Source: Methylomonas sp. EFPC3
GTDB lineage: Bacteria; Pseudomonadota; Gammaproteobacteria; Methylococcales; Methylomonadaceae
NCBI RefSeq assembly: GCF_029643245.1
Contig: NZ_CP116398.1
Location: forward strand, 930,001 to 994,000
Length of the DNA: 64,000 nucleotides
Direction of reading: 5' to 3'
The notes under the pieces are model-generated. The model saw only the letters and a program-made list of their open reading frames with translations, was not told the DNA's origin and did no database searches. This document shows, piece by piece, positions 1-64,000 of this stretch. The first letter of the stretch is position 1, and every line of letters begins with the position of its first letter. The translations under genes were made by a program, and so were the position numbers.

Positions 1-335
1 TAGTCGTAGAGCTGTTCAAAATAATCCGAGGCGTGGAATTTGCCGGCATATTTGAACCCAAGCCAAGCGACGTCGCGCTCGATCGACTCCATGTACTCGA
101 CGCTTTCCTTTTCCGGATTGGTGTCGTCGAAGCGCAAATTACAGGTGCCTTTGTTTTCCAGTGCCAGAGTGAAATTCAGACAGATCGATTTGGCATGGCC
201 GATATGCAGATAGCCGTTAGGCTCTGGCGGGAAGCGGGTGGCAACCTTGCCCTGGTTTTTGTTGGAAGCCAAGTCGGCGGCAATAATATGGCGAATGAAA
301 TTAGGCGCGGCGGTGCTGTTATCGTTGGCGGACAT
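1..335 (-). CDS. glnS: Glutaminyl-tRNA synthetase, N-terminal part (3' end outside window)
   Basis: GlnRS charges tRNA-Gln with glutamine in the cytosol. About 111 residues are visible, read leftward from an ATG at 335. They contain the class I HIGH-type signature in the context [16 protein letters not shown], followed by the conserved [11 protein letters not shown] segment. Both are diagnostic for GlnRS as opposed to bacterial GluRS. The remainder, including the KMSKS loop and anticodon-binding domains, lies left of the window. The gene is divergent from rpoH, with 234 nt between the two starts. Confidence 0.95.
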
Positions 336-501
336 GTTCGGTTGCGAGTTGAGGTTTTAGATTTTTTGCGAGAACGCTGATAAAAGCTAAGCGTCCAGTC
401 ATTTTAACGAGTTTGTCGTGAGCCCGTAAAGGCGAATGCAAACCGCGATAGAAGCCGGAAAATGGTTTATCACACTGATATATAAAGAAATTGTTAAATT
501 A

Positions 502-528
502 TTAGCACTCTTGTTAAACGAGTGCTAG
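502..528. promoter_or_regulatory. CIRCE operator (HrcA binding site) upstream of rpoH
   Basis: The sequence is TTAGCACTC, nine bases, then GAGTGCTAG. This matches the CIRCE consensus (TTAGCACTC-N9-GAGTGCTAA) at all but the last base. It ends 41 nt before the rpoH start and overlaps a possible -10 hexamer TAGAAT at 526-531. CIRCE is the operator of the HrcA repressor, normally found before groESL or dnaK. Here it implies HrcA repression of the sigma-32 gene. hrcA itself is not in the window. Confidence 0.85.
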
Positions 529-569
529 AATTCGGACATGTCTAATTTTTCAGAAAAATCGAGGAAGAT

Positions 570-1424
570 ATGAGTAACAGCTTGGCTTTACCCATCAATT
601 TGTCGGTTGGGACTTTTGATTCATACTTGAACCTGATTGCGCAGATGCCCAAGCTCAGCGCCGAACAGGAGCAGGAACTGGCTTTACGTTACCGCGATCG
701 TGGCGATTTGGAAGCAGCGCGCGAATTGGTGATGACGAACCTGCGGTTTGTCGCCCACGTGGCGCGCGGGTACTCCGGATATGGTCTACCGATGGCCGAT
801 ATCGTGCAGGAAGGTAATATCGGCTTGATGAAGGCAGTCAAACGATTCGACCCCGACATGGGTGTACGTCTGGTGTCGTTCGCGGTCCATTGGATCAAAG
901 CCGAAATCCACGAATATGTGATCCGGAACTGGCGTATCGTCAAAGTCGCCACAACCAAAGCGCAACGTAAATTGTTTTTCAATCTACGTAAATTCAAAAA
1001 GGAATTGAGCTATCTAACGCGGGAAGATGCCGAAGCGATTGCCGAAAATCTGGACGTAGACGTCAAAACCGTCTACGAGATGGAGCGGCGGCTGGACGGT
1101 CGCGACGTGGGGCTGGAGCCTACTGGGGACGATAGCGAAGATCAGGTGCAGGCCCCGATTGCCTACCTGGAACAACACGGCGCCGACCCGGCCTTAATGC
1201 TCGAAGCCAGCGACTGGGAAGGTCGCAAGGAAGAGCTGCTGATGGATGCCATGGCGGGGCTGGACGAAAGAAGCAGGGATATTCTGGCTAGCCGGTGGTT
1301 GGTCGAAGAAAAAGCTACATTGCACGAGCTTGCCGATCGGTATCAAGTATCTGCAGAACGGATTCGGCAGCTTGAGCAAAACGCTATGAAGAAACTCCGA
1401 GCGGCGGTGACATTAGAAGCTTGA
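570..1424 (+). CDS. rpoH: RNA polymerase heat-shock sigma factor, sigma-32
   Basis: This 284-residue sigma-70-family protein directs RNA polymerase to heat-shock promoters. Region 2 includes the motif EGNIGLMKAVKRFDP at about residues 81-95. The RpoH-specific box (AQRKLFFNLRKFKK, about 131-144) separates it from RpoD and RpoS. A C-terminal region 4 helix-turn-helix ends near residue 275. The start is supported by GAGGA at 561-565. A CIRCE operator lies upstream, so HrcA control is likely in addition to any post-transcriptional thermosensing. It is followed closely by tRNA-Leu. Confidence 0.95.
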   Translation: MSNSLALPINLSVGTFDSYLNLIAQMPKLSAEQEQELALRYRDRGDLEAARELVMTNLRFVAHVARGYSGYGLPMADIVQEGNIGLMKAVKRFDPDMGVRLVSFAVHWIKAEIHEYVIRNWRIVKVATTKAQRKLFFNLRKFKKELSYLTREDAEAIAENLDVDVKTVYEMERRLDGRDVGLEPTGDDSEDQVQAPIAYLEQHGADPALMLEASDWEGRKEELLMDAMAGLDERSRDILASRWLVEEKATLHELADRYQVSAERIRQLEQNAMKKLRAAVTLEA

Positions 1425-1474
1425 TAAAAAACATTTGTCATTTCTGAATATTTCAGTATAATGACGCTTTCTTT

Positions 1475-1559
1475 GCCGGGGTGGTGAAACTGGTAGACGC
1501 GCCGGATTCAAAATCCGGTTCCTTCGGGAGTGTCGGTTCGATTCCGACCCTCGGTACCA
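1475..1559 (+). tRNA. tRNA-Leu (anticodon CAA), with encoded CCA
   Basis: An 85-nt class II tRNA. The acceptor strand GCCGGGG pairs with the 3' strand CCCTCGGT region, closing with a G-U pair. The anticodon stem CCGGA/TCCGG encloses loop TTCAAAA, giving anticodon CAA. A long variable arm (TTCCTTCGGGAG) and a T arm GGTTCGATTCC follow, and the CCA is encoded. The 3' end is the attachment site of the adjacent island and remains intact on this side. Confidence 0.96.
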
Positions 1560-1633
1560 CCTACCTATATAAGGTAGTCCAAAGAAATTTAAAAACCCGC
1601 GAGCCGCAAGGCTTAGCGGGTTTTTTATTGTCC
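1537..1633. repeat. attL: tRNA-Leu 3' end copy of the island attachment site
   Basis: The 3' part of tRNA-Leu plus downstream sequence is repeated in direct orientation at 15201-15294. The longest near-identical stretch runs from AGTCCAAAGAAATTTAAAAA through the GCGGGTTTTTTATTG terminator, with one difference (gccg/gcct). The tRNA-proximal part differs at a few bases, and a small hairpin between them has diverged (CTACCT..AGGTAG here, CTACT..AGTAG on the right). The pair bounds the integrated element. Confidence 0.85.
1594..1627 (+). terminator. Intrinsic terminator after tRNA-Leu
   Basis: The stem AACCCGC/GCGGGTT encloses a loop with a short internal GCC/GGC pair and is followed by six T. 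It lies 35 nt after the tRNA and is part of the duplicated attachment sequence, so the right junction carries a copy too. Confidence 0.85.
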
Positions 1634-1650
1634 ATATAAGACCAGTAAAA

Positions 1651-1743
1651 TGCAGTAACAACTTGCAAAAAATGCAGTAAGTTTTACAGTAACTCCAAAA
1701 ACAGTAGCTTTTTTCCGCTTATGGTTACTGCATAGTTACTGCA
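1651..1743. promoter_or_regulatory. Integrase arm-type binding sites (left)
   Basis: The motif TGCAGTAAC occurs at 1651-1659, TGCAGTAAG at 1673-1681 and a variant ACAGTAACT at 1686-1694. It occurs in the opposite orientation (GTTACTGCA) at 1724-1732 and 1735-1743. Two more direct copies sit just inside the right att at 15130-15138 and 15142-15150. Repeats at both inner ends of an element with a tyrosine integrase are the expected pattern for arm-type Int/Xis sites. The assignment is inferred from position and repetition. Confidence 0.7.
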
Positions 1744-1759
1744 GAAAGAGGTTTTTAGC

Positions 1760-3019
1760 ATGGCAAAACAACTGCTTAAAGATATTTCTGTTCGCAATGC
1801 CAAGCCAGCAGATAAAGACCTTCGTTTAAACGATGGGTCAGGGCTGTATTTGTTGGTTAAGACCAACGGCGCTAAATGGTGGCGATTCGATTATTCAATC
1901 GACGGCCGTCGAAAGACTATTTCTGTTGGCGTTTATCCTTCAATCAGCTTAGCCGATGCCAGGCGTAGAGCGGATGAAGCTCGATCGCTTGTAGCCAACG
2001 GCATCGACCCCAGCGAAACCAGAAAAGCTGACAAAGCAGCAAAGCAAGTGGCGGTCGAACAGGAAAAGCGCCTCGATGCCGGCCTGCCGCTGATCAACAG
2101 CTTCGAATATGTCACCCGAGAATGGCTGGCGTCAACCGCTCACACCGTCCGAGATATTACTCAGCAAAAGAAACAGCGCCGCTTTGAGTTATATGTCTTC
2201 CCGGCGATCGGGCAAATGCCGATCGGAGACGTGAAGTCGCCGGATGTTTTCGCCATCGTCCGGCCGCTGATCATCAAAAACCAACTGGAGACCGCGCACC
2301 GGGTGAGGTCGGACATTAGCGGTGCATTCGCTTATGCGATTGCCCACGGCTTCACCGATTACGATCCCGCGCAAGCGGTCGGCGCGCAGATCCCCGCTCA
2401 GAAAGTCACCCACAACGCCGCGATTACCGATCCCAAAGAAGTCGGCCGATTGCTGCGGGATATAGCCCATTATCAAGGTACCTTTGTTGTGCAAACCGCG
2501 TTGCGTCTGTCGCCTTATCTGTTTCAGCGGCCCGGGGAAATCCGGCAAATGGAATGGAAAGACGTCGATCTTGCCGCTAGAGAGTGGCGTTACTTCGTCA
2601 CCAAAACCGAAGTGCAACACATCGTGCCGCTGTCGCGCCAGGCGGTGGAGATATTGGAATCCATCAAACCTTTGACCGGGGTCGGTCAGTACGTTTTTCC
2701 ATCCAGTCGTGGCGACGGTCGGCCCATGTCGGACGGTACCGTTCGCACCGCGTTGAAGTCGCTAGGCTACGAAAAGGATGTGATGAGCGCCCACGGTTTC
2801 AGGACCACGGCGTCGACGTTGCTGAATGAGCAGGGCTGGACGCCTGACGCGATCGAGCGGCAACTGTGCCACATGCCCAAGGATCAAGTGAGGGCGGCCT
2901 ATAACCGAGCGCAATACCTGGAAGAGCGGCGGCGGATGATGCAAAGTTGGGCTGATTACTTGGATGGACTCAAGGCCGGAGCTGAGATTATTCCTTTTCG
3001 CCGAACAGCCGGAAGCTAA
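1760..3019 (+). CDS. int: P4-type tyrosine integrase of the tRNA-Leu island
   Basis: This 419-residue site-specific recombinase integrates and excises the island at tRNA-Leu. The N-terminal DUF4102-type domain (about 1-85) is followed by the arm-binding/core domain and the catalytic domain. Catalytic residues visible are Arg257 in FQRPGE, His345 and Arg348 in HGFRTT, His371 in LCHMPKD and nucleophile Tyr381 in RAAYNRAQY. The frame is intact. It starts 127 nt from attL, transcribed inward. Two decayed relatives occur at 15389-16625 and 16762-17395. It is most similar to the latter. Confidence 0.95.
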   Translation: MAKQLLKDISVRNAKPADKDLRLNDGSGLYLLVKTNGAKWWRFDYSIDGRRKTISVGVYPSISLADARRRADEARSLVANGIDPSETRKADKAAKQVAVEQEKRLDAGLPLINSFEYVTREWLASTAHTVRDITQQKKQRRFELYVFPAIGQMPIGDVKSPDVFAIVRPLIIKNQLETAHRVRSDISGAFAYAIAHGFTDYDPAQAVGAQIPAQKVTHNAAITDPKEVGRLLRDIAHYQGTFVVQTALRLSPYLFQRPGEIRQMEWKDVDLAAREWRYFVTKTEVQHIVPLSRQAVEILESIKPLTGVGQYVFPSSRGDGRPMSDGTVRTALKSLGYEKDVMSAHGFRTTASTLLNEQGWTPDAIERQLCHMPKDQVRAAYNRAQYLEERRRMMQSWADYLDGLKAGAEIIPFRRTAGS

Positions 3020-3101
3020 TTTATTGCCTAAACAGCCATCGCATACAATCATCGGCATACGGCCGAGGTAGATGGGTATAGATTTAGATCGTAGTTAGGC
3101 C

Positions 3102-3129
3102 TAAGATTTTGCGAACGCGAAAAATCTTA
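3102..3129. terminator. AT-rich hairpin after int (possible terminator)
   Basis: TAAGATTTTGCG and CGCGAAAAATCTTA form a near-perfect hairpin with a tiny loop between the ends of int and the convergent xis-like gene. It could terminate transcription from either side, since each arm ends in an A or T run. Function is inferred from position and symmetry only. Confidence 0.45.
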
Positions 3130-3177
3130 AGTTTTAACAGGGTATTTTCTTGCGGATATTGAAGGGTAGATGGCTGC

Positions 3178-3390
3178 TTAATGGCCATTATTGAGCCATT
3201 GCTTGGGCTTTCCGTCGCTGGCTTCGTATCGCAATACTTCAGTCATCCTGAATTTTACCCGGCCATTCACAGTTACAAAGGCGACCTTACCGGCGCTTCG
3301 GTATTTCCGTATAGTCGAAATCGATTTACCCCAGCGCTTGGCAAGCTGAGCCTCATCGATCATAGAATCAAAATCTGATTTTTCTGCCAT
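3178..3390 (-). CDS. Small helix-turn-helix protein, excisionase-like
   Basis: This is a 70-residue protein if started at the ATG at 3390. A TTG start at 3444 would add 18 residues but is less plausible. The central segment DEAQLAKRWGKSISTIRKY is a MerR/excisionase-type winged helix, followed by a basic strand (VNGRVKFRMTEVLRYE). This fits a recombination directionality factor or repressor. It converges on int and diverges from the AlpA-primase operon across the leader region, the usual place for a lysogeny or excision regulator. No clear ribosome-binding site is seen. Confidence 0.65.
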   Translation of the reverse strand: MAEKSDFDSMIDEAQLAKRWGKSISTIRKYRSAGKVAFVTVNGRVKFRMTEVLRYEASDGKPKQWLNNGH

Positions 3391-3462
3391 AGTTTGCTGG
3401 TGGTTTTCCAAATCTGCTGTTCTATATGTTACCGCACTGGACAATCTTGTACGTCGCTGGAA

Positions 3463-3541
3463 TTGACAATAGCATCAAAAATGCGGTTAAATTTCCCACA
3501 ATACAGAGTAACCCCGACCAGATATCTGGTCGGGGTTTTTT
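3463..3541 (+). ncRNA. Promoter-hairpin-terminator unit 1 (candidate short RNA)
   Basis: TTGACA at 3463-3468 is followed 18 nt later by TTAAAT at 3487-3492. About 20 nt further on is a perfect 26-bp palindrome (ACCCCGACCAGAT at 3511-3523 with its complement at 3524-3536) running into six T. A transcript would be only about 40 nt and mostly hairpin. The promoter half is homologous to unit 2 (shared aaaaatncggt and cccacaata/tccacaata). The palindrome could also be a protein operator. Expression is not shown. Confidence 0.45.
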
Positions 3542-3608
3542 ATGACTAAAATACAGTCGCTAGTTAGTGGTAAAGCTCTTTTTTGGACGTTGCTGCACTA
3601 ACTAGGAT

Positions 3609-3689
3609 TTGACAGCCGCCGCAAAAATACGGTGTAATTTTCCACAATAGCAACTAAGCCTGCCCAGGTAACTGAGCGGGCTTTTTTTA
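3609..3689 (+). ncRNA. Promoter-hairpin-terminator unit 2 (candidate short RNA)
   Basis: TTGACA at 3609-3614 is followed after 18 nt by TGTAAT at 3633-3638 (five of six matches to the -10 consensus). Then comes a hairpin AGCCTGC/GCGGGCT at 3657-3682 and seven T. The tail continues ATGCCCAAAATTT, which recurs after units 3 and 4. The predicted RNA is about 40-45 nt. Architecture and promoter sequence match unit 1 closely, but the hairpin sequence is unrelated. Confidence 0.45.
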
Positions 3690-3699
3690 TGCCCAAAAT

Positions 3700-3778
3700 T
3701 TAATCGAATCCCACCCTTAAAAATCTAATTCCACCAGGCCCGGAGCCGCTTTGAAAAGCGACCGGGCCTTTTTTTTGC
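3700..3778 (+). ncRNA. Promoter-hairpin-terminator unit 3 (degenerate promoter)
   Basis: A weak TTAATC/TCTAAT pair with the same 18-nt spacing (3700-3705, 3724-3729) precedes the strong hairpin AGGCCCGG/CCGGGCCT (3736-3743, 3762-3769). Nested inside is CGCTT..AAGCG, and eight T and GCCCAAAATTT follow. The terminator ends about 25 nt before the AlpA-like start codon. The downstream operon must therefore be reached by read-through, or by a promoter overlapping this element. Confidence 0.45.
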
Positions 3779-3802
3779 CCAAAATTTGAAGGAGAAACTT
3801 CA

Positions 3803-4030
3803 ATGATAAAAATCCCTGAAACGGGTTACCTACGTTTGCCGCAAATCGTCGGCAATCCAAAAACGGAACCACCAACACCTGGGCTTATCCCCATTAGCAA
3901 ATCAGCGTGGTGGGCTGGTGTTAAGGAAGGCCGCTATCCAAAAGCCATTAAATTGGGCCCGCGCACGACTGTTTGGCGAGTTGAGGACATACGCGCCCTG
4001 ATCGAAAAAACCGGAGGCGAAAATGGCTAA
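3803..4030 (+). CDS. AlpA-family transcriptional regulator
   Basis: This 75-residue protein is of the AlpA/phage_AlpA family, small MerR-like DNA-binding regulators of integrases and P4-type operons. Recognisable segments are GYLRLPQIVG, PISKSAWWAGVKEGRYP (the HTH region) and KLGPRTTVWRVEDIRALI, together nearly the full family length. GAAGGAG precedes the start. It heads an operon overlapping the zinc-ribbon gene by 8 nt and then the primase and helicase genes. Transcription must pass the stacked terminators just upstream. Confidence 0.88.
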   Translation: MIKIPETGYLRLPQIVGNPKTEPPTPGLIPISKSAWWAGVKEGRYPKAIKLGPRTTVWRVEDIRALIEKTGGENG

Positions 4031-4214
4031 CTCACCCCGCACCAAGCCGCGCCTTATCGGCGCAACTGTCCAAATTCTCAATTGTTCCGCTTGCGGTGGC
4101 CATACCAGAGCCAACCGGCTCGATCAGTTCGGCCGCTGCCCGTCTTGCAGGGGATTGCTTTTGTTAGCCACTACCCTGGATGCCGTGCGCCGGGTTCGAA
4201 TTGGGGGGCGTTGA
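4023..4214 (+). CDS. Small zinc-ribbon protein, function unknown
   Basis: A 63-residue basic protein with two Cys pairs, CSACGGH and CPSCRG, about 20 residues apart, consistent with a zinc ribbon. A C-terminal Arg-rich stretch ends in RRVRIGGR. It overlaps the AlpA-like gene by 8 nt and is followed after 2 nt by the next start, so it belongs to the replication operon. Small zinc proteins at this position in islands are common, but I do not recognise a named family. Confidence 0.7.
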   Translation: MANSPRTKPRLIGATVQILNCSACGGHTRANRLDQFGRCPSCRGLLLLATTLDAVRRVRIGGR

Positions 4215-4216
4215 TA

Positions 4217-4507
4217 ATGGCTACTCAATCGATATTCCCAAAAGCAGCTGATGAGTATAAATCGCGAGCGACTATCCACGCGGCCAACCTTGGGCTGGCG
4301 TTGGCGGTGGTTGATGCGTTTGCCGCTGAAAACATCGATCTATCGGCGTTCGGCTTGCAGCGCATATTGCTCGAACCTTCAATCCCGACAAACCGGGATG
4401 CGGTTCGGCTGGCTCGCCCGATCGGCCAAGCGCTTACTTTGCAACAGATCGATGCTTTGGTTGCGCGTCTCGATTCCATTCCCTTTCATTTCGGGGGTGA
4501 GTTATGA
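4217..4507 (+). CDS. Hypothetical 96-residue protein of the replication operon
   Basis: The start is the ATG two bases after the zinc-ribbon stop. The predicted protein is largely helical and Ala/Leu-rich (HAANLGLALAVVDAFAAENI), without cysteines, membrane segments or a recognisable motif. It overlaps the primase start by 4 nt (ATGA), implying translational coupling. I do not recognise it. An accessory role in replication or regulation is a guess from context. Confidence 0.7.
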   Translation: MATQSIFPKAADEYKSRATIHAANLGLALAVVDAFAAENIDLSAFGLQRILLEPSIPTNRDAVRLARPIGQALTLQQIDALVARLDSIPFHFGGEL

Positions 4508-5448
4508 GGCGGGCTGAGCGTTATTCGTCGATAGAGGAGGCGTCTGCCGAGGCCTGTAGCGAGGTCGGTATTACCTGGAAGCGGGTCGCGCATGACGACC
4601 GGTTTCACCGGGTGCCTGTTGTCGACGCGCGGTCATCCGGCAACCGAGACGGCGCGATTCAGATCACCGCAGACGGCCAGCGTGTCCAGGCGTTCAATTT
4701 CAAAACCGGCGCCAAGGCAATGCGGTTTTTGAACGGCAAGGGGCTGGATACGGTTTCCTCGGAAGAACTGGCCAGGATCGAGGCAGATCGCCGGCAGCGG
4801 GCCGAAGAGCTGGCCGCGCAGCATGACCAGAAGGCCAAGGTCGCCGAGCGCCAATTTTGGGCTGCCAAACCCTGGCCGTTCGAGCCGACCGGCTACCTGA
4901 AGCGCAAACAATTGCCTTCCGCCTACTGTGCCAGGCTGGCCCGCTTTGACCGGCGCGTTAAATGTGTCGATGGCGAAATCCGGCGCCTGACGGTGGCCAA
5001 AACCTTGCTGGTCCCGGTCTGGAATCGGGCCGGCCAGTTGCGCAACGTCCAAACCATTTTCGACGAAGCGCCGGCGCAATTGGGCAGGAATAAAACCTTT
5101 CTGTTCGGTGCCGAGATATCCGGCTGTTTTTGCCGGATCGGCTTCGAAAGCCAGACCGTATTCCTGACCGAAGGCTTTGCCGATGCGGCGGCGGTGCATA
5201 CCGACACACAGCGCCGCGTGTACTGCGCATTCTCGGCCGGCAACGTGCCGGCGGTCGCGCAAGTGATGCGGGGGTTACATCCGAAAGCTGAAATCATTGT
5301 CGTTGGCGATAACGATGCAATCGGGATCGCCAAAGCCAACGAAGCGGCGGCGCTGGTCGACGGCTCGGTGTGGTTTCCGCCCGAACCGCATAAGGATTAC
5401 GCCGACTATTACCTGGCACAAAGGACGGTGATCGATGAGCGGGGATAG
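4504..5448 (+). CDS. Toprim-domain primase-like protein of the island
   Basis: A 314-residue protein. After an N-terminal region and a charged coil (about 85-118), a Toprim domain carries the acidic motif LTEGFADAAA (about 221-230) and VVGDNDA (about 266-272), then KDYADYY. These are the metal-binding glutamate and aspartates of DnaG/P4-type primases. It probably makes RNA primers for island replication. It overlaps the helicase gene by 14 nt. In phage P4, primase and helicase are fused in the alpha protein. Here they are separate. Confidence 0.88.
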   Translation: MRRAERYSSIEEASAEACSEVGITWKRVAHDDRFHRVPVVDARSSGNRDGAIQITADGQRVQAFNFKTGAKAMRFLNGKGLDTVSSEELARIEADRRQRAEELAAQHDQKAKVAERQFWAAKPWPFEPTGYLKRKQLPSAYCARLARFDRRVKCVDGEIRRLTVAKTLLVPVWNRAGQLRNVQTIFDEAPAQLGRNKTFLFGAEISGCFCRIGFESQTVFLTEGFADAAAVHTDTQRRVYCAFSAGNVPAVAQVMRGLHPKAEIIVVGDNDAIGIAKANEAAALVDGSVWFPPEPHKDYADYYLAQRTVIDERG

Positions 5449-7420
5449 CAAGGTTGTAGAGATCCAGAAAGCCGCGAAAAAACCGCGGCCAACGGCCAAG
5501 AAGACCGGCGGCGGTGGCGGTGGCGGTGGCGGCAAGTCGTCCGGCAATCCCAATAAGTTCGGAAAGTACTGCATCAAGAACGGTTGCCTGTACTTGGTTA
5601 AGCTTGATCGGGACGGTAACGAAATCGAAGTGTTGTTGACCAACATCACCGCGAAAATCGTCGAATACGTCGCGCTCAAGAACGGCCTGGAAGAGTCCAC
5701 CGAATGGCATATTCAAGGCTGGCGCTCCAACGGTAGCGAACTGCCGTTAGCCAAGGTTGCCGATGCGGTGTTCTCCGGCGGCAATGCCAACTGGTTAAAC
5801 CCAAAATGGGGGCCGAATGTCATTGTCGAGCCGGGCGCTACAACCATCCGCCACGTGCGGGCGGCGATTCAGTATTACAGCGCGCTCGATGGCGATGTGC
5901 CGGTGCGAACCGTGTACCAGTGTTCGGGCTGGGAGAAGATTGACCGCGGCGAATGGGCGTTTTTGCATACCGGCGGCGCCATTACCGCGCAAGGTTTGGT
6001 CGAAACGGTCGAGGTTGAGTTACCCGGAAACCTGGCCAAGTACCAGCTTCCGGCACCGCTGGCCGGTGATGAGCTGAAAGCTGCTTTGGCCAGTGCCTTG
6101 CAATTGCCTGGCGTGTGTCCGAGCAAGCCGCAAGTCGGCGCCGCGTTGTTGTGTATGGCATTGCGCTCGCCGCTGAATGAATGTCTCGATACCGACTTCG
6201 TGTTGTTTCTGCATGGTTTGACCGGCAGCCGCAAAAGTTCGGTGGCCAAGTTGGCGCTGGGTTTTCACGGTCTGGGCTTTACGTCGCGCGGCGAGCGCAA
6301 CCGTGGCTTTCCGGGTAACTGGTTGAGTTCGCCGAAGGCGGTGCCGATGCAGTGCTTTCTGGCGAAAGATACCGTCTTTATCGCCGACGATCTGAAGTAC
6401 ACCGGCGGCCGGTCTGATGATGATCTGGTTAAAACCGCTAACGATCTGATCATGGCCATCGGTAACGGCAGCGGCCGCGATACTCTGACTGCCGACCGCC
6501 GCTTGCGAAATGGCCAACGTAGTCGCTGCTCGCTGATTTGTACCGGCGAGGATACGCCGAAATCCCAATCGACCTTTGCCCGCATGCTGACGATGGAAAT
6601 CACACGCCAGGATGTCGACGAGCAAGCACTCACGGCGCTGCAGATTGCCTCGGAATCCGGTCAGTTTGCCGGGCTAATGTCGGCTTATCTGCAATGGATG
6701 GCGAGTAATCTGGACCGCCTGAAAAGCGAATTTCCCGCCTTGGTCGTTCAACTGGCCGATTCCGGTACCGCAAGACAATTAGCCTCATCCCATCCCCGCG
6801 CCCCAGGCATCTACGCCAATATGGTGGCGGCCGTGGAAATCTTTGCCGAGTTTTTGCAGGACACCGGCTTGATGGGGTTGGTCGAGATCAACGCCATGCA
6901 GGGCGGGATCGAGCAAGCCTTACAGTCGGCGTTCGAGGGCCAACGCAATTACCAAGACGATCAAGATCCCTGCTTGCGGTTTATCGAGCTGATTCAATCG
7001 GCGCTGGCAGCGGGCGACGCGCACCTGCCGGACAAGAACACCCAGGAGGCGCCGAAGGTTCGGCCGCATGCCTGCGGCTGGGGGCGTTCCGGACCGGGAA
7101 GCGAAGACTACACGCCGAACGGCAAGCGGATCGGTTGGTTCGATCCACCGAAGGCGCCGCACAGCGCCAAGGTGTATTTGCTGCCCGATGCCGCTTTCGA
7201 GGTTGCGCAAGGCATCGCCGGCCGGCAGCGGCAACCGTTCTTCGGCGGCAACGCCAAGAGTTTATGGCGGCTGATGATGCACCGCGGTTTGATCGTCGCC
7301 AGTGGAGACAAGAAAAGCCCCCGCGCAACCTGGCGCAAACAGATTGGCGGGATTGAGCACACAGTCTTGGTGATAGAAGCCGGCTTGTTATTGCCGGCCG
7401 GTCATGACTCCGAAATATAG
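5435..7420 (+). CDS. DUF927-type replicative helicase/ATPase
   Basis: This 661-residue protein is probably the helicase that works with the preceding Toprim primase. The N-terminus is basic with a run of nine glycines (25-33). A DUF927-like region follows, then a P-loop FLHGLTGSRKSS (Walker A near 261-269) and a Walker B-like VFIADDL (about 314-320). The C-terminal 150 residues could be the DNA-binding part (lysine/arginine-rich, ending in a winged-helix-like segment). It is followed directly by a 945-nt non-coding region rich in GTGC repeats, a likely origin. Confidence 0.88.
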   Translation: MSGDSKVVEIQKAAKKPRPTAKKTGGGGGGGGGKSSGNPNKFGKYCIKNGCLYLVKLDRDGNEIEVLLTNITAKIVEYVALKNGLEESTEWHIQGWRSNGSELPLAKVADAVFSGGNANWLNPKWGPNVIVEPGATTIRHVRAAIQYYSALDGDVPVRTVYQCSGWEKIDRGEWAFLHTGGAITAQGLVETVEVELPGNLAKYQLPAPLAGDELKAALASALQLPGVCPSKPQVGAALLCMALRSPLNECLDTDFVLFLHGLTGSRKSSVAKLALGFHGLGFTSRGERNRGFPGNWLSSPKAVPMQCFLAKDTVFIADDLKYTGGRSDDDLVKTANDLIMAIGNGSGRDTLTADRRLRNGQRSRCSLICTGEDTPKSQSTFARMLTMEITRQDVDEQALTALQIASESGQFAGLMSAYLQWMASNLDRLKSEFPALVVQLADSGTARQLASSHPRAPGIYANMVAAVEIFAEFLQDTGLMGLVEINAMQGGIEQALQSAFEGQRNYQDDQDPCLRFIELIQSALAAGDAHLPDKNTQEAPKVRPHACGWGRSGPGSEDYTPNGKRIGWFDPPKAPHSAKVYLLPDAAFEVAQGIAGRQRQPFFGGNAKSLWRLMMHRGLIVASGDKKSPRATWRKQIGGIEHTVLVIEAGLLLPAGHDSEI

Positions 7421-7446
7421 AAGATGTCTTGTTATGGCGTGTAACA

Positions 7447-7774
7447 GTGCAACTCTAACAAATATCAAGGAATATTCAAATAATTTCATATGGTTAGAGT
7501 TGCACGTTTTATTGCACGCCGGGATTTTTAACTGTGCGGATTGCCTGCAAATTGTGCGGTTCTTTAGTCGTTGGCTTCGCCTTCACAAAATGGTGCAACG
7601 ACATCGCCGCACGAAATTTAACGTGCGACTGCACGCTAACTTACATGCCTCGTGCAACCGCAAACCCGCGTCGCAACTGGGCTGCAGAGATTCTTGCACG
7701 GTCGCACGCTTTTTCCGGGGGGGTATACATAGAAATATTTTTTATCACCGGATGATTGGATTGGTGGCGTGCAA
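7447..7774. repeat. Cluster of thirteen GTGCRR motifs with a 13-bp inverted repeat
   Basis: Sites start at 7447, 7534, 7554, 7593, 7623, 7652 and 7769 on the plus strand. Complements lie at 7500-7505, 7512-7517, 7607-7612, 7630-7634, 7694-7699 and 7702-7707. A random 330-nt stretch would hold about two or three GTGC on both strands. The first two sites are the ends of the perfect inverted repeat GTGCAACTCTAAC/GTTAGAGTTGCAC, around a 33-nt AT-rich loop. Likely iterons for the adjacent helicase or primase. Confidence 0.6.
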
Positions 7775-7800
7775 TGTTGGTTAGCGAGTGACCATAACCG

Positions 7801-7850
7801 GGTGGGGCGGGTCAAAACTCATGGGGTTGCCACGCCCTTTGCGTCGCCCC
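7801..7850 (+). repeat. 50-bp direct repeat, copy 1
   Basis: Matches 7989-8038 at 45 of 50 positions and has the same length. Both begin GGTGGGGCGGGTCAAAACTC and end CTTTGCGTCGCCCC. The ends GGGGCG/CGCCCC are complementary, so each copy can fold as a hairpin. This copy runs into five T and could terminate transcription. Role unknown. Confidence 0.75.
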
Positions 7851-7960
7851 TTTTTCGTTCATGCGGATGCAGAATTAAATTGAAAAAGCCCATGGGTCCT
7901 GACCGGCTGCGTTCAGTCAGATGCAATCAACCTGCAATGACCGACCAAGAGGCATTGAAA

Positions 7961-8132
7961 TTATCCACAGGAAAAAGGCTAGGCCAGGGGTGGGGCGGGT
8001 CAAAACTCAGGGGCTTGCCCTGGCCTTTGCGTCGCCCCAGGTAGATTTTTGCTGAAGTATTTTTTGGAAATCCAAAAAGCCACCGCTTGTCCTGTGGATA
8101 ACTGCTTATTTGTTTTGTTCTTCTGTGCATAA
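7961..8132. promoter_or_regulatory. Three DnaA-box matches around repeat copy 2
   Basis: TTATCCACA at 7961-7969, its complement TGTGGATAA at 8093-8101 and TGTGCATAA (TTATGCACA) at 8124-8132 all fit the strict DnaA consensus TTWTNCACA. Three within 172 nt is well above chance. They flank the second 50-bp repeat and suggest host DnaA takes part in island replication, unlike classical P4. Confidence 0.55.
7989..8038 (+). repeat. 50-bp direct repeat, copy 2
   Basis: Second copy of the 7801-7850 repeat, 188 nt downstream in the same orientation. Three of its five differences fall in the inner half, where an AGGGG..CCCT hairpin replaces the pairing of copy 1. It is bracketed by DnaA-box matches. 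Confidence 0.75.
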
Positions 8133-8365
8133 CTCTTGGCGTTTTGCCTTGCAATCCAACTTGGTGAAGGACCCGGCCGGGTTGTTCGAAATCAGACCAC
8201 AAAAGCGGCGCCACCCGCTATGGCGTAGCCGACTGGGCGCGGGGGCGATTGGAGCTGATGTCAGTAGGTAACGATATTCACGTGATTCGATTTTTAACAC
8301 TGCGACACCGATCTGGTTGCTCGGCGTCGCGGAGCAATTCAACCAACACCTGCAAAGAGGTTGTC

Positions 8366-8539
8366 ATGAGACTACTTAAACGCGTCAAAAAAGCGCTGGG
8401 CCTGGTGCCTGATCCTGTAACTATCGACGGCGTGACGATTCGCCAGATTGAGCGCAACTTGCGCGAAATCGGCTACAGCCGTCGGCAAGCGGTCTGCTTC
8501 ATAACTGATTTGCGCAAAGCGATCGAGCTAAACCGTTAG
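8366..8539 (+). CDS. Small basic protein of unknown function (57 aa)
   Basis: Start ATG at 8366, preceded by AAAGAGG. The N-terminus MRLLKRVKKALGLV is a basic amphipathic helix. The rest (VTIDGVTIRQIERNLREIGYSRRQAVCFITDLRKAIE) looks like a small helical domain. Comparable short proteins with GYSRRQAV next to head protease and capsid genes are seen in prophages, where they are usually unnamed. It is the first gene after the candidate origin and lies upstream of the protease gene. No function is assigned. Confidence 0.7.
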   Translation: MRLLKRVKKALGLVPDPVTIDGVTIRQIERNLREIGYSRRQAVCFITDLRKAIELNR

Positions 8540-8738
8540 CGGAATTTTTTCAACCTGTGGTATAAATCGAGACAGTGGTTTCCGGCGTGATGCTGGTGGC
8601 CATAGCGAACCGGTGTGATGCCGGCCGCGTTAGACAAGTCCCACCTGCGGCGCGATGCTGCACTCAAGTCTGTCACTCGTACATATCACGGATTTTTTAA
8701 CCGGCGACTTCCCGTCGTCACTTTCGTGCGAGACCGAC

Positions 8739-9539
8739 ATGAAAAACTGGTATCAAATTAAAAACTTAACGGCCGCGAGCGCCAGTATCTCGATTCATGA
8801 CGAGATTGGTGGCTTGGGTATTTCTGCCTCACAGTTCATCAACGAACTACAGGCGCTTAACAATGTGGCAACAATCGAGCTGCATATTCATTCACCTGGC
8901 GGCAGTCTGCTGGATGGATTGGCGATTTACAACGCGCTGAAAAACCACCCGGCGCGAGTCCTTGGTCATGTTGATGGTCTGGCGGCGTCTGCTGCGAGCG
9001 TTATCCTGATGGCTGGCGATGTAATCACCATGCCGGAAGATGCTTTTCTGATGATCCACAACGCGCAGGGCGGAGCCTATGGCGATGCTGCAGAGCTACG
9101 CGATATGGCCGACCTGATGGAAAAGCTGCAATCCAGTGCGATCGATATCTATCAGCAACGCACCGGACAAGACCGCCAAACCATCATCGACATGATGGCG
9201 AAAGAAACCTGGATGAACGCGACGGAAGCCAAGGCCTTGGGTTTCTGCGACCAGGTCTTGGGCCGGGTCGGCTTGGCGGCGAAAGCACGGTCGTTTGACA
9301 ATCACTTCCAATTGTCGCCGCTGGCCGGCACTGCGGATTTTTCCGAATTGAACTCGATGCGCGACTTCGAGCGGTTCTTCCGCGATTGCCATTTAAGCAA
9401 ATCAGAGGCATCGGCCTTGTGCGCCAAAATGAAAGCCATATTCGCGCGACCGGCCGAACAGGTCGGCGAAGAAGACCAGGCCTTTATTGCGCGCCTGGAA
9501 GCGTTCAGCGCCAAGCTGCCGAAGTCCATTCTTAACTAA
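8739..9539 (+). CDS. ClpP-family prohead protease
   Basis: A 266-residue serine protease of the phage ClpP-like head-maturation type. It probably cleaves the scaffold/delta region of the capsid protein encoded next. The catalytic triad fits Ser84 in GLAASAAS, His107 in MIHNAQG and Asp145 in RTGQD. The substrate-binding motif HSPGGSLLDG precedes it. The family-like start is ATG 8739. An upstream in-frame ATG at 8655 would add 28 residues without family support. It sits 19 nt before the capsid gene. Confidence 0.9.
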   Translation: MKNWYQIKNLTAASASISIHDEIGGLGISASQFINELQALNNVATIELHIHSPGGSLLDGLAIYNALKNHPARVLGHVDGLAASAASVILMAGDVITMPEDAFLMIHNAQGGAYGDAAELRDMADLMEKLQSSAIDIYQQRTGQDRQTIIDMMAKETWMNATEAKALGFCDQVLGRVGLAAKARSFDNHFQLSPLAGTADFSELNSMRDFERFFRDCHLSKSEASALCAKMKAIFARPAEQVGEEDQAFIARLEAFSAKLPKSILN

Positions 9540-9558
9540 TTTCAAAGGATATTCATTT

Positions 9559-10893
9559 ATGAAAATTACTCATTTCATCGCCCTGAGCTTGGGCATCATC
9601 ACCCTTATGGTTTTGGGTTTCGACGCCAGCGCCGCGTCTCACGACATGGCCGCTACATTGGGCGGTTTGCCGGCGCTTGATCCAAGCGGAGCATGGTCGG
9701 CCTTGGGATTTGCCGGTATTGTGGGCAACCAAGAGACTGTCATGAAACTGTTGGACGGCGTGGAAAAATCGTTAGCCGATTTTCAAGCCCAAGCCAAACG
9801 GGAACTGCAGGAAGCCGGCCGGGTTTCCGTCGACGTGAAAAACGCTTTGGAAGCCATTGGAGACAAACAGCGCGAATTGGCTGACGAAATCCTGCAACTC
9901 AAGCAAAAAGGCGTGGCCGATAATGTCGGTAACGGTTCTTCGCATGCTGTGGGCTGGGGCGCGCAAGTGATCAAAAACGCCGCCTTTGCGGACTTCGCTC
10001 GCGGTGATCGGCAAAAAGCCAAGTTCAACATCCAGAACAACACGGTAACCGGTTCCAGCACAACCGTAGCGCCGGATCGTCGCCCTGGTGCGGTGCCGGG
10101 GGCTTCCTCGCCATTAAATCTTGAAGCGCTGTTCAAGCATTTTCCAACCGGTTCGGACATGGTCGAGTACACCCGTGAGAGCGTGTTTACCAACAGTGCG
10201 GCCGAAACTGCCGAGGGTAGCGACGCTCCGGAGTCGAGCGTTACCTTTACGCTGGTGCAACAACCGGTGTCTACGGTCACGCACTGGGTGAAAATCTCCA
10301 AGCAATTGATGGCGGACCATCTCGCGCTGGCCGAGTACATCAATACCCGGCTGATGTGGGGTGTCCAACGTCGCGTTGATAATCAAATCGCATCGGGAAA
10401 CGGCGTGGCGCCGAACATGTCCGGTCTGTTTGCATCTGGCAACTACGTTGCGCACGGATACGCCGCCGCCTTAGTCGGTACGCCTTTACCCAAGCATCGC
10501 CTGATTCGGAAAGTAATTGCCGATATGAAAGCATCCGGATATGTACCGAATGCGGTATTGCTGAACCCTGCGGATTGGCTGGCGTTCGACCTGGATTTGC
10601 TGGCATCAACTCCGGCGGCCTTGTCGGCTGCGGACATTGCCAACGGCTTCGCACCGATGTTGTTCGGGGTGCCGGTGGTCGAGTCCAACAGCATCACGGC
10701 CGACACCTTCCTGGTGATCGATAGCTTGGCGGCGGGGAGTGTTTACGATCGCCAAGAAGTTGCCGTGGAGTTTTCGGACAGCGACGACGATAACTTCACC
10801 AAGGGCTTGGTCACCGTCCGCGCGGTCCGCCGCTTGGCCATGGCGGTCGAGCAAACCGCGGCCATCCGTGGCGGCGACTTGACGCCGGCCTAA
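9559..10893 (+). CDS. HK97-fold phage major capsid protein with N-terminal signal-like segment
   Basis: A 444-residue major capsid protein. Residues about 60-125 form the coiled-coil delta/scaffold region. The shell domain follows, with typical segments such as PVSTVTHWVKISKQLMAD, RVDNQIASGNG, VLLNPADWLAFD and MLFGVPVVESNSI. AAAGGA precedes the ATG. Unusually, residues 1-26 (MKITHF, a hydrophobic stretch, then DASAASHD) look like a cleavable signal peptide. No portal, terminase or connector gene is adjacent, so these would have to come from a helper phage. Confidence 0.9.
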   Translation: MKITHFIALSLGIITLMVLGFDASAASHDMAATLGGLPALDPSGAWSALGFAGIVGNQETVMKLLDGVEKSLADFQAQAKRELQEAGRVSVDVKNALEAIGDKQRELADEILQLKQKGVADNVGNGSSHAVGWGAQVIKNAAFADFARGDRQKAKFNIQNNTVTGSSTTVAPDRRPGAVPGASSPLNLEALFKHFPTGSDMVEYTRESVFTNSAAETAEGSDAPESSVTFTLVQQPVSTVTHWVKISKQLMADHLALAEYINTRLMWGVQRRVDNQIASGNGVAPNMSGLFASGNYVAHGYAAALVGTPLPKHRLIRKVIADMKASGYVPNAVLLNPADWLAFDLDLLASTPAALSAADIANGFAPMLFGVPVVESNSITADTFLVIDSLAAGSVYDRQEVAVEFSDSDDDNFTKGLVTVRAVRRLAMAVEQTAAIRGGDLTPA

Positions 10894-10953
10894 CCGGTAA
10901 TTCACCGGGCCATGGTTTCGGTCGTGGTCCGGTCATTTCTTGAGGGAAAGACC

Positions 10954-11457
10954 ATGAAACTACTTGAAAAATTATTCAGCCAATCGCGGCTTGTCGACGA
11001 TCTGTTGCGCAGCGATTTAACCGAACGATCTACCGAGCGTAAAGCCTGCGCCCAACAAATCGAACGCCTGACCAACGAACTGGGCGCCCTGCAAACCGAT
11101 CAACTGGCCAAAGCTGAAAAGGCCGTGGCGGATGCCGCGCTAAAACTGGAAAACGCCCGTCGCGAATATGCCGACCTTACCGCCAAGCTTGAACAGCGCC
11201 GGCGGGAACTGAGTCGCCAACTTCAAACGGAAGAGCAAAAACTACAAGCCTTGAAACCCCTCATCATTCAGCAGCTTGTCGATAAACTGGACGAAAAGCG
11301 GCAAGCTGTTGCGGTTTTGACTCCGGCGAAATTCAGACTATGTAACGAAATCGTTACCGAACTTGGGGAGTTGGTACGCGTGGTCGACGATGACCTGTTG
11401 TTGAAGCGGATCGAGGAAACCGACCGCAAAATTGATAACGCCTTGAGTGCGGCCTAA
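10954..11457 (+). CDS. Coiled-coil protein after the capsid gene
   Basis: 167 residues, started at the ATG at 10954 (GAGGGAAAG before it). A longer in-frame start at 10912 lacks such a site. Residues about 25-110 are an uninterrupted Glu/Lys/Ala/Leu heptad pattern predicted as coiled coil, followed by a shorter helical domain. Position and composition would suit a scaffold, a decoration protein or a host-takeover factor that reshapes capsid assembly. No family is recognised and there is no membrane segment. Confidence 0.75.
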   Translation: MKLLEKLFSQSRLVDDLLRSDLTERSTERKACAQQIERLTNELGALQTDQLAKAEKAVADAALKLENARREYADLTAKLEQRRRELSRQLQTEEQKLQALKPLIIQQLVDKLDEKRQAVAVLTPAKFRLCNEIVTELGELVRVVDDDLLLKRIEETDRKIDNALSAA

Positions 11458-11836
11458 ATGTTGTCGATGCCGCCCTGGCGCCGAGCCGGCTTTTTGAGTT
11501 ACGCGGATTATTGGGCCTCGCGACAAGCAAAAAGCCGGCGCTCAAAAAATAATTGACATTTCCTCCCGCTGGCGCGCAGAATGATTCCGCCAGTCATTAC
11601 ACTGGCACCGGGCGTCGAAACTCGGTCTAGCAATGGCGAAAATTCGCCGCATTTATCGCGGTTTTTTTACGCCCAAAATTTGCGCGGCCTAGCTGCGTTT
11701 ACATTATGGCGGACTGTCTGGGCAGCGTTCGGCGCTGGCCGGCTCCATTGCCCGGTTTTCGACCCCATTCAGTCCGTCGCCCAATAGCGTCGAAACTATC
11801 GGCGGCGGTTCATCTATTTGCAATGGAGTAACCGCT
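11458..11836. other. 379-nt intergenic region holding RNA unit 4
   Basis: Between the coiled-coil gene and the small-gene operon. It holds a candidate promoter-RNA-terminator unit (11553-11671). After that, about 165 nt include a second copy of GCGTCGAAACT (at about 11613 and 11788). A 68-codon open frame at 11581-11787 has no family resemblance and overlaps the RNA unit, so it is not called. Confidence 0.5.
11553..11671 (+). ncRNA. Promoter-RNA-terminator unit 4 (candidate ~80-nt RNA)
   Basis: TTGACA at 11553-11558 and CAGAAT at 11577-11582 have the same 18-nt spacing as the units at 3463-3778. The expected transcript folds a GCCAGT/ACTGGC hairpin near its 5' end and ends in CCGC/GCGG plus seven T. 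It is followed by ACGCCCAAAATTTG, the tail shared with units 2 and 3. Longer than the other units. It lies just before the small-gene operon, as units 1-3 lie before the replication operon. Confidence 0.4.
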
Positions 11837-12451
11837 ATGAATACTCATGCCTTGGGCAAAGTCCGCCCAATCACCACTTATACCGATACGCTAAAAACGC
11901 TCGGCCAGCGCTTCGAGCTGTTAAGCAATGGCTACGCCGCGTTTTCCGCTTACCTTGGCACACCGATCCAAAGTGACGGGGAAGAGCTTTTTTCCAGCAT
12001 CGTCGACGAGGTCGCCAAACTGCAATGGCTATCCTTTGGCGTCTGCGAAAGTATTAGCGACCTGTCATTGGCGTTAAGCCCAAAAACCGGCGCGACCGTT
12101 GAAGCGCCGGACGCCGAGGTTATGGAGCGATTTTTTCGGCAAGTAGCCGAACTGGATGCGGAGCGCGAAACCGTGACAGCGGCCGGGCTGCCGGCGCTGA
12201 CCCGACTGGTGGCCATCGCCGACCGCGACACCGGCCAAGCCGGCACCGTCCGAGCTTTTCTCCTGGGCCTGTATAACGGCTATCGCTTCCCCTTCAATCT
12301 GACCAAGCTGAGAGGCTTGGACAAAGACTTGTTCGACGATTGCCAGGCTGTGCTGGCGCTGGATGCCAGAGCCACCGCCCAGGAGATCCACTGCTACCTG
12401 GACAACGGCGACGCCATTTTTCAGCGCTGGGCGCAAGGCGGTGCCGAATGA
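11837..12451 (+). CDS. Unknown island protein with conserved TGQ core (204 aa)
   Basis: 204 residues, start preceded by GGAG. The central segment LTRLVAIADRDTGQAG then VRAFLLGLYNG resembles a domain found in many plasmid and island proteins. From memory it is catalogued as DUF7673, but I could not check this. The N-terminal 110 residues are helical and unrecognised. No catalytic motif is seen. It heads an operon of seven genes in which each start overlaps the previous stop, running to 14479. Confidence 0.7.
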   Translation: MNTHALGKVRPITTYTDTLKTLGQRFELLSNGYAAFSAYLGTPIQSDGEELFSSIVDEVAKLQWLSFGVCESISDLSLALSPKTGATVEAPDAEVMERFFRQVAELDAERETVTAAGLPALTRLVAIADRDTGQAGTVRAFLLGLYNGYRFPFNLTKLRGLDKDLFDDCQAVLALDARATAQEIHCYLDNGDAIFQRWAQGGAE

Positions 12452-12672
12452 GTGTGAAAGCCAGTCCGACGATCATCGAACAACAGCACACCTTAACCAA
12501 TCCCCTACACCCGATATTTTCCGCCCTGGCTCTAAGCTATGGCATGGTTATGCAAGATGCCAAGTATGGCGAATTGAGCCTTAACGTGTTGGATAGCTTC
12601 GTTTCCGATTGCGAAGAAATTCTGGCGATGGCGTATCAATTACGCCAACAATTCTTGGGGGTGCAAGCATGA
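12448..12672 (+). CDS. Small helical protein, operon gene 2 (74 aa)
   Basis: The start overlaps the previous stop as ATGA, indicating translational coupling. The protein is predicted almost entirely helical, with a C-terminal segment VLDSFVSDCEEILAMAYQL typical of small helical bundles. No motif is recognised. It resembles its operon neighbours in size, acidity and helix pattern. Whether they are true paralogues cannot be settled by eye. Confidence 0.65.
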   Translation: MSVKASPTIIEQQHTLTNPLHPIFSALALSYGMVMQDAKYGELSLNVLDSFVSDCEEILAMAYQLRQQFLGVQA

Positions 12673-12965
12673 GCGCGCAACCCCTTATCGAACTAAAGCA
12701 TCGTATTCCCTACACGCTCCAAAACGGCGAGCCGACATCTAACCTGATCGATACGGTTATGCCCTCGCTAAAACGGGCGCGTGCCATTGCGGAATTGTTG
12801 GAAATTGCCGGAGCTAATGATTTTGGCACGGTATGCAACGAAGTTCTGGTCTGTGTTGGCCAGGCGATCCAATTAGAATTGGACGATACGGCGGTATTTG
12901 TTGAGTTCTACCGTAACCATTTTGACCAAAAACAGGGTGGTAATGGCCAGGGGGAAAGGGTATGA
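12669..12965 (+). CDS. Small helical protein, operon gene 3 (98 aa)
   Basis: Coupled to the previous gene by an ATGA overlap. The N-terminus (IELKHRIPYTLQNGEP) looks extended, followed by two long helices around SLKRARAIAELLEIAG and GQAIQLELDDTAVFVEFY. Net acidic, no membrane segment, no cysteine motif. Unrecognised. Part of the same tightly packed operon and probably made in stoichiometric coupling with its neighbours. Confidence 0.65.
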   Translation: MSAQPLIELKHRIPYTLQNGEPTSNLIDTVMPSLKRARAIAELLEIAGANDFGTVCNEVLVCVGQAIQLELDDTAVFVEFYRNHFDQKQGGNGQGERV

Positions 12966-13228
12966 GTGATCAAGCAAACATCCGCCCGCAATTCACCCAC
13001 CGCCTTGGTGAAGACTGGGCCAATCCGCTTATGCTCGCTGATGCCATCGGTTTGATGACTTTCCGTGCCAAAGGCGTTCTGGAACTGATATCGATCAACT
13101 TGGAGGCCGACGTTCAGGCCAGCGATCAGATCGTTAAGGCTGCGCTGTCTGCGACCATTGCCGAGATAGAAGATATCGACATTACCATTCAGTGTTATCA
13201 CGATGCAGTGAGCGGGGGCGCACGATGA
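12962..13228 (+). CDS. Small helical protein, operon gene 4 (88 aa)
   Basis: Starts within the stop of the previous gene (ATGA). The N-terminus contains FTHRLGEDWANPLMLADAIG, followed by a long acidic helical region (LELISINLEADVQASDQIVK, IAEIEDIDITIQCYHDAV). Unrecognised. The acidic character and lack of any catalytic signature argue for a binding or inhibitor protein rather than an enzyme, but that is inference. Confidence 0.65.
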   Translation: MSDQANIRPQFTHRLGEDWANPLMLADAIGLMTFRAKGVLELISINLEADVQASDQIVKAALSATIAEIEDIDITIQCYHDAVSGGAR

Positions 13229-13491
13229 ATATTGAAAATGCCCTATGTCCAACTCAGCAGGCGAAGGCGGTCATTGATTTGATTATGGCCGCGCCTGACG
13301 AATACCTGAAAGACGAAACGGCGGTTTACGCGCTTTATTCGGTGATGGACAACCTAAATCGCGCGCTCAGCGCCATTCACGAGTTGTTTGACGATGCGAG
13401 CGCTATTTATCAAGCGCTGAGCAAAAGAGGCTTGTTTGAAGAGGTGATGGCCGAACTCAACGGGAAAGACGGAGAGGAGGGGAAATCATGA
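13225..13491 (+). CDS. Small helical protein, operon gene 5 (88 aa)
   Basis: ATGA overlap with gene 4. The sequence has a central helix YSVMDNLNRALSAIHELFDD and ends in a charged tail (LNGKDGEEGKS). The pattern of a DNLNRAL helix followed by a second acidic helix is like its operon neighbours. Unrecognised, no nucleic-acid-binding or metal motif. The stop overlaps the HTH gene start by 4 nt. Confidence 0.65.
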   Translation: MNIENALCPTQQAKAVIDLIMAAPDEYLKDETAVYALYSVMDNLNRALSAIHELFDDASAIYQALSKRGLFEEVMAELNGKDGEEGKS

Positions 13492-14135
13492 GTATCGAGT
13501 ATTTGAACGCCGCCTTCCAGGTGCGTCTGATGGGCACCACCAAAGCGGTGCTGATCGCTCTGGCGGATCGGGCCAACCGGGCCGGTTACTGCGTTGCTTC
13601 GCTGGACGATATCGCGCTGCGGGCCGGGTGTTCGCCGCGTAGTGCGATGCGTGCCGTCGGCGAACTGGAAGCGCTAGGCCTGGTGGTCGTGGTGCGCGAT
13701 CCTGGCCGGGCGAATCGTTACCTGTTGATGGTCGAAAAGTTCTCAACAACCAGTGACACCACGTCGCCGGATTTTCCCGAGATATCAACATCCAGTGACA
13801 CGGCGTCACAGCAAGAAGTTATCCACACCGGCGACAATTCTGCAAAAACCCGTGACATTTCAGCAAAAACCCATGACACCATGTCATACAAACCATATAA
13901 CCAAAATAACCATAACGCGCGTGCGCGCGAGGGTGGTGATGTCCACAAGCCGCCCGTTTCGCCTTTGTCCGGACAACCGCCCGACCGGTGCCGGCCGGTG
14001 GTGTTATCCGCGGCCGGCGGTGAGCCGCCGCCGGCTTCCAGTCGGCGCCCGCCTGGCCAGGCTGTCACCCGAGAACTAACCCACATCCGAGCGTTGTTGC
14101 TCAATGCCCAACTGCCTGTCGGAGGTAAGCCATGA
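13488..14135 (+). CDS. Helix-turn-helix replication-type protein with intragenic repeats
   Basis: 215 residues. Residues about 15-80 form a winged HTH of the HTH_36 type (TKAVLIALADRANRAG, DIALRAGCSPRSAMRAVGEL, LVVVVRDPGRANRYLL) seen in phage replisome organisers and Rep proteins. The middle is low-complexity and Ser/Thr/Asp-rich, coded by iteron-like palindromes and a DnaA box (see 13754-13887), as in lambda O-type genes where the origin lies inside the initiator gene. The Pro/Arg-rich C-terminus is unrecognised. It could equally be a transcription regulator. Confidence 0.75.
   Translation: MSIEYLNAAFQVRLMGTTKAVLIALADRANRAGYCVASLDDIALRAGCSPRSAMRAVGELEALGLVVVVRDPGRANRYLLMVEKFSTTSDTTSPDFPEISTSSDTASQQEVIHTGDNSAKTRDISAKTHDTMSYKPYNQNNHNARAREGGDVHKPPVSPLSGQPPDRCRPVVLSAAGGEPPPASSRRPPGQAVTRELTHIRALLLNAQLPVGGKP
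13754..13887. repeat. Intragenic iteron-like palindromes with a DnaA box
   Basis: GTGACACGGCGTCAC (13795-13809) and ATGACACCATGTCAT (13873-13887) are palindromes of the form TGACA-N3-TGTCA. An imperfect copy lies at 13754-13766. GCAAAAACCCRTGACA occurs twice at 13842-13857 and 13863-13878, exactly 21 bp apart (two helical turns). TTATCCACA, a perfect DnaA box, lies at 13819-13827. All fall in the linker-coding part of the HTH gene, the typical place of a lambdoid-type origin. Confidence 0.6.
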
Positions 14136-14479
14136 GCTGCGCAAAAAATCAGCAAGGACTTGGGGCGTTTAGGGTCGGTAAAGCCTTGGGCTGTCTTTAC
14201 GAGGTCGCGGCCAATCATCTTTCCGTGGAAGAATTGGAACTGTTGGAACAAGCCACCGCGTCGGCACAATATCAAGCGGAAAACCTATCGGCCGTGCTGC
14301 AGTCGTTGGGATCGGTTGCGGCATTCGATAAAGGTAAGCATTGGGACCACGGAAACGCGACGCCAAGTCTGCTTTGGATGCTATCCAACCAACTCGATAT
14401 GATCGCCGGGTTGATCGAGATCGGCGAAAACGCCGAATATCGACTGCGAACCAGGGTGCAGCAAAACAGAGAGGGATAA
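14132..14479 (+). CDS. Unknown helical protein, last gene of the small-gene operon (115 aa)
   Basis: ATGA overlap with the HTH gene. Predicted mainly helical, with VEELELLEQATASAQYQ and SNQLDMIAGLIEIGENAEYR. No recognised domain. The C-terminal helix resembles the helices of operon genes 4 and 5 in pattern. It ends the run of seven coupled genes. 171 nt of non-coding sequence separate it from the membrane-protein gene. Confidence 0.65.
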   Translation: MSCAKNQQGLGAFRVGKALGCLYEVAANHLSVEELELLEQATASAQYQAENLSAVLQSLGSVAAFDKGKHWDHGNATPSLLWMLSNQLDMIAGLIEIGENAEYRLRTRVQQNREG

Positions 14480-14650
14480 ACGGCTTGGTCGTCCGGGGCA
14501 TGAAGCTCTCGCCATTAATTGTTGGTGTGAATGTGGCGGCTCTGATACGCGATAGAATTTGAGTTTGCGGGCATCTGCATAAGTGTAAAAATGCGCGCTG
14601 TCCCAAGGCGGATTGAAGGTATATCCGCCAAAATTGTTTTAGGAGGTTAA

Positions 14651-15112
14651 GTGGCTGAAAATAAAACAGACGGTTCCAATCAAGATGGCGAATTGGAATG
14701 GTGGAAAATGTTTAACGAACACCAAAAAGATGGGCGCCAAAGAGCTGATTTTCTTGCAAAATCAATATTCTTACTAAGTGGCGGTACTTTGGCGCTGTCA
14801 ATCCAGCATTTCACTGATAAAACAAAAGGTTTACGACTTACACCTGATTTAGTGTGCATGGTGAGGGTCTCGTGGGTGGCGTTAGTTCTATCGATCGTCC
14901 TGGCGTTGATTGTTCTAGTTTTGATTCTTAGGCGGGATTACAGCCTAGGTGAGCGATGGCGTCGGAAATTGCAAGGTGAGCAGGTTGATGCGAGTGGTAG
15001 CCCCACGTATTTGGAAAATTTGATTTGGGGCTTAGGAATCACAAGTCTGATTTCTTTTATTCTGGGGCTGGTAATTCAGGCATTCATCGCGTGTCATTTG
15101 GTAGCGGCATGA
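14651..15112 (+). CDS. Small membrane protein next to attR (153 aa), possible cargo
   Basis: GTG start after an excellent ribosome-binding site (AGGAGGT, 14641-14647). After a charged N-terminus (EWWKMFNEHQKDGRQRADFL), three hydrophobic stretches are seen at about 38-52, 72-95 and 127-150, with a basic loop RRDYSLGERWRRK between the last two. It is more AT-rich than the operon before it and sits beside the attachment site, where satellites often keep superinfection-exclusion or defence cargo. Function unknown. The layout is loosely like SLATT-type effectors. Confidence 0.7.
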   Translation: MAENKTDGSNQDGELEWWKMFNEHQKDGRQRADFLAKSIFLLSGGTLALSIQHFTDKTKGLRLTPDLVCMVRVSWVALVLSIVLALIVLVLILRRDYSLGERWRRKLQGEQVDASGSPTYLENLIWGLGITSLISFILGLVIQAFIACHLVAA

Positions 15113-15129
15113 TGGATAAAATTACAAAA

Positions 15130-15150
15130 TGCAGTAACTATTGCAGTAAC
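15130..15150 (+). promoter_or_regulatory. Integrase arm-type sites (right)
   Basis: Two copies of TGCAGTAAC, 12 bp apart (15130-15138, 15142-15150), matching the left-end copies at 1651-1743. They lie 51 nt inside the right attachment copy. Presence at both inner ends supports that 1537-15294 is one element served by the intact integrase at 1760-3019. Confidence 0.7.
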
Positions 15151-15200
15151 TTTTAAGGGTAAAATTATTTTATATTGATAAATAAGGGGTTTTAATATTA

Positions 15201-15294
15201 TTCGGTTCCGACCCTCGTACCATCTACTCTTCCAGAGTAGTCCAAAGAAATTTAAAAACCCGCGAGCCTCAAGGCTTAGCGGGTTTTTTATTGT
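15201..15294. repeat. attR: right copy of the tRNA-Leu attachment site
   Basis: TTCGGTTCCGACCCTCGTACCA resembles the tRNA-Leu T arm and 3' end but has lost one G of CTCGGTACCA and has one substitution. A diverged small hairpin follows, then a near-identical 55-bp stretch with the terminator GCGGGTTTTTTATTG. It marks the right end of the island and the left end of the older remnant that follows. Confidence 0.85.
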
Positions 15295-15325
15295 TCAACG
15301 AAATGTAGGGGCATACACCCAAAAG

Positions 15326-15388
15326 TGTGTCCTTCAATGTGTCCTTTTCTATAATGCCTCTTACCGAGGACACGATTGAGGACACACA
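15326..15388. promoter_or_regulatory. Arm-type sites of the second (broken) integrase
   Basis: TGTGTCCTT at 15326-15334 and 15338-15346, and in reverse orientation GAGGACAC at 15366-15373 and GAGGACACACA at 15378-15388, directly before the broken integrase. The spacing and inverted pairs mirror the TGCAGTAAC sites of the intact integrase, but the sequence is different. This is consistent with a distinct recombinase specificity. Inferred from position. Confidence 0.5.
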
Positions 15389-16625
15389 ATGGCGCTCTAT
15401 CTCAATAAAGACACGGTTTACAGGGCGGCAAAGCCTCGCGATAAAGAATGCTTTATCAACGACGCGGAGGGCTTTATCTGGTCGTCGGAAAAAACGGCAC
15501 CGAAATATGGAAGTTCATCTTTACCTTCGAAGGGAAGCGAAAAAACTTTTGTTTGGCGTGCATCCGGACACCACGTTAGAAAATGTCAGGCGCAAAGCTG
15601 AAGAAGCTCGGACAAACTTGCCGACGGCATCGATCCAAGCGAAATCAGAAAGCAATCCAGGGCTGAAATTGCCCAAGTCGCCGAAAATCAACCCGGCTCG
15701 AAGCCGGCTTGTCTATCGTCAACAGCTTCGAATACATCACCCGACAGTGGCTCGAATCGTCGGCGCATACCGTGCGCGATATTACTCACCAAGAGAAAAT
15801 CCGCCGCTTCGAACTCTACGTGTTTCCGGAAATTGGTCAAAAGCCGATCGGGGAAGTTAAATCGCCCGAAGTCTTTGCCGTGGTCCGACCGCTGATAATT
15901 AAAAAACGACTGGAAACTGCGCACAGGGTACGTGCCGACATCAGCACCGTTTACGCATACGCCATCACCCATGGTTTTGCCGACTACGATCCGGCCCAAG
16001 CGGTTAGTGCTAAAATCCCGGCGCAAAAGGCGAAGCACAACGCCGCGCTTACCGAGCCAAAGGAAGTGGCCAGTTACTGCGGGACATCGCGCACTACAAA
16101 GGCACATTCGTTGTGCAATCCGCGCTAAAGCTATCGCCGTACCTTTTTCAGCGGCCGGGAGAAATTCGGCAAATGGAATGGAAAGATGTCGATCTGGCGG
16201 CAAAGGAATGGCGTTACCTCGTCACTAAACCGAAACGCTACACATTGTTCTGTTATCGCTGCAAGCGGTCGAAATTTTGGAAACCATCAAACCGTTAACC
16301 GGGGCCGGCCGATACGTTTTCCCGTCCAGCCGCGGCGACGGCCGGCCGATGTCCGACGGAACCATTCGCACCGCGCTGAAAACTCTTGGTTACGAAAGCA
16401 ACCAAATGAGCGCCCACGGTTTTAGAACGACGGCGTCAACCTTACTCAACGAACAAGGCTGGTCGCCGGATGCCATCGAGCGGCAGCTTGCCACATGCCG
16501 AAAGACCAAGTCAAAGCCGCCTGTAATCGGGCGCAGTATCTGGACGAACGCCGGCGGATGATGCAGGCTTGGGCGGATTATCTGGACGCAGGGCGACGGT
16601 TATCCAATTTCAGGTTAAAGCATAA
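15389..16625 (+). pseudogene. int: Second tyrosine integrase, broken by single-base deletions
   Basis: Homologous to the intact integrase along its whole length, from MALYLNKDTVYRAAKPRDKE to a matching C-terminus. The frame is lost repeatedly. Clear cases are one G missing near 16068, one A near 16227, one T near 16488 and one G near 16591, plus two or more in the N-terminal half (near 15475 and 15618). Restoring one base at each gives the expected sequence, including YLFQRPGEIRQMEW and HGFRTTASTLLNEQGW. Every break is a loss in a short homopolymer. It is either decaying or affected by sequence errors. Confidence 0.85.
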
Positions 16626-16761
16626 TGTGTGTGACTCTTAGAGAGGGAGTTGCTTACCTGTGAAGGCAAATGGGCTGGCCTCAATTTTGGTGCTTGCAAT
16701 TTATTGTTGGTGATAAACCGATTTTTCGAATAAAAAATAACAAAACTGGGTGGAGTTACGC

Positions 16762-17395
16762 GATAGGCGTCTAACAGGTTGGTGAAAAACTCTTTTTTGG
16801 CTTTGAATGACTCTATATTTAGTGGCGATGAAGCCACTTTCCTACTAAATGCTGGTTCGATCGAGCAAAATTAGCGTCTCAAATATGGTTTTTCACCAAC
16901 CTGCTAAACGCCGGTTCTGGATTGTATTTGCTGGTTAAGACCAACGGCGCCAAATGGTGGCGATTTGATTATTCCATCAAAGTCCGCCGAAAAACTATTT
17001 CTCTTGGCGTTTATCCCTCGACCAGCTTAACCGATGCCAGGCGTAAAACCGACAAGCCCGCGCGCCTGTGGTCAACGGCAGCGATTCCAGCAAAATTCGA
17101 AAACCCATAAAGCCCCCAATCAGGGGTGTTAGAACAGGAAAGGCGCCTCGATGCCGGCCTGTGTTGATTAACAGCTTCAATATGTCACCCGAGAATGGCT
17201 GGCGTCGCCCGCTCACCCCGTTCGAGATATTGCCCAACAAAAGAAACTGCATCGTTTCGAGTTATTTGTCTTCCAGGCGATCGGTTAAATGCGGATCGTA
17301 AGACCGGAGGTGTGAGGTCTTAGGATGGTTTCGCCATCGTCCAGCCGCTGATCATCAAAAACCAATGAGACCGCGCGCCTCGAGTGACGGCGGAG
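16762..17395 (+). pseudogene. int: Third integrase remnant, interrupted by a MITE
   Basis: Nucleotide sequence nearly matches the intact integrase from about codon 20 (GLYLLVKTNGAKWWRFDYSI) through the arm-binding region and on to the REIRQ-free middle part (AIVQPLIIKNQ). It carries several frameshifts and deletions and lacks the whole catalytic domain. The reading frame RRLN is split by the MITE at 16775-16903. Removing the MITE and one CTAA rejoins the codons. It is closer to the intact integrase than the 15389 pseudogene is, so a related element once occupied this site. Confidence 0.8.
16775..16903. mobile_element. 129-bp MITE with CTAA target duplication
   Basis: Perfect 16-bp terminal inverted repeats CAGGTTGGTGAAAAAC (16775-16790) and GTTTTTCACCAACCTG (16888-16903) enclose non-coding DNA. 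Both sides are flanked by CTAA (16771-16774, 16904-16907). A 4-bp YTAR target duplication is typical of the IS5 family, so this is probably a non-autonomous IS5-type element. It has no room for a transposase. Confidence 0.8.
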
Positions 17396-17480
17396 AAAGT
17401 CGCTAGTTGATAAGTCGATAAAATACGGTAAAAGTGGAGTAGAGTATTTTGCGAATAAGAAACTAACGAGGGCGAAGGTC

Positions 17481-19409
17481 ATGATAGATAAGCAAAAAAT
17501 CGGCGAGATTTACCGGCTTGCGGTCGAATGGCTGAATGCGGCCTGGGCTTGGCTACAGGGGCGTTGGCGCGCTTTTAATGCCAAAAGCGCGGATGGCGCC
17601 GGCCAATCCGGCAGCGACGCGCCGAAGCAATCGCGATTCTGGTTGTATCTGCTTTTAGGCATTTTCCTGTTGTCGATTTTTGCCGGCGGCGAACGTATCC
17701 AGGGTCGAGAAATCCCGTATAGCCAGTTCATCAGCCTGGTCAACGAAGACAAAGTGGAAAATGCGGTCGTGACCCAGCGCTTCATTAACGGCACCTTGAA
17801 GCAGGAAGACCAAAAGATCGGCAAACAATTTTTCACGATACCGCTGTGGGACGAGTCGTTGGTCAAAAACCTGCAGGCGCATAAGGTCGAATATGTGGTC
17901 AGGAGTGGCGATAACTGGGCCAGCAGCTTGTTGTTCAATTGGATCATTCCGATCGCGATTTTTGCCGGCATCTGGATGTGGCTGTTACCGAAAATGGCCG
18001 GTGGAGGCGGTCGCGGTTTTCTGAATCTGGGTAACAAAATGCGCATCCAGCAGGAAACCTCGAAAACCACGTTCGACGACGTCGCCGGCGCCGACAGTGC
18101 CAAACAGGAACTAAAGGAAACCATCGAATTTTTAAAAGCGCCGGAAAAACTGCAAAAGCTGGGCGGGCGGATGCCGAAAGGCGTGCTGCTGGTCGGCTCG
18201 CCGGGTACCGGGAAAACCTTGCTGGCGCGGGCCGTTTCCGGCGAGGCCGGCGTGCCGTTCTTCAATATCAGCGCTTCCGAGTTTATCGAACTGTTTGTTG
18301 GTGTCGGCGCGGCGCGGGTGCGGGACTTGTTCGAACAGGCCCGGCAGAAAGCCCCTTGTATCATTTTCATCGACGAACTGGATGCGATCGGCCGCTCTCG
18401 CGGCGGCCCGGTGGTGATGGGGGGCAACGACGAACGCGAGCAAACCTTGAACCAGTTATTGACCGAAATGGACGGTTTCGACGCCGCTTCCGGCGTCGTG
18501 GTGATGGCCGCCACCAATCGGCCGGAAATCCTGGACAAGGCCTTGTTGCGCGCCGGCCGTTTCGACCGGCAAATCGTGGTCGACAAGCCCGATCAACTGG
18601 ATCGGGTGGCAATCCTGAAATTGCACACTAAAGGCATGCAACTGGACAAAGACGTCGATCTGGCCATCGTTGCCAAGCGCACCCCGGGTTTCGTCGGCGC
18701 CGATCTATCCAATATTGCCAACGAGGCGGCGATTTTGGCGGCTCGGGCCGGCCGCGACACCGTGAACATGGCCGATTTCGAAGCGGCGATCGACCGGGTT
18801 ATGGCCGGGCCGGAAAAGAAAAACCGTGTGCTCGGCCCGGAGGAAAAACGCCGGGTGGCTTACCACGAAGCCGGCCATGCCTTGGTTGCCGAGAACGTGC
18901 CGACCGGCCAGCCGGTGCACAAAATATCGATCATTCCGCGCGGCGTATCGGCGCTGGGATTTACTTTGCAACTGCCGGTCGAAGAAAAATACCTGTCCAC
19001 CGAAGCGGAACTGAAAGACCAAATCGCCATACTGCTGGCCGGAAGGGTGGCCGAGCAACTGGCGTTGCAGAGCGTTTCCACCGGCGCCCAAAACGACCTG
19101 GAAAAAGCCAGCGAAATTGCCCGCAACATGGTGTGTTACCTGGGTATGAGTAAAAAACTGGGGCCGTTGATTTACGGCCAACGCCAGCAGCTGCAGTTTT
19201 TGGCCGGAGATGTTACCGAACAGCGTAACTACAGCGAAGAAACGGCGCGCGTGGTCGATGCCGAAGTTCGCGAGCTGGTCGAAGATGCCGAACGCCGGGC
19301 CCACAAAATTCTGACCAGTAAGCGTGGCCAGTTGGATCGGCTCGCCGAGTTGTTGCAAGACCGGGAAGTAATACAGCGAGAAGAGATGTTGGAGTTGATC
19401 GGCGCATAG
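17481..19409 (+). CDS. ftsH: FtsH-type membrane AAA zinc metalloprotease (second-type copy)
   Basis: A 642-residue ATP-dependent membrane protease for quality control of membrane and cytosolic proteins. It has membrane segments at about 53-70 and 150-170, Walker A GSPGTGKT (239-246), Walker B IIFIDEL, the second region of homology with [19 protein letters not shown], and zinc motif HEAGH (462-466). The start has GAGGGCGAAGG before it. The N-terminus is about 50 residues longer than in the usual FtsH and contains an amphipathic stretch. It lies directly after the integrase graveyard, so it may be island cargo rather than the housekeeping copy. Confidence 0.93.
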
Positions 19410-19838
19410 CGGCGTAGCCGTTTGTTACGTTGGAAGGGATGCCTGGCAGTCCGGCGGCTTTCGCATGTCGCCGGATTGAACATATCTGCTGAGCGTGAAC
19501 GGCGCAGGTGCCGGAATCAGGCGATATATTCAACATGAAGATTGTTAAAGCGTAGTGTCGAAAAATTTTACAAGCATTTGTTGAATAATGAGTTTTCCGG
19601 TATTTGCAGAGCGAGTTGGTGACGATTGTTTCTGCATATTTGTTTAGCTGGATAAGGCCTTATGACTAGTCGGAAATTTTTACATATTTCTGTAACAAAG
19701 ACCTGTTTCGTGTGAAGATCGTCACATAAAGTAGTTATTTTTTCTTGCTTATTCAGTAATCGCACAAATTTTGCTTGGTGCCTGTGTGTAGGGAAAGTCT
19801 TTAAGAATTGTGATTTTAGCGATAGCGAGGCAAAGATT
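19410..19838. other. 429-nt intergenic region, no feature recognised
   Basis: AT-rich from about 19540 onward. No RNA gene, repeat or convincing promoter was recognised. A 97-codon open frame on the minus strand has no family resemblance, no ribosome-binding site and odd composition, and is not called. Confidence 0.5.
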
Positions 19839-20000
19839 ATGGACACCAAGAAAAACGACACATCAAATAAGAATCTCGGCGGCGATTGCAGCCATTCGTC
19901 TTTGGCGAAAGAACTGGTAATGGGTTTGCCGACCGGAAATTTCGTCTGCGCTCATTGCGGCAAGCCATTGTCATCGATACTTAGGGTCGATAGAAGATAG
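19839..20000 (+). CDS. Small Cys-containing protein (53 aa), unknown
   Basis: ATG preceded by GCGAGG at 7-nt spacing. The protein begins MDTKKNDTSNKN and has a CSHSSLAKE segment and a CAHCGKPL motif near the C-terminus, enough for one zinc-knuckle-like site. Such tiny CxxC proteins are often real in gammaproteobacteria, but I recognise no family. It is convergent with the PepSY protein gene. Confidence 0.45.
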   Translation: MDTKKNDTSNKNLGGDCSHSSLAKELVMGLPTGNFVCAHCGKPLSSILRVDRR

Positions 20001-20116
20001 GTTGTCGCCAAAATGGACGGCAAGCTGGCATCCGAACGTTGTAGAGTCTGGCCTGTCGTCCCCAAATTGAATACGCGGCGGTATGCCGGCAACTTCAGTT
20101 GCACTGGGTTTTTCGG

Positions 20117-21433
20117 TTAGCGCCGCAATCGATTCAATAATTCTCTGGCGGCTTTGATGCACCAGGTTTGCATCCTTTGCAGCAGGACGGTCCAAGCGGC
20201 GTTAATCCGTCTGGCTGAGCCAGCGGTTTTACGTCTGGTTCTATCGGCCAGCGCTGCCCAGTCGACCTGGCGGTCCGCTATCCAGCCGTGCCGATGTAGC
20301 CAATGCAGTAAACCGGAAACGAACAACAAGGTTGGGGTCAGTCCGGCGCAGAACCATAGAAAACGGCCGCCAGCGCCGAAGGCTTCCCCGGTGTGCAAGG
20401 GCCAAAGCCAGACCGTGAATGTCTGACCCAACGAGAACCGGTGCGGATTGCGGACGTCTCGGATTTGTCCGCTCCAGCGGTCTACCCAGACCGTGGTAAA
20501 CGGGTGATGTTGGTTGATTTCGTCGCGCTGGCGCAGATTGACGCGATACACGCCCAGTTCGCCGGCCGGCGTGGTTACCCGCCTGACCTCGGAACTGGGA
20601 AACGGTCCGCGGGCGACCAAAATCGCTTCGCCCACCGATACTGGCCTATCGTTCGGAACCGCGGTACTGCGCACGTTGGGGCCGGCGTCGCCGTGGCCCA
20701 TGCCTTCCGCCGAAGTCAGGCTTTCCAGTAACGGCGGATAGGCCAAATGGAGGCCGGTGAACGCCAGCAACAGCAAAAATCCGGCCGCTGCCAAGCCCAA
20801 CCAGCGGTGGAGGTCGAATATCAGCCCGATCAGACTGCCATCGCGGCGGACGCGGAAAGCGCCGGCCAGATGTTGCCAGCCCGGCCACCACAAATACAGG
20901 CCGCTAACGGTAGATAGCATCAGCAAGCTGCCCAGAATGGCCATCGCGTTACGGCCGGAGGCGTCCAGTTGCAGTTGGGCGTGCAGGTCCAGGAGCCAGG
21001 TGGCGAAGGTCTGGCCCCACAATCGGCTGTCCAACACCGCTCCAGTGTAGGGGTTGATCGAAACCATCAATGGTGCGTAAAACGCGTCGACGCTTTCCTT
21101 GGGTTTGTCGAACCAGGCGGTCAGCGGCCGGTCCGGCGCGAGCGGCATTTCCAGTGTCCAGGCGCCGTGTCGGTCGGGATGGGCGGTTCGCAATGAAACC
21201 AGGATTTTATCCAGCGGCAGCGGCGCACCATCGCGCGGAATCTCGATCCGCAGTTGCGGATTGAACAGGCTGTCCAGTTCCTCGCGGTAAACGCTAAGGC
21301 TGCCGGTCAGGCCGATCAGCGCAAATACCAATCCCAGGCCCAGCGCCAATAACAAATGGCATTGGCGCCAGAATTTTCGGGCGTTGACGATAAAGCGGGG
21401 GCGGACGATCAGTGGGTAATACGGTTCAGGCAT
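20117..21433 (-). CDS. PepSY-associated TM protein (iron-regulated membrane protein type)
   Basis: 438 residues, read from the ATG at 21433 (MPEPYYPLIVRP). A longer version to 21517 is less likely. It has four or more membrane segments: near 22-45 (LLALGLGLVFALIGLTGSLSV), 190-210, 245-265 and about 370-395. A PepSY domain (YREELD..., AHPDRHGAW) lies in the periplasmic loop. Proteins of this PiuB-like family accompany siderophore receptors and are thought to reduce ferric siderophores. No TonB receptor is adjacent here. Confidence 0.85.
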   Translation of the reverse strand: MPEPYYPLIVRPRFIVNARKFWRQCHLLLALGLGLVFALIGLTGSLSVYREELDSLFNPQLRIEIPRDGAPLPLDKILVSLRTAHPDRHGAWTLEMPLAPDRPLTAWFDKPKESVDAFYAPLMVSINPYTGAVLDSRLWGQTFATWLLDLHAQLQLDASGRNAMAILGSLLMLSTVSGLYLWWPGWQHLAGAFRVRRDGSLIGLIFDLHRWLGLAAAGFLLLLAFTGLHLAYPPLLESLTSAEGMGHGDAGPNVRSTAVPNDRPVSVGEAILVARGPFPSSEVRRVTTPAGELGVYRVNLRQRDEINQHHPFTTVWVDRWSGQIRDVRNPHRFSLGQTFTVWLWPLHTGEAFGAGGRFLWFCAGLTPTLLFVSGLLHWLHRHGWIADRQVDWAALADRTRRKTAGSARRINAAWTVLLQRMQTWCIKAARELLNRLRR

Positions 21434-21664
21434 GGTTGGGTTTGCGCTATATTGCAGGTCGTACACGGCCAGGCGAATCGGGGCCGGCTCGGCGTTTTCG
21501 CTTCGTGACGCCGACACCGCGAAAAAAATCGGCGCAGTTTAACGCGTTTCCTTGCCGCAGTTGGCCGAAAAATCGACTAGACTGGCCGGATTGTTTGGCC
21601 GCATAGATTCGATGGTAGAGTTAAAAAGCAAATCGGCACCGGCTGTTCCGGGAGAAAATCTACA

Positions 21665-23926
21665 ATGACCGGCTACAGCTTGGCGTTTTTTGCCGGCATT
21701 GTTGCGGTTCAGCAATTCAGCCGCTTGCCGAATTCAGCGGAATGGCTCGGCTTGGCGGCGCTCGCGCTGCTGGCCTGCGTCAGGCGCCATTATGTCGTGT
21801 TGAGTTTGTCGCTTGGCCTGGCTTGGGCTTGCGCATTCGGCGCTTGGCGTTTGGCGCAACAATTGCCGGACCGTTACCAAAATACCGAAATAGAAGTCGA
21901 GGGCTACATCGCCAGTCTGCCGCAGGTTCAGGAACATCGAACCGGTTTCGATTTTGTGGTTACGAGCGCGCCGGATGCGGTTCCGGAGAAGATGCGCTTG
22001 TCCTGGTATACGCCGGAGTTCGAACTGAAGGCCGGGCAGAGTTGGCGGTTTCAGGTCAAGTTGCGAAAACCCCATGGCCGTTTCAATCCCAGCGGTTTCG
22101 ATTACGAAGCCTGGCTGTTTGCCAATCACATTGGCGCCACGGGTTACGTCAAGAGCAAGCCGCCGCCGCAGCGGATCGCCGACAGCGCCAGCCTGGGCCG
22201 CTATCTTGCAGTCTGCCGCAATCTGATCGCGGACAAAATCGACGCGGCATTGCCGGGAAGTTCGCAACTTGGCGTGATAAAGGCATTGACCATCGGCACC
22301 CAGAACGCAATCAGCCAACAGCAGTGGCAAATCTTCCGCGTCACGGGTGTCGTACACTTAATCGTTATTTCCGGATCGCACATCGGCCTGATTGCCGGCT
22401 GGTTCTATCTGGCGACGCGGCGAATCTGGATTAACTTGGGTTTGCTCGGGATTTCGCCGCAATCGGCCGCCGCGCCGGTTGCTTGGCTGGCGGCGCTGTT
22501 CTATGCCGGTTTGGCCGGATTCTCGGCGCCGACGGAGCGGGCGGTAATCATGCTTGGCGTGGCGCTGGCGGCAATTGCGTGGCAACGCAATCCGGTACCG
22601 ACACAGGTGCTGCTGTGGGCCTTGTTGGCTGTCGTGCTTGCCGATCCGTTGGCGGTTTTGTCAGTCGGTTTTTGGTTGTCGTTTGTGGCTGTGGCCTTAT
22701 TGATGTATGTCTCGGTCGGACGGCTGGCACGTCCCGCCTATTGGCGGGATTTGGCGGTGGCACAATGGGCCAGTTTGCTTGGCCTGGCGCCGCTATTGGT
22801 CTTGTTTTTCCAACAGGTGTCCTTGATCGCGCCGCTGGCGAACTGGTTGGCGGTGCCGCTGATCGGAATCGTGGTGGTACCGTTGGCATTGTTGGCTATC
22901 GCACTGTTGTTCGTCTGGCCGGCCGCTGCGAGCATTTTGTTGCAGGTGGCGGATTCGGTATTACAGGGCTTGTGGTGGCTATTGCAGCATCTGGCAGCAC
23001 TGCCTTTGTCGCAATTGAGTTTAGCCTCGCCGCCCTGGTACGCGCTGCCACTGGCGACAATCGGCATTCTGCTGGCGTTGGCGCCGCGCGGCTTTCCGGG
23101 GCGGCAGCTGAGTCCGTTGCTGCTGATTCCATTGTTTTTTCCCGCTATCGACAAACCCAAGTCCGGTGAATTCGGCTTGACGCTGTTGGATGTCGGCCAG
23201 GGTCTGGCGACGGTGGTGCGGACCGCCGATCACGTGTTGCTGTTCGACACCGGGGCCAAATATTCCGAATTTTCCGATATGGGCGAATCGGTAGTGTTGC
23301 CCTTCCTGCGTCTGCGCGGTATTGCCAAGGTCGATGCGCTAATTGTCAGTCATGGTGATAACGACCATAGCGGCGGTGCCGAATCGGTACTGGCCGAACT
23401 GCCGGTAGAGCGCCTGCTGAGCAGCGTTCCGGAGTGGGCCGAGCGCGAGCGTGCCGGCTATTGCCGAGCCGGGCAGGAATGGCTGTGGGACGATGTGCGT
23501 TTCCGGATGTTGGCGCCGCCGCAGCCGGCATTCAATAAAGAAAACGATAATTCCTGCGTATTGCAGGTCATCGCGGCCGGACAGAGTGCACTGCTGACCG
23601 GCGACATAGAGCAGACTGCCGAAGCCTGGTTGACTGCGACTTACGGCGGCGAGTTAGCCAGTCGGGTATTGGTTGCACCGCACCATGGCAGCAAGACCTC
23701 ATCGACCCAGGCATTTTTGGACGCGGTTAAGCCCGAATGGGTGTTGATCCCGGCCGGTTACGCCAACCGTTTCGGCTTTCCCCATCGCCAAGTGCTGGAA
23801 CGTTATCGGCAACTCCCGGCTACTGTGATGAATACCGCTGAGCTGGGCGCCATCGATATCGTGAGCAGCGGCCAGTCTCCGGTGGCGGAGCGGCCACGGC
23901 GACGGCGCTATTGGCATTCGGACTAG
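21665..23926 (+). CDS. comEC: ComEC/Rec2-family DNA-uptake channel
   Basis: A 753-residue inner-membrane protein that passes single-stranded DNA into the cytoplasm during natural transformation. It has an N-terminal membrane region plus soluble DUF4131-type domain, then the competence domain with many membrane segments (VHLIVISGSHIGLIAGW, FYAGLAGFSAPTERA). The C-terminal part is a metallo-beta-lactamase-fold domain with HGDNDHSGG, TGDIE and APHHGSKTSS. All three MBL metal-binding motifs are present. The length is normal for the family. Confidence 0.95.
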   Translation: MTGYSLAFFAGIVAVQQFSRLPNSAEWLGLAALALLACVRRHYVVLSLSLGLAWACAFGAWRLAQQLPDRYQNTEIEVEGYIASLPQVQEHRTGFDFVVTSAPDAVPEKMRLSWYTPEFELKAGQSWRFQVKLRKPHGRFNPSGFDYEAWLFANHIGATGYVKSKPPPQRIADSASLGRYLAVCRNLIADKIDAALPGSSQLGVIKALTIGTQNAISQQQWQIFRVTGVVHLIVISGSHIGLIAGWFYLATRRIWINLGLLGISPQSAAAPVAWLAALFYAGLAGFSAPTERAVIMLGVALAAIAWQRNPVPTQVLLWALLAVVLADPLAVLSVGFWLSFVAVALLMYVSVGRLARPAYWRDLAVAQWASLLGLAPLLVLFFQQVSLIAPLANWLAVPLIGIVVVPLALLAIALLFVWPAAASILLQVADSVLQGLWWLLQHLAALPLSQLSLASPPWYALPLATIGILLALAPRGFPGRQLSPLLLIPLFFPAIDKPKSGEFGLTLLDVGQGLATVVRTADHVLLFDTGAKYSEFSDMGESVVLPFLRLRGIAKVDALIVSHGDNDHSGGAESVLAELPVERLLSSVPEWAERERAGYCRAGQEWLWDDVRFRMLAPPQPAFNKENDNSCVLQVIAAGQSALLTGDIEQTAEAWLTATYGGELASRVLVAPHHGSKTSSTQAFLDAVKPEWVLIPAGYANRFGFPHRQVLERYRQLPATVMNTAELGAIDIVSSGQSPVAERPRRRRYWHSD

Positions 23927-24016
23927 CCGGAAGGTTAGCCGGGAAGGCGAGATGAATTGTGCCGGCCGGAGGTTTGTGCCTATACTCTGGCAAACCGAAC
24001 ACAGGAGTACCGATTC

Positions 24017-24391
24017 GTGCAGAACGAAAACCGCAGCAGAATACGTTTTAATCCGGCCGGATTAGTCGCCCACATTATTATCGATCCGCCGCCGCCCGGC
24101 GGGGAAATCGTCATCGACGGTCAAGTGGTGGATATGAGTTACAGCGGAATCAAAATCCGTTTGCGGGAGCCGTTGGGTCAAGCTATCGAAGAGGCCGAGT
24201 TACGTATTTCGATTGTATTGCCGGAGTCGGGAATACCGGTGTCGATTCACGGCACCATCAAGCATATTCAGGAAGAACAAGAGTGCGGTTTGCAATACGA
24301 CCCCGACAGGCACCAAGAACACGAATTGGACGATCTGATGTTCGAATGCGTCAAACTGGCGCCGCAGCCGGAAGCGGTTCATGAAATTTGA
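24017..24391 (+). CDS. PilZ-domain protein (124 aa)
   Basis: Starts at GTG 24017, 9 nt after AGGAG. The PilZ motifs are the N-terminal RSRIRF and, further on, the DMSYSGIKIRL segment (family DxSxxG). These bind cyclic di-GMP in PilZ proteins. The full length matches single-domain PilZ proteins that tune motility or exopolysaccharide. It overlaps the next gene by 11 nt. Confidence 0.85.
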   Translation: MQNENRSRIRFNPAGLVAHIIIDPPPPGGEIVIDGQVVDMSYSGIKIRLREPLGQAIEEAELRISIVLPESGIPVSIHGTIKHIQEEQECGLQYDPDRHQEHELDDLMFECVKLAPQPEAVHEI

Positions 24392-24566
24392 TGCGCAAGC
24401 GTGGTTGCAGGTCTGGCGCACTTTGAACGGCGATGCGGCCTACCAGCGCTATTTGCGCCATTGGCAGGCCGAGCATGCCGGCCAACAGGCCGAACCGCTC
24501 AGCCGCAAGGCGTTTTTCGCCGCCGAAACCCGCCGTAAATGGAGCGGTGTCAAACGCTGCTGCTGA
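24381..24566 (+). CDS. YbdD/YjiX family small protein (DUF466)
   Basis: 61 residues. The pattern AYQRYLRHWQAEHAGQ, then LSRKAFFAAETRRKW and the C-terminal KRCC matches the YbdD/YjiX family (NYVEHMR..HP.., EFF..R..ARY, ARCC). In Enterobacteria these sit beside the peptide/pyruvate transporters CstA/BtsT. Here no transporter is adjacent. It overlaps the end of the PilZ gene and converges on the lipoprotein gene. Confidence 0.8.
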   Translation: MKFDAQAWLQVWRTLNGDAAYQRYLRHWQAEHAGQQAEPLSRKAFFAAETRRKWSGVKRCC

Positions 24567-24572
24567 CGCCCG

Positions 24573-25820
24573 TCAATCGATGGTCTGTATCCAATGGCAA
24601 CGTTCGTTGACGACGGGCGCGGTTTTGTCGTTGGCGATACCTTTCGCGATCATCGCCACCACCCGCTCGTCGGTATCGTAGCCGATGTGGGCATCCATCG
24701 GGTTGGCAAGCTTGCCCAAACCGAACGCATCGTAAACCCGGGCTACGTTGATATTGATGTTGGTGACATCAATGCACAGCCGCGAGTCCAGATACTTGTT
24801 GACGAAGTCGTGCGGGATCGCATAACTGAGTAGATCGTTGGGGTCGCTGAATGCAATCACCGACGTTTTCGCGAGTATCCGTTCGCCGTATTTGGCGCCA
24901 TTGCTGTTGCAATAGGCCTCGGCTTGGTTGGCGACTTCCGGTAGGCTGCGCCCCAACTGCAACATCGGCAATTGGTTGGACATCATGTAGATCGGCACTT
25001 CCTTGTTTTTCAAGACATTGGTCAGCGCGGTGTAATAGCTGGCGGTATCGCCGTTGCTCAGTTTCGACGCCAGATGTTGCAGGCCGTCGATGGTGATCCG
25101 GCTGCCCAAACTATGCGAGACGAAGGCGTAACTGTCGTTGTAAAACGGTGTGACATTTTTGGTGGAACAGCTTTGTTGGACATCGTCCGGCAGGCTGTTC
25201 CAGTCGCCTTGTATCATCCAGCAAAACGATTGGGCGAAGGCCGACAGGATGTCTTCGCGTTTCTCTCCGAGGTAGATGATCGGATCCGGACCGGTATCGT
25301 TGGAGAACTTCTTCAATAAGTCGTTGACCTCGGCGCGGCGGAAAGACTGTTCCCCAGAATTGTCGTAAGACAGCACTTCCTTGTCCTTGGCGCTGATTTC
25401 GGACCAGGTCAGCTCGTAGAACAGCATCTCTTGAGTCCGGTCGGCATTCAGATAGCGGTTGATGCGCAAATTGCCCAACGGCCGCGCCGGCTCCTTGGCA
25501 TCGGTCAAGCGGATGTTTTTGATGTTGCGGGAGGTGACGGTCAGGTCCAATTCTTTTGCCAGCTTTTCCATGAACTGGGTGGAATAGCCCGGCAAATGGT
25601 TGCCGACGCCGTGCACCATCAACAATTTCATTTTCCGGTTGGCGATTTCCAACTGCGGTTTGATGCCGCTGAATTTTTCGCCTTTGATCTCGCAGATGCG
25701 GGTATCTTCTTCTTCCTGTTTTTCCAGGATGGCTTCGGTGATGCCTTTGCCGATACTGGCGCAGCCGGACGACAGCAGTGCAAGCGCCAGCAGCGGCAGC
25801 TTCAGTTTGAGTATTTTCAT
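24573..25820 (-). CDS. Lipoprotein with alpha/beta-hydrolase features
   Basis: 415 residues. The signal peptide (MKILKLKLPLLALALLSSGC) ends in a lipobox LSSGC, so the protein is a lipoprotein. Residues about 70-80 (LLMVHGVGNHLPGY) look like an oxyanion region. FVSHSLGSR supplies a serine in an SxSxG-like nucleophile elbow, and DAHIGYD near the end could give the histidine. A lipase or esterase activity is therefore likely. I do not recognise a named family. The secreted small protein on the same strand just upstream may be co-expressed. Confidence 0.75.
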   Translation of the reverse strand: MKILKLKLPLLALALLSSGCASIGKGITEAILEKQEEEDTRICEIKGEKFSGIKPQLEIANRKMKLLMVHGVGNHLPGYSTQFMEKLAKELDLTVTSRNIKNIRLTDAKEPARPLGNLRINRYLNADRTQEMLFYELTWSEISAKDKEVLSYDNSGEQSFRRAEVNDLLKKFSNDTGPDPIIYLGEKREDILSAFAQSFCWMIQGDWNSLPDDVQQSCSTKNVTPFYNDSYAFVSHSLGSRITIDGLQHLASKLSNGDTASYYTALTNVLKNKEVPIYMMSNQLPMLQLGRSLPEVANQAEAYCNSNGAKYGERILAKTSVIAFSDPNDLLSYAIPHDFVNKYLDSRLCIDVTNININVARVYDAFGLGKLANPMDAHIGYDTDERVVAMIAKGIANDKTAPVVNERCHWIQTID

Positions 25821-25889
25821 GTGTGTTGCGTTTACGGGCAGGGTTGCTTGGTTGATGCCGACGGCAGGCGCGGTTTTCCGCAGCGGGCG

Positions 25890-26231
25890 TTACTTATCCA
25901 GCTTTTTCTTCGCCGCGTCGGCTTGAGCGCCGACTTTCTCGACGGTTTCCCGATATTTGGCCTGAGCCTGATTGGCGCTGTCGGCGATGGTGGCATTGTC
26001 GGTATTGGCTTCCTTGATCATGCACTCGAAATAGTCGCGCGATTTTTGTTGCCAGGTGTTGATTGCGGCAATGCTTTTATTGAAAGCATCGACATCGCTG
26101 TCATCGACGACCGGTGTTTCCGGTGGCGTACCGCAAGCGGCCGGAACCCAAGTGCCGTTGCCCAAAGTACCGGCGGTGGTGATGCTGCTGGACACCAGCA
26201 GGGCGGTCGTCGCTAAAACGGTCAGTTTCAT
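25890..26231 (-). CDS. Small secreted protein (113 aa), unknown
   Basis: Started at the ATG at 26231 with GGAGA 8 nt before it. An N-terminal signal peptide (MKLTVLATTALLVSSSIT, cleavage near TAG) is followed by a Pro/Cys-rich stretch (WVPAACGTPPETPVV). A helical Ala/Lys-rich C-terminus (NTWQQKSRDYFECMIKEAN) ends in KKKLDK. Two cysteines could form a disulfide. Same strand as the lipoprotein gene, 69 nt upstream of it. Confidence 0.7.
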   Translation of the reverse strand: MKLTVLATTALLVSSSITTAGTLGNGTWVPAACGTPPETPVVDDSDVDAFNKSIAAINTWQQKSRDYFECMIKEANTDNATIADSANQAQAKYRETVEKVGAQADAAKKKLDK

Positions 26232-26352
26232 TCGCTGTCTCCATGACGGATTTAAACGGAAATTTATCGGCCGCAAGCGGCCGCGGGGTTTGCCGGCGGG
26301 ATTATTCCGCAACCCGGCGCCAATGCCAATCGCCGGTATAAAAAACGGCGGC

Positions 26353-27237
26353 TTAGCTGAGCATTTGCCGGATATGTTCGATCTCGTCCTTGGCCTGGTC
26401 GAGGATGTTGATGCTCAGATCGGCGTCCAGGTTCCCGGCCGCCAATTTTTTGTACGCAGGTAGTTCGTCCATCTTCGGCATTTGTTTGACGTCGACTTTG
26501 CCGATGAAGCTGTGCAATTGCGAAATCATCACGATGTCACTGTAGCTGGCCGATTCGCCACTGTCGAGCCGCCAGTTTTCGGCGTGAATGATCACGTCCT
26601 CGAAGTCGGCCGGAAAGTCCCATTTGCGCACGATCTGCACCCCGATCGGGCTGCGTAATTCCCGCACGGCTTCGGCCAGGTCGCCCGGATTATCCAGAAT
26701 ATCCGGCTGGCGGTCGGCGTAAGCCAGGATCGGCACCACGCCAATGTCGTGGATCAGGCCGGCCAGCATGGCCCGGTCCGGATCGAAGCCCGGCGTCTTA
26801 TGCGCCAGCACCGCGCTGATCGCCGCCACGTAACTGCTGTGAGCCCACAGCTCCTGCATTCTGCGGCGGATCACCGGCGAACGGGCATTGAACACCGCTT
26901 TCAAGGCAAACGCGGTGATAATGTCCTGCGCTGCCTTCAAGCCGAGTCGGGTCAAGGCTTCCGGGCAACTTTCGATGCGGCGTCGGCCGCGGTAAAGCGG
27001 GCTGTTCGAGATCTTGACCAGGCGGGCGGTGATGCTGGGGTCGATTTGCACCACGCGGGCGATCTTGTTGCTGTTGGCGCTGGGTTCGTTGATGGCGCGG
27101 CGGATTTTTAGCGATACGTCCGGAATGGTGGGCAAGGCCAGCGAATCGGATTGCATGTATTTGAAGCAATCCTGGTACAAGCGGTTTTTCGCCAGCTTGG
27201 CGCTGAGCGGATGGGTTGCGGCCTCGGTCATGGACAT
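26353..27237 (-). CDS. HDOD-domain protein
   Basis: 294 residues. An HDOD domain covers most of the protein: LPTIPDVSLKIRRAINEP, QIDPSITARLVKISNSPLY, LGLKAAQDIITAFALKAVF and the HD-like AGLIHDIGVVPILAY. Such proteins are signalling or regulatory factors in c-di-GMP and stress networks. Most lack phosphodiesterase activity. It is divergent from prmB. Confidence 0.88.
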   Translation of the reverse strand: MSMTEAATHPLSAKLAKNRLYQDCFKYMQSDSLALPTIPDVSLKIRRAINEPSANSNKIARVVQIDPSITARLVKISNSPLYRGRRRIESCPEALTRLGLKAAQDIITAFALKAVFNARSPVIRRRMQELWAHSSYVAAISAVLAHKTPGFDPDRAMLAGLIHDIGVVPILAYADRQPDILDNPGDLAEAVRELRSPIGVQIVRKWDFPADFEDVIIHAENWRLDSGESASYSDIVMISQLHSFIGKVDVKQMPKMDELPAYKKLAAGNLDADLSINILDQAKDEIEHIRQMLS

Positions 27238-27308
27238 TGCTTAATTCGGACAAGCGGCAAGGGTTTGGTTTAAAATCCGCCGCTGCATTTTTTACACACG
27301 GATACGCT

Positions 27309-28238
27309 ATGACTATAACAGGCCCGGATGTTATTACAACCCTGAGCAGCATTCGAGATTACATCCGCTGGGCCGCCAGCCGCTTTGCCGAACACAAGGT
27401 ATTTCTCGGCCACGGCACCGTCACGCCGCTGGACGAAGCCGCGGCTATCGTGCTGCATACCTTGCACCAGCCCTACGATCTGGCCGACAGTTACTTGGAT
27501 AGCGTATTGACGATGGCCGAGCGCCAGCAAGTGGCCGAACTGATCGAGCGGCGTATCGTCGAACGCAAGCCTTCCGCTTACTTGACCCACGAAGCCCTGT
27601 TTGCCGGTTTGTCGTTCTACGTCGACGAACGGGTGCTGGTGCCGCGCTCGCCGATCGCGGAATTGATTAACGAACGCTTCGAGCCTTGGGTCGACGAAAC
27701 CCAGGTATTCAATATTCTGGATTTGTGTACCGGCAGCGCTTGTATCGCCATCGCCTGCGCTTATGCCTTCCCGGAAGCGCAAGTCGATGCGGTGGAACTG
27801 TCCGACGCCGCATTGGCCGTGGCCCGCATCAATCTGGAACAGCACGAGTTGCAAGAGCAATTGCAGCTCTACCAGTCGGACTTATTCGATAATCTGCCGG
27901 CCAAACCTTACGACATCATCGTCAGCAATCCGCCCTACGTTTCCATTGCCGAGTGGGAAAGCCTGCCTCCGGAATTCCATGCCGAACCGGCGTTGGGTTT
28001 CAAAGGCGGCGAACACGGCCTGGATTTGGTGCTGCGAATTTTGGTCGACGCCGAGCGCTATTTGGCGGAGCAGGGTATCCTGGTGGTCGAAGTCGGCAGC
28101 AGCGCCCAGACCTTGCAGGAGATGTTCCCGGAAGTACCGTTCCACTGGCTGGAGTTCGAACATGGCGGCGACGGCGTGTTTCTGCTGACCGCCGAACAAG
28201 TTTCCACTTACCATTCACTCTTTACCAACGCGCTCTAA
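27309..28238 (+). CDS. prmB: Ribosomal protein L3 glutamine methyltransferase
   Basis: 309 residues, started at the ATG at 27309. This is a class I SAM-dependent N5-glutamine methyltransferase. The SAM site is [20 protein letters not shown] and the catalytic NPPY motif is VSNPPYVS. The N-terminal helical part ([15 protein letters not shown]) and [19 protein letters not shown] match PrmB rather than the release-factor enzyme PrmC. It is followed 2 nt later by aroC, a neighbour pair that is conserved in gammaproteobacteria. Confidence 0.93.
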
Positions 28239-28240
28239 CC

Positions 28241-29329
28241 ATGTCCGGAAATACCATAGGCAAACTGTTCACCGTCACCACCTTCGGCGAAAGCCACGGC
28301 CCGGCGCTGGGGGCGATCGTCGACGGCTGCCCGCCGGGACTGGAATTGTGCGAAGCCGATTTGCAGATCGATTTGGATCGGCGCAAGCCGGGAACCTCGC
28401 GCCATACGACCCAGCGCCGCGAGGCCGACGAGGTCAAAATCCTTTCGGGCGTGTTCGAAGGTAAAACTACCGGCACACCGATTGGTTTATTGATCGAGAA
28501 TACCGATCAGCGTTCCAAGGACTACGGCAAAATCGCCGAAAGCTTTCGCCCCGGCCACGCCGACTATACCTATCACCATAAATACGGTATCCGCGACTAC
28601 CGCGGCGGCGGCCGTTCTTCGGCGCGGGAAACCGCAATGCGGGTCGCGGCCGGCGCAATCGCCAAGAAGTATCTGTTCCAGCAACACGGCATTCAGGTAC
28701 GAGGTTACCTGTCGCAACTCGGTCCGATCAAGATCGAAAGTTTCGACTGGAACGAAGTCGGCAATAACCCGTTTTTTTCCCCAGACGCCGGCAAAGTTCC
28801 GGAAATGGAAAAATACATGGACGCGCTGCGCAAGGAAGGCGAATCGATCGGTGCCAAAATCGAAGTCGTCGCCAGCCAGGTGCCGCCGGGCTTGGGCGAG
28901 CCGATTTTCGACCGGCTGGATGCTGAATTGGCCTACGCCTTGATGAGCATCAACGCGGTCAAGGGCGTTGAGATCGGCGACGGTTTCGACTGCATTGCCA
29001 CCAAAGGCACTCAGTTTCGCGATGAAATCACGCCGGAAGGGTTTTTGAGCAACCACGCCGGCGGCATTTTGGGCGGTATTTCCACCGGCCAGGACATCGT
29101 CGCCCGCATCGCGTTGAAGCCGACCTCCAGCCTGCGTCTGCCGGGCCGCAGCATCAACACCCAAGGGGAACCGATCGAAGTCATCACCGAAGGCCGCCAC
29201 GACCCTTGCGTCGGCATCCGCGCCACGCCGATCGCCGAAGCCATGGTAGCGTTGGTATTGATGGATCACCTGCTGCGCCACCGCGCCCAAAATATGCACG
29301 TCGACTGCGGTTTGCCTGTCTTGCGTTAG
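28241..29329 (+). CDS. aroC: Chorismate synthase
   Basis: A 362-residue FMN-dependent enzyme for the last step of the shikimate pathway (5-enolpyruvylshikimate 3-phosphate to chorismate). Signatures: [58 protein letters not shown] and [20 protein letters not shown]. Full length. Two nucleotides after prmB and directly adjoining the MFS gene. Confidence 0.97.
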
Positions 29330-30487
29330 ATGCCAGTCCCGTATTGGCGGCTATCCGGCTTTTATTTCTTCTACTTCGCGACGCTCGGAGCGTTTCTTCC
29401 GTTCTGGAGCTTATATCTGAAGCAGGCCGGATTTGCCGCCGAAGAGATCGGCGAACTGACCGCGCTGATGGTGGCGACCAAAATCATCGCCCCGAACTAT
29501 TGGGGCTGGCTGGCCGACAAAACCGGCCGTAATCTGCGTTTGATTCGGCTGACGCTGCTGCTGGCGGCGTCCAGTTTTGCCGGGTTTTTGTTCCGCAACG
29601 ACTACTGGTGGTTTGCGCTGGTCACCGTCGGTTTCAGCTTTTTCTGGAATGCGACGCTGCCGCAGTTCGAAGCGGCAACTTTGTTTCATTTGCAGGCCGA
29701 GCCGCAGCGTTACAGCCAGATCCGCTTGTGGGGGTCGATCGGTTTCATTGCGGCGGTGCTTGGCATCGGCCGTTTTCTCGATTATTTCAGTATCGCCAAC
29801 TTGCCGTTGATCATCGGCGGTTTGATGTTGCTGAACTGGCTGGCGGCGCTACTGACCCCGGAAGCCCGGCCCCGTATCGATCGCGGCCAAGCCGGGCCGG
29901 GTATCTGGCAGGTATTATTGCGCTGGGAGTTGCTGGCGTTTCTGCTGGTTTATCTGTTGTTGCAAGTGGCTCACGGTCCTTATTACGTGTTCTATTCGGT
30001 ATATTTGCAGCAACACGGTTACAGCGCCAGCGAAACCGGCCTGCTATGGGCCGCCGGAGTTGGCGCCGAAATTCTGCTGTTTCTGGCGATGCGCCGCCTG
30101 TTGAGTTGTTGCAAGCCACGCAGCTTGCTGCTGTGGGCGATTGCACTCAGCGTGGTGCGGTGGCTGTTGATTGCCGACGGCGTCGGCTCGTTGATTTTGA
30201 CCGTCGCCGCACAGCTGCTGCACGCCGCCACGTTCGGCGTCGCCCATGTCGTGGCAATGCAGCTGCTCTACCATTATTTCGGCGAACGCCACCAGAGCAA
30301 AGGTCAGGCCTTGTACAGTAGTGCCAGTTTCGGCGTCGGCGGCATGGTCGGCAGTTTGTACAGCGGTTATTTCTGGGACGTGTTGGGCGGGCGCGAAGTT
30401 TACGTGATTGCGGCCCTGGTTTGCGGCGTGGCTTGGCTTATCGCTTTCCTGGGTCTGGCGCGGGAATCGCGGCCCGGATTGGGTTAA
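29330..30487 (+). CDS. MFS transporter, HcaT/PPP-family-like
   Basis: 385 residues with about 12 hydrophobic segments and the MFS loop motif GWLADKTGRN between helices 2 and 3. The N-terminus PYWRLSGFYFFYFATLGAFL and the segment RLWGSIGFIAAVLG are typical of the phenylpropionate/nucleoside-type MFS_1-like family. The start codon adjoins the aroC stop. The substrate cannot be told from sequence. Confidence 0.85.
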   Translation: MPVPYWRLSGFYFFYFATLGAFLPFWSLYLKQAGFAAEEIGELTALMVATKIIAPNYWGWLADKTGRNLRLIRLTLLLAASSFAGFLFRNDYWWFALVTVGFSFFWNATLPQFEAATLFHLQAEPQRYSQIRLWGSIGFIAAVLGIGRFLDYFSIANLPLIIGGLMLLNWLAALLTPEARPRIDRGQAGPGIWQVLLRWELLAFLLVYLLLQVAHGPYYVFYSVYLQQHGYSASETGLLWAAGVGAEILLFLAMRRLLSCCKPRSLLLWAIALSVVRWLLIADGVGSLILTVAAQLLHAATFGVAHVVAMQLLYHYFGERHQSKGQALYSSASFGVGGMVGSLYSGYFWDVLGGREVYVIAALVCGVAWLIAFLGLARESRPGLG

Positions 30488-30519
30488 AATTGTGACGATT
30501 TACTAACAAGGGTTATCAA

Positions 30520-31134
30520 GTGTTCGAGGTTATCAAAAACGGCGGCTGGATGATGGCGCCGATCATTTTGTGTTCGATTGTGGCGATGGCGATCATCGGC
30601 GAGCGATTCTGGTCGCTGCAACGCAAACGCATTCTTCCGGCCGAGCTGGTGCCGTACATTTGGCAATTGCATCGCGAGAACAAGCTCGACGAAGCCACCA
30701 TCCGCCGCATCAAACTCAGTTCGCCGCTAGGGCGAATACTGGCCGCCGGCTTGCTTAACCGCAAACACGGCCGCGAGATCATGAAATCCAGTATTGAGGA
30801 AGTCGGTCGCCAAGTCGCTCACGAACTGGAACGCTATTTGAACGCCCTGGGCAGCATCGCCTCGATCACGCCACTAATGGGTTTGTTGGGTACTGTGGAC
30901 GGTATCATTCGGGTGTTTTCCGATATCGCGGTCGGCGGCATGGGCGACCCGGCGGTGTTGAGCGGCGGTATCTCGGAAGCCTTGATCTGTACCGCGTCCG
31001 GGTTGACCGTGGCGATACCCAGCCTGTTTTTTCACCGTTATTTCGAACGGCTGGTCGACGACCACGTGGTGCGGATGGAAGAGGAATCGTTGCGTCTGGT
31101 CGACATCATGCAAGGCGCCAGAGAGGACGTGTAA
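30520..31134 (+). CDS. exbB: ExbB/TolQ/MotA-family proton-channel protein
   Basis: 204 residues with three membrane segments (near 9-26, 105-130 and 155-175). The family core includes LGSIASITPLMGLLGTVDGIIRVF and the later segment ISEALICTASGLTVAIPSLFFH. Together with the ExbD partner directly behind (1-nt overlap), it would energise a TonB- or Tol-like system with the proton gradient. In this operon next to lpxK the pair often supports outer-membrane transport. Confidence 0.93.
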   Translation: MFEVIKNGGWMMAPIILCSIVAMAIIGERFWSLQRKRILPAELVPYIWQLHRENKLDEATIRRIKLSSPLGRILAAGLLNRKHGREIMKSSIEEVGRQVAHELERYLNALGSIASITPLMGLLGTVDGIIRVFSDIAVGGMGDPAVLSGGISEALICTASGLTVAIPSLFFHRYFERLVDDHVVRMEEESLRLVDIMQGAREDV

Positions 31135-31568
31135 TGGAATTTCGCCGCCGTCGCCGCGCGCCAGTGGAAATCGGTTTGATTCCGATGATCGACGTATTGC
31201 TGGTTCTGCTGCTTTTCTTCATGGTGGCGACGACATTCCGCCACCATTCGGAGCTAAAGATCAATTTGCCGGAAGCGCAGGGTAGTGAAGCGGCCGAGCC
31301 GGGCAAAACCATCAATTTGTATGTCGACGCCAAGGGCGTTTATTCCTTGTCCGGTGAAGACAACCAATTTCATGAACTGGTCAATCAAAACCTGGACGGC
31401 CTGAGAGCGGCGCTGGCTAAGTTCGCCGGCGAAACCCGGCACTTGCCGTTCATCATCAGCGCCGACGGCAAGGCGCCGCACCAAGCCGTGGTCAGTGCCT
31501 TGGATGTGGCCAACCAACTCGGTTTCCATCACATTACCTTTGCCGTCAATCAGCCGGAACAGCCATGA
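31134..31568 (+). CDS. exbD: ExbD/TolR-family protein
   Basis: 144 residues. One N-terminal membrane segment (VEIGLIPMIDVLLVLLLFFM) carries the essential Asp, and a periplasmic domain follows. Partner of the ExbB above in a proton-driven motor complex. It overlaps lpxK by 4 nt. Confidence 0.93.
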   Translation: MEFRRRRRAPVEIGLIPMIDVLLVLLLFFMVATTFRHHSELKINLPEAQGSEAAEPGKTINLYVDAKGVYSLSGEDNQFHELVNQNLDGLRAALAKFAGETRHLPFIISADGKAPHQAVVSALDVANQLGFHHITFAVNQPEQP

Positions 31569-32569
31569 ACAAAAAACTCGTGAAATGGTTCGAAGATGCC
31601 TGGTATGGCGAGATGTATATCTCGGCCTGGTTCATGCCGCTGTCGATGCTGTATGTCGATGCGGTGCGCTTGCGCCGTTTCGCTTATCGGGTTGGTATCA
31701 AGAAAAAAACCAAACTGCCGGTGCCGGTGATCGTGGTCGGCAACATCACGGTCGGCGGGACCGGCAAGACGCCGTTGGTGGTTTGGATGGTCGAATTTTT
31801 GCGTCAGCAAGGCTATAAACCCGGCGTGGTGAGTCTCGGTTACGCCGGCCCCAAAACCGACTCCGGCCCGCAACTGGTCGCCGCGGACAGCGACCCGGCC
31901 AGCGTCGGCGACGAACCGGTGTTGTTGGCCCGCCGTTGCGGCTGCCCGGTGGCGATCGGCCGGGACCGGCCGGCAGCCGCCAAACATCTGCTGGCTAACC
32001 ATCACTGTGATGTGATTATTTCCGACGACGGCTTGCAACATTACGCGCTGGAACGCGATATCGAGATAATCGTGATCGACGGCCAGCGCCGGTTCGGCAA
32101 CGGCTATTGCCTGCCGGTCGGCCCGTTGCGCGAACCGCCCGAACGCGTGCGGGAAGTCGATCTGGTGGTGGTCAACAGCCCATTGGAATTGCTGGAAGGC
32201 GAGATAGCGATGCAATGCGTCGGTCAGCAATTGGTCAACTTAAAAACCGGCGAAAGCCGGCCTTTAACCGAGTTTAAAGGCTTAGCGGTCCATGCCGTGG
32301 CCGCGATCGGCAACCCCAAGCGGTTTTTTAACCAATTGGCCGAGGCCGGCCTGGTCTGCGAAGCCCATGCCTTCCCGGATCATCACCCATTTAGCGCTGC
32401 CGACTTGCAGTTCAAAGACCAGCGGGCGCTGGTCATGACCGAGAAAGACGCCGTCAAATGCGCCGCCTTTGCCGCCGATAATTTCTGGTATTTACCCATC
32501 GATGCCGAATTGCCCGAGGCATTTTCTCAACAGCTCTTAACACTATTGAAAACCAAAACCCATGGATAA
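31565..32569 (+). CDS. lpxK: Tetraacyldisaccharide 4'-kinase
   Basis: 334 residues. Phosphorylates the lipid A disaccharide at the 4' position. It has a membrane-anchor N-terminus and the P-loop-like [17 protein letters not shown] motif. DDGLQH and VGPLREP follow. Overlaps exbD and the Trm112 gene. Lipid A synthesis by this step is common in Gram-negatives. Confidence 0.96.
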
Positions 32570-32753
32570 AAAATTGCTCGATATTCTGGCTTGCCCGCTG
32601 TGCAAAAGCTCGCTGATTTACGATAAAGACCAGCAAGAGTTGATCTGCAAGGCCGACAAACTGGCGTTTCCGATCCGCGACGGTATTCCGGTGATGCTGG
32701 AAGACGAAGCCCGCGAACTGAGTTTCGAAGAAGCCGAAGCCCTGAAAAAATGA
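32562..32753 (+). CDS. ycaR: Trm112-family zinc-ribbon protein (YcaR)
   Basis: 63 residues. [19 protein letters not shown] gives the CPxC pair of the Trm112 fold, followed by [19 protein letters not shown]. The second metal-binding pair is incomplete: a single Cys in LICKAD. It lies between lpxK and kdsB as in Enterobacteria and overlaps both by 4-8 nt. Confidence 0.9.
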
Positions 32754-33529
32754 GCGCCGGCTTCAAGGTCGTGATTCCGGCCCGCTACGGCTCCACCCGC
32801 TTGCCGGGCAAGCCACTGCTGGACATCGCCGGCAAGCCGATGATCGTCCACGTTTGCGAGCGGGCGCTGGTAGCTGACGCCGAGCAAGTGGTCGTCGCCA
32901 CCGACGATCAGCGCATTTTCGCTGCGGTCGGCAATCTGGGCCTGCAGGCGGTAATGACCGATCCCAATCACCAATCCGGCACCGAACGTATCGCCGAAGT
33001 GGCGCGCATCATGGGCTGGGATGATGATCAGATCGTGGTTAACCTGCAAGGCGACGAGCCGCTGATTCCGCCGGCCTACATCCGCGACGCGGCCTTGGCG
33101 TTGGCCGGACAAGACCAGGCCGGCATTGCTACCTTGGCGGCCAAGATTTTGGCCGCCGACGAAATCTTCAATCCCAACGCCGTGAAAGTGGTGTTGGATA
33201 AGAACGGCTATGCGCTGTATTTCAGCCGGGCGCCGATTCCTTGGAACCGGGCCACGTTTCCCGACCAGCATGATATTCAGTCCGCGGCGTTACCGCATTT
33301 GCGGCATATCGGCATGTATGCCTATACCGTGGGTTTTTTGAACCGTTATTGCAGTTGGTCCGCCTCGCCGCTGGAGAGTGTCGAATCGCTGGAGCAATTG
33401 CGGATTCTGTGGCACGGCGAAAAGGTATTGGTAAAGATCGTCGACAAGACGCCGGAGGCGGGGGTGGATACGGAGGAGGATTTGGTGAGGGTTTCTGGGA
33501 GATTAAATTCAAAACTTATCTGGGCTTAA
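32750..33529 (+). CDS. kdsB: CMP-KDO synthetase
   Basis: 259 residues. Activates KDO as CMP-KDO for lipopolysaccharide core synthesis. [20 protein letters not shown] forms the nucleotide-binding loop. The [11 protein letters not shown] and [11 protein letters not shown] segments are diagnostic. Last gene of the exbBD-lpxK-ycaR-kdsB operon. Confidence 0.96.
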
Positions 33530-33548
33530 TGTTGTCATTTTTTGCTAT

Positions 33549-33864
33549 ATGACAAGCGAAGAAATTCAGCTCTTGAACGACGTTGTTAAAGTTAGTTTCC
33601 CAGTAATGGGAACACTGATAGGCGGGGTTGTAGGTGGCGTTACTACATACTTTCTGACAAGGATGAATCCACAAAAATGAAAGGGGCCGCGAGATAATTA
33701 AAAAACGGCATGAACTTATATTTTATCGTCATCGGGCGGCAGTGGAATTAGGCGATGTTGAAACCCTATTCGACAAAAGTCGTCGCCAACCCAATCTGAA
33801 AAATCGAGTCGACGACGCTACGGAGCAAGCAGAAGTGAGCTATGCGCTGGATTTTTCGGCTTAA
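33549..33864 (+). pseudogene. Small membrane protein gene broken by a single-base deletion
   Basis: The frame from 33549 codes for MTSEEIQLLNDVVKVSFPVM and a Gly-rich membrane stretch and stops at 33680. In another frame, the following 184 nt read NERGREIIKKRHELIFYRHR and go on to 33864. Adding one A to the AAAAA run at 33673-33677 joins them into one protein of about 105 residues with a short membrane helix and a charged helical tail. Unrecognised. Either a decayed gene or a homopolymer error. Confidence 0.45.
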
Positions 33865-34146
33865 TCACTTTTTAACCCGTTCCCGCCTGGCTTCCATCGG
33901 ATTTTTCCTTAGCGGCCGGTAGATTTCGACCCGGTCGCCGTCGGCCAGAACTTTATCTGCGGTACAGACCGCACCGAAGATGCCGATGGTTTGCTGCGCC
34001 AGATCGATGTCTGGGAGTTGGCTGGCGATGTTCGACGCCGATATGGCCTCGACCGCAGTAGTACCGGCCGCCAGCGTCAGCGGAATCAGGATTTGCCGTT
34101 CCGGCAGGGCGTAGGCCACTTCGACCTGAATCGGATCAACCGCCAT
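33865..34146 (-). CDS. rnfH: RnfH-family ubiquitin-like protein
   Basis: 93 residues. Starts VDPIQVEVAYALPERQIL and contains EYRP-like DRVEIYRPLRKNP. These match the RnfH beta-grasp family, which accompanies ratA in most gammaproteobacteria. Overlaps ratA by 11 nt. Confidence 0.92.
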   Translation of the reverse strand: MAVDPIQVEVAYALPERQILIPLTLAAGTTAVEAISASNIASQLPDIDLAQQTIGIFGAVCTADKVLADGDRVEIYRPLRKNPMEARRERVKK

Positions 34147-34573
34147 ACAGGGCTTTGGCGCGTTGGGTGAAGGAACCGACCATGGTGTTGCAGATTTGGT
34201 TGAATACCGGGCCGAAGGCCAGGCTAGCGAAAGCGCTGGAAATTTCGAACTCGAGATCCAGCGAGATTTTGCTGGCGTCCTCGCGCAATGGCATAAAGCT
34301 CCAAAAACCTTCCAATGATTTGAACGGCCCGTCGAGCAGGCTGATCTGAATTCGGCCGCCGCGGTCGATTTTGTTGCGGGTGGTGAACGACTTGTGAAAA
34401 CCGGCTTTGGCGATGTCGATCTGGCCTTCGACGATATCGCCCTCGCGGCGCAACACCCGGCTGCCGGAACACCAGGGCAGAAATTTGGGATAGGATTCGA
34501 TGTCGTCGACCAGATCGAACATCTGCTGCGCGGAAAATTTCACCAGCGCGCTTTTTTGGACCACCGTAATCAT
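34136..34573 (-). CDS. ratA: RatA, ubiquinone-binding START-domain protein
   Basis: 145 residues of the coenzyme Q-binding COQ10 START family. VDDIESYPKFLPWCSGSRVL and FGPVFNQICNTMVGSFTQRA are typical. The E. coli protein was described as a toxin that blocks 70S assembly, whereas Pfam places it with Coq10-type quinone-binding proteins. Next to rnfH, as usual. Confidence 0.92.
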   Translation of the reverse strand: MITVVQKSALVKFSAQQMFDLVDDIESYPKFLPWCSGSRVLRREGDIVEGQIDIAKAGFHKSFTTRNKIDRGGRIQISLLDGPFKSLEGFWSFMPLREDASKISLDLEFEISSAFASLAFGPVFNQICNTMVGSFTQRAKALYGG

Positions 34574-35932
34574 TTACAGCACTCCGAGTACGTGCAGGAA
34601 TACCAGAAAGACCGAGGCCGGCGCCACGTATTTGATCAAAAATTGCCAGACCTGAAAGCCTTGTGCCGGCAATTCCAATTCCTGTTCGGTATCGGTCTGG
34701 CGCATGCTCCAGCCGGCAAACAGGGCGATGCATAAACCGCCGATCGGCAACATCAGGTTGGCGGTCAGGTAGTCCAGCAATTCAAACAGATTTTTGTCGA
34801 ACCATTTGTGGCCGGACCAGATGTTGAACGAAAACACCACGGCGACGCCCAGAGCCCAACAGGCGCTACCGGCCCAGACGCAGGCGCGGTTGCGTTCGAG
34901 ATCTTTATTTTCCACCAGCCAGGCCACAGCCGGTTCGATCAACGAAATTGAGGAAGTCAGCGCCGCAAAAAACAGCAAAACGAAAAACAGCACGCCGAAC
35001 AACCAACCGCCGCCCATGTGGCCGAAAGCCAGCGGCAGGGTTTGAAAGATCAGTCCCGGTCCGGCTGCCGCTTCCAGATTGTTGGCGAACACCAGTGGGA
35101 ATATGGCGATGCCGGCCAGCAATGCGACCATGGTATCGGCGCCGGCGATAAAGAATGTGGTTTTGGCGATCGAGACATGGCCGGGCAGGTAGGAGCCGTA
35201 AACCATGATGGCGCCCATGCCCAGGCTCAAAGTGAAGAAGGCGTGGCCCATCGCGGTCAATACCGCATCGGCGTCGATCTTGCTGAAATCCGGGCTGAAC
35301 AAAAATTCGATGCCTTGCTCGTAGGCACCCGACGACATCGCATAAGCCACCAATATCATCAGAATCACGAACAAGGCCGGCATCAAAAATCGCACGGCTT
35401 TTTCCAAGCCGCCTTGCACGCCGCGCATCACCACCTGCATCGTGATGATCATGAACAGCGTATGCCAGAACAATTGCTGGATCGGGCTGGACATCAGGCC
35501 GTCGAACATGGCTTTGACCTCGCCGGCGTCGGTGCCGAAGAAGCCGCCGAAGAAGGCTTTGAAAATATAGGCCATGGCCCAGCCGGCAATTACGCTGTAG
35601 TAAGAGAGGATCAGAAAGCCGGCGATCATGCCCAGCCAGCCCAGATAATGCCAGCGCGGGTCGGCGCCGGCTTCCGCGCTCAGGTTTTGCATGGTGTTGA
35701 TCGGGCTTTGCCGGCCGCGCCGGCCGAGCATGATCTCCGCGATCATGATCGGCACGCCGATTGCGGCAACGCAGGCCAAGTACACCATCACGAAGGCACC
35801 GCCGCCGTTTTCGCCGGTGATGTACGGAAATTTCCAGATATTACCCAATCCCACCGCCGATCCGGTGGCGGCCAAAATAAATGCAAAGCGGGATGACCAT
35901 TCGCCGTGAATGGATCGGGTTTTATCGCTCAT
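34574..35932 (-). CDS. Sodium-dependent transporter of the SNF/NSS family
   Basis: 452 residues with about 12 hydrophobic segments. The first helix carries GSAVGLGNIWKFPYITGENGG, the NSS sodium and substrate-binding signature. Members take up amino acids or other solutes with Na+. Substrate unknown. It directly precedes ratA, separating it from smpB, which in many relatives faces ratA directly. Confidence 0.9.
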   Translation of the reverse strand: MSDKTRSIHGEWSSRFAFILAATGSAVGLGNIWKFPYITGENGGGAFVMVYLACVAAIGVPIMIAEIMLGRRGRQSPINTMQNLSAEAGADPRWHYLGWLGMIAGFLILSYYSVIAGWAMAYIFKAFFGGFFGTDAGEVKAMFDGLMSSPIQQLFWHTLFMIITMQVVMRGVQGGLEKAVRFLMPALFVILMILVAYAMSSGAYEQGIEFLFSPDFSKIDADAVLTAMGHAFFTLSLGMGAIMVYGSYLPGHVSIAKTTFFIAGADTMVALLAGIAIFPLVFANNLEAAAGPGLIFQTLPLAFGHMGGGWLFGVLFFVLLFFAALTSSISLIEPAVAWLVENKDLERNRACVWAGSACWALGVAVVFSFNIWSGHKWFDKNLFELLDYLTANLMLPIGGLCIALFAGWSMRQTDTEQELELPAQGFQVWQFLIKYVAPASVFLVFLHVLGVL

Positions 35933-36030
35933 GTGTTGCGCCCTGTGTTTTTTAAGTCGTTATTTAACGGGTGTGTGAGTAAAATAACAAAATTCCCGTT
36001 TTCAGTCAGTCTAAAAAATCCTAGCACCAG

Positions 36031-36516
36031 ATGGCCGCCAAAAAATCGAAAAAGGACTCCAAAGCCAACGACAACAATATTGCGGTAAACCGGCAAGCCA
36101 CGCACGAGTACACGATAGACGAGCAATTCGAGGCCGGTTTGGTGTTGGAAGGGTGGGAAGTGAAGAGTCTGCGCGACGGCCGGGTGCAGTTGAAGGAAAG
36201 CTACGTCGAAATCAAACGCGGCGAAGCCTGGTTGTGCGGCGCCCACGTTTCACCGTTGCTGTCGGCCTCGACCCACGTCAATCCTGACGCGGTGCGGCGC
36301 AAGAAGCTGCTGTTGCACCGGCGCGAACTGAACAGGTTGATCGGCTCGGTGGAACGCAAAGGCTACACTCTGATCCCGCTGTCCATGTATTGGATTAAAG
36401 GCCGGGCCAAACTGAAAATCGGCTTGGCTAAAGGTAAAAAACTGCACGATAAGCGCGCGGCGGCCAAGGACAAGGATTGGCAACGCGACAAGGCGCGCAT
36501 CATGAAACACGGCTAA
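36031..36516 (+). CDS. smpB: SsrA-binding protein
   Basis: 161 residues. tmRNA-binding trans-translation protein. Core residues [38 protein letters not shown] and the basic C-terminal tail [19 protein letters not shown] are all present. tmRNA itself is not seen in the window. The nearby ratA-rnfH is divergent, with the transporter gene in between. Confidence 0.97.
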
Positions 36517-36519
36517 GCC

Positions 36520-37086
36520 ATGTCTTCTCATCCCAATTTACTCGACGCAAATAACAGCGTCCTGCTGCTGGTGGATATCCAAACCCGCCTCAGTGCGGCG
36601 ATGGCGGCAGCCGAATCGCAACAGATGTCGCAGCACTGCGAGCGCCTGCTGCAAGCGGCGGCTTTGTTGGATGTGCCGGTCATCGTGACCGAACAGTACC
36701 CGCAAGGGCTGGGGCCGACTCAAGCCAATTTGTTGGAGCGATTGCCGGCCGCGGCGCACGTGTTCGCCAAAACCGGGTTTTCCTGCTGCGCGGCGGAAGG
36801 CTTTGACGGCACGTTGGCGGCACTGGGACGCAAGCAGATAGTGCTGGCCGGCCAAGAAACCCATGTGTGCGTGCTGCAAACTGCATTGGAGTTGGATTGT
36901 CTTGGTTATCTGGTGCACGTGGTTACCGACGCGGTCTGCTCGCGGCACGCCGAACATAAGGCCTTCGCTTTGCAGCGCATGCAGCAGCAGGGTGTGACGC
37001 TGAGCTGCCACGAATCGGTATTGTTCGAATGGTTGCGCGATGCCAGGCATGAACGGTTTAAGGCTATTTCCGGTTTATTGCGTTAA
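36520..37086 (+). CDS. Isochorismatase-family hydrolase
   Basis: 188 residues. Catalytic triad seems complete: Asp in LLVDIQTRL, Lys in FAKTGFSC and Cys in GQETHVCVLQTA. The family includes nicotinamidase-like and ycaC-like hydrolases. Substrate cannot be told. Starts 3 nt after smpB. Confidence 0.88.
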   Translation: MSSHPNLLDANNSVLLLVDIQTRLSAAMAAAESQQMSQHCERLLQAAALLDVPVIVTEQYPQGLGPTQANLLERLPAAAHVFAKTGFSCCAAEGFDGTLAALGRKQIVLAGQETHVCVLQTALELDCLGYLVHVVTDAVCSRHAEHKAFALQRMQQQGVTLSCHESVLFEWLRDARHERFKAISGLLR

Positions 37087-37107
37087 AAACACCATCGTGG
37101 GGGATAA

Positions 37108-38136
37108 ATGATACGGACGACATGGATCGGACCGATACTGGGAGCATTATTGCTGGTGGCTTGCGGCGGTGAACCGCCGGTGCCGGTGCAGAAATTCGAG
37201 GGCTTCGCCCAAGGCACCACCTACCATGTCAGCTATTGGTCGGATCAGGTTGTGGATGGCAAGCAAGTGCAGGCCGAAGTCGACAGGACGCTGGCCGAGC
37301 TGGATAAATTGTTGTCGAACTACCGGCCCGATTCCGCAATCGAGCAATTCAATGTGTCTGCCGCGACGGTCGGCCAGACGGTGGACGCGCAAATCGTTGC
37401 CCTGGTCAAAGTAGCGCAAACGGTCAGTCAGCTCAGTTCCGGTTGTTACGATCTGACCGTCAAGCCTATATTCGAACTTTGGGGTTTTCAAAACGACGAA
37501 TTGCACGTGCCGGACCAGGCCTCTATCGATGCCGCGTTGGCTAATGTCGGCATGTCTAAACTGGAAATCGTCGACGACGTGCATTTGTTGAAGAAGTTAC
37601 CAAGTCTTCGCGTCGATTTGTCCTCCATCGCCCAGGGTTACAGTGTTGGCAAAGTTGCCGAAGCCATGGAACACTTGGGGATAGAAAATTATCTGGTCGA
37701 AATCGGCGGGGAACTGAAATCGAATGGCCATAAACCCGACGGCAAAGCCTGGATCATCGCCGTCGAAAAACCCTTGCCCGGCGAAAGAATGATGCATAAG
37801 ACGGTGACTTTGCCGAAGGATGCGCCGATGGCGGTGATGACCAGCGGCACTTATCGCCACTATTTCGATCTGAAAGGCCAGCGCTACAGTCACATTCTGG
37901 ATGCGCGCAACGGCAGGCCGGTGGGGCACGATTTGGTGGCTGTGACGGTTTTCCACGAAAATCCGACGGTGGCCGACGCGTGGTCGACCGCGTTGCTTTG
38001 TCTGGGTCAGGAAGAGGGTATGAAGTTGGCGGATAACGAGAAACTGCAGGCTTTATTCATTCAGCAGCGCGGTAGCGAATTCGTTGAAAGCAAGACTCGG
38101 GCGCTGACGACCTCGACCGCAGTCACAATCAATTAA
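37108..38136 (+). CDS. apbE: FAD:protein FMN transferase (ApbE)
   Basis: 342-residue lipoprotein (signal ends LLLVACGG). ApbE attaches FMN to threonine residues of flavoproteins such as NqrB/C and RnfG/D. Motifs include the substrate segment GTTYHVSYW, DLSSIAQGYSVGKVAEAM and GGELKSNGH. The metal-binding TSGTYRHYF and HILDARNGRPV are also present. Confidence 0.94.
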   Translation: MIRTTWIGPILGALLLVACGGEPPVPVQKFEGFAQGTTYHVSYWSDQVVDGKQVQAEVDRTLAELDKLLSNYRPDSAIEQFNVSAATVGQTVDAQIVALVKVAQTVSQLSSGCYDLTVKPIFELWGFQNDELHVPDQASIDAALANVGMSKLEIVDDVHLLKKLPSLRVDLSSIAQGYSVGKVAEAMEHLGIENYLVEIGGELKSNGHKPDGKAWIIAVEKPLPGERMMHKTVTLPKDAPMAVMTSGTYRHYFDLKGQRYSHILDARNGRPVGHDLVAVTVFHENPTVADAWSTALLCLGQEEGMKLADNEKLQALFIQQRGSEFVESKTRALTTSTAVTIN

Positions 38137-38169
38137 GCCAAGGCCGGAGCGCCGAAACCAGGGGGATTC

Positions 38170-38958
38170 ATGTTGGGACTAGACAGTCAAATCCGATTTT
38201 CGATACATGGCGGTGCCGACAGCGGCGGCGTGGCCGGCGGCGTCGATAGTCTGCTGGCGTTTTTGGAGACCGCAGTCCGGCAATCGCCGGCCGAAACCTT
38301 CAACGATTTAATGCCGGGAATCGCGGCATTGCAGAATTTGCACCCGTTATTCGTGCATTTTCCGATCGCCTTGTTGAGTCTGTTTTTTGCAGTGGATCTG
38401 GCCGGCACCCTGGCCGGTCGCGCCGATTGGCGCCGGGTCGCCGGCTGGCTGTTGTATCTTGGCGTTGCCTTTGCCGGGATTACCGCGACCTTCGGTTTTA
38501 TTGCGGCGGATACGGTCGCCCACGGCGGCGATGTCCACGAGATCATGGAGAGCCACGAGCATTTGGCGATATCCGTATTCGGTCTGGCCGCATTTCTGTC
38601 GGTATGGCGCGGAATCGGCAAAACCCATCCGGCCGGTCCGGCCAACGCGTTTTACTTGCTGCTGGCCGGAGTGCTGGCCGGCTTGCTGATGTTTACAGCC
38701 GATTTGGGTGGCCTGATGGTTTACAAATACGGCGTCGCGGTCGAGGCGGCTGCCGATGCGAATCGGGCTGCGGCGCAGGAACATGAACACGGCACTCCCG
38801 ATTTCGACCAACCGGTCGATCACGACGAGCCGGTGGTGAAGCAGCAATTGGGCTTAGGCAGCGCCATCCATCAGGACGGCGCGCAGCATTCGCAAGGCGA
38901 TCCTGCCCCGGCAGCTGCAAGCCACCCGCACCAGCATAACCACAAACATGCGCACTGA
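38170..38958 (+). CDS. DUF2231-type membrane protein with His-rich tail
   Basis: 262 residues. Membrane segments near residues 60-80, 90-115 and 145-180. The QNLHPLFVHFPIALLSLFF segment, with its two His, matches the DUF2231 domain. The last 60 residues are His- and Gln-rich, ending HPHQHNHKHAH, and may bind metal. Function unknown. A terminator follows. Confidence 0.8.
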   Translation: MLGLDSQIRFSIHGGADSGGVAGGVDSLLAFLETAVRQSPAETFNDLMPGIAALQNLHPLFVHFPIALLSLFFAVDLAGTLAGRADWRRVAGWLLYLGVAFAGITATFGFIAADTVAHGGDVHEIMESHEHLAISVFGLAAFLSVWRGIGKTHPAGPANAFYLLLAGVLAGLLMFTADLGGLMVYKYGVAVEAAADANRAAAQEHEHGTPDFDQPVDHDEPVVKQQLGLGSAIHQDGAQHSQGDPAPAAASHPHQHNHKHAH

Positions 38959-38979
38959 GCTGTCGCTGAAGGCGCGGCA

Positions 38980-39004
38980 AAGGCTGGTTCGTCCGGCCTT
39001 TTTT
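38980..39004 (+). terminator. Intrinsic terminator after the DUF2231 gene
   Basis: AAGGCTGG/CCGGCCTT (one T-G wobble) around loop TTCGT, followed by TTTTG. It separates the DUF2231 gene from the trp genes. Confidence 0.75.
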
Positions 39005-39072
39005 GTTGGGTGCGGGCATGATTTCCGGTTTAGCTGTGGTATCCTACGCCGCCATTTTTTATGAGCTTGGCT

Positions 39073-39692
39073 ATGCGTACCCGCGTTAAAATATGCGGCT
39101 TTACCAATGTCGACGATGCGGTGCAGGCCGGTCGACTGGGTGCCGATGCGATTGGGTTGGTGTTTTACCCGCCCAGTCCGCGTCATGTCGAAATCGAACA
39201 AGCCGCGGCGATCAGCGAAGCCTTGCCGGCGTTCGTCAGCGTGGTAGCCTTGTTCGTCGATGCCGAGCCGGGCATGATTCGGGAAGTATTGGACAAAGTG
39301 CGGGTGGATTGCCTGCAATTCCACGGCGAAGAGCCGGCGGAAGCCTGTCGGATCTATCGCAAATCGTATATCAAGGCCGTCCGGATGCGGCCTGGCATTG
39401 ACGTAGCGCAGTTGGAACGCCGATATGCCGATGCCGCCGGATTGTTACTGGATGCCTACCATCCGGGCCTGCCGGGGGAAGCGGTAGCGGTTTTGACTGG
39501 GATTTGATTCCGCAAAGACGATCGCTGCCGTTGATATTGGCGGGTGGTTTGACAGCGGAGAACGCCGGTGCGGCGGTGATTGCGGTAAAGCCGTATGCGT
39601 TGGATGTCAGCAGCGGTGTTGAGGCCGGGAAGGGCATCAAGGATGCGGCGAAAATGGCCGAATTCATAGGAATAACTAATCAAGCGACTTGA
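39073..39692 (+). pseudogene. trpF: Phosphoribosylanthranilate isomerase with a one-base frameshift
   Basis: The N-terminal 140 residues (RVKICGFTNVDDAVQAGRLG ... LLLDAYHPGLPG) are in the first frame and stop at 39507. The rest (LIPQRRSLPLILAGGLTAEN ... GVEAGKGIKD) is in another frame to 39692. One extra G in the GGGGG run at 39474-39478 would give LPGGSGSGFDWDLIPQRR, the normal family sequence. As written, the enzyme for the third step of tryptophan synthesis is broken. trpB and trpA downstream are intact. Confidence 0.85.
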
Positions 39693-39697
39693 GAATT

Positions 39698-40918
39698 ATG
39701 ACTGACACATACCCTTTGGGTGACAAGTACGATATGCCGGACGCCAGGGGGCATTTTGGTCCTTATGGCGGCATCTTTGTAGCCGAGACGCTGATGCCGG
39801 CGATTACCGAACTCAACGCAGCCTACCAGCGTTATATCGACGATCCGGATTTCATTGCCGAACTGGACGCGGATCTGCGCGATTATGTCGGCCGGCCGTC
39901 GCCGTTGTACCACGCTCAACGCTGGAGCGATCACCTGGGCGGCGCGCAAATTTATCTGAAGCGGGAAGACCTGAATCACACCGGCGCCCATAAAGTGAAC
40001 AACACCGTCGGTCAGGCCTTGTTGGCCAAACGGATGGGCAAGACCCGCATCATCGCCGAAACCGGCGCCGGCCAGCACGGCGTTGCCACCGCAACCGTCG
40101 CGGCGCGGCTGGGATTGGAATGCGTGGTTTACATGGGTGCGGTCGATGTCGCCCGCCAGGCGTTAAATGTCTACCGGATGAAACTGTTGGGCGCCACCGT
40201 GGTGCCGGTCGAATCCGGCTCCAAAACCCTGAAGGACGCGTTGAACGAAGCGCTACGCGATTGGGTGACCAATATCGACAACACCTTTTATATCATCGGC
40301 ACCGTAGCCGGTCCGCATCCTTATCCGGCGATGGTGCGCGATTTCCAAGCGGTGATCGGCCGCGAAGCCCGCCAACAATGCTTGGACCAAGCCGGCAAAT
40401 TGCCGGATGCGTTGGTCGCCTGCGTCGGTGGCGGTTCCAATGCCATTGGCCTGTTTTATCCGTTCATCAACGATGCCGGCGTCAAAATGTACGGTGTCGA
40501 AGCGGCCGGCGACGGCATCGCCAGCGGCCGCCATTCCGCGCCGCTGTCCGCCGGCCGCCCCGGTGTACTCCACGGCAACCGCACCTATCTGATGGCGGAC
40601 GACGACGGCGAAATCATCGAAACCCATTCCATTTCCGCCGGTCTGGATTATCCCGGCGTCGGTCCGGAACATGCCTGGCTGAAAGACATCGGCCGGGCCG
40701 AGTACCCCAATATCACCGACGACGAGGCCTTGCAGGGCTTCCACGCGCTGACCAAGATGGAAGGCATCATTCCGGCGCTGGAATCCAGCCATGCTATGGC
40801 CTACACGATGAAATTGGCGCCGACGATGCGCAAAGATCAAGTCATTGTCGTTAACCTGTCCGGCCGCGGCGACAAGGACATGCACACCATCATGCAACGC
40901 GAGGGGATCAGCCTATGA
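39698..40918 (+). CDS. trpB: Tryptophan synthase beta subunit
   Basis: 406 residues. PLP enzyme that joins indole and serine. The Lys in [20 protein letters not shown] (K99) holds PLP and [10 protein letters not shown] binds its phosphate. Started at the ATG at 39698. An upstream in-frame start adds only three residues. Overlaps trpA by 4 nt. Confidence 0.97.
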
Positions 40919-41718
40919 GCCGTCTAGCCGCCAAATTCGCCGAATTGAAAGCTTCCGGGCGCAAGGCTTTGATTCCGTTCATTACCGCCGGCGACCCGTA
41001 TCCGGAATTCACCGTGCCGATGCTGCACGAAATGGTCAAGGCCGGTGCCGACGTGATCGAACTGGGCGTGCCGTTTTCCGATCCGATGGCCGACGGTCCG
41101 GTGATTCAACGCGCCAGCGAGCGCGCCTTGGCCCACCATGTCGGGCTGCGCAAAGTGCTGACGATGGCGATGGAATTTCGCAAAACCGATCAAACTACGC
41201 CGCTGGTGTTGATGGGTTACCTGAACCCGATCGAAATCATGGGCTACGAAGGTTTTGCCAATGCGGTACAGCGTGCCGACGTCGACGGGGTGTTGACGGT
41301 CGATTTACCGCCGGAAGAATCGGAGGATTGCGTCAAATTGCTGCGCGAGCGCGGCATCGACCAGATCTTTCTGTTGGCGCCGAATACCACGCCGGATCGG
41401 ATCCGCAAAATGCACGAGGTCGGCAGTGGTTACCTTTATTATGTGTCTTTGAAAGGCGTCACCGGTGCCGGTCATTTGGATACGGCCGACGTCGAAGACA
41501 AGTTGCAAATGATCAAGGCCAATACCGATTTGCCGGTCGGCGTCGGTTTCGGCGTCAAGGATGCCGATACGGCGCGGACGATTGCCGCTATTGCCGACGG
41601 CGTCGTGGTAGGCAGCGCGCTGATTAGTAAGGTTGAAGCCAATCTCGACGATCCCGAGCAGGCCAAACGCGAAATTATCGAATTGTTAAAGTCCATGCGC
41701 CAAGCAATGGACCACTGA
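40915..41718 (+). CDS. trpA: Tryptophan synthase alpha subunit
   Basis: 267 residues. Releases indole from indole-3-glycerol phosphate. Catalytic Glu and Asp are in [21 protein letters not shown] and [12 protein letters not shown]. Coupled to trpB by ATGA. Confidence 0.97.
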
Positions 41719-41742
41719 GCTACATAGCGGAGAACACCCCGA

Positions 41743-42675
41743 ATGAGTTGGTTTGAGAAATTGGTTCCCTCTGCAATACGAACCGAATCGTCGCAAAAAC
41801 GCACCACGGTCCCGGAAGGCTTGTGGAACAAGTGTCCGCGTTGCGACGCGATACTGTTCAATGCCGAACTGGAAAAAAACTTCAGCGTGTGCCCCAAGTG
41901 CGAACACCATTTGCGGATTTCCGCACGCAAGCGGCTGAATATGTTTCTGGACGAAGACAATCGCCAGGAAATCGGTGCCGGTCTGAAACCGGCCGATCCG
42001 CTGAAATTCAAGGACAGCAAGCGGTACAAGGACCGGATCAGTCAGGCGCAAAAACAAAGCAACGAAAACGACGCCCTGGTGGTGATGAAGGGCACTTTGA
42101 AAGGCTATCCGATTGTGGCGGCGGCCTTCGATTTCGGCTTTATGGGCGGCTCGATGGGCTCGGTAGTGGGCGAGCGTTTCGTGCGCGGCGTCAACGAAAG
42201 CCTGCGTAGCGGCGCCCCGTTCATTGTCTTCACCGCCAGCGGCGGCGCCAGGATGCAGGAGTCATTGTTTTCGTTGTTTCAGATGACCAAAACCAGCGCA
42301 GCCCTAACCAAACTGGCTGAGGCCGGCATTCCTTATATCTCCTTTATGACGGACCCGACAATGGGCGGGGTATCGGCCAGTTTGGCGATGTTGGGCGACA
42401 TCAATGTGGCCGAGCCCGACGCGTTGATCGGATTCGCCGGGCCGCGCGTGATCGAACAGACGGTGCGGGAAAAGTTGCCGGAAGGTTTTCAGCGTAGCGA
42501 GTTTTTGCAGGAGCACGGCGCGATCGATATGATCATTGATCGCCGGGAGATGCGCGATAAAATAGCCAGCATTCTGGCGATTTTACGCGAAGCCGCAACC
42601 GCCGCTGCGGCAACGAGCGAAACGGCCGATTCGAATCCAGGCTTAGTCAGCGAAACCTTGCCGATAACAGACTAA
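41743..42675 (+). CDS. accD: Acetyl-CoA carboxylase carboxyltransferase subunit beta
   Basis: 310 residues. Catalyses carboxyl transfer to acetyl-CoA with AccA. N-terminal zinc ribbon CPRCDAIL ... CPKCEHH, then crotonase-fold core with [17 protein letters not shown] and [14 protein letters not shown]. 24 nt after trpA. Confidence 0.97.
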
Positions 42676-42686
42676 AACCGGTCGAA

Positions 42687-43952
42687 ATGGCGCGTTTCGA
42701 TTCACTGCAAGCTTGGCTGGCCTGGCAGGAACAATTACATCCGCGCTCGATCGATTTAGGCTTGGCACGAGTTGCCGGCGTATACCGGCAGCTCAATCCG
42801 ACCCGGCGTAAACCCTTGACCGTCACGGTCGGCGGCACCAACGGCAAGGGCTCCTGCGTGGCATATCTGGAAGCAATCTACCGAGCGCAGGGCTATAAAG
42901 TCGGTGCCTACACATCGCCCCACATCCTGCGCTACAACGAACGGATCCGTATAGACGGCCGTGCAGTTGACGATGCCGACATCTGCCGGGTATTTTCCCG
43001 AATCGATATGGCCCGCGGCGAAACCAGTCTGAGCTATTTCGAATTTGGCACACTGGCGGCCTTGTGTTTGTTCGCCGAAGCCGATCTGGATGTACAGTTA
43101 TTGGAAGTGGGTTTGGGCGGCAGGCTGGATGCGGTTAACATCGTCGATCCGGATGTTGCTCTGGTGACCACCATCGCCTTGGACCATGTCGATTGGTTGG
43201 GCAATACCGTCGAAGCGATAGGCCGGGAAAAAGCCGGCATTTTTCGGCAATCGGTGCCAGCCGTGATTGGCGATGCCGCGGCACCGGCTTCGTTACGGCA
43301 GGTGGCCGAGCAGATCGGTGCCGAGGTTTACCAATTGGACGAAGCCTTTGCTTACCAAAAATACGGTGAAACCTGGGCTTGGCGTGCAGGCGATCGAGTC
43401 TACGCCGGTTTGTCGGCTCCGGCTTTTAAAGGTGAACACCAATACCGGAATGCGGCGGCGGTGCTGATGGCGGTTTCGGCGTTGCAGGAGAACTTGCCGG
43501 TGGACGAGGCGGCGATCCGTGCCGGTTTGAACGCGGCCAAACTGCAGGGTCGGTTTCAGTTGATTCCGGGGACGCCGCAGGTGTTGCTGGATGTCGGCCA
43601 CAATCCGCAAGCGGTCGGTACCTTGATCGATTACCTGAGCGACTATTTTCCCGAAACCAGAATTCATGCCGTATTTGCCATGATGCGCGATAAAGACATC
43701 GGCAGCGTGTTGAAAATGATGCGGGCTAGGGTGGCCAAGTGGTATCTGGCTCCGCTCGACAATCCGCGCGCCGCCACGCCCGAATTGATCGAATCCCATT
43801 TCCGCCAGTTGCAGATGGCGAACTTCGAAAACGGCTTCGCCGATTTTTCGGCCGCATTTGAAGCGGCGCGGGCCGCGGCCGGACCGGACGAGCTGGTTCT
43901 GGTGTTCGGCTCGTTTTTTCTGGTATCCGAATATTTGGCTAAATTTTCCTAG
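42687..43952 (+). CDS. folC: Folylpolyglutamate/dihydrofolate synthase
   Basis: 421 residues. Mur ligase-like enzyme that adds glutamates to folates and makes dihydrofolate. P-loop GGTNGKGSCVAYLEAI, then LEVGLGGRLDAVNIVDP and the ATP-dependent C-terminal domain with DVGHNPQAV. Located between accD and the SPOR protein, as in Pseudomonas. Confidence 0.96.
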   Translation: MARFDSLQAWLAWQEQLHPRSIDLGLARVAGVYRQLNPTRRKPLTVTVGGTNGKGSCVAYLEAIYRAQGYKVGAYTSPHILRYNERIRIDGRAVDDADICRVFSRIDMARGETSLSYFEFGTLAALCLFAEADLDVQLLEVGLGGRLDAVNIVDPDVALVTTIALDHVDWLGNTVEAIGREKAGIFRQSVPAVIGDAAAPASLRQVAEQIGAEVYQLDEAFAYQKYGETWAWRAGDRVYAGLSAPAFKGEHQYRNAAAVLMAVSALQENLPVDEAAIRAGLNAAKLQGRFQLIPGTPQVLLDVGHNPQAVGTLIDYLSDYFPETRIHAVFAMMRDKDIGSVLKMMRARVAKWYLAPLDNPRAATPELIESHFRQLQMANFENGFADFSAAFEAARAAAGPDELVLVFGSFFLVSEYLAKFS

Positions 43953-43963
43953 AGGGGATCGTA

Positions 43964-44764
43964 ATGGATCAAGAATTGAAACAGCGATTGATTGGGGCGG
44001 CGGTGATCACTGCATTGGCCGCGATTTTCGTACCGATGTTGTTCGACGACCCGATCGACGAAACCGGCAAAAATATCAGCGAACTGAAAATTCCCGAGCT
44101 GCCTGCCAAGACCCAGGATGTGGAAATCATGCCGCTTCCGGAAAAAACGGAAGATGTCGCTGAAGTGCCGGCTCCGGCCAGTACCGGAAAGCCCGTACCC
44201 AAGTTCGTTGAGGAAGGCGAAGCCGAGGCCGAATTCGAGGCGCCGAAACCGCAACTGAAACTAGGCGCGCGGGATACCGCGCCGATAACGCCGGCCGCGC
44301 CGCCGCCGCGGGCATTAGCGCCTGTCGAAGAAGAACCGGCTGAGGCTGAAGATTTGCCGATAGCGCCAAAAACCACAAAACCTGTCGCCCCGGTTCAACC
44401 GTTGCCAGGGGTTGCACCGGTGCCGAAACCTTTGAAGCCTCTGGCAAAACCAGCCGAAGCGAAACCGGAACTGCAAACGCAGGCGACGGTAGCGCCGCCA
44501 GCGATCAAGCCCGCCGCTCCGGCCGAGGAAACCAATCGCTGGTATTTGCAGGTCGGTACCTTCAGTCAAAGAGCCAACGCCGCCAGTTTGCAAGAGAGTT
44601 TGAAGCAGCAGGGTTTTGCCGCGACGGTCAAAGAAGCCGCCGGCGATAAAGGCACGGTATTTAAAGTTCGGATCGGGCCCATCGTCGACAAAGCCAAAGC
44701 CCAGGCCGTCAAAGCCAAGTTGGCGCAGATCAACGTCAACAGCTTTGTCTCCGCCGACGAGTAA
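43964..44764 (+). CDS. dedD: SPOR-domain cell division protein, DedD-like
   Basis: 266 residues. One membrane helix near residues 10-28, a long Pro/Glu/Ala-rich periplasmic linker, then a SPOR domain from about 190 (NRWYLQVGTFSQRANAASLQ). Binds denuded septal peptidoglycan at the division site. Confidence 0.9.
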   Translation: MDQELKQRLIGAAVITALAAIFVPMLFDDPIDETGKNISELKIPELPAKTQDVEIMPLPEKTEDVAEVPAPASTGKPVPKFVEEGEAEAEFEAPKPQLKLGARDTAPITPAAPPPRALAPVEEEPAEAEDLPIAPKTTKPVAPVQPLPGVAPVPKPLKPLAKPAEAKPELQTQATVAPPAIKPAAPAEETNRWYLQVGTFSQRANAASLQESLKQQGFAATVKEAAGDKGTVFKVRIGPIVDKAKAQAVKAKLAQINVNSFVSADE

Positions 44765-44796
44765 ATTTTGCGGACGGATCGATAGATTTCTGAACG

Positions 44797-45315
44797 ATGC
44801 CGGACTTGGTTGCTTGGGACAAGCTGCTGTGGGTTGATTACACCATTATCGCCATCATATCGATGTCGGCGGTGATGGGTTTGGTGCGCGGTTTTATCAA
44901 GGAAGCTTTCGCGTTGGTGCTGTGGATTGCGGCGGTGTGGGTGGCGACCCATTACAGCCGGGAGCTTGCGGTGTTGCTGCAAACCACGATCAGCTATCCG
45001 TCGGCCCGCATCGCCGCGAGTTTCGGCTTGCTGTTTTTTGCGACTTTAATATTGGGCAGCCTGATCAGTTTTCTGTTGAGCCAATTGATCGAAAAAACCG
45101 GCTTGAGCGGCAGCGACCGCCTGCTCGGCATGTTGTTCGGCATTGCCCGCGGGGCCGTGCTGGTTTCCATTCTGGTGATTCTGGCCGGGGTCACACCATT
45201 GCCGGAAGATCCGTGGTGGAAACAATCCGTTCTCATTCCTCCGTTTCAAGCCTTGGCGGTCTGGTTGAAAACCCAGATGCCGGCGGGCTTGGCGGATTAC
45301 ATTCATTATCGATAA
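44797..45315 (+). CDS. cvpA: CvpA-family membrane protein
   Basis: 172 residues with four membrane segments. VDYTIIAIISMSAVMGLVRG and KEAFALVLWIAAVWVA open the family signature, and RLLGMLFGIARGAVLV follows. It precedes purF as in E. coli. Confidence 0.93.
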   Translation: MPDLVAWDKLLWVDYTIIAIISMSAVMGLVRGFIKEAFALVLWIAAVWVATHYSRELAVLLQTTISYPSARIAASFGLLFFATLILGSLISFLLSQLIEKTGLSGSDRLLGMLFGIARGAVLVSILVILAGVTPLPEDPWWKQSVLIPPFQALAVWLKTQMPAGLADYIHYR

Positions 45316-45327
45316 TCCGGATCAGCT

Positions 45328-46836
45328 ATGTGTGGTATTGCCGCTATTGTTTCCAATCAAAGTGTTAACCAGGACCTGTACGATGCGCTGACGGTGTTGC
45401 AGCACCGCGGCCAGGATGCTGCCGGTATAGTCACCTGCGAAGGCGGCCGTTTGCATCTGCGCAAAGACAACGGTTTGGCCAGAGACGTGTTTTCAACCGA
45501 ACAAATGATGAAGTTGAAAGGCAACATGGGCATTGCGCACGTGCGTTATCCGACCGCCGGTTGCACCAGTTCGGCCGAGGCGCAACCGTTTTACGTCAAT
45601 TCGCCGTTCGGCCTGACCCTGGCCCACAACGGCAATCTGACCAATACCGAAGAACTGAAGCGCCAAGTGTTCGTCGACGACCAGCGCCATATCAATACCG
45701 ATTCCGATTCGGAAGTGTTACTGAATGTGTTCGCTCACGAATTGCAGCAGTTCGGCAAATTGCGCTTGACGGTAGAGGATGTGTTTCAAGCCGTTAGCGC
45801 CGTGCATAAACGTTGCCGCGGCGCTTATGCGGTGGTGGTGATGATTGCCGGCTTCGGCGTATTGGGTTTTCGCGATCCGCACGGCATCAGACCGATCGTG
45901 TTCGGCGAACGCAAAACCGAGGATGGCGTCGATTACATGATTGCCTCGGAGAGCGTCGCACTGGATGTGTTGGATTTTCGTCTGATCCGCGATTTGGCAC
46001 CGGGCGAAGCCGTGTTCATCGAGGCTTCCGGCACATTGCATACCCGCCAGTGCGCCGAGGTCACCGATCATTGCCCGTGTATCTTCGAATATGTCTATTT
46101 CGCTCGGCCGGATTCGATCATCGACAACATTTCGGTTTATAAGGCAAGGATGCGGATGGGCAAAAAATTGGCGTTAAAAATTCTGCGCGAATGGCCGGAC
46201 CACGATATCGACGTGGTGATTCCGATTCCGGACACCAGTCGTACCGCCGCTTCGCAAATCGCCCATGACTTGGGTGTGAAGTTTCGCGAAGGCTTTATGA
46301 AAAATCGTTACATCGGCCGCACCTTCATCATGCCCGGCCAGAAGCTGCGCAAAAAGTCGGTAAAACAAAAGCTGAACGCGATTTCGTTGGAATTCGACGG
46401 TAAAAACGTGTTGTTGGTGGACGACTCCATTGTGCGCGGCACCACCTCGGAGCAGATTATTCAGATGGCGCGGGACGCCGGTGCCAAAAAGGTGTATTTT
46501 GCCTCCGCGGCGCCGCCGGTGCGTTATCCGAACGTCTACGGCATCGATATGCCGGCCGCGCATGAGTTGATTGCCCACGACCGAAGTGAAGCCGAGGTGT
46601 GCAAAGCTCTGGGTGCCGATAAACTGATTTACCAGGATCTCGACGATTTGATCGAAGCGGTAGGTCGCGGTAATCCTAGGATCAAACATTTCGATACCTC
46701 TTGCTTCAGCCACGATTATGTCACTGGCGACATAGACGACGCCTACTTGGCGAGAATCGAAGCCTTGCGCAACGACCACGCCCAGGAGCAACGCAACAGC
46801 AGCAGTTTTATCATCGAAATGCAGGTGGCGAAATAA
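45328..46836 (+). CDS. purF: Amidophosphoribosyltransferase
   Basis: 502 residues. First committed step of purine synthesis. N-terminal Cys2 (MCGIAAIVS) is the glutamine-amidotransferase nucleophile. [11 protein letters not shown] is the next motif. The C-terminal PRTase site is [15 protein letters not shown]. Follows cvpA. Confidence 0.97.
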
Positions 46837-46837
46837 T

Positions 46838-48028
46838 ATGAGTCAACCGGATTGGCAGGATTTTGCCGCAGAAACCCAAGCCATACGCGCCGGCCAGCAT
46901 CGGACTCACGAGGCTGAGCACAGCATGCCGATTTTTGCGACCTCCAGCTATGTGTTCGGCTCGGCCGAGGAAGCGTCGCTCAAATTCACCGGCCAGTTGC
47001 CCGGCAACATTTATTCGCGCTTTACCAACCCGACAGTCGCGGCCTTCCAGGAGCGTCTGGCGCTAATGGAAAAAGGCGAGCGCTGTCTGGCGTTTGCGTC
47101 AGGAATGGCGGCGATCATGGCGGTAGGGATGGCTTTATTGAAGGCCGGCGACCATGTGGTGTGTTCGCGTAGCGTATTCGGTAACACGGTTCTGGCTTTT
47201 CAAAATTATTTCGGCAAATTCGGGGTCGAGACCGATTTCGTCAGTTTGACCGATCCTGCCGCTTGGGAAGCGGCCATCAAGCCCAATACCCGGTTTCTGT
47301 TTCTGGAAACGCCGTCGAATCCGCTGATCGAAATTGCCGATATCCGGGCTTTGGCCGATATCGCCCATCGCCACGGTTGTCTGTTGGTGGTGGACAACGT
47401 GTTTTGCACGCCGATTTTGCAGCAGCCGCTGGCGTTGGGCGCAGATATCGTGGTGCATTCGACGACCAAGTATATTGACGGTCAGGGACGCTGCGTTGGC
47501 GGCGCGGTGGTCGCCAACAACGAGATCATCGAAAAGCAGGTCTACCCCTACCTGCGTACCGGCGGCGCGACGCTGAGTCCGTTCAACGCCTGGGTGTTTT
47601 TGGGCGGTTTGGAAACGCTGGCGATTCGGATGAAAGCGCATTGCGACAGCGCCTTTGCCCTGGCCCAATGGCTGGAACAACAGGACGCCGTCGCCAAGGT
47701 GCATTATCCGGGGTTGGCGTCTCACGCCCAGCACGAACTGGCCAAGCGTCAGCAAAGCCATTTCGGCGCGGTAGTCAGTTTCGAACTAAAGGGCGGCAAG
47801 GCAGAAGCCTGGCGTTTGATCGATGCGACGCGGATGCTGTCGATAACGGCCAATCTGGGCGACGTCAAAACCACAATTACGCATCCGGCCACGACCACTC
47901 ACGGCCGGCTATCGCCGGAGGCCCGCGCCGAAGCGGGAATTAAGGACAGTTTGGTGCGGATCTCGGTCGGTCTGGAAAATCTCGACGACATCAAGGCCGA
48001 TTTGGCGGTCGGTTTGGGTTTGGTCTGA
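46838..48028 (+). CDS. metZ: O-succinylhomoserine sulfhydrylase
   Basis: 396 residues. Cys/Met metabolism PLP enzyme. AFASGMAAIMAVGMALLKAG and the PLP-lysine motif VVHSTTKYIDGQGRCVGGAV are present. metZ follows purF in many gammaproteobacteria. Direct sulfhydrylation route to homocysteine. Confidence 0.93.
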   Translation: MSQPDWQDFAAETQAIRAGQHRTHEAEHSMPIFATSSYVFGSAEEASLKFTGQLPGNIYSRFTNPTVAAFQERLALMEKGERCLAFASGMAAIMAVGMALLKAGDHVVCSRSVFGNTVLAFQNYFGKFGVETDFVSLTDPAAWEAAIKPNTRFLFLETPSNPLIEIADIRALADIAHRHGCLLVVDNVFCTPILQQPLALGADIVVHSTTKYIDGQGRCVGGAVVANNEIIEKQVYPYLRTGGATLSPFNAWVFLGGLETLAIRMKAHCDSAFALAQWLEQQDAVAKVHYPGLASHAQHELAKRQQSHFGAVVSFELKGGKAEAWRLIDATRMLSITANLGDVKTTITHPATTTHGRLSPEARAEAGIKDSLVRISVGLENLDDIKADLAVGLGLV

Positions 48029-48103
48029 AACACGGGGCCGGGCGGGCGAACGTTGAGCCAAAAATAAGCTATCTTTGTCGGACATTCCCTAGAGATTTCG
48101 AGC

Positions 48104-48682
48104 ATGTTTCAGGATAGAAAAGAATACCGAAAAAACTTTAATGCCGAAGGTAGGCTGTACGTGGGCGGCGAGACGCTGCAGATCAATTGCTACGATGTTT
48201 CGCTGAACGGCGCGATGCTTGAGGTTGCTCCTGGCGATTTGTTGACGACTATTCGGGATTTCGAAGTTCTGTTGGAACAAAGCCGGCGGGCGGAAATTTT
48301 TGTCGCCGAGTTGCAGTTGGCCGGTGAGGTTGACATTGTCTGGGTCAAGCGCGATCGCAACCGGATCATGATGGGTCTGGAGTTTCGCGACGTAGTACAC
48401 AACGCCCAAAAACTGTGGCGCAAGCGCCGCGGATACCGCAAGGCCGAACATTTTAAGGCGGAGTTATTCGTCGACAAGGAACGTTTTTTGGTGGAAGGGC
48501 TAGACCGCTCGGTGGAAGGCATGTGTCTGAAACTGGCCGGCAATTCGCCAGCCATCAAAATCAACGCTCCGGTCAAAGTGCAGTGCCCAGAGTTGGGCTT
48601 GAGCGCGTTGGGCAAAATCGTCTGGTACGACAGTAACGAAATCAGCACCCGCATCGGCCTGCAGTTAGTCACTATCCGCTAA
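48104..48682 (+). CDS. PilZ-type protein with a second related domain
   Basis: 192 residues. Begins MFQDRKEYRKNFNAEGRLYV with a PilZ-like DVSLNGAMLEV segment. A second similar motif, GLDRSVEGMCLKLAG, occurs near residue 130. The c-di-GMP RxxxR motif is not obvious in the first domain (RKEYRKN is a candidate). May be a degenerate tandem-PilZ protein. Confidence 0.75.
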   Translation: MFQDRKEYRKNFNAEGRLYVGGETLQINCYDVSLNGAMLEVAPGDLLTTIRDFEVLLEQSRRAEIFVAELQLAGEVDIVWVKRDRNRIMMGLEFRDVVHNAQKLWRKRRGYRKAEHFKAELFVDKERFLVEGLDRSVEGMCLKLAGNSPAIKINAPVKVQCPELGLSALGKIVWYDSNEISTRIGLQLVTIR

Positions 48683-48714
48683 AATGCTCGGCCCGAACAG
48701 GGCTCGCTTTAGTT

Positions 48715-48969
48715 TCAATCCCGCAGTAGCGGATCCAGCTCCTGATTTCTGTCCAGCGCTTGCAAGTCGTCAAATCCGCCGATGTGGCGATTGCCGATGA
48801 ATATCTGCGGCACCGTGCGGCGTTGGGTTTTCTCGATCATCTGCTCTCTCAAGCCCGGCTCGGCATCGACGTTGATTTCGGTGTAACCGGCTCCTTTACG
48901 CTCCAGCAAGCGTTTCGCCATCGTGCAATAAGGGCAAATTTTGGTGGTGTAGATGATGATTTCCGGCAT
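48715..48969 (-). CDS. grxC: Glutaredoxin 3
   Basis: 84 residues. Redox protein with the active site CPYC (KICPYCTMAKRLLERKG). The cis-Pro segment RTVPQIFIGNRHIGGFDDL binds glutathione. Full length for GrxC. Confidence 0.95.
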   Translation of the reverse strand: MPEIIIYTTKICPYCTMAKRLLERKGAGYTEINVDAEPGLREQMIEKTQRRTVPQIFIGNRHIGGFDDLQALDRNQELDPLLRD

Positions 48970-49004
48970 GATAAAAATTAATAAATGCTAATAAAGCTGG
49001 CATT

Positions 49005-49658
49005 CTAGCGGCCCGGCCGGTTTTGCTCAAGCGCTAAGGCCATGGCCAGCCGAGCAATCAATAACTCTGCTGCTTGCTGCAGGGAGCCGCCGTAGGCGAC
49101 GACGCCGTCCAGGTGTCCGAGCATGGCAAATATGCCGTGGTCGACGCTCCCAGAATTCCGCAATAGGGTTGCCACGGCGTCGGCCATCTCCGCGGTACCG
49201 TAGGGTACCTGTGCGGCGGTATGCGCCAGCTGCAAATTTGCGGTATTGTGCCAAATTTCCGGGCAATGCACGTGGATGACGGCCTGCACCCGCGGCAACA
49301 GCTGGTAGATCACCGCGTGAGTCAAAGCTTCCGAAGAGGGTTGGGCCGGGCCTAAGGACTGCAGCCGATTCTGCTGTGGCGACGCCGCCATGACCCAGGC
49401 GTAATGTTCCGGGCCGAGCTGGGGCAGATCGCCGGTCTGGGTGGCGGATACCAAAAAGCCGTTCTCGCCGGGAACCCGACGGCTACTGATGTTGCCGAAA
49501 CCGAGGCCATCGTATTTGCCGGCGATGCGACCTATCAAACCGAGGCGATACATGATGTTGCGCCAAGCATTGATCGCGCGCAGATCGGTGTCTGCGGGCA
49601 GTGCTTGGTATTGGTGGTCGAGACGGTATTTGATCACGCCTTCGCGATCGTTAAGCAT
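49005..49658 (-). CDS. Class II aldolase/adducin-family protein
   Basis: 217 residues. Zinc-binding aldolase fold: FGNISSRRVPGENGFLVSATQ, then AVIHVHCPEIWHN with the two metal-ligand His. Substrate unknown. These proteins include fuculose aldolase-like and methionine-salvage dehydratase-like enzymes. Confidence 0.82.
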   Translation of the reverse strand: MLNDREGVIKYRLDHQYQALPADTDLRAINAWRNIMYRLGLIGRIAGKYDGLGFGNISSRRVPGENGFLVSATQTGDLPQLGPEHYAWVMAASPQQNRLQSLGPAQPSSEALTHAVIYQLLPRVQAVIHVHCPEIWHNTANLQLAHTAAQVPYGTAEMADAVATLLRNSGSVDHGIFAMLGHLDGVVAYGGSLQQAAELLIARLAMALALEQNRPGR

Positions 49659-49704
49659 AGGAACTCCAGCCGGCTATTTTGTTTTACGCTGATTACACTA
49701 ACTC

Positions 49705-52700
49705 ATGAACTTGAATTTTTTGCTGCATAGCCTGTTTTTTTTATTGATGTTGTTGGCGGGCGATGCCTTTTCGGCCGCAGCTGCGCCGGCTACGGCCATC
49801 AAAGCCGTGACCCGGGCCGATATTCAGCAGCGGGTGCAATCGATCAAGGACAAGCAAAATCTGGCCGAAGAGATCAAGAACCGGATTTTGGCCGCCTACC
49901 GTGAAAGCGACGACAATTTGAGCGAGGCCGAAGCTCAGGATGCCCAAGCCGATTCCTTCAAGCAGGCGTTGAGTTTGTATCCGGTCGTTGCCAAACAAAT
50001 CGCCGGCCAGATTGCCGAAGCGGAAAACAACTTAAAAAATCGCAAAGCGGAAAAGTTGGCGCTATTTCCGACCGACGAACTGGAGCAGCGCTTAATTATC
50101 GAAAAGACCCGTCTCAGCGATCTGGATGCCGAAATCAGCCGGATCGAAGCGCAAATCGGCGAACTAAATAGCCGGCCGCAACTGATTCGGGAAAAAATTG
50201 CCGAAATCAAAAACAAGCAGGCATCCAGTTTACAGGAGCAACAAAGTTTGGTCGCGCGCGCCGCCGACAGTCTCTACGAGCGCGAAGCCCGCCAAATCCA
50301 ACTGGATACCCGGATTCGCCTGTTGAACAGCAGTTTGAAAACGCTGGAGCTGGAAAACATCAGCAGCCCGCTCCGGTTGCAGGTCGAAAAGGACCGGATG
50401 CATCTGGCGTCGTTGCAACGGGAGTTGGAAGCTCTGACCATTGCCGATCTGGATAATTTTTTATTGGATCGGCGCCAGCAGCAAATTGACAAGGAGCAGG
50501 CCGAATTGGCGCAGGCGGAGAAAGAAGCGGAAAGCAAGCATCCGCTGATTAGAGCTGCAACCAAGCAGAACATGCAATACAACCGCAAGCTGCAGGACAT
50601 TAACAAAAACATGGAGCAGTACCTGCTGCAAAAAACCGAGATCGATACCCGCGGCAAACAACTGGAAAAAGACTTTCAAAGCGCCGAGCAAAAAATCAAT
50701 CTCGCCGGTTTGAGTCCGGCCTTGGGCAACCTGCTGCGCGAACAGCGTCGTAACGTGCCGCAGCGAAAGCAGTTTGCCCATTTGAACGACGATATCCAGG
50801 CGCAAATTGCGCTGGCGAGTTTGGAAATGTTCAAACTGGATGAGGCGAAGAAAGAGTTGGCCGATGTCAATCAAGTGTTACTGGATCAAATCGGCCAATT
50901 GCCGGCGGAGACGGACGACGCGGAGAAATTGCGGATTCGTACCGAATTGCGCATGTTGTTGAACGACCGCAAAGATCTGGTGATGCGGCTGGCCGCCAGT
51001 TATAACGACTACGGCCGCTTACTCGGCGACGTCGATTTCAGTTTGCAACAAATGCTGGGCGTGGCCGACAAATTCAGTGCCTATCTCGACCAGCGCTTGC
51101 TGTGGGTGCCCAGCGCGCCGGTGATCGACAAGCATTATTTGAAGGATATTATCTCGTCGTTGACCTGGTTTCTGAATCCGGGCAATTGGCTGCGGGTGGC
51201 CGCCGATTTTGCCGAGAGCATCGCGAATTATCCGATGTTAGCGCTGGTCGGTTTGGGGATAGTGGTCCTGCATTGGCGTTTTCGCTTGAATCTTAAACTC
51301 AAGCTGGGGCGCTTGCTGGTCAAAAATCCGATAGGCCATAGTTTCGGCGAGATTCTATCCGGCATGGGATATTTGATGCTGTTGTCTTTATACGGCGGAT
51401 TATTAATGGCCTGGATCGGCGGCGTATTGTTATTGAACGCCCGCGCCGATTTTTTCAGCCACGCCTTCGCCGAGGGGATGGTCGTTACAGCCGTATCGTT
51501 GTTTGTCGTACAATTTTTCTTTCGCCTGTTCAAACCCGGCGGTATCGCCGAAACCCTTTTCCATTGGCCGGAGCATGCCACCAGTCTGCTTTACGGCCAA
51601 ATGAAATGGGCCCGGTTTTTGTTGCTGCCAGCCGTATTCATTATGTCGATGACCGGGAGCGACTTGTTTTCCGAACACAGCTATGCCTTGGGGCGTAGCG
51701 CGCTGATTGCGATGATGCTGACCTTCAGCTACGTCTTTCACCGTTTGACGCAGCCGCAAACCGGACTGGGTCGCTATTTTTACCAACACTCGGAAGGTTG
51801 GGTCAGTCGGTTGCGTTACGTCTGGTATGCGATTGCGGTACTGACGCCGCTGGCGATTATCGGCTTCGCGGTGGCTGGCTATTTCCAAAGTGCGTTGGAG
51901 TTGGAACAAAAGCTGATCGACAGTCTGCGATTGGTGTTTTTCGTCTCCTTGTTCCAGGCCTTGGTGTTACGTTGGTTGCGAAATACCGAGCGGCGCCTGG
52001 CGCTGCAAAATGCCCGCCAAAAGCGCAAACAGACCGAACAGGCGGCAGCCGCGACCGGCGCCGAGCCGGCGATTCCGTTGGAAGATGAATTGTTGGACAT
52101 CTCCAAAATCAACCAGCAGGGCCATAAATTTTTGACCACGATAACCGGCGTGTTGCTCGTGGTTGGTGCCTGGCTGATCTGGAGCGATATCCTGCCGGCA
52201 TTTTCGGTATTCGACCAAATCGTGTTGTGGCAGCACGCCCAAATCGTCGAGGGCAAGGAGGCACTGCAGCCGATCACGTTGATCAATCTCCTGCTGTGTT
52301 TGCTGTATATCGGACTGGCGTTTTTGTTCGTCGGCAATTTTCCAACCTTGGTCGACTTGGCTACGGCCGGTAAATTCGCCATGACCGCCGGCGGCCGTTA
52401 CGCCCTGATTCAGTTGGTGCGTTACAGTTTGGTTTCGATTGCCTTTTTGGCTGTCGCCAACGAGCTTGGCGGCAGCTGGTCGCAAGTGCAATGGTTGGTG
52501 GCGGCGCTCAGCGTGGGTTTGGGTTTCGGTTTGCAGGAGATCTTCGCCAATATGGTGTCGGGTATTATCCTGTTGTTCGAACGGCCAATTCGGGTCGGCG
52601 ATACCGTTACCGTGGGCGACGTTACCGGCCGGGTCAGCCGGATTCAAATGCGGGCCACCCACATCGTCGATTGGGACCGCAAGGAGTTGGTGGTGCCGAA

Positions 52701-53085
52701 TAAGACCTTCATTACCGACCAGCTGATCAACTGGACCTTGTCCGATACCGTAACCCGGGTGGTGGTACCGGTCAGCGTATCCTACGGCTCCGATATCGAG
52801 TTGGTGGAACAGATCCTGAGCGAAGCGGTAAAAAACACCGAACAAGTTCTGGCCGATCCGGAACCGGTGATCAGTTTCGTCGGTTTCGGCGAAAGCGCAT
52901 TGGAATTCAAAGTCAATGTGTTCGTGCGCGAGCTGAGCGACCGGGCCGTCGCTACCCACAAATTGCATATTCAGATCTACGAAGCGTTACAGGCCCACCA
53001 TATCGAAATCCCGTATCCGCAACGCGACGTGCATATCCGGTCGGTCGCGAAAGGCGTGTTGAACGAGGGCGGTGCCAGCTATTAG
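49705..53085 (+). CDS. Large MscS-family mechanosensitive channel (MscK-like)
   Basis: 1126 residues. An N-terminal signal peptide, then a long periplasmic coiled-coil region to about 480. About ten membrane segments follow between 500 and 960. The MscS-type pore helix region SVGLGFGLQEIFANMVSGII and the cytoplasmic beta domain RPIRVGDTVTVGDVTGRVSR are present. Opens under membrane tension during osmotic downshock. Confidence 0.92.
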   Translation: MNLNFLLHSLFFLLMLLAGDAFSAAAAPATAIKAVTRADIQQRVQSIKDKQNLAEEIKNRILAAYRESDDNLSEAEAQDAQADSFKQALSLYPVVAKQIAGQIAEAENNLKNRKAEKLALFPTDELEQRLIIEKTRLSDLDAEISRIEAQIGELNSRPQLIREKIAEIKNKQASSLQEQQSLVARAADSLYEREARQIQLDTRIRLLNSSLKTLELENISSPLRLQVEKDRMHLASLQRELEALTIADLDNFLLDRRQQQIDKEQAELAQAEKEAESKHPLIRAATKQNMQYNRKLQDINKNMEQYLLQKTEIDTRGKQLEKDFQSAEQKINLAGLSPALGNLLREQRRNVPQRKQFAHLNDDIQAQIALASLEMFKLDEAKKELADVNQVLLDQIGQLPAETDDAEKLRIRTELRMLLNDRKDLVMRLAASYNDYGRLLGDVDFSLQQMLGVADKFSAYLDQRLLWVPSAPVIDKHYLKDIISSLTWFLNPGNWLRVAADFAESIANYPMLALVGLGIVVLHWRFRLNLKLKLGRLLVKNPIGHSFGEILSGMGYLMLLSLYGGLLMAWIGGVLLLNARADFFSHAFAEGMVVTAVSLFVVQFFFRLFKPGGIAETLFHWPEHATSLLYGQMKWARFLLLPAVFIMSMTGSDLFSEHSYALGRSALIAMMLTFSYVFHRLTQPQTGLGRYFYQHSEGWVSRLRYVWYAIAVLTPLAIIGFAVAGYFQSALELEQKLIDSLRLVFFVSLFQALVLRWLRNTERRLALQNARQKRKQTEQAAAATGAEPAIPLEDELLDISKINQQGHKFLTTITGVLLVVGAWLIWSDILPAFSVFDQIVLWQHAQIVEGKEALQPITLINLLLCLLYIGLAFLFVGNFPTLVDLATAGKFAMTAGGRYALIQLVRYSLVSIAFLAVANELGGSWSQVQWLVAALSVGLGFGLQEIFANMVSGIILLFERPIRVGDTVTVGDVTGRVSRIQMRATHIVDWDRKELVVPNKTFITDQLINWTLSDTVTRVVVPVSVSYGSDIELVEQILSEAVKNTEQVLADPEPVISFVGFGESALEFKVNVFVRELSDRAVATHKLHIQIYEALQAHHIEIPYPQRDVHIRSVAKGVLNEGGASY

Positions 53086-53151
53086 CCGATTTCAATATCA
53101 CTGGGTTCTGTAATAAAATGCACCCCTTTAAACCCAGTTTCGATTTTTAAC

Positions 53152-53610
53152 ATGCGTTGTCCGTTTTGCGCTGCACAAGACACGCGGGTGATCGACACCC
53201 GTCTGGCCGACGACGGCGACCAAGTCAAGCGTCGGCGGGAGTGCGTGGCCTGCAAAGAGCGTTTTACCACGTTCGAAGTGGTCGAATTGACCCTGCCGCG
53301 GATTATCAAACGTAGCGGCGCCCGGCAAAGTTTCGACGAACAAAAACTGCGGGCGGGCATGCAACGGGCGCTGGAAAAACGGCCGGTGCAGGTCGATGCC
53401 GTCGAAGCCGCGTTGAGCCGGATCAAAAAGGCGCTGACGGCTAAGGGTGAGCGGGAAATCCCGGCGCGCGAGCTGGGCGAGATGGTGATGAACGAACTGA
53501 AAGCGCTGGATCACGTGGCTTTCGTGCGTTTCGCCTCGGTTTACCGCAGTTTCCAGGATGTGTCCGATTTCACCGCTGTGATCGAAAATCTGCAGAAGCA
53601 TGACGCCTAG
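53152..53610 (+). CDS. nrdR: Transcriptional repressor NrdR
   Basis: 152 residues. Zinc ribbon MRCPFC ... [16 protein letters not shown], then an ATP-cone domain ([20 protein letters not shown]). Represses ribonucleotide reductase genes. Overlaps ribD by 11 nt. Confidence 0.97.
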
Positions 53611-54697
53611 CCAAGACGCCGCCTTTATGGCACGGGCTTTGAAACTGGCGCAAAACGGCCTTTACACGACCGATCCCAATCCCCACGTCGGTTGCGTCTT
53701 GGTCAAACATGGCGAAATCATTGCCGAGGGTTGGACCCAGCGCGCCGGTTACGCTCATGCCGAAGTCGACGCGTTGAGTCGGGCCGGTGACGCCCGCGGC
53801 GCCACGGCCTACGTCACGCTGGAACCTTGCAGTCATCAAGGCAAGACCGGGCCCTGCACCGAGGCATTGATTGCAGCAGGTGTGACACGGGTGGTCGCCG
53901 CGATGCAAGATCCGAATCCGCTGGTATCCGGCCGTGGCTTGCAGCAGCTTGCTGCGGCCGGGGTCGAAGCGGTTTGCGGTGTGTTGCAAAGCGAAGCGGA
54001 AAATTTGAACCGCGGCTTTTTCAAACGGATGAGCCAAGGTTTGCCATGGATTCGCAGCAAGTTGGCCATGAGTCTGGACGGGCGCACAGCGATGGCCGGC
54101 GGAGAAAGCCAGTGGATCACCTCTCCGCTGTCGCGGCAGGATGTCCAACGTTGGCGAGCCGCCAGCAGCGCGGTTTTGACCGGAATCGACACGGTGTTGG
54201 CAGACGATCCTTCATTGAGCGCGCGAGTCGATTTCGATGTGGTCCAGCCTGTGAAAGTGGTGCTGGACAGCCATTTGCGCATGCCGCTCGCTGCGCGGAT
54301 GTTGCAGGATTCTGCGGAAGTCTGGATCGTCACTTCCAGCAGCGATTCGGTAAAACGACAGCGTCTGCTGGATGCCGGCTACAAGGTGTTTCAGGTCGAT
54401 GCGACAGCCGGAGGAACCGATTTGCACCAGGTCTGCAGATTGCTGGCAGAGCGGCAGATCAACACGGTCTGGATCGAGGCTGGCGCGACCTTGAACGGCG
54501 CTTTGTTGAATAGCGGCCTGGTCGACGAGTGGTTGATTTATATGGCGCCATGCGTTTTGGGCGACAGCGGACGCGGCCTGTTCCGGATGCCGGAGTTGCA
54601 GCGCCTGCAAGATAAGAAAAAACTTACTTTGGCGGAAGTGCGGCAAGTAGGCCCGGATTTACGGTTGCTGTACCGCCCGCAAACAATTTCCGATTAG
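53600..54697 (+). CDS. ribD: Bifunctional riboflavin deaminase/reductase RibD
   Basis: 365 residues. Deaminase domain with HAEVDAL and [17 protein letters not shown] zinc site. Reductase domain from about 150 ([14 protein letters not shown]). Converts the second and third intermediates of riboflavin synthesis. Upstream overlap with nrdR is conserved in gammaproteobacteria. Confidence 0.96.
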
Positions 54698-54708
54698 GGC
54701 TAGGCGTT

Positions 54709-54960
54709 ATGAGGACTGTCATCATTTTTACGTTGTCATTGTTGTTGCCGGGCTGGGCGGGCGCCGAGGACGACGAATCGAAAAGCTCGAAAACCGTTAA
54801 AATCGAAGGCGGCAAATACGTCGGTGAAGAGCGCGATATCGAAATTTACGATTATCATAGCGGCGTCTACCAATCGGTAACCGTTTACCGTAAACCGCAC
54901 AAAACCGAAAAAACTCAGGACTCCGCTGCGCAGCCGGCGGAACAGCCGCAAAAACGTTGA
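54709..54960 (+). CDS. Small secreted protein between ribD and ribE (83 aa)
   Basis: A signal peptide (MRTVIIFTLSLLLPGWAGA) is followed by a charged mature part with KIEGGKYVGEERDIEIYDYH and a Lys/Gln-rich tail. Unrecognised. Its insertion in the rib operon does not make it a riboflavin gene. Confidence 0.7.
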   Translation: MRTVIIFTLSLLLPGWAGAEDDESKSSKTVKIEGGKYVGEERDIEIYDYHSGVYQSVTVYRKPHKTEKTQDSAAQPAEQPQKR

Positions 54961-54995
54961 CGGTCCAACATAACCCGAATCATCGAGCGAATATC

Positions 54996-55652
54996 ATGTT
55001 TACCGGAATTGTTTTAGCCGTCGGCCAGATCGCGGCCGTTCAACCCAGGGGCGGAGATTGCCGCTTGAGTATCGAAACCGGCAAACTGTCGCTGCAAGAC
55101 TGCGCGCTCGGCGACAGCATTGCTGTCAACGGCGTCTGTCTGACCGCGGTCGAATTGGCCGAGCATCGCTTCAGTGCCGACGTATCTAACGAGACCTTGT
55201 CGCGCACGACCTTAAGCCAGGCCAAACCGGGTATGCCGGTCAATCTGGAGTTGGCGCTGACTCCAAGCAGCCGGTTGGGCGGGCATATCGTCAGTGGCCA
55301 TGTCGACGGTATCGGCCAAATACTGGAAAAACGCGCCGACGGCCGTTCCTGGCGCTTCAAGTTTAAAGCGCCGGACCCACTGGCCAAATACATCGCGGAA
55401 AAAGGTTCGATTTGCATCGACGGCATCAGCCTGACGGTCAACAGCGTCGACGGCGCCACCTTTGCCGTAAATATCGTGCCGCACACTTTGCAGGAAACCA
55501 CGCTCGGCCAGGCCGAAGTAGGCGACCGGGTCAATCTGGAAGTCGATCTGTTGGCCCGCTATCTGGAACGCCTGATGCAAGGCGATGCTGCGGCCCGCGG
55601 CCGGGGGACCATTACCGAGGCGCTACTTTACGATGCAGGCTTTATCAAATGA
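54996..55652 (+). CDS. ribE: Riboflavin synthase alpha subunit
   Basis: 218 residues, started at the ATG at 54996 ([15 protein letters not shown]). Two lumazine-binding repeats: FTGIV ... [16 protein letters not shown] and [11 protein letters not shown] ... [19 protein letters not shown]. Makes riboflavin from 6,7-dimethyl-8-ribityllumazine. Overlaps ribBX by 4 nt. Confidence 0.96.
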
Positions 55653-56761
55653 ACAGCATAGAAGAAATCATCGGCGATCTGCGCCAAGGCAAGATGGTCA
55701 TCATCATGGACGATGAAGATCGCGAAAACGAAGGCGATTTGTTGATGGCGGCCGAATTCGTCCGCCCGGAAGACATCAATTTCATGGCTAAGTACGGTCG
55801 CGGCCTGATTTGTTTGACCTTGACCCGCGAACGTTGCCAGCAACTGCGGCTGCCGCTGATGGTCAACGACAACCGCACCCCCTATACCACCAATTTCACC
55901 GTGTCGATCGAGGCGGCCGCGGGCGTTACCACCGGCATTTCTGCGGCGGACCGGGCGTTGACGGTGCAAGCCGCCGTTGCCAAACAGGCTCAGCCCAGCG
56001 ATTTGGTCCAGCCGGGCCATATTTTTCCGCTGATGGCGCAGGCCGGCGGCGTGCTGAACCGGGCCGGGCATACCGAAGCCGGTTGCGATCTGGCCCGCTT
56101 GGCCGGTGTCGAGCCGGCCGCGGTAATCGTTGAAATTCTGAACGACGACGGCTCTATGGCCCGCCGTCCCGACTTGGAGGCGTTCGCCGAACGCCATAAT
56201 CTGAAAATCGGCACGATTGCCGATTTGATCCATTACCGGATCAAGCACGAGAACACGTTGGAACGCATCAGCGAATGCGCCTATCCGACCGAGTTCGGCG
56301 ATTTTCGGTTATATGCCTACCAGGATTGTAACGACGACAACGTCCATCTGGCTTTGGTCATGGGCGATGTGGCCGGCGACGAGCCGGTTTTGGTGCGAGT
56401 GCATGCGCGTAACGTGATCGACGATTTGCTGTTCTCCAAACGCAGCGATTGCAGTCTGCCGGTGCGGGAAGCGCTGAAAAATATTGCCGAGGCCGGCCGC
56501 GGCGTGCTGGTGCTGATCCGGCAGAAAGAAAATAACAAGGATCTGGTCGAATTGATCCATAGCTACCAAATGCAGGACCACGGCGTCAAACACAGTCGCG
56601 ATCTCAGCGCCGACGCCGATTGGCGCACCACCGGCGCCGGCTCGCGGATTTTGTCCGATCTGGGTGTGCGCCGGCTCAAGGTGATGGGCGCGCAAAAAAA
56701 ATACATCGGCTTGTCCGGTTTCGATCTGGAAGTGGTCGAACATATCGATGCCGGCAATTGA
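55649..56761 (+). CDS. ribBX: RibB with a degenerate RibA-like domain (RibBX)
   Basis: 370 residues. The N-terminal DHBP synthase (RibB) is intact: [27 protein letters not shown] and [16 protein letters not shown]. The C-terminal GTP cyclohydrolase II domain lacks the usual CLTGD and the cysteine triplet of the zinc site. The segment reads [20 protein letters not shown]. It therefore makes DHBP but probably not the GTP-derived intermediate. A separate RibA is needed elsewhere. Confidence 0.9.
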
Positions 56762-56799
56762 CCGCAACAACCTCAATCTCTCACTCATCAGGTAAATAC

Positions 56800-57288
56800 A
56801 TGGCAACAGTCACTACCGTAGAAGGCAATTTTTCCGCGCAAGGCGGCAAGTTTTGTCTCGTCTCTTCGCGCTTCAACAGCTTTATCGTCGAACAATTGGA
56901 AGGCGGCGCGATCGATGCATTGGTCCGCCACGGTGCCGACCGCAACGATATAACGCTGGTCAAGGCGCCGGGCGCCTTCGAATTGCCCATGGTGGTGCAA
57001 CGCATCGCCGCCAGTAAAAAGTACGATGCGATCATCGCCTTGGGCGCTGTGATTCGCGGTGGCACGCCGCACTTCGAATACGTGGCCGGCGAATGCGTCA
57101 AAGGCATTGCTCAAGTCGCATTGCAACACGATATTCCGGTTGCATTCGGTGTGTTGACGGTCGACAGCATCGAGCAGGCGATCGAACGCGCCGGCACCAA
57201 AGCCGGCAACAAAGGCGCCGAGGCCGCTCTGTCCGCGATCGAAATGGTCAGCCTGTTCAAGGCCCTGAACGCCAACCAGGGCAATTAA
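56800..57288 (+). CDS. ribH: 6,7-dimethyl-8-ribityllumazine synthase
   Basis: 162 residues, started at the ATG at 56800. Motifs: [34 protein letters not shown] and [16 protein letters not shown]. Makes lumazine from the RibD and RibBX products. Overlaps nusB by one base (TAATG). Confidence 0.97.
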
Positions 57289-57734
57289 TGAGCCAGGCAA
57301 AAACCAACGCCAGAAAATGTGCGGTGCAGGCCTTGTACCAATGGCAGATGTCGGGCGACAGTCTGACCCGGATCGAGACCTATTTTCTGGAAGAAGAACA
57401 TTTGAAAGGCGCCCAGAAAACTTATTTCAGCGAACTGTTCCACGGCGTGCCGAAACAACTGGACGTGATCGACGCCGCATTGGCCGAATTCGTCGACCGG
57501 CCGGTGGAGAAAATCGATCCGGTGGAGCGGGCGATTCTGCGCATCGGTGCCTATGAATTGATCAACCGTCTGGAAACCCCGTACAAGGTCATCATCAACG
57601 AGGGCGTCAATCTGGCCAAGGATTTCGGCGCCGACGGCAGCCACAAATACGTCAACGGTATTCTGGATAAAGTGGCGCAGAAGCAGCGCGCAATGGAAAT
57701 CGCCGCCAAACAACGCCACAAAACCGGCGACTGA
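57288..57734 (+). CDS. nusB: Transcription antitermination protein NusB
   Basis: 148 residues. Helical Nus factor. ARKCAVQALYQWQMSGDSL and the EGVNLAKDFGADGSHKYVNG segment are typical. Overlaps thiL by 1 nt. Confidence 0.96.
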   Translation: MSQAKTNARKCAVQALYQWQMSGDSLTRIETYFLEEEHLKGAQKTYFSELFHGVPKQLDVIDAALAEFVDRPVEKIDPVERAILRIGAYELINRLETPYKVIINEGVNLAKDFGADGSHKYVNGILDKVAQKQRAMEIAAKQRHKTGD

Positions 57735-58669
57735 TGGCGCTGGGCGAATTCGACCTGATCCGGCGCTTCTTTGTTGGATCGGCGCTGCAACATCCGTTCA
57801 ATCAACTCGGCATCGGCGATGATTGCGCCTTACTGAATCTGCCGGAAACCTACCAGATCGCCGTGACCGCCGACACCATGGTCGAAAACGTGCATTTTTT
57901 TGCCGATGTCGATCCGAATGCCTTGGGGCATAAAGTCTTGGCGGTAAACCTCAGCGATTTGGCGGCGATGGGCGCCGAGCCGTTCGCGGTGACGCTGGCG
58001 TTGACCTTGCCGCAAGTCGACGAATCCTGGTTGCAAGCTTTTGCCGATGGTTTTCTGGCCCTGGCTCGGCAATATCGGGTGGATCTGGTCGGTGGCGACA
58101 CCACCTCCGGACCGCTGAGCTTGACGGTACAGGCCATGGGTGCAGTGCCGCGCGGCCAGGCCTTGTTGCGTTCCGGCGCCAGGCCCGGCGACTTGATTTT
58201 CGTCAGCGGCCCCATCGGCGATGCCGGCTTGGGACTCAAGATCAAACAAGGTTTGCCGGTCTTCGATAACGAACAACCTTTGCAAAGGTTCGACCGGCCG
58301 CTACCGCGAATCGAGACCGGTCTGGCGTTGCGCGGCGTCGCCAGCGCCTGCATCGATATTTCGGACGGCTTGGCTGCCGACCTGGGCCATATTCTGCAGC
58401 AAAGCGGCGTCGGTGCGGTGCTCGATTGGGACAAACTGCCGTTGTCGACTGCGGTGGGCGAGTATATCGCAACCAGTTCGGACTGGACGTTGCCGTTGAG
58501 CGCTGGTGACGACTATGAACTGTGCTTCACGGTGCCGGCGCCATTGGCGGCAAAGGTACCGGCCGGCTGCAGTTGTGTCGGCGTCGTCGAGTCCGAGCCC
58601 GGTCTGCGGATTCGTCGGGCAGGGCGCATTGAACATTTTCAGGCCAGGGGTTATGAACATTTTGTTTAG
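57734..58669 (+). CDS. thiL: Thiamine-monophosphate kinase
   Basis: 311 residues. Phosphorylates TMP to thiamine diphosphate. GEFDLIRRFF, GDDCALLNLPE and VGGDTTSGPLSLTV match the ATP-binding AIR-synthase-like fold. Overlaps pgpA by 17 nt. Confidence 0.96.
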   Translation: MALGEFDLIRRFFVGSALQHPFNQLGIGDDCALLNLPETYQIAVTADTMVENVHFFADVDPNALGHKVLAVNLSDLAAMGAEPFAVTLALTLPQVDESWLQAFADGFLALARQYRVDLVGGDTTSGPLSLTVQAMGAVPRGQALLRSGARPGDLIFVSGPIGDAGLGLKIKQGLPVFDNEQPLQRFDRPLPRIETGLALRGVASACIDISDGLAADLGHILQQSGVGAVLDWDKLPLSTAVGEYIATSSDWTLPLSAGDDYELCFTVPAPLAAKVPAGCSCVGVVESEPGLRIRRAGRIEHFQARGYEHFV

Positions 58670-59150
58670 GGATCATTACGGCAATAGCCAACTCAGCACC
58701 CGGCAAATTCTGCAAGATCCTGAATTGTTTCTCGCATTCGGTTTCGGTGCCGGTCTATTCCGTTTCATGCCGGGCACATTCGGTACCGCCGCCGCCATTC
58801 CGCTGTATTGGGGCTTGGCTCAAACCGGGAATGTGGTTTATTTAGTGGCGACGCTAGCCGCGATTGCGCTGGGAGTGAGGCTTTGCGATCGTGCCGCCGC
58901 CAAGCTGCAAGTACATGATTTCGGCGGCATCGTCTGGGACGAAATCGCCGGTTTCTTGGTGACCATGCTCGGCGTTGCTTTATCCTGGCAGAGTTTGTTG
59001 GTCGGATTCGTCCTGTTCAGGCTGTTGGATATCCTGAAGCCTTGGCCGATCAAATGGTTAGATCGAAACGTCGACGGCGGTCTCGGCATCATGCTTGACG
59101 ATATCGCCGCCGGCGCGATTGCCTGTCTGATTTTACATTACTGGTTTTAG
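58653..59150 (+). CDS. pgpA: Phosphatidylglycerophosphatase A
   Basis: 165 residues, started at the ATG at 58653. Hydrophobic, with membrane segments. FRFMPGTFGTAAAIPLYWGL, GGIVWDEIAGFLVTM and RLLDILKPWPIKWLD match PgpA. Dephosphorylates phosphatidylglycerol phosphate. Last gene of the operon. Confidence 0.95.
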   Translation: MNILFRDHYGNSQLSTRQILQDPELFLAFGFGAGLFRFMPGTFGTAAAIPLYWGLAQTGNVVYLVATLAAIALGVRLCDRAAAKLQVHDFGGIVWDEIAGFLVTMLGVALSWQSLLVGFVLFRLLDILKPWPIKWLDRNVDGGLGIMLDDIAAGAIACLILHYWF

Positions 59151-59213
59151 TGCGTTTTCTGGTTGCCGCGCGCTGCAATAGCCGCACGCGCTAACTACCC
59201 TCCCTGCGGACGG

Positions 59214-59242
59214 TTGACCCTTAGCCCTTGCCAATCTAGAAT
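59214..59242 (+). promoter_or_regulatory. Sigma-70 promoter before the HbpS-like gene
   Basis: TTGACC, 17 nt, then TAGAAT. The start of transcription would be about 95 nt before the ATG, which has GAGGGGAAAT before it. Downstream, GCGGCC/GGCCGC-like arms form a weak hairpin in the leader. Confidence 0.55.
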
Positions 59243-59343
59243 CCAAAATCGCGGCCAGTCATAAGAGCGAGCCGCGGCTACCATCGGCTGTGCGAGCGAG
59301 CTATCGAACGCATGGTCAACAACAAAAATAACGAGGGGAAATT

Positions 59344-60159
59344 ATGAATTCGAAGTTAGTACTTGCGGCGACTGTCGCCGCCCTGTTGAATACGGGTAAC
59401 GCATTCGCAGATTGGGATTTTGGCGGCAAAGGTATTGGCGCAGCTTGTAAAGGCTTGCCCAGCCACGCTGCGTTAAAAGCTGCCTTGAATCAGGCCGTCA
59501 GCACCGAAAGCAGCGGTTTGAATCTGCATATGTGGGCCACTATCGTCAACCGAGACGGTGTGGTTTGTGCCGTGGCTTATTCCGGTGGCAACCGAGCCGC
59601 GCAATGGCCTGCCAGTCGGGTGATTTCGGCCCAAAAAGCCAATACTGCCAATTCCTTGAGCCTGGATTCTACCTCGGCTTCGGCCGGCTCGGGCAGACAG
59701 TTGGGGCTGGCGTTGTCGACCGCAAATTTATACTCTGCGGTGCAGCCTGGTGGTAGTCTGTTTGGACTACAGGAAAGTAATCCGGTGAATGCGGAAGTGG
59801 CTTATGGCGGTAACTCAGGCCTTTACGGCACGCCGGTCGACCCGATGGTCGGCAAAAAAATCGGCGGTGTCAATGTGTTTGGCGGCGGTCTTGGTTTATA
59901 TGCGACCGGACAAGCCTTGATTGGCGGTATCGGTTTGAGCGGCGACACATCGTGTGCCGACCACAATATCGCTTGGCGAGTCAGAAACAATTTAGGTTTG
60001 GATCACCTTCAGGGCGTAAACGGCGTCAGTGGCGATGGGCAGCGCCCGGATAATATCGTTTACGACATCGGGGCCGACGGTAAGAGCGCCGGTGGCTTTG
60101 GTCATCCGACTTGTATAAACGTCTCTAACCCTTCGGAATTGCCGGCCGTCATTCCATAG
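59344..60159 (+). CDS. Secreted GlcG/HbpS-like (DUF336) protein
   Basis: 271 residues with a signal peptide (MNSKLVLAATVAALLNTGNA, cleavage near AFA). The DUF336/GlcG fold is seen in SGLNLHMWATIVNRDGVVCA, then the AAQWPASRVISAQKANTAN segment. Related HbpS proteins bind haem; others have unknown roles. Several Cys (CKGLPS, VVCAV, TSCADH, PTCIN) could form disulfides. Confidence 0.82.
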   Translation: MNSKLVLAATVAALLNTGNAFADWDFGGKGIGAACKGLPSHAALKAALNQAVSTESSGLNLHMWATIVNRDGVVCAVAYSGGNRAAQWPASRVISAQKANTANSLSLDSTSASAGSGRQLGLALSTANLYSAVQPGGSLFGLQESNPVNAEVAYGGNSGLYGTPVDPMVGKKIGGVNVFGGGLGLYATGQALIGGIGLSGDTSCADHNIAWRVRNNLGLDHLQGVNGVSGDGQRPDNIVYDIGADGKSAGGFGHPTCINVSNPSELPAVIP

Positions 60160-60215
60160 GGGGATCCCAGCCAGAAATGGTTACGGGCCTATAGCGGTCA
60201 ATCGCATGGGCCGTG

Positions 60216-60245
60216 AAGGTGCCGTGGAAAGCGGCACCTTTCTTA
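60216..60245 (+). terminator. Intrinsic terminator after the HbpS-like gene
   Basis: AAGGTGCCG/CGGCACCTT with loop TGGAAAG, 57 nt after the stop. The T run is short (TTCTT), so efficiency may be modest. Confidence 0.65.
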
Positions 60246-60391
60246 CATCCCGGAAATGGTTTCGGTATTGGTTTGGTCTGGTTTTTTGCTTAATGCACAT
60301 TCCGGTAATCCGGGTCATTTTGCTATTGAAGTAAAAACCAGCCGATTGTGGTCGCGAAAGCTGGTCGACCAAAATCCAGGGTATAAATGTT

Positions 60392-61360
60392 TTATTGATT
60401 GGCCTGTTTTCTAAACGCGCCAATAAAAACTAAATAAATACCGGACGGTAACCAAGCGGGAATAATATATTTCAGATCAGTAGGTTTAAACTGGCCGGAT
60501 ATAAAAGCTTTTCTAAATAATATTTGGGCTCCGCCCAATTCGCCGGCCCAGTATAATTCATACGCTTGATATAAAATCTGCTCATAAATCAATTTGTTGC
60601 AGTTCTGCTTGCCAATGGATTCTTCGATGCCTGGAAAGTCTTTTAAAAAGGCTTTTTGTACGCCAAGATGATTCAATATTGCGCGCAAGCGATTACGGGT
60701 AATCTGTTCGCCTTGTTTATGGTGATAGTAAGAAAGAACTTCCGGAACCCGGACAATTTTGCCGAATAACGCGATTCTCAACCACATGTCAAAATCCTCT
60801 GCGGTAAACCAGGCATCGTTAAAACCTTTGACGCGGTCTATCTCTTGTTTGCGGGTAATGACGGCGTGGATCGGCCAAGGGCAGCTTTTTAACAGAATAC
60901 TCGCCTTATCGGACGTTTCGTAGTCCGGCGGAATATAGGGCTTGCAGCGGTCGGCTGCTAAGCCGATATTCTGCCAGCCGCAATAGGCAAGTTTGCAATC
61001 CGGATTTTGTTCTAGGCAGCCGAGAAGTTTTTCTAAAAATTCCGGGTGCCAAGTGTCATCTGAGTCTAGAAAAGCAATAAATTGGCCAGAGGCTGCTTGA
61101 ATTCCGACGTTACGGCTTTGCGCCGGGCCGGAGTTGGATTTGAATATCGACTTAATATTGGGATAAGTAGCTTCCAATTCGTTGATGACTTGTCCGGAGT
61201 TATCTGTTGAGCCGTCGTCAACGATAATTAACTCGAAATTCTTAAAAGTTTGGTTGTAAACGGAAGCAACGGAGTTTTTGATCGTGAGAGCCGAGTTGAA
61301 ACATGGCATTACTATGGAGACAAAAGTATCCCCTGTTTTTGAGTTGTTATTTACTGCCAC
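60392..61360 (-). CDS. Family 2 glycosyltransferase
   Basis: 322 residues, GTG start at 61360. GT-A fold: VSIVMPCFNSALTIKNSV, IIVDDGSTDNSGQVI and FIAFLDSDDTWHPEFLEKLL contain the DxD-like catalytic site. Part of a minus-strand polysaccharide cluster. Sugar unknown. Confidence 0.9.
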   Translation of the reverse strand: MAVNNNSKTGDTFVSIVMPCFNSALTIKNSVASVYNQTFKNFELIIVDDGSTDNSGQVINELEATYPNIKSIFKSNSGPAQSRNVGIQAASGQFIAFLDSDDTWHPEFLEKLLGCLEQNPDCKLAYCGWQNIGLAADRCKPYIPPDYETSDKASILLKSCPWPIHAVITRKQEIDRVKGFNDAWFTAEDFDMWLRIALFGKIVRVPEVLSYYHHKQGEQITRNRLRAILNHLGVQKAFLKDFPGIEESIGKQNCNKLIYEQILYQAYELYWAGELGGAQILFRKAFISGQFKPTDLKYIIPAWLPSGIYLVFIGAFRKQANQ

Positions 61361-61390
61361 GGCGTTTAACTCGGCAACTCTATAACTTGA

Positions 61391-62479
61391 CTAGTTTTCG
61401 TAATGGGTGAGTTCTTCTTTGACAATATTCAGATAACTCAGGCCATGTAGTTGATCTGGCTCCAGATAATTGCCTTCAGCCCATTCATTCCAGGCTTTGA
61501 CAAAAACAATGCGTTTTTCGGGGGGATTTTTGGCAATTAATCCAAACGCTTGGCGTAATAGCTTCCTGAATAGCTCGGGCGTTGATCCATGCAGTACTAA
61601 GCCGTTTTCGTTGGATCGCGGAGTGTTATCCCAGTTTGGTAATACGGTCGGATAGTCCGGAAAGCTTGGTGCCGATTTGCGAATCAGGTTATCCATCACC
61701 TCCGCATAGTCGTATACGGTCAGCGAGGATTTTTTTCCCGCAATAAACCGCAAGATTTTACGCATGATATATCGGGTGGGTAAGTGACCATCTTTTGGCG
61801 GCAAAGGCTGCCACGTCGAAGCATCGAGCCCGACGCTGGTCGGGTCCCAGTCCTGGCGCATTCGATAATTCACTCCAACCAGATACAGACCAGCCAAACC
61901 GGCGGCGGCGGCTAATTCTCGCCAGTACGCAATTACGTTTTGCAGATCGGGCACGTCCATCGGACTAAAAATCAAAAACAGAGGTTTGCCTTCGACCGTG
62001 ATGTAACGTGGGTCTTTGAAGGCGTTAAGTAACCATTCAAAGTGCTGTTTATGGTCTTCCATGCCTGGGTAGGTTTGCTCGATTAAAGTTCGATCAGCGG
62101 TGCCTTGCCAGATGTTGTTCCAACTATGATTTGCCCAACACAAGCAAAATGGGAAATCGGGTTCGCCGCTGGCGAGGATCTCGTTGACCGGCCGCTCAAG
62201 GATGCGTCGGCCGTCGCCGAACCAGTAGTGGTAGTAGCAAAACCCCTCAATTCCGTATTCTTTGGCAAGTTCGGCTTGAGCGTGGCGCGCTTCGGGTAAA
62301 CGTAGGTCGTAGAATCCGAGGTCGGCCGGCACATGGGGTTGGTAATGGCCGGGGTATAGCGGCTTGGCTTTAGCGACGTTGGTCCATTCTGTGAACCCTT
62401 TGCCCCACCACTCGTCGTTTTCCGGGGTAGGATGAAATTGAGGTAAATGAAAAGCGATAAGGCGTGGACTGGTCTTCAT
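61391..62479 (-). CDS. WbsX-like / GH99-like polysaccharide protein
   Basis: 362 residues. AFHLPQFHPTPENDEWWGKG opens the WbsX-type domain. Then HYQPHVPADLGFYDLRLPE, CYYHYWFGDGRRILERPV and KAWNEWAEGNYLEPDQ match the family seen in O-antigen and rhamnan gene clusters. Fold is of the GH99 type, function in glycan synthesis or trimming uncertain. Confidence 0.88.
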   Translation of the reverse strand: MKTSPRLIAFHLPQFHPTPENDEWWGKGFTEWTNVAKAKPLYPGHYQPHVPADLGFYDLRLPEARHAQAELAKEYGIEGFCYYHYWFGDGRRILERPVNEILASGEPDFPFCLCWANHSWNNIWQGTADRTLIEQTYPGMEDHKQHFEWLLNAFKDPRYITVEGKPLFLIFSPMDVPDLQNVIAYWRELAAAAGLAGLYLVGVNYRMRQDWDPTSVGLDASTWQPLPPKDGHLPTRYIMRKILRFIAGKKSSLTVYDYAEVMDNLIRKSAPSFPDYPTVLPNWDNTPRSNENGLVLHGSTPELFRKLLRQAFGLIAKNPPEKRIVFVKAWNEWAEGNYLEPDQLHGLSYLNIVKEELTHYEN

Positions 62480-62485
62480 AAAATG

Positions 62486-63534
62486 TTAAACAGAGTTGAA
62501 TTTTGCAAGTATGGCTCGCCAGGCTGACACGATTTCTTGTTCTTCAAGCGCCAATGAATAAGTCTCGCGAATAAAATTAGCCGCCAGCCGACCTTTCTGC
62601 GCCATGGTTTCGGGGGCCTGCCGGTAGGTTTGTATGACGTGTTCGACAGTTTTCGCAAAGCCTACTATATCGCCTTGCTCGATAGGATAAGAAAATTCAG
62701 GGTTGAAAAACTCCCGGCCTCCGCCGCCGTGGAAGCCGATCACGACACAACCCGATGCCATAGCCTCTGCAGCAGGTAAGCCGAAGCCTTCGGGATAACC
62801 GAAACTCAAAAAGACGGCCGAGTCGCGGTAAATTCTTGCAACTTCTGCTTGAGGCAAGTTAATAAAAGGGACGATCTCGAAGTCTTCAAGCGCACCGCGA
62901 AACTTCAGAATGTTAATCACTTGCATCGCGTCTTGCTGATTTTTGATGCGGGAAAAACACAATTGCTTTTTCTTTTTCTCTTGATAATAAAAGGTATTAG
63001 GATCGATAGAGAGTCTAAACCGATAGAGCGATAGTTCCGGAAAAGCATGACGTAAATAATCTTCGCCGTCCTTCGAGTTTACCAGCGTGGCAAGCGTATC
63101 GGGGTCGTGATATGGACTTATCAGGCGATCTTTGTTCAACGAGTAACCGTTAAAGGTCAGATAGCAATTTTGGTTTAATACGACTTTTTTTATGCCTTTG
63201 CCGTAAGCCCACGCCAAATCCGGTCCGTACAATTCCGGTATAGCAATAATGTCGTCTGAGCCGATCGTGCGACTTTTGCCGCCTTTGATGTGCAACTCAA
63301 CGACCTGATCCGGCTGGAAACGGCGTTTTACCTTGCCGTGAAGACGATCGATGATCGAGCCCCGCCAATACACAATTGGCGTTTTATTTTCGAACCACGA
63401 TACTCGAAATCCGGGATTGTTGTGCACGACGTAGGCCGGGATGCCGTTACGGTTCAATACGTCGACATGCTGATATATGACTCTTACCCCCCTACGGGAG
63501 TGTTATGTTCCGGACAAAGATAATAGATAGTCAC
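62486..63534 (-). pseudogene. GT4-like glycosyltransferase with a one-base frameshift
   Basis: From GTG 63534 the frame reads TIYYLCPEHNTPVGG, then hits TAA after GGGGGG. One more G in the C6/G6 run at 63487-63492 gives VGGVRVIYQHVDVLNRNGIP and opens the frame to 62486, with the GT4 C-terminal motif SFGYPEGFGLPAAEAMASGC. The long downstream part could also be made from TTG at 63457. Phase variation, real loss or sequence error are all possible. Confidence 0.75.
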
Positions 63535-63600
63535 GAGGTTGGCTCAATTTCGAGTGTTAGCGTGAGCAAAGCCAGCGGCTTGCTCTGGCTGTTAAGATGG

Positions 63601-64000
63601 TTATGCCGATCCATTTGAGTGGGTTTGCTTGAAACGCCACATTACATGTTTGTCCAACATGTCGATGCATCGTCTTTTAAAACCAGGGAGTCCGAAATAG
63701 TTAAATTGCATTTCGGCGTTTTTTAATGCCTTGGTATCGCTCAGCTTGCTGTGTTGCCGCCGTGATAAAAACGCTTTTTCTTCCAGAATTAACGCCAAAT
63801 CGTTCATAAATTCGATTTGCTCCGACGCGGCGTGATAGGCCCGAGCATCAGCAGTCGCTTGGCGGCCGATTTTTTCGCGAAGTCCCGGATCGGCGGCTAA
63901 TTTTTTCATCCAGTCGGCGGCCTCATCGATATGGGGTTCTGCCCATACTGCGCGTTTGCCGAGTCGGTCGGGGCCATTGGCGGCCATGCCGGTATAAGGC
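63601..64000 (-). CDS. Glycosyltransferase, C-terminal part (5' end outside window)
   Basis: 133 residues visible. PYTGMAANGPDRLGKRAVWA, then HIDEAADWMKKLAADPGLRE and KIGRQATADARAYHAASEQI resemble the C-terminal end of GT4-type transferases. First of the minus-strand polysaccharide genes in this window. Confidence 0.75.
   Translation of the reverse strand, partial: PYTGMAANGPDRLGKRAVWAEPHIDEAADWMKKLAADPGLREKIGRQATADARAYHAASEQIEFMNDLALILEEKAFLSRRQHSKLSDTKALKNAEMQFNYFGLPGFKRRCIDMLDKHVMWRFKQTHSNGSA

Follow-up and report, generated by a model that had tools for sequence, protein, structure and literature searches.

A phage satellite that carries its own shell gene and head protease, and in which no terminase, portal or tail gene is found, raises the question how such an element could be packaged at all. 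The element considered here lies in a window of 64,000 nt from Methylomonas sp. EFPC3 (NZ_CP116398.1, positions 930,001–994,000 of the forward strand), and by the window we mean this whole stretch, to which all coordinates refer; features lie on the plus strand unless stated otherwise. The island extends from approximately 1632 to 15296 (13.66 kb). It is flanked by direct att copies (1554–1634 and 15217–15297; 88% identity, spacing 13,663), which adjoin the tRNA-Leu (caa) gene (1475–1559) that serves as integration target. In a genome of the same species, G109, the site is empty: positions 492–1631 of the window abut 15201–16589 there, with an overlap of 95 nt, and the match stops at 1631 in the left att copy. 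Transfer between species is also seen, as the major capsid protein (MCP) gene of G115 differs from that of three other genomes by a dS of only 0.09–0.20, compared to 1.38–1.60 for the host gene thiL and 0.84–0.98 for nusB. The island is a discrete, mobile element.

At its left end the island encodes a tyrosine integrase (1760–3019; PF13356, PF22022, PF00589), which we take to be of the P4 type, an excisionase-like helix-turn-helix protein on the minus strand (3178–3444; phrog_66 6e-8, phrog_7735 1.6e-7) and an AlpA-like regulator (3803–4030; PF05930 6.7e-5). A possible control region (3609–3697) is 91% identical (E 1.3e-28) to positions 11376–11463 of L017, a related HK97-type phage of Methylomonas contained in a 78%-complete draft, where the counterpart precedes the late genes; four weaker matches to this stretch lie elsewhere in G109, G122, G127 and G115. 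Replication would be served by a Toprim primase (4504–5448; phrog_2249 1.2e-35) and by a large ATPase of 661 residues (5435–7420), presumably a replication helicase. This ATPase is a member of a large, unnamed family that was found in 38 of 237 family genomes and has an invariant G-x-x-G-S-x-K-S motif, P-loop-like in our own reading. Further genes encode a 57-aa protein (8366–8539), with 60% identity to a homologue preceding the protease in L018, a DUF7673 protein (11837–12451; PF24720 6e-29), an O-like replication-initiation protein with HTH_36 (13488–14135; Pfam and PHROGs profile matches) and a small protein (14651–15112) with a DUF4064 match below threshold, by eye a membrane protein. Of 20 backbone kin, 19 retain parts of a non-coding stretch (11514–11835).

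The capsid genes follow one another. A ClpP-type head maturation protease (8739–9539; PF00574 4e-34, phrog_133 1.5e-77) precedes an HK97-type MCP (9559–10893; PF05065 9e-31, phrog_10 5e-39), which is 30.7% identical to HK97 gp5, has a delta domain and is extended at its N-terminus by a hydrophobic segment; its profile aligns from 60 to 440 with a capsid protein of known structure that contains this domain, so that the delta domain is kept in full. Next to it, a companion coiled-coil protein (10954–11457) has convincing matches solely beside satellite MCPs. Its fold is a long helical hairpin for which the fold comparison returned no match at E ≤ 0.001, and its weak PHROGs matches to tape measure (0.0089) and scaffolding proteins (0.013) are of a kind that any coiled coil may yield. 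The companion may set the size of the shell. Companion matches in G018, G442 and G537 were judged to be due to chance, the first and the last on score and reading frame only; the match in G442 proved to be a coiled coil of membrane type, and the surrounding 3.3 kb contain no capsid gene. The initial annotation had described a tRNA-Leu island with direct att copies, an integrase, an AlpA-like regulator, a Toprim primase, a ClpP-type protease and an HK97-fold MCP, and all of these are borne out by the att pair, the empty site and the profile matches given above. Its label of the ATPase as a DUF927 helicase is not supported, since Pfam and NCBIfam gave no match, the PDB comparison was chance-like (at least 0.065) and the PHROGs match to a primase reached 0.32.

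The absence of the remaining packaging genes, also claimed initially, held up: none of the matches of the island ORFs in PHROGs, Pfam and NCBIfam points credibly to a terminase, a portal, a connector or a tail protein, the PHROGs scan covering 20 stretches, that is all ORFs taken as genes with the exception of AlpA. The excisionase-like protein has a weak match to the small terminase subunit TerS (phrog_57, 0.0012, versus 6e-8 for excisionase). A terminase hidden in the ATPase was considered and rejected, the profile comparison with terminases giving 0.4% on small alignments; the comparison with other primase-helicases was likewise negative (1.1%), which limits the force of this result. A portal hidden in the companion was rejected as well (0.1%, on small alignments), the helical hairpin being without fold match.

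A possible answer to the packaging question lies between the replication and the capsid genes. Two cos-like sites are found here, of which copy 1 (7802–7896) is 75% identical over 91 nt to phage L017 and matches a motif at 21 of 21 positions, and copy 2 (7988–8038) is 90% identical to copy 1 and also matches the motif. The counterpart in L017, the one related phage with a cos, sits between the HNH and TerS genes (match E 1e-10). As the consensus was built from the two island sites and L017, these three are not independent. In the viral contigs with the motif, a match to the large terminase subunit TerL lies 0.57–2.0 kb downstream in 10 of 11, and 8 of the 11 have an HNH match close by. A named Mesorhizobium phage has 17 of 21 positions between HNH and TerS. 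Among 27 satellite-type loci, 15 have the motif at 17 or more of 21 positions and 12 lack it. In all but one of these 15 loci the site lies 0.3–1.2 kb behind the ATPase/primase gene and on its strand; ATPase and site are separated by a tail-protein gene in L076 and L077, and in the remnant L100 the motif is on the opposite strand. HK97's own end reaches 13 of 21 positions, the level of the best chance matches on other stretches of the HK97 record (12–13), so that the likeness to HK97 cos is one of position and of inspection by eye. A BLAST search of 50,697 named phage records returned no such site. By sequence and position the island thus carries what looks like a helper-type cos, and the correspondence to the HNH–TerS gap of phages suggests that it likely builds its own shell, which is filled by a helper terminase. 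The sites do not figure among the observations of the initial annotation.

The arrangement is not confined to this genome. MCP and companion occur together in seven islands from six genomes on three backbones, and the protease accompanies them in six; the seventh island, L016, has MCP and companion without the protease and without the motif at 17 or more positions. Six of these MCPs form a clade set apart from nine other MCPs (support 99/98) in a tree which omits L012 as a near copy and does not contain L090 and L096, to which four contigs contributed no MCP row, and in which the G580 row carried a "phage" label without context check. The recurrence of this clade and of the companion argues that the island is no lone remnant. 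MCP matches were also found in G093 and G124, as well as in G395 and G580 (three of 274 class genomes, own genome included); the scan of viral contigs gave one contig with the MCP and no match with companion or ATPase, the scan of genome contigs with the companion gave one locus, and the plasmid search with the MCP gave 32 records, all below 60% identity. MCP, protease and companion genes are intact, and ten pairs of Met-type copies indicate purifying selection, with dN/dS of 0.08–0.20 for the MCP, 0.13–0.31 for the protease and 0.04–0.29 for the companion, values which apply to Met-type pairs as dS is saturated in pairs with the window's own copy. The five measurable islands, L016 being delimited by an 18-nt repeat, have sizes of 13,663, 13,097, 13,273, 13,414 and approximately 13,577 bp, and on these five rests the agreement at 0.33–0.34 of the 39,732 bp of HK97. 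The T=4 and T=7 capsids of P4 and P2 give about the same size ratio.

Taken together, the island is probably a phage satellite of the cos type whose head kit is partial; it would use its own shell and protease and borrow portal, terminase and tail from a helper. An HK97-type helper phage would turn the island on, perhaps via the control region common to both, and primase and ATPase would replicate its DNA. The island MCP, cleaved by the island protease, would form a small shell, with the companion possibly determining its size, into which the helper portal would be incorporated; helper TerS and TerL would recognise the cos sites and load one unit of approximately 13.5 kb per shell, and helper tails would then be attached. 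This division of labour had been proposed initially; it fits the cos-like sites, the recurrence and the lack of hidden parts, and as a mechanism it is still something that we infer. A helper prophage did not emerge: the portal search (PF04860) in the six satellite genomes found none, while missing the portal of the G000 prophage that hmmscan detects weakly (5e-7), and phrog_9 terminase was absent from the same genomes except for a weak match (4e-11) in G000's own P2-type prophage, which points to no matching resident helper.

Other explanations have to be weighed against this partial head kit. The island MCP might co-assemble with the MCP of the helper, for example as pentamers only, and shrink or reshape the helper shell, as Ccm of SaPIbov5 does, which forms no capsids alone (PMC8569155). 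L016, which retains the MCP without protease, would suit this, and the MCP of the related phage is 48% identical to that of the window, which makes co-assembly plausible; however, Ccm is just 24% identical to the capsid protein of its helper and no protease is identified in SaPIbov5 (PMC8569155), whereas a matching protease is present in six of the seven islands and the MCP has its full delta domain. We regard such redirection as less likely, but as a serious rival. Less probable still is that MCP, protease or companion are weapons that poison the assembly of incoming phages while the island travels in ordinary helper heads. Satellites do carry defences that block assembly, Tai being an example (PMC11364771), Ccm blocks its helper, and cos-like sites also occur in kin without this MCP, so that the MCP is dispensable for packaging as such. 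Yet a set of protease, MCP and companion exceeds what a blocker needs, and across three backbones the five measurable MCP islands stay within 13.1–13.7 kb, as expected if a head of fixed size has to be filled.

That the island is what remains of a full prophage after loss of terminase, portal and tail is very improbable. The order of protease and MCP is typical of HK97-type phages, of which L017 is a full relative in the genus, but the same set of genes recurs on unrelated backbones, the MCP clade is separate and the companion is absent from the related phage as far as seen. Low dN/dS, recent transfer, precise att copies and the empty site also speak against it, and with no neutral decay seen in the MCP of Met-type copies this reading was rejected. 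None of the three findings that could have overturned the initial annotation, a hidden terminase or portal, a prophage remnant or absence from other genomes, came up in the tests made.

It is conceivable, though we hold this only tentatively, that the island and its kin form a family of methanotroph satellites in which virion modules are exchanged behind a common replication block and many members share a helper-type cos. Such modules would comprise shell and protease, a fusion of the two, a different head protease, a tape measure accompanied by a small gene, or a protein for tail assembly. Each satellite would then rebuild a single stage of the helper virion, be it the size of the head, the length of the tail or the tail tip, and borrow the rest, a satellite-only coiled coil setting the shell size. 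In view of Ccm, the full head kit of cfPICIs and the tail parts of PLEs, the initial wording "new or little described" was too strong; the combination of shell, protease and helper-type cos-like site, with kin bearing other virion genes, is a new variation on these. Neither the arrangement nor a Methylomonas phage satellite was found described in open-licence full texts, which for the arrangement is weak evidence as subscription papers and preprints lie mostly outside. If the reading is true, shell and protease, a complete part of the virion, can be replaced by a satellite while the packaging motor comes from another genome, and the portal-shell joint tolerates exchange between genomes. The island would then bridge satellites that only redirect a helper capsid (Sid, CpmB, TcaP, Ccm) and satellites supplying a full head (cfPICI). 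The kin would allow asking, in methanotrophs, which virion parts can be swapped.

Among known systems the cos SaPIs are similar, which encode a capsid homologue and use cos packaging with helper parts and small heads: Ccm of SaPIbov5 is an HK97-fold capsid homologue, and the satellite that encodes it relies on the helper for its portal and is not known to carry a protease (PMC8569155, PMC5052747). The island likewise has a capsid homologue, and portal and terminase were not found. Unlike SaPIbov5, for which no protease is identified and in which Ccm is incomplete alone, it combines protease, companion and a full-length MCP, and its backbone is unrelated and Gram-negative. cfPICIs, which use helper tails, resemble it in having their own MCP and head protease, and they encode in addition portal, connectors, TerS, TerL and HNH, as described in PMC10690885; in the island, profile searches found no portal, head-tail connectors, TerS or TerL, and no HNH gene was found either. 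Charybdis elements were considered and are unrelated.

To our knowledge PLE of Vibrio cholerae brings no MCP of its own. It is reported to remodel the helper capsid (PMC10945586), and its TMP, TAC and BhuB form chimeric tails (PMC12987554). PLE places its own structural proteins into helper virions, as the island and its kin may do; three Met-type islands have a tape measure gene preceded by a small gene. P4-like satellites are characterised by a P4-type integrase, AlpA, primase/ATPase, a tRNA site and small size, and by the markers Sid, Psu and Delta. The island shares the former traits; none of the three marker families was reported for the scanned ORFs, the libraries covering differing ORF subsets, and it differs from P4-like satellites further by the cos-like site of HK97-type phages and by a shell gene of its own.

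The window spans positions 930001-994000 of the 4.44-Mb genome, in a single contig, of a Methylomonas-like methanotroph, and the island lies in it between a left att copy (1554-1634) at the tRNA-Leu and a right copy at its far end (15217-15297). In G109, a genome of the same species, both flanks are adjacent with a single att copy between them, which shows that the island inserted cleanly. The right att is followed by a second, decayed integrase sequence (15327-17110), which G109 shares; repeats D1-D5 of this sequence match the first integrase at 73-84%. The island encodes a P4-type integrase, a minus-strand HTH protein resembling excisionases, AlpA, a Toprim primase, an ATPase of 661 aa, a 57-aa protein (8366-8536) 5' of the protease, a ClpP-type head protease, an HK97-type major capsid protein (MCP), a coiled-coil companion of 167 aa, DUF7673, an O-like replication protein, and a number of small proteins without recognised family. 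The initial annotation had also assigned a DUF927 label, which was not confirmed, and had reported the absence of terminase, portal, connector and tail genes, in agreement with our finding of no credible family of these kinds among the island ORFs scanned, where only weak side matches occurred.

Matches to this MCP were found in nine of 237 family genomes. Six of them (G000, G115, G121 with two, G122, G127 and G020) carry satellite-like islands, giving seven loci, G133 holds a phage carrying TerS, TerL, portal, protease and MCP, and two weak partial matches were left unclassified. The islands are built on three backbones: that of the window island, one at tRNA-Met with a different integrase and primase (L012-L015 and L018; L012 truncated at the contig start) and one at tRNA-Ser (L016). 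The protease is present in all islands except L016 (6/7), and a 549-aa tape measure is also found in L012, L014 and L018 (phrog_28; E 3e-54 for L014, the others by homology). A large transposase gene (phrog_7951) adjoins the capsid set of L015. In L016, a unit of ~135 bp occurs in three tandem copies (13202-13615) within an HTH-like ORF 5' of the MCP, and this ORF has a side match to TerS phrog_57 (2e-4). In the MCP tree, a branch with support 99/98 separates six satellite MCPs from nine others, one of which (G580) is from an unchecked context.

In ten pairwise comparisons of the five Met-type copies, dN/dS ranged over 0.08-0.20 (MCP), 0.13-0.31 (protease) and 0.04-0.29 (companion), while synonymous sites were saturated in pairs including the window copy. 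Between G115 and three other genomes, dS reached 1.38-1.60 for thiL and 0.84-0.98 for nusB and only 0.09-0.20 for the MCP, and between G115 and G122 identity was 79.5% in the flanks versus 92-96% in the island. As host genes and flanks are far more diverged than the island, these sequence comparisons indicate that the islands were transferred between species.

The MCPs of the window (9559-9640), L014, L015, L016 and the related full HK97-type Methylomonas phage L017 have a hydrophobic, signal-peptide-like start before the delta domain (mean hydropathy 2.05-2.34 across 19 residues), which possibly reflects a membrane step during shell assembly; the L011 MCP is without this stretch. For the companion, the predicted structure is an extended helical hairpin (mean pLDDT 81, pTM 0.47), and a fold search with it gave no match at E <= 0.001. 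The companion profile retrieved the same six satellite genomes and one chance-like match among 311 genomes of the order, and nothing else convincing in 369 genomes drawn from the class. Since it is confined to satellite MCPs, we consider the companion a candidate size setter of the shell. Matches to phrog_22327 were obtained for the 57-aa protein (0.015, longer ORF), the ClpP tail (0.18) and the L017 protease (5e-5); the 57-aa protein may be similar to C-terminal tails of head proteases and could act as a free docking peptide.

Non-coding DNA 3' of the ATPase gene matches phage L017 at ~12084-12174, at the end of the HNH gene and 5' of TerS. A 22-letter consensus, built from the two sites of the island and L017 and scored over 21 positions, is present in 11 viral contigs, in ten of which a TerL match follows 0.57-2.0 kb downstream, the available sequence of the eleventh ending 0.75 kb after the motif. 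An HNH match lies near the motif in 8/11 (six upstream, one overlapping in L097, one downstream in L089). With the window excluded, 15 of 27 satellite-type loci carry the motif at >=17/21, 13 of these at >=18, and 12 have none at >=17/21. Three order-1 random sequences (538 kb, one strand each) gave none >=18 and one at 17, so that the 17-level matches of L014 and L075 are weak on their own. The site is located 0.3-1.2 kb 3' of the ATPase/primase gene on the same strand in 14/15 motif loci, with a tail-protein gene in between in L076 and L077, and on the opposite strand in the remnant L100. A Mesorhizobium phage scores 17/21 between HNH and TerS; HK97's own end, likewise placed, scores 13, no higher than chance matches in its record. 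We read the site as a putative cos of HK97-type phages. Moreover, 3609-3697 is 91% identical to a stretch 5' of the L017 late genes, with four weaker matches in other genomes, a hint of control shared with an L017-like phage.

The ATPase occurs in 38/237 family genomes, and 20 of its neighbourhoods were inspected, with ten of their proteins run against PHROGs. The region 3' of the ATPase encodes a protease-MCP fusion in L086 (phrog_4523, 7e-127), a head protease in L083 (phrog_53, 5e-49; S49 by Pfam) presumed to be lambda-C-like, and in L074 a tape measure (phrog_28, 8e-53) preceded by a small gene. In L076 and L077 it holds a gene for a tail assembly protein (phrog_32 at 5e-26 in L076, assigned by homology in L077), which we take to be lambda-I-like. 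No virion module was recognised in the other 15/20, where few ORFs went to PHROGs. Large genes directly adjoin two of these 15 backbone kin (L084 10824-17538; L088 725-8000), the two scanned ones matching head or internal-virion families (phrog_992, phrog_418); they may be cargo or neighbouring prophage. Parts of the non-coding stretch 11514-11835, possibly a regulatory RNA or replication origin, are kept in 19/20 backbone kin despite their differing modules. The five measurable islands are 13,663, 13,097, 13,273, 13,414 (by an 18-nt repeat) and about 13,577 bp long, and kin without this MCP span 9,362-11,705 bp between repeats near tRNAs (n=5: L069, L071, L074, L082, L086). Except for L074, the latter are 9.4-10.3 kb, near a quarter of 39.7 kb; our guess is that four copies are packaged per helper head.

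The genes present, their conservation and the cos-like sites suggest that the island's shell and protease would replace those of a helper. The main competing explanation is a Ccm-like chimeric shell, in which the island's MCP would join that of the helper. The satellite-bearing genome G000 itself holds a prophage (L025, C1 ~2315001-2335000) whose MCP and scaffold are of P2 type and which also has a terminase (PF03237) and a weak match to a portal; this prophage is a possible helper but mismatched in its capsid. The island's particular combination was not found in the open-licence full-text literature searched. The kind of element is already known, and published accounts offer as comparison cases Ccm of SaPIbov5 (PMC8569155, PMC5052747) and the cfPICI (PMC10690885, PMC11389934), next to the chimeric tails of PLE (PMC12987554), the tail blockers Tai (PMC11364771) and the HK97 packaging motor (PMC10359639).
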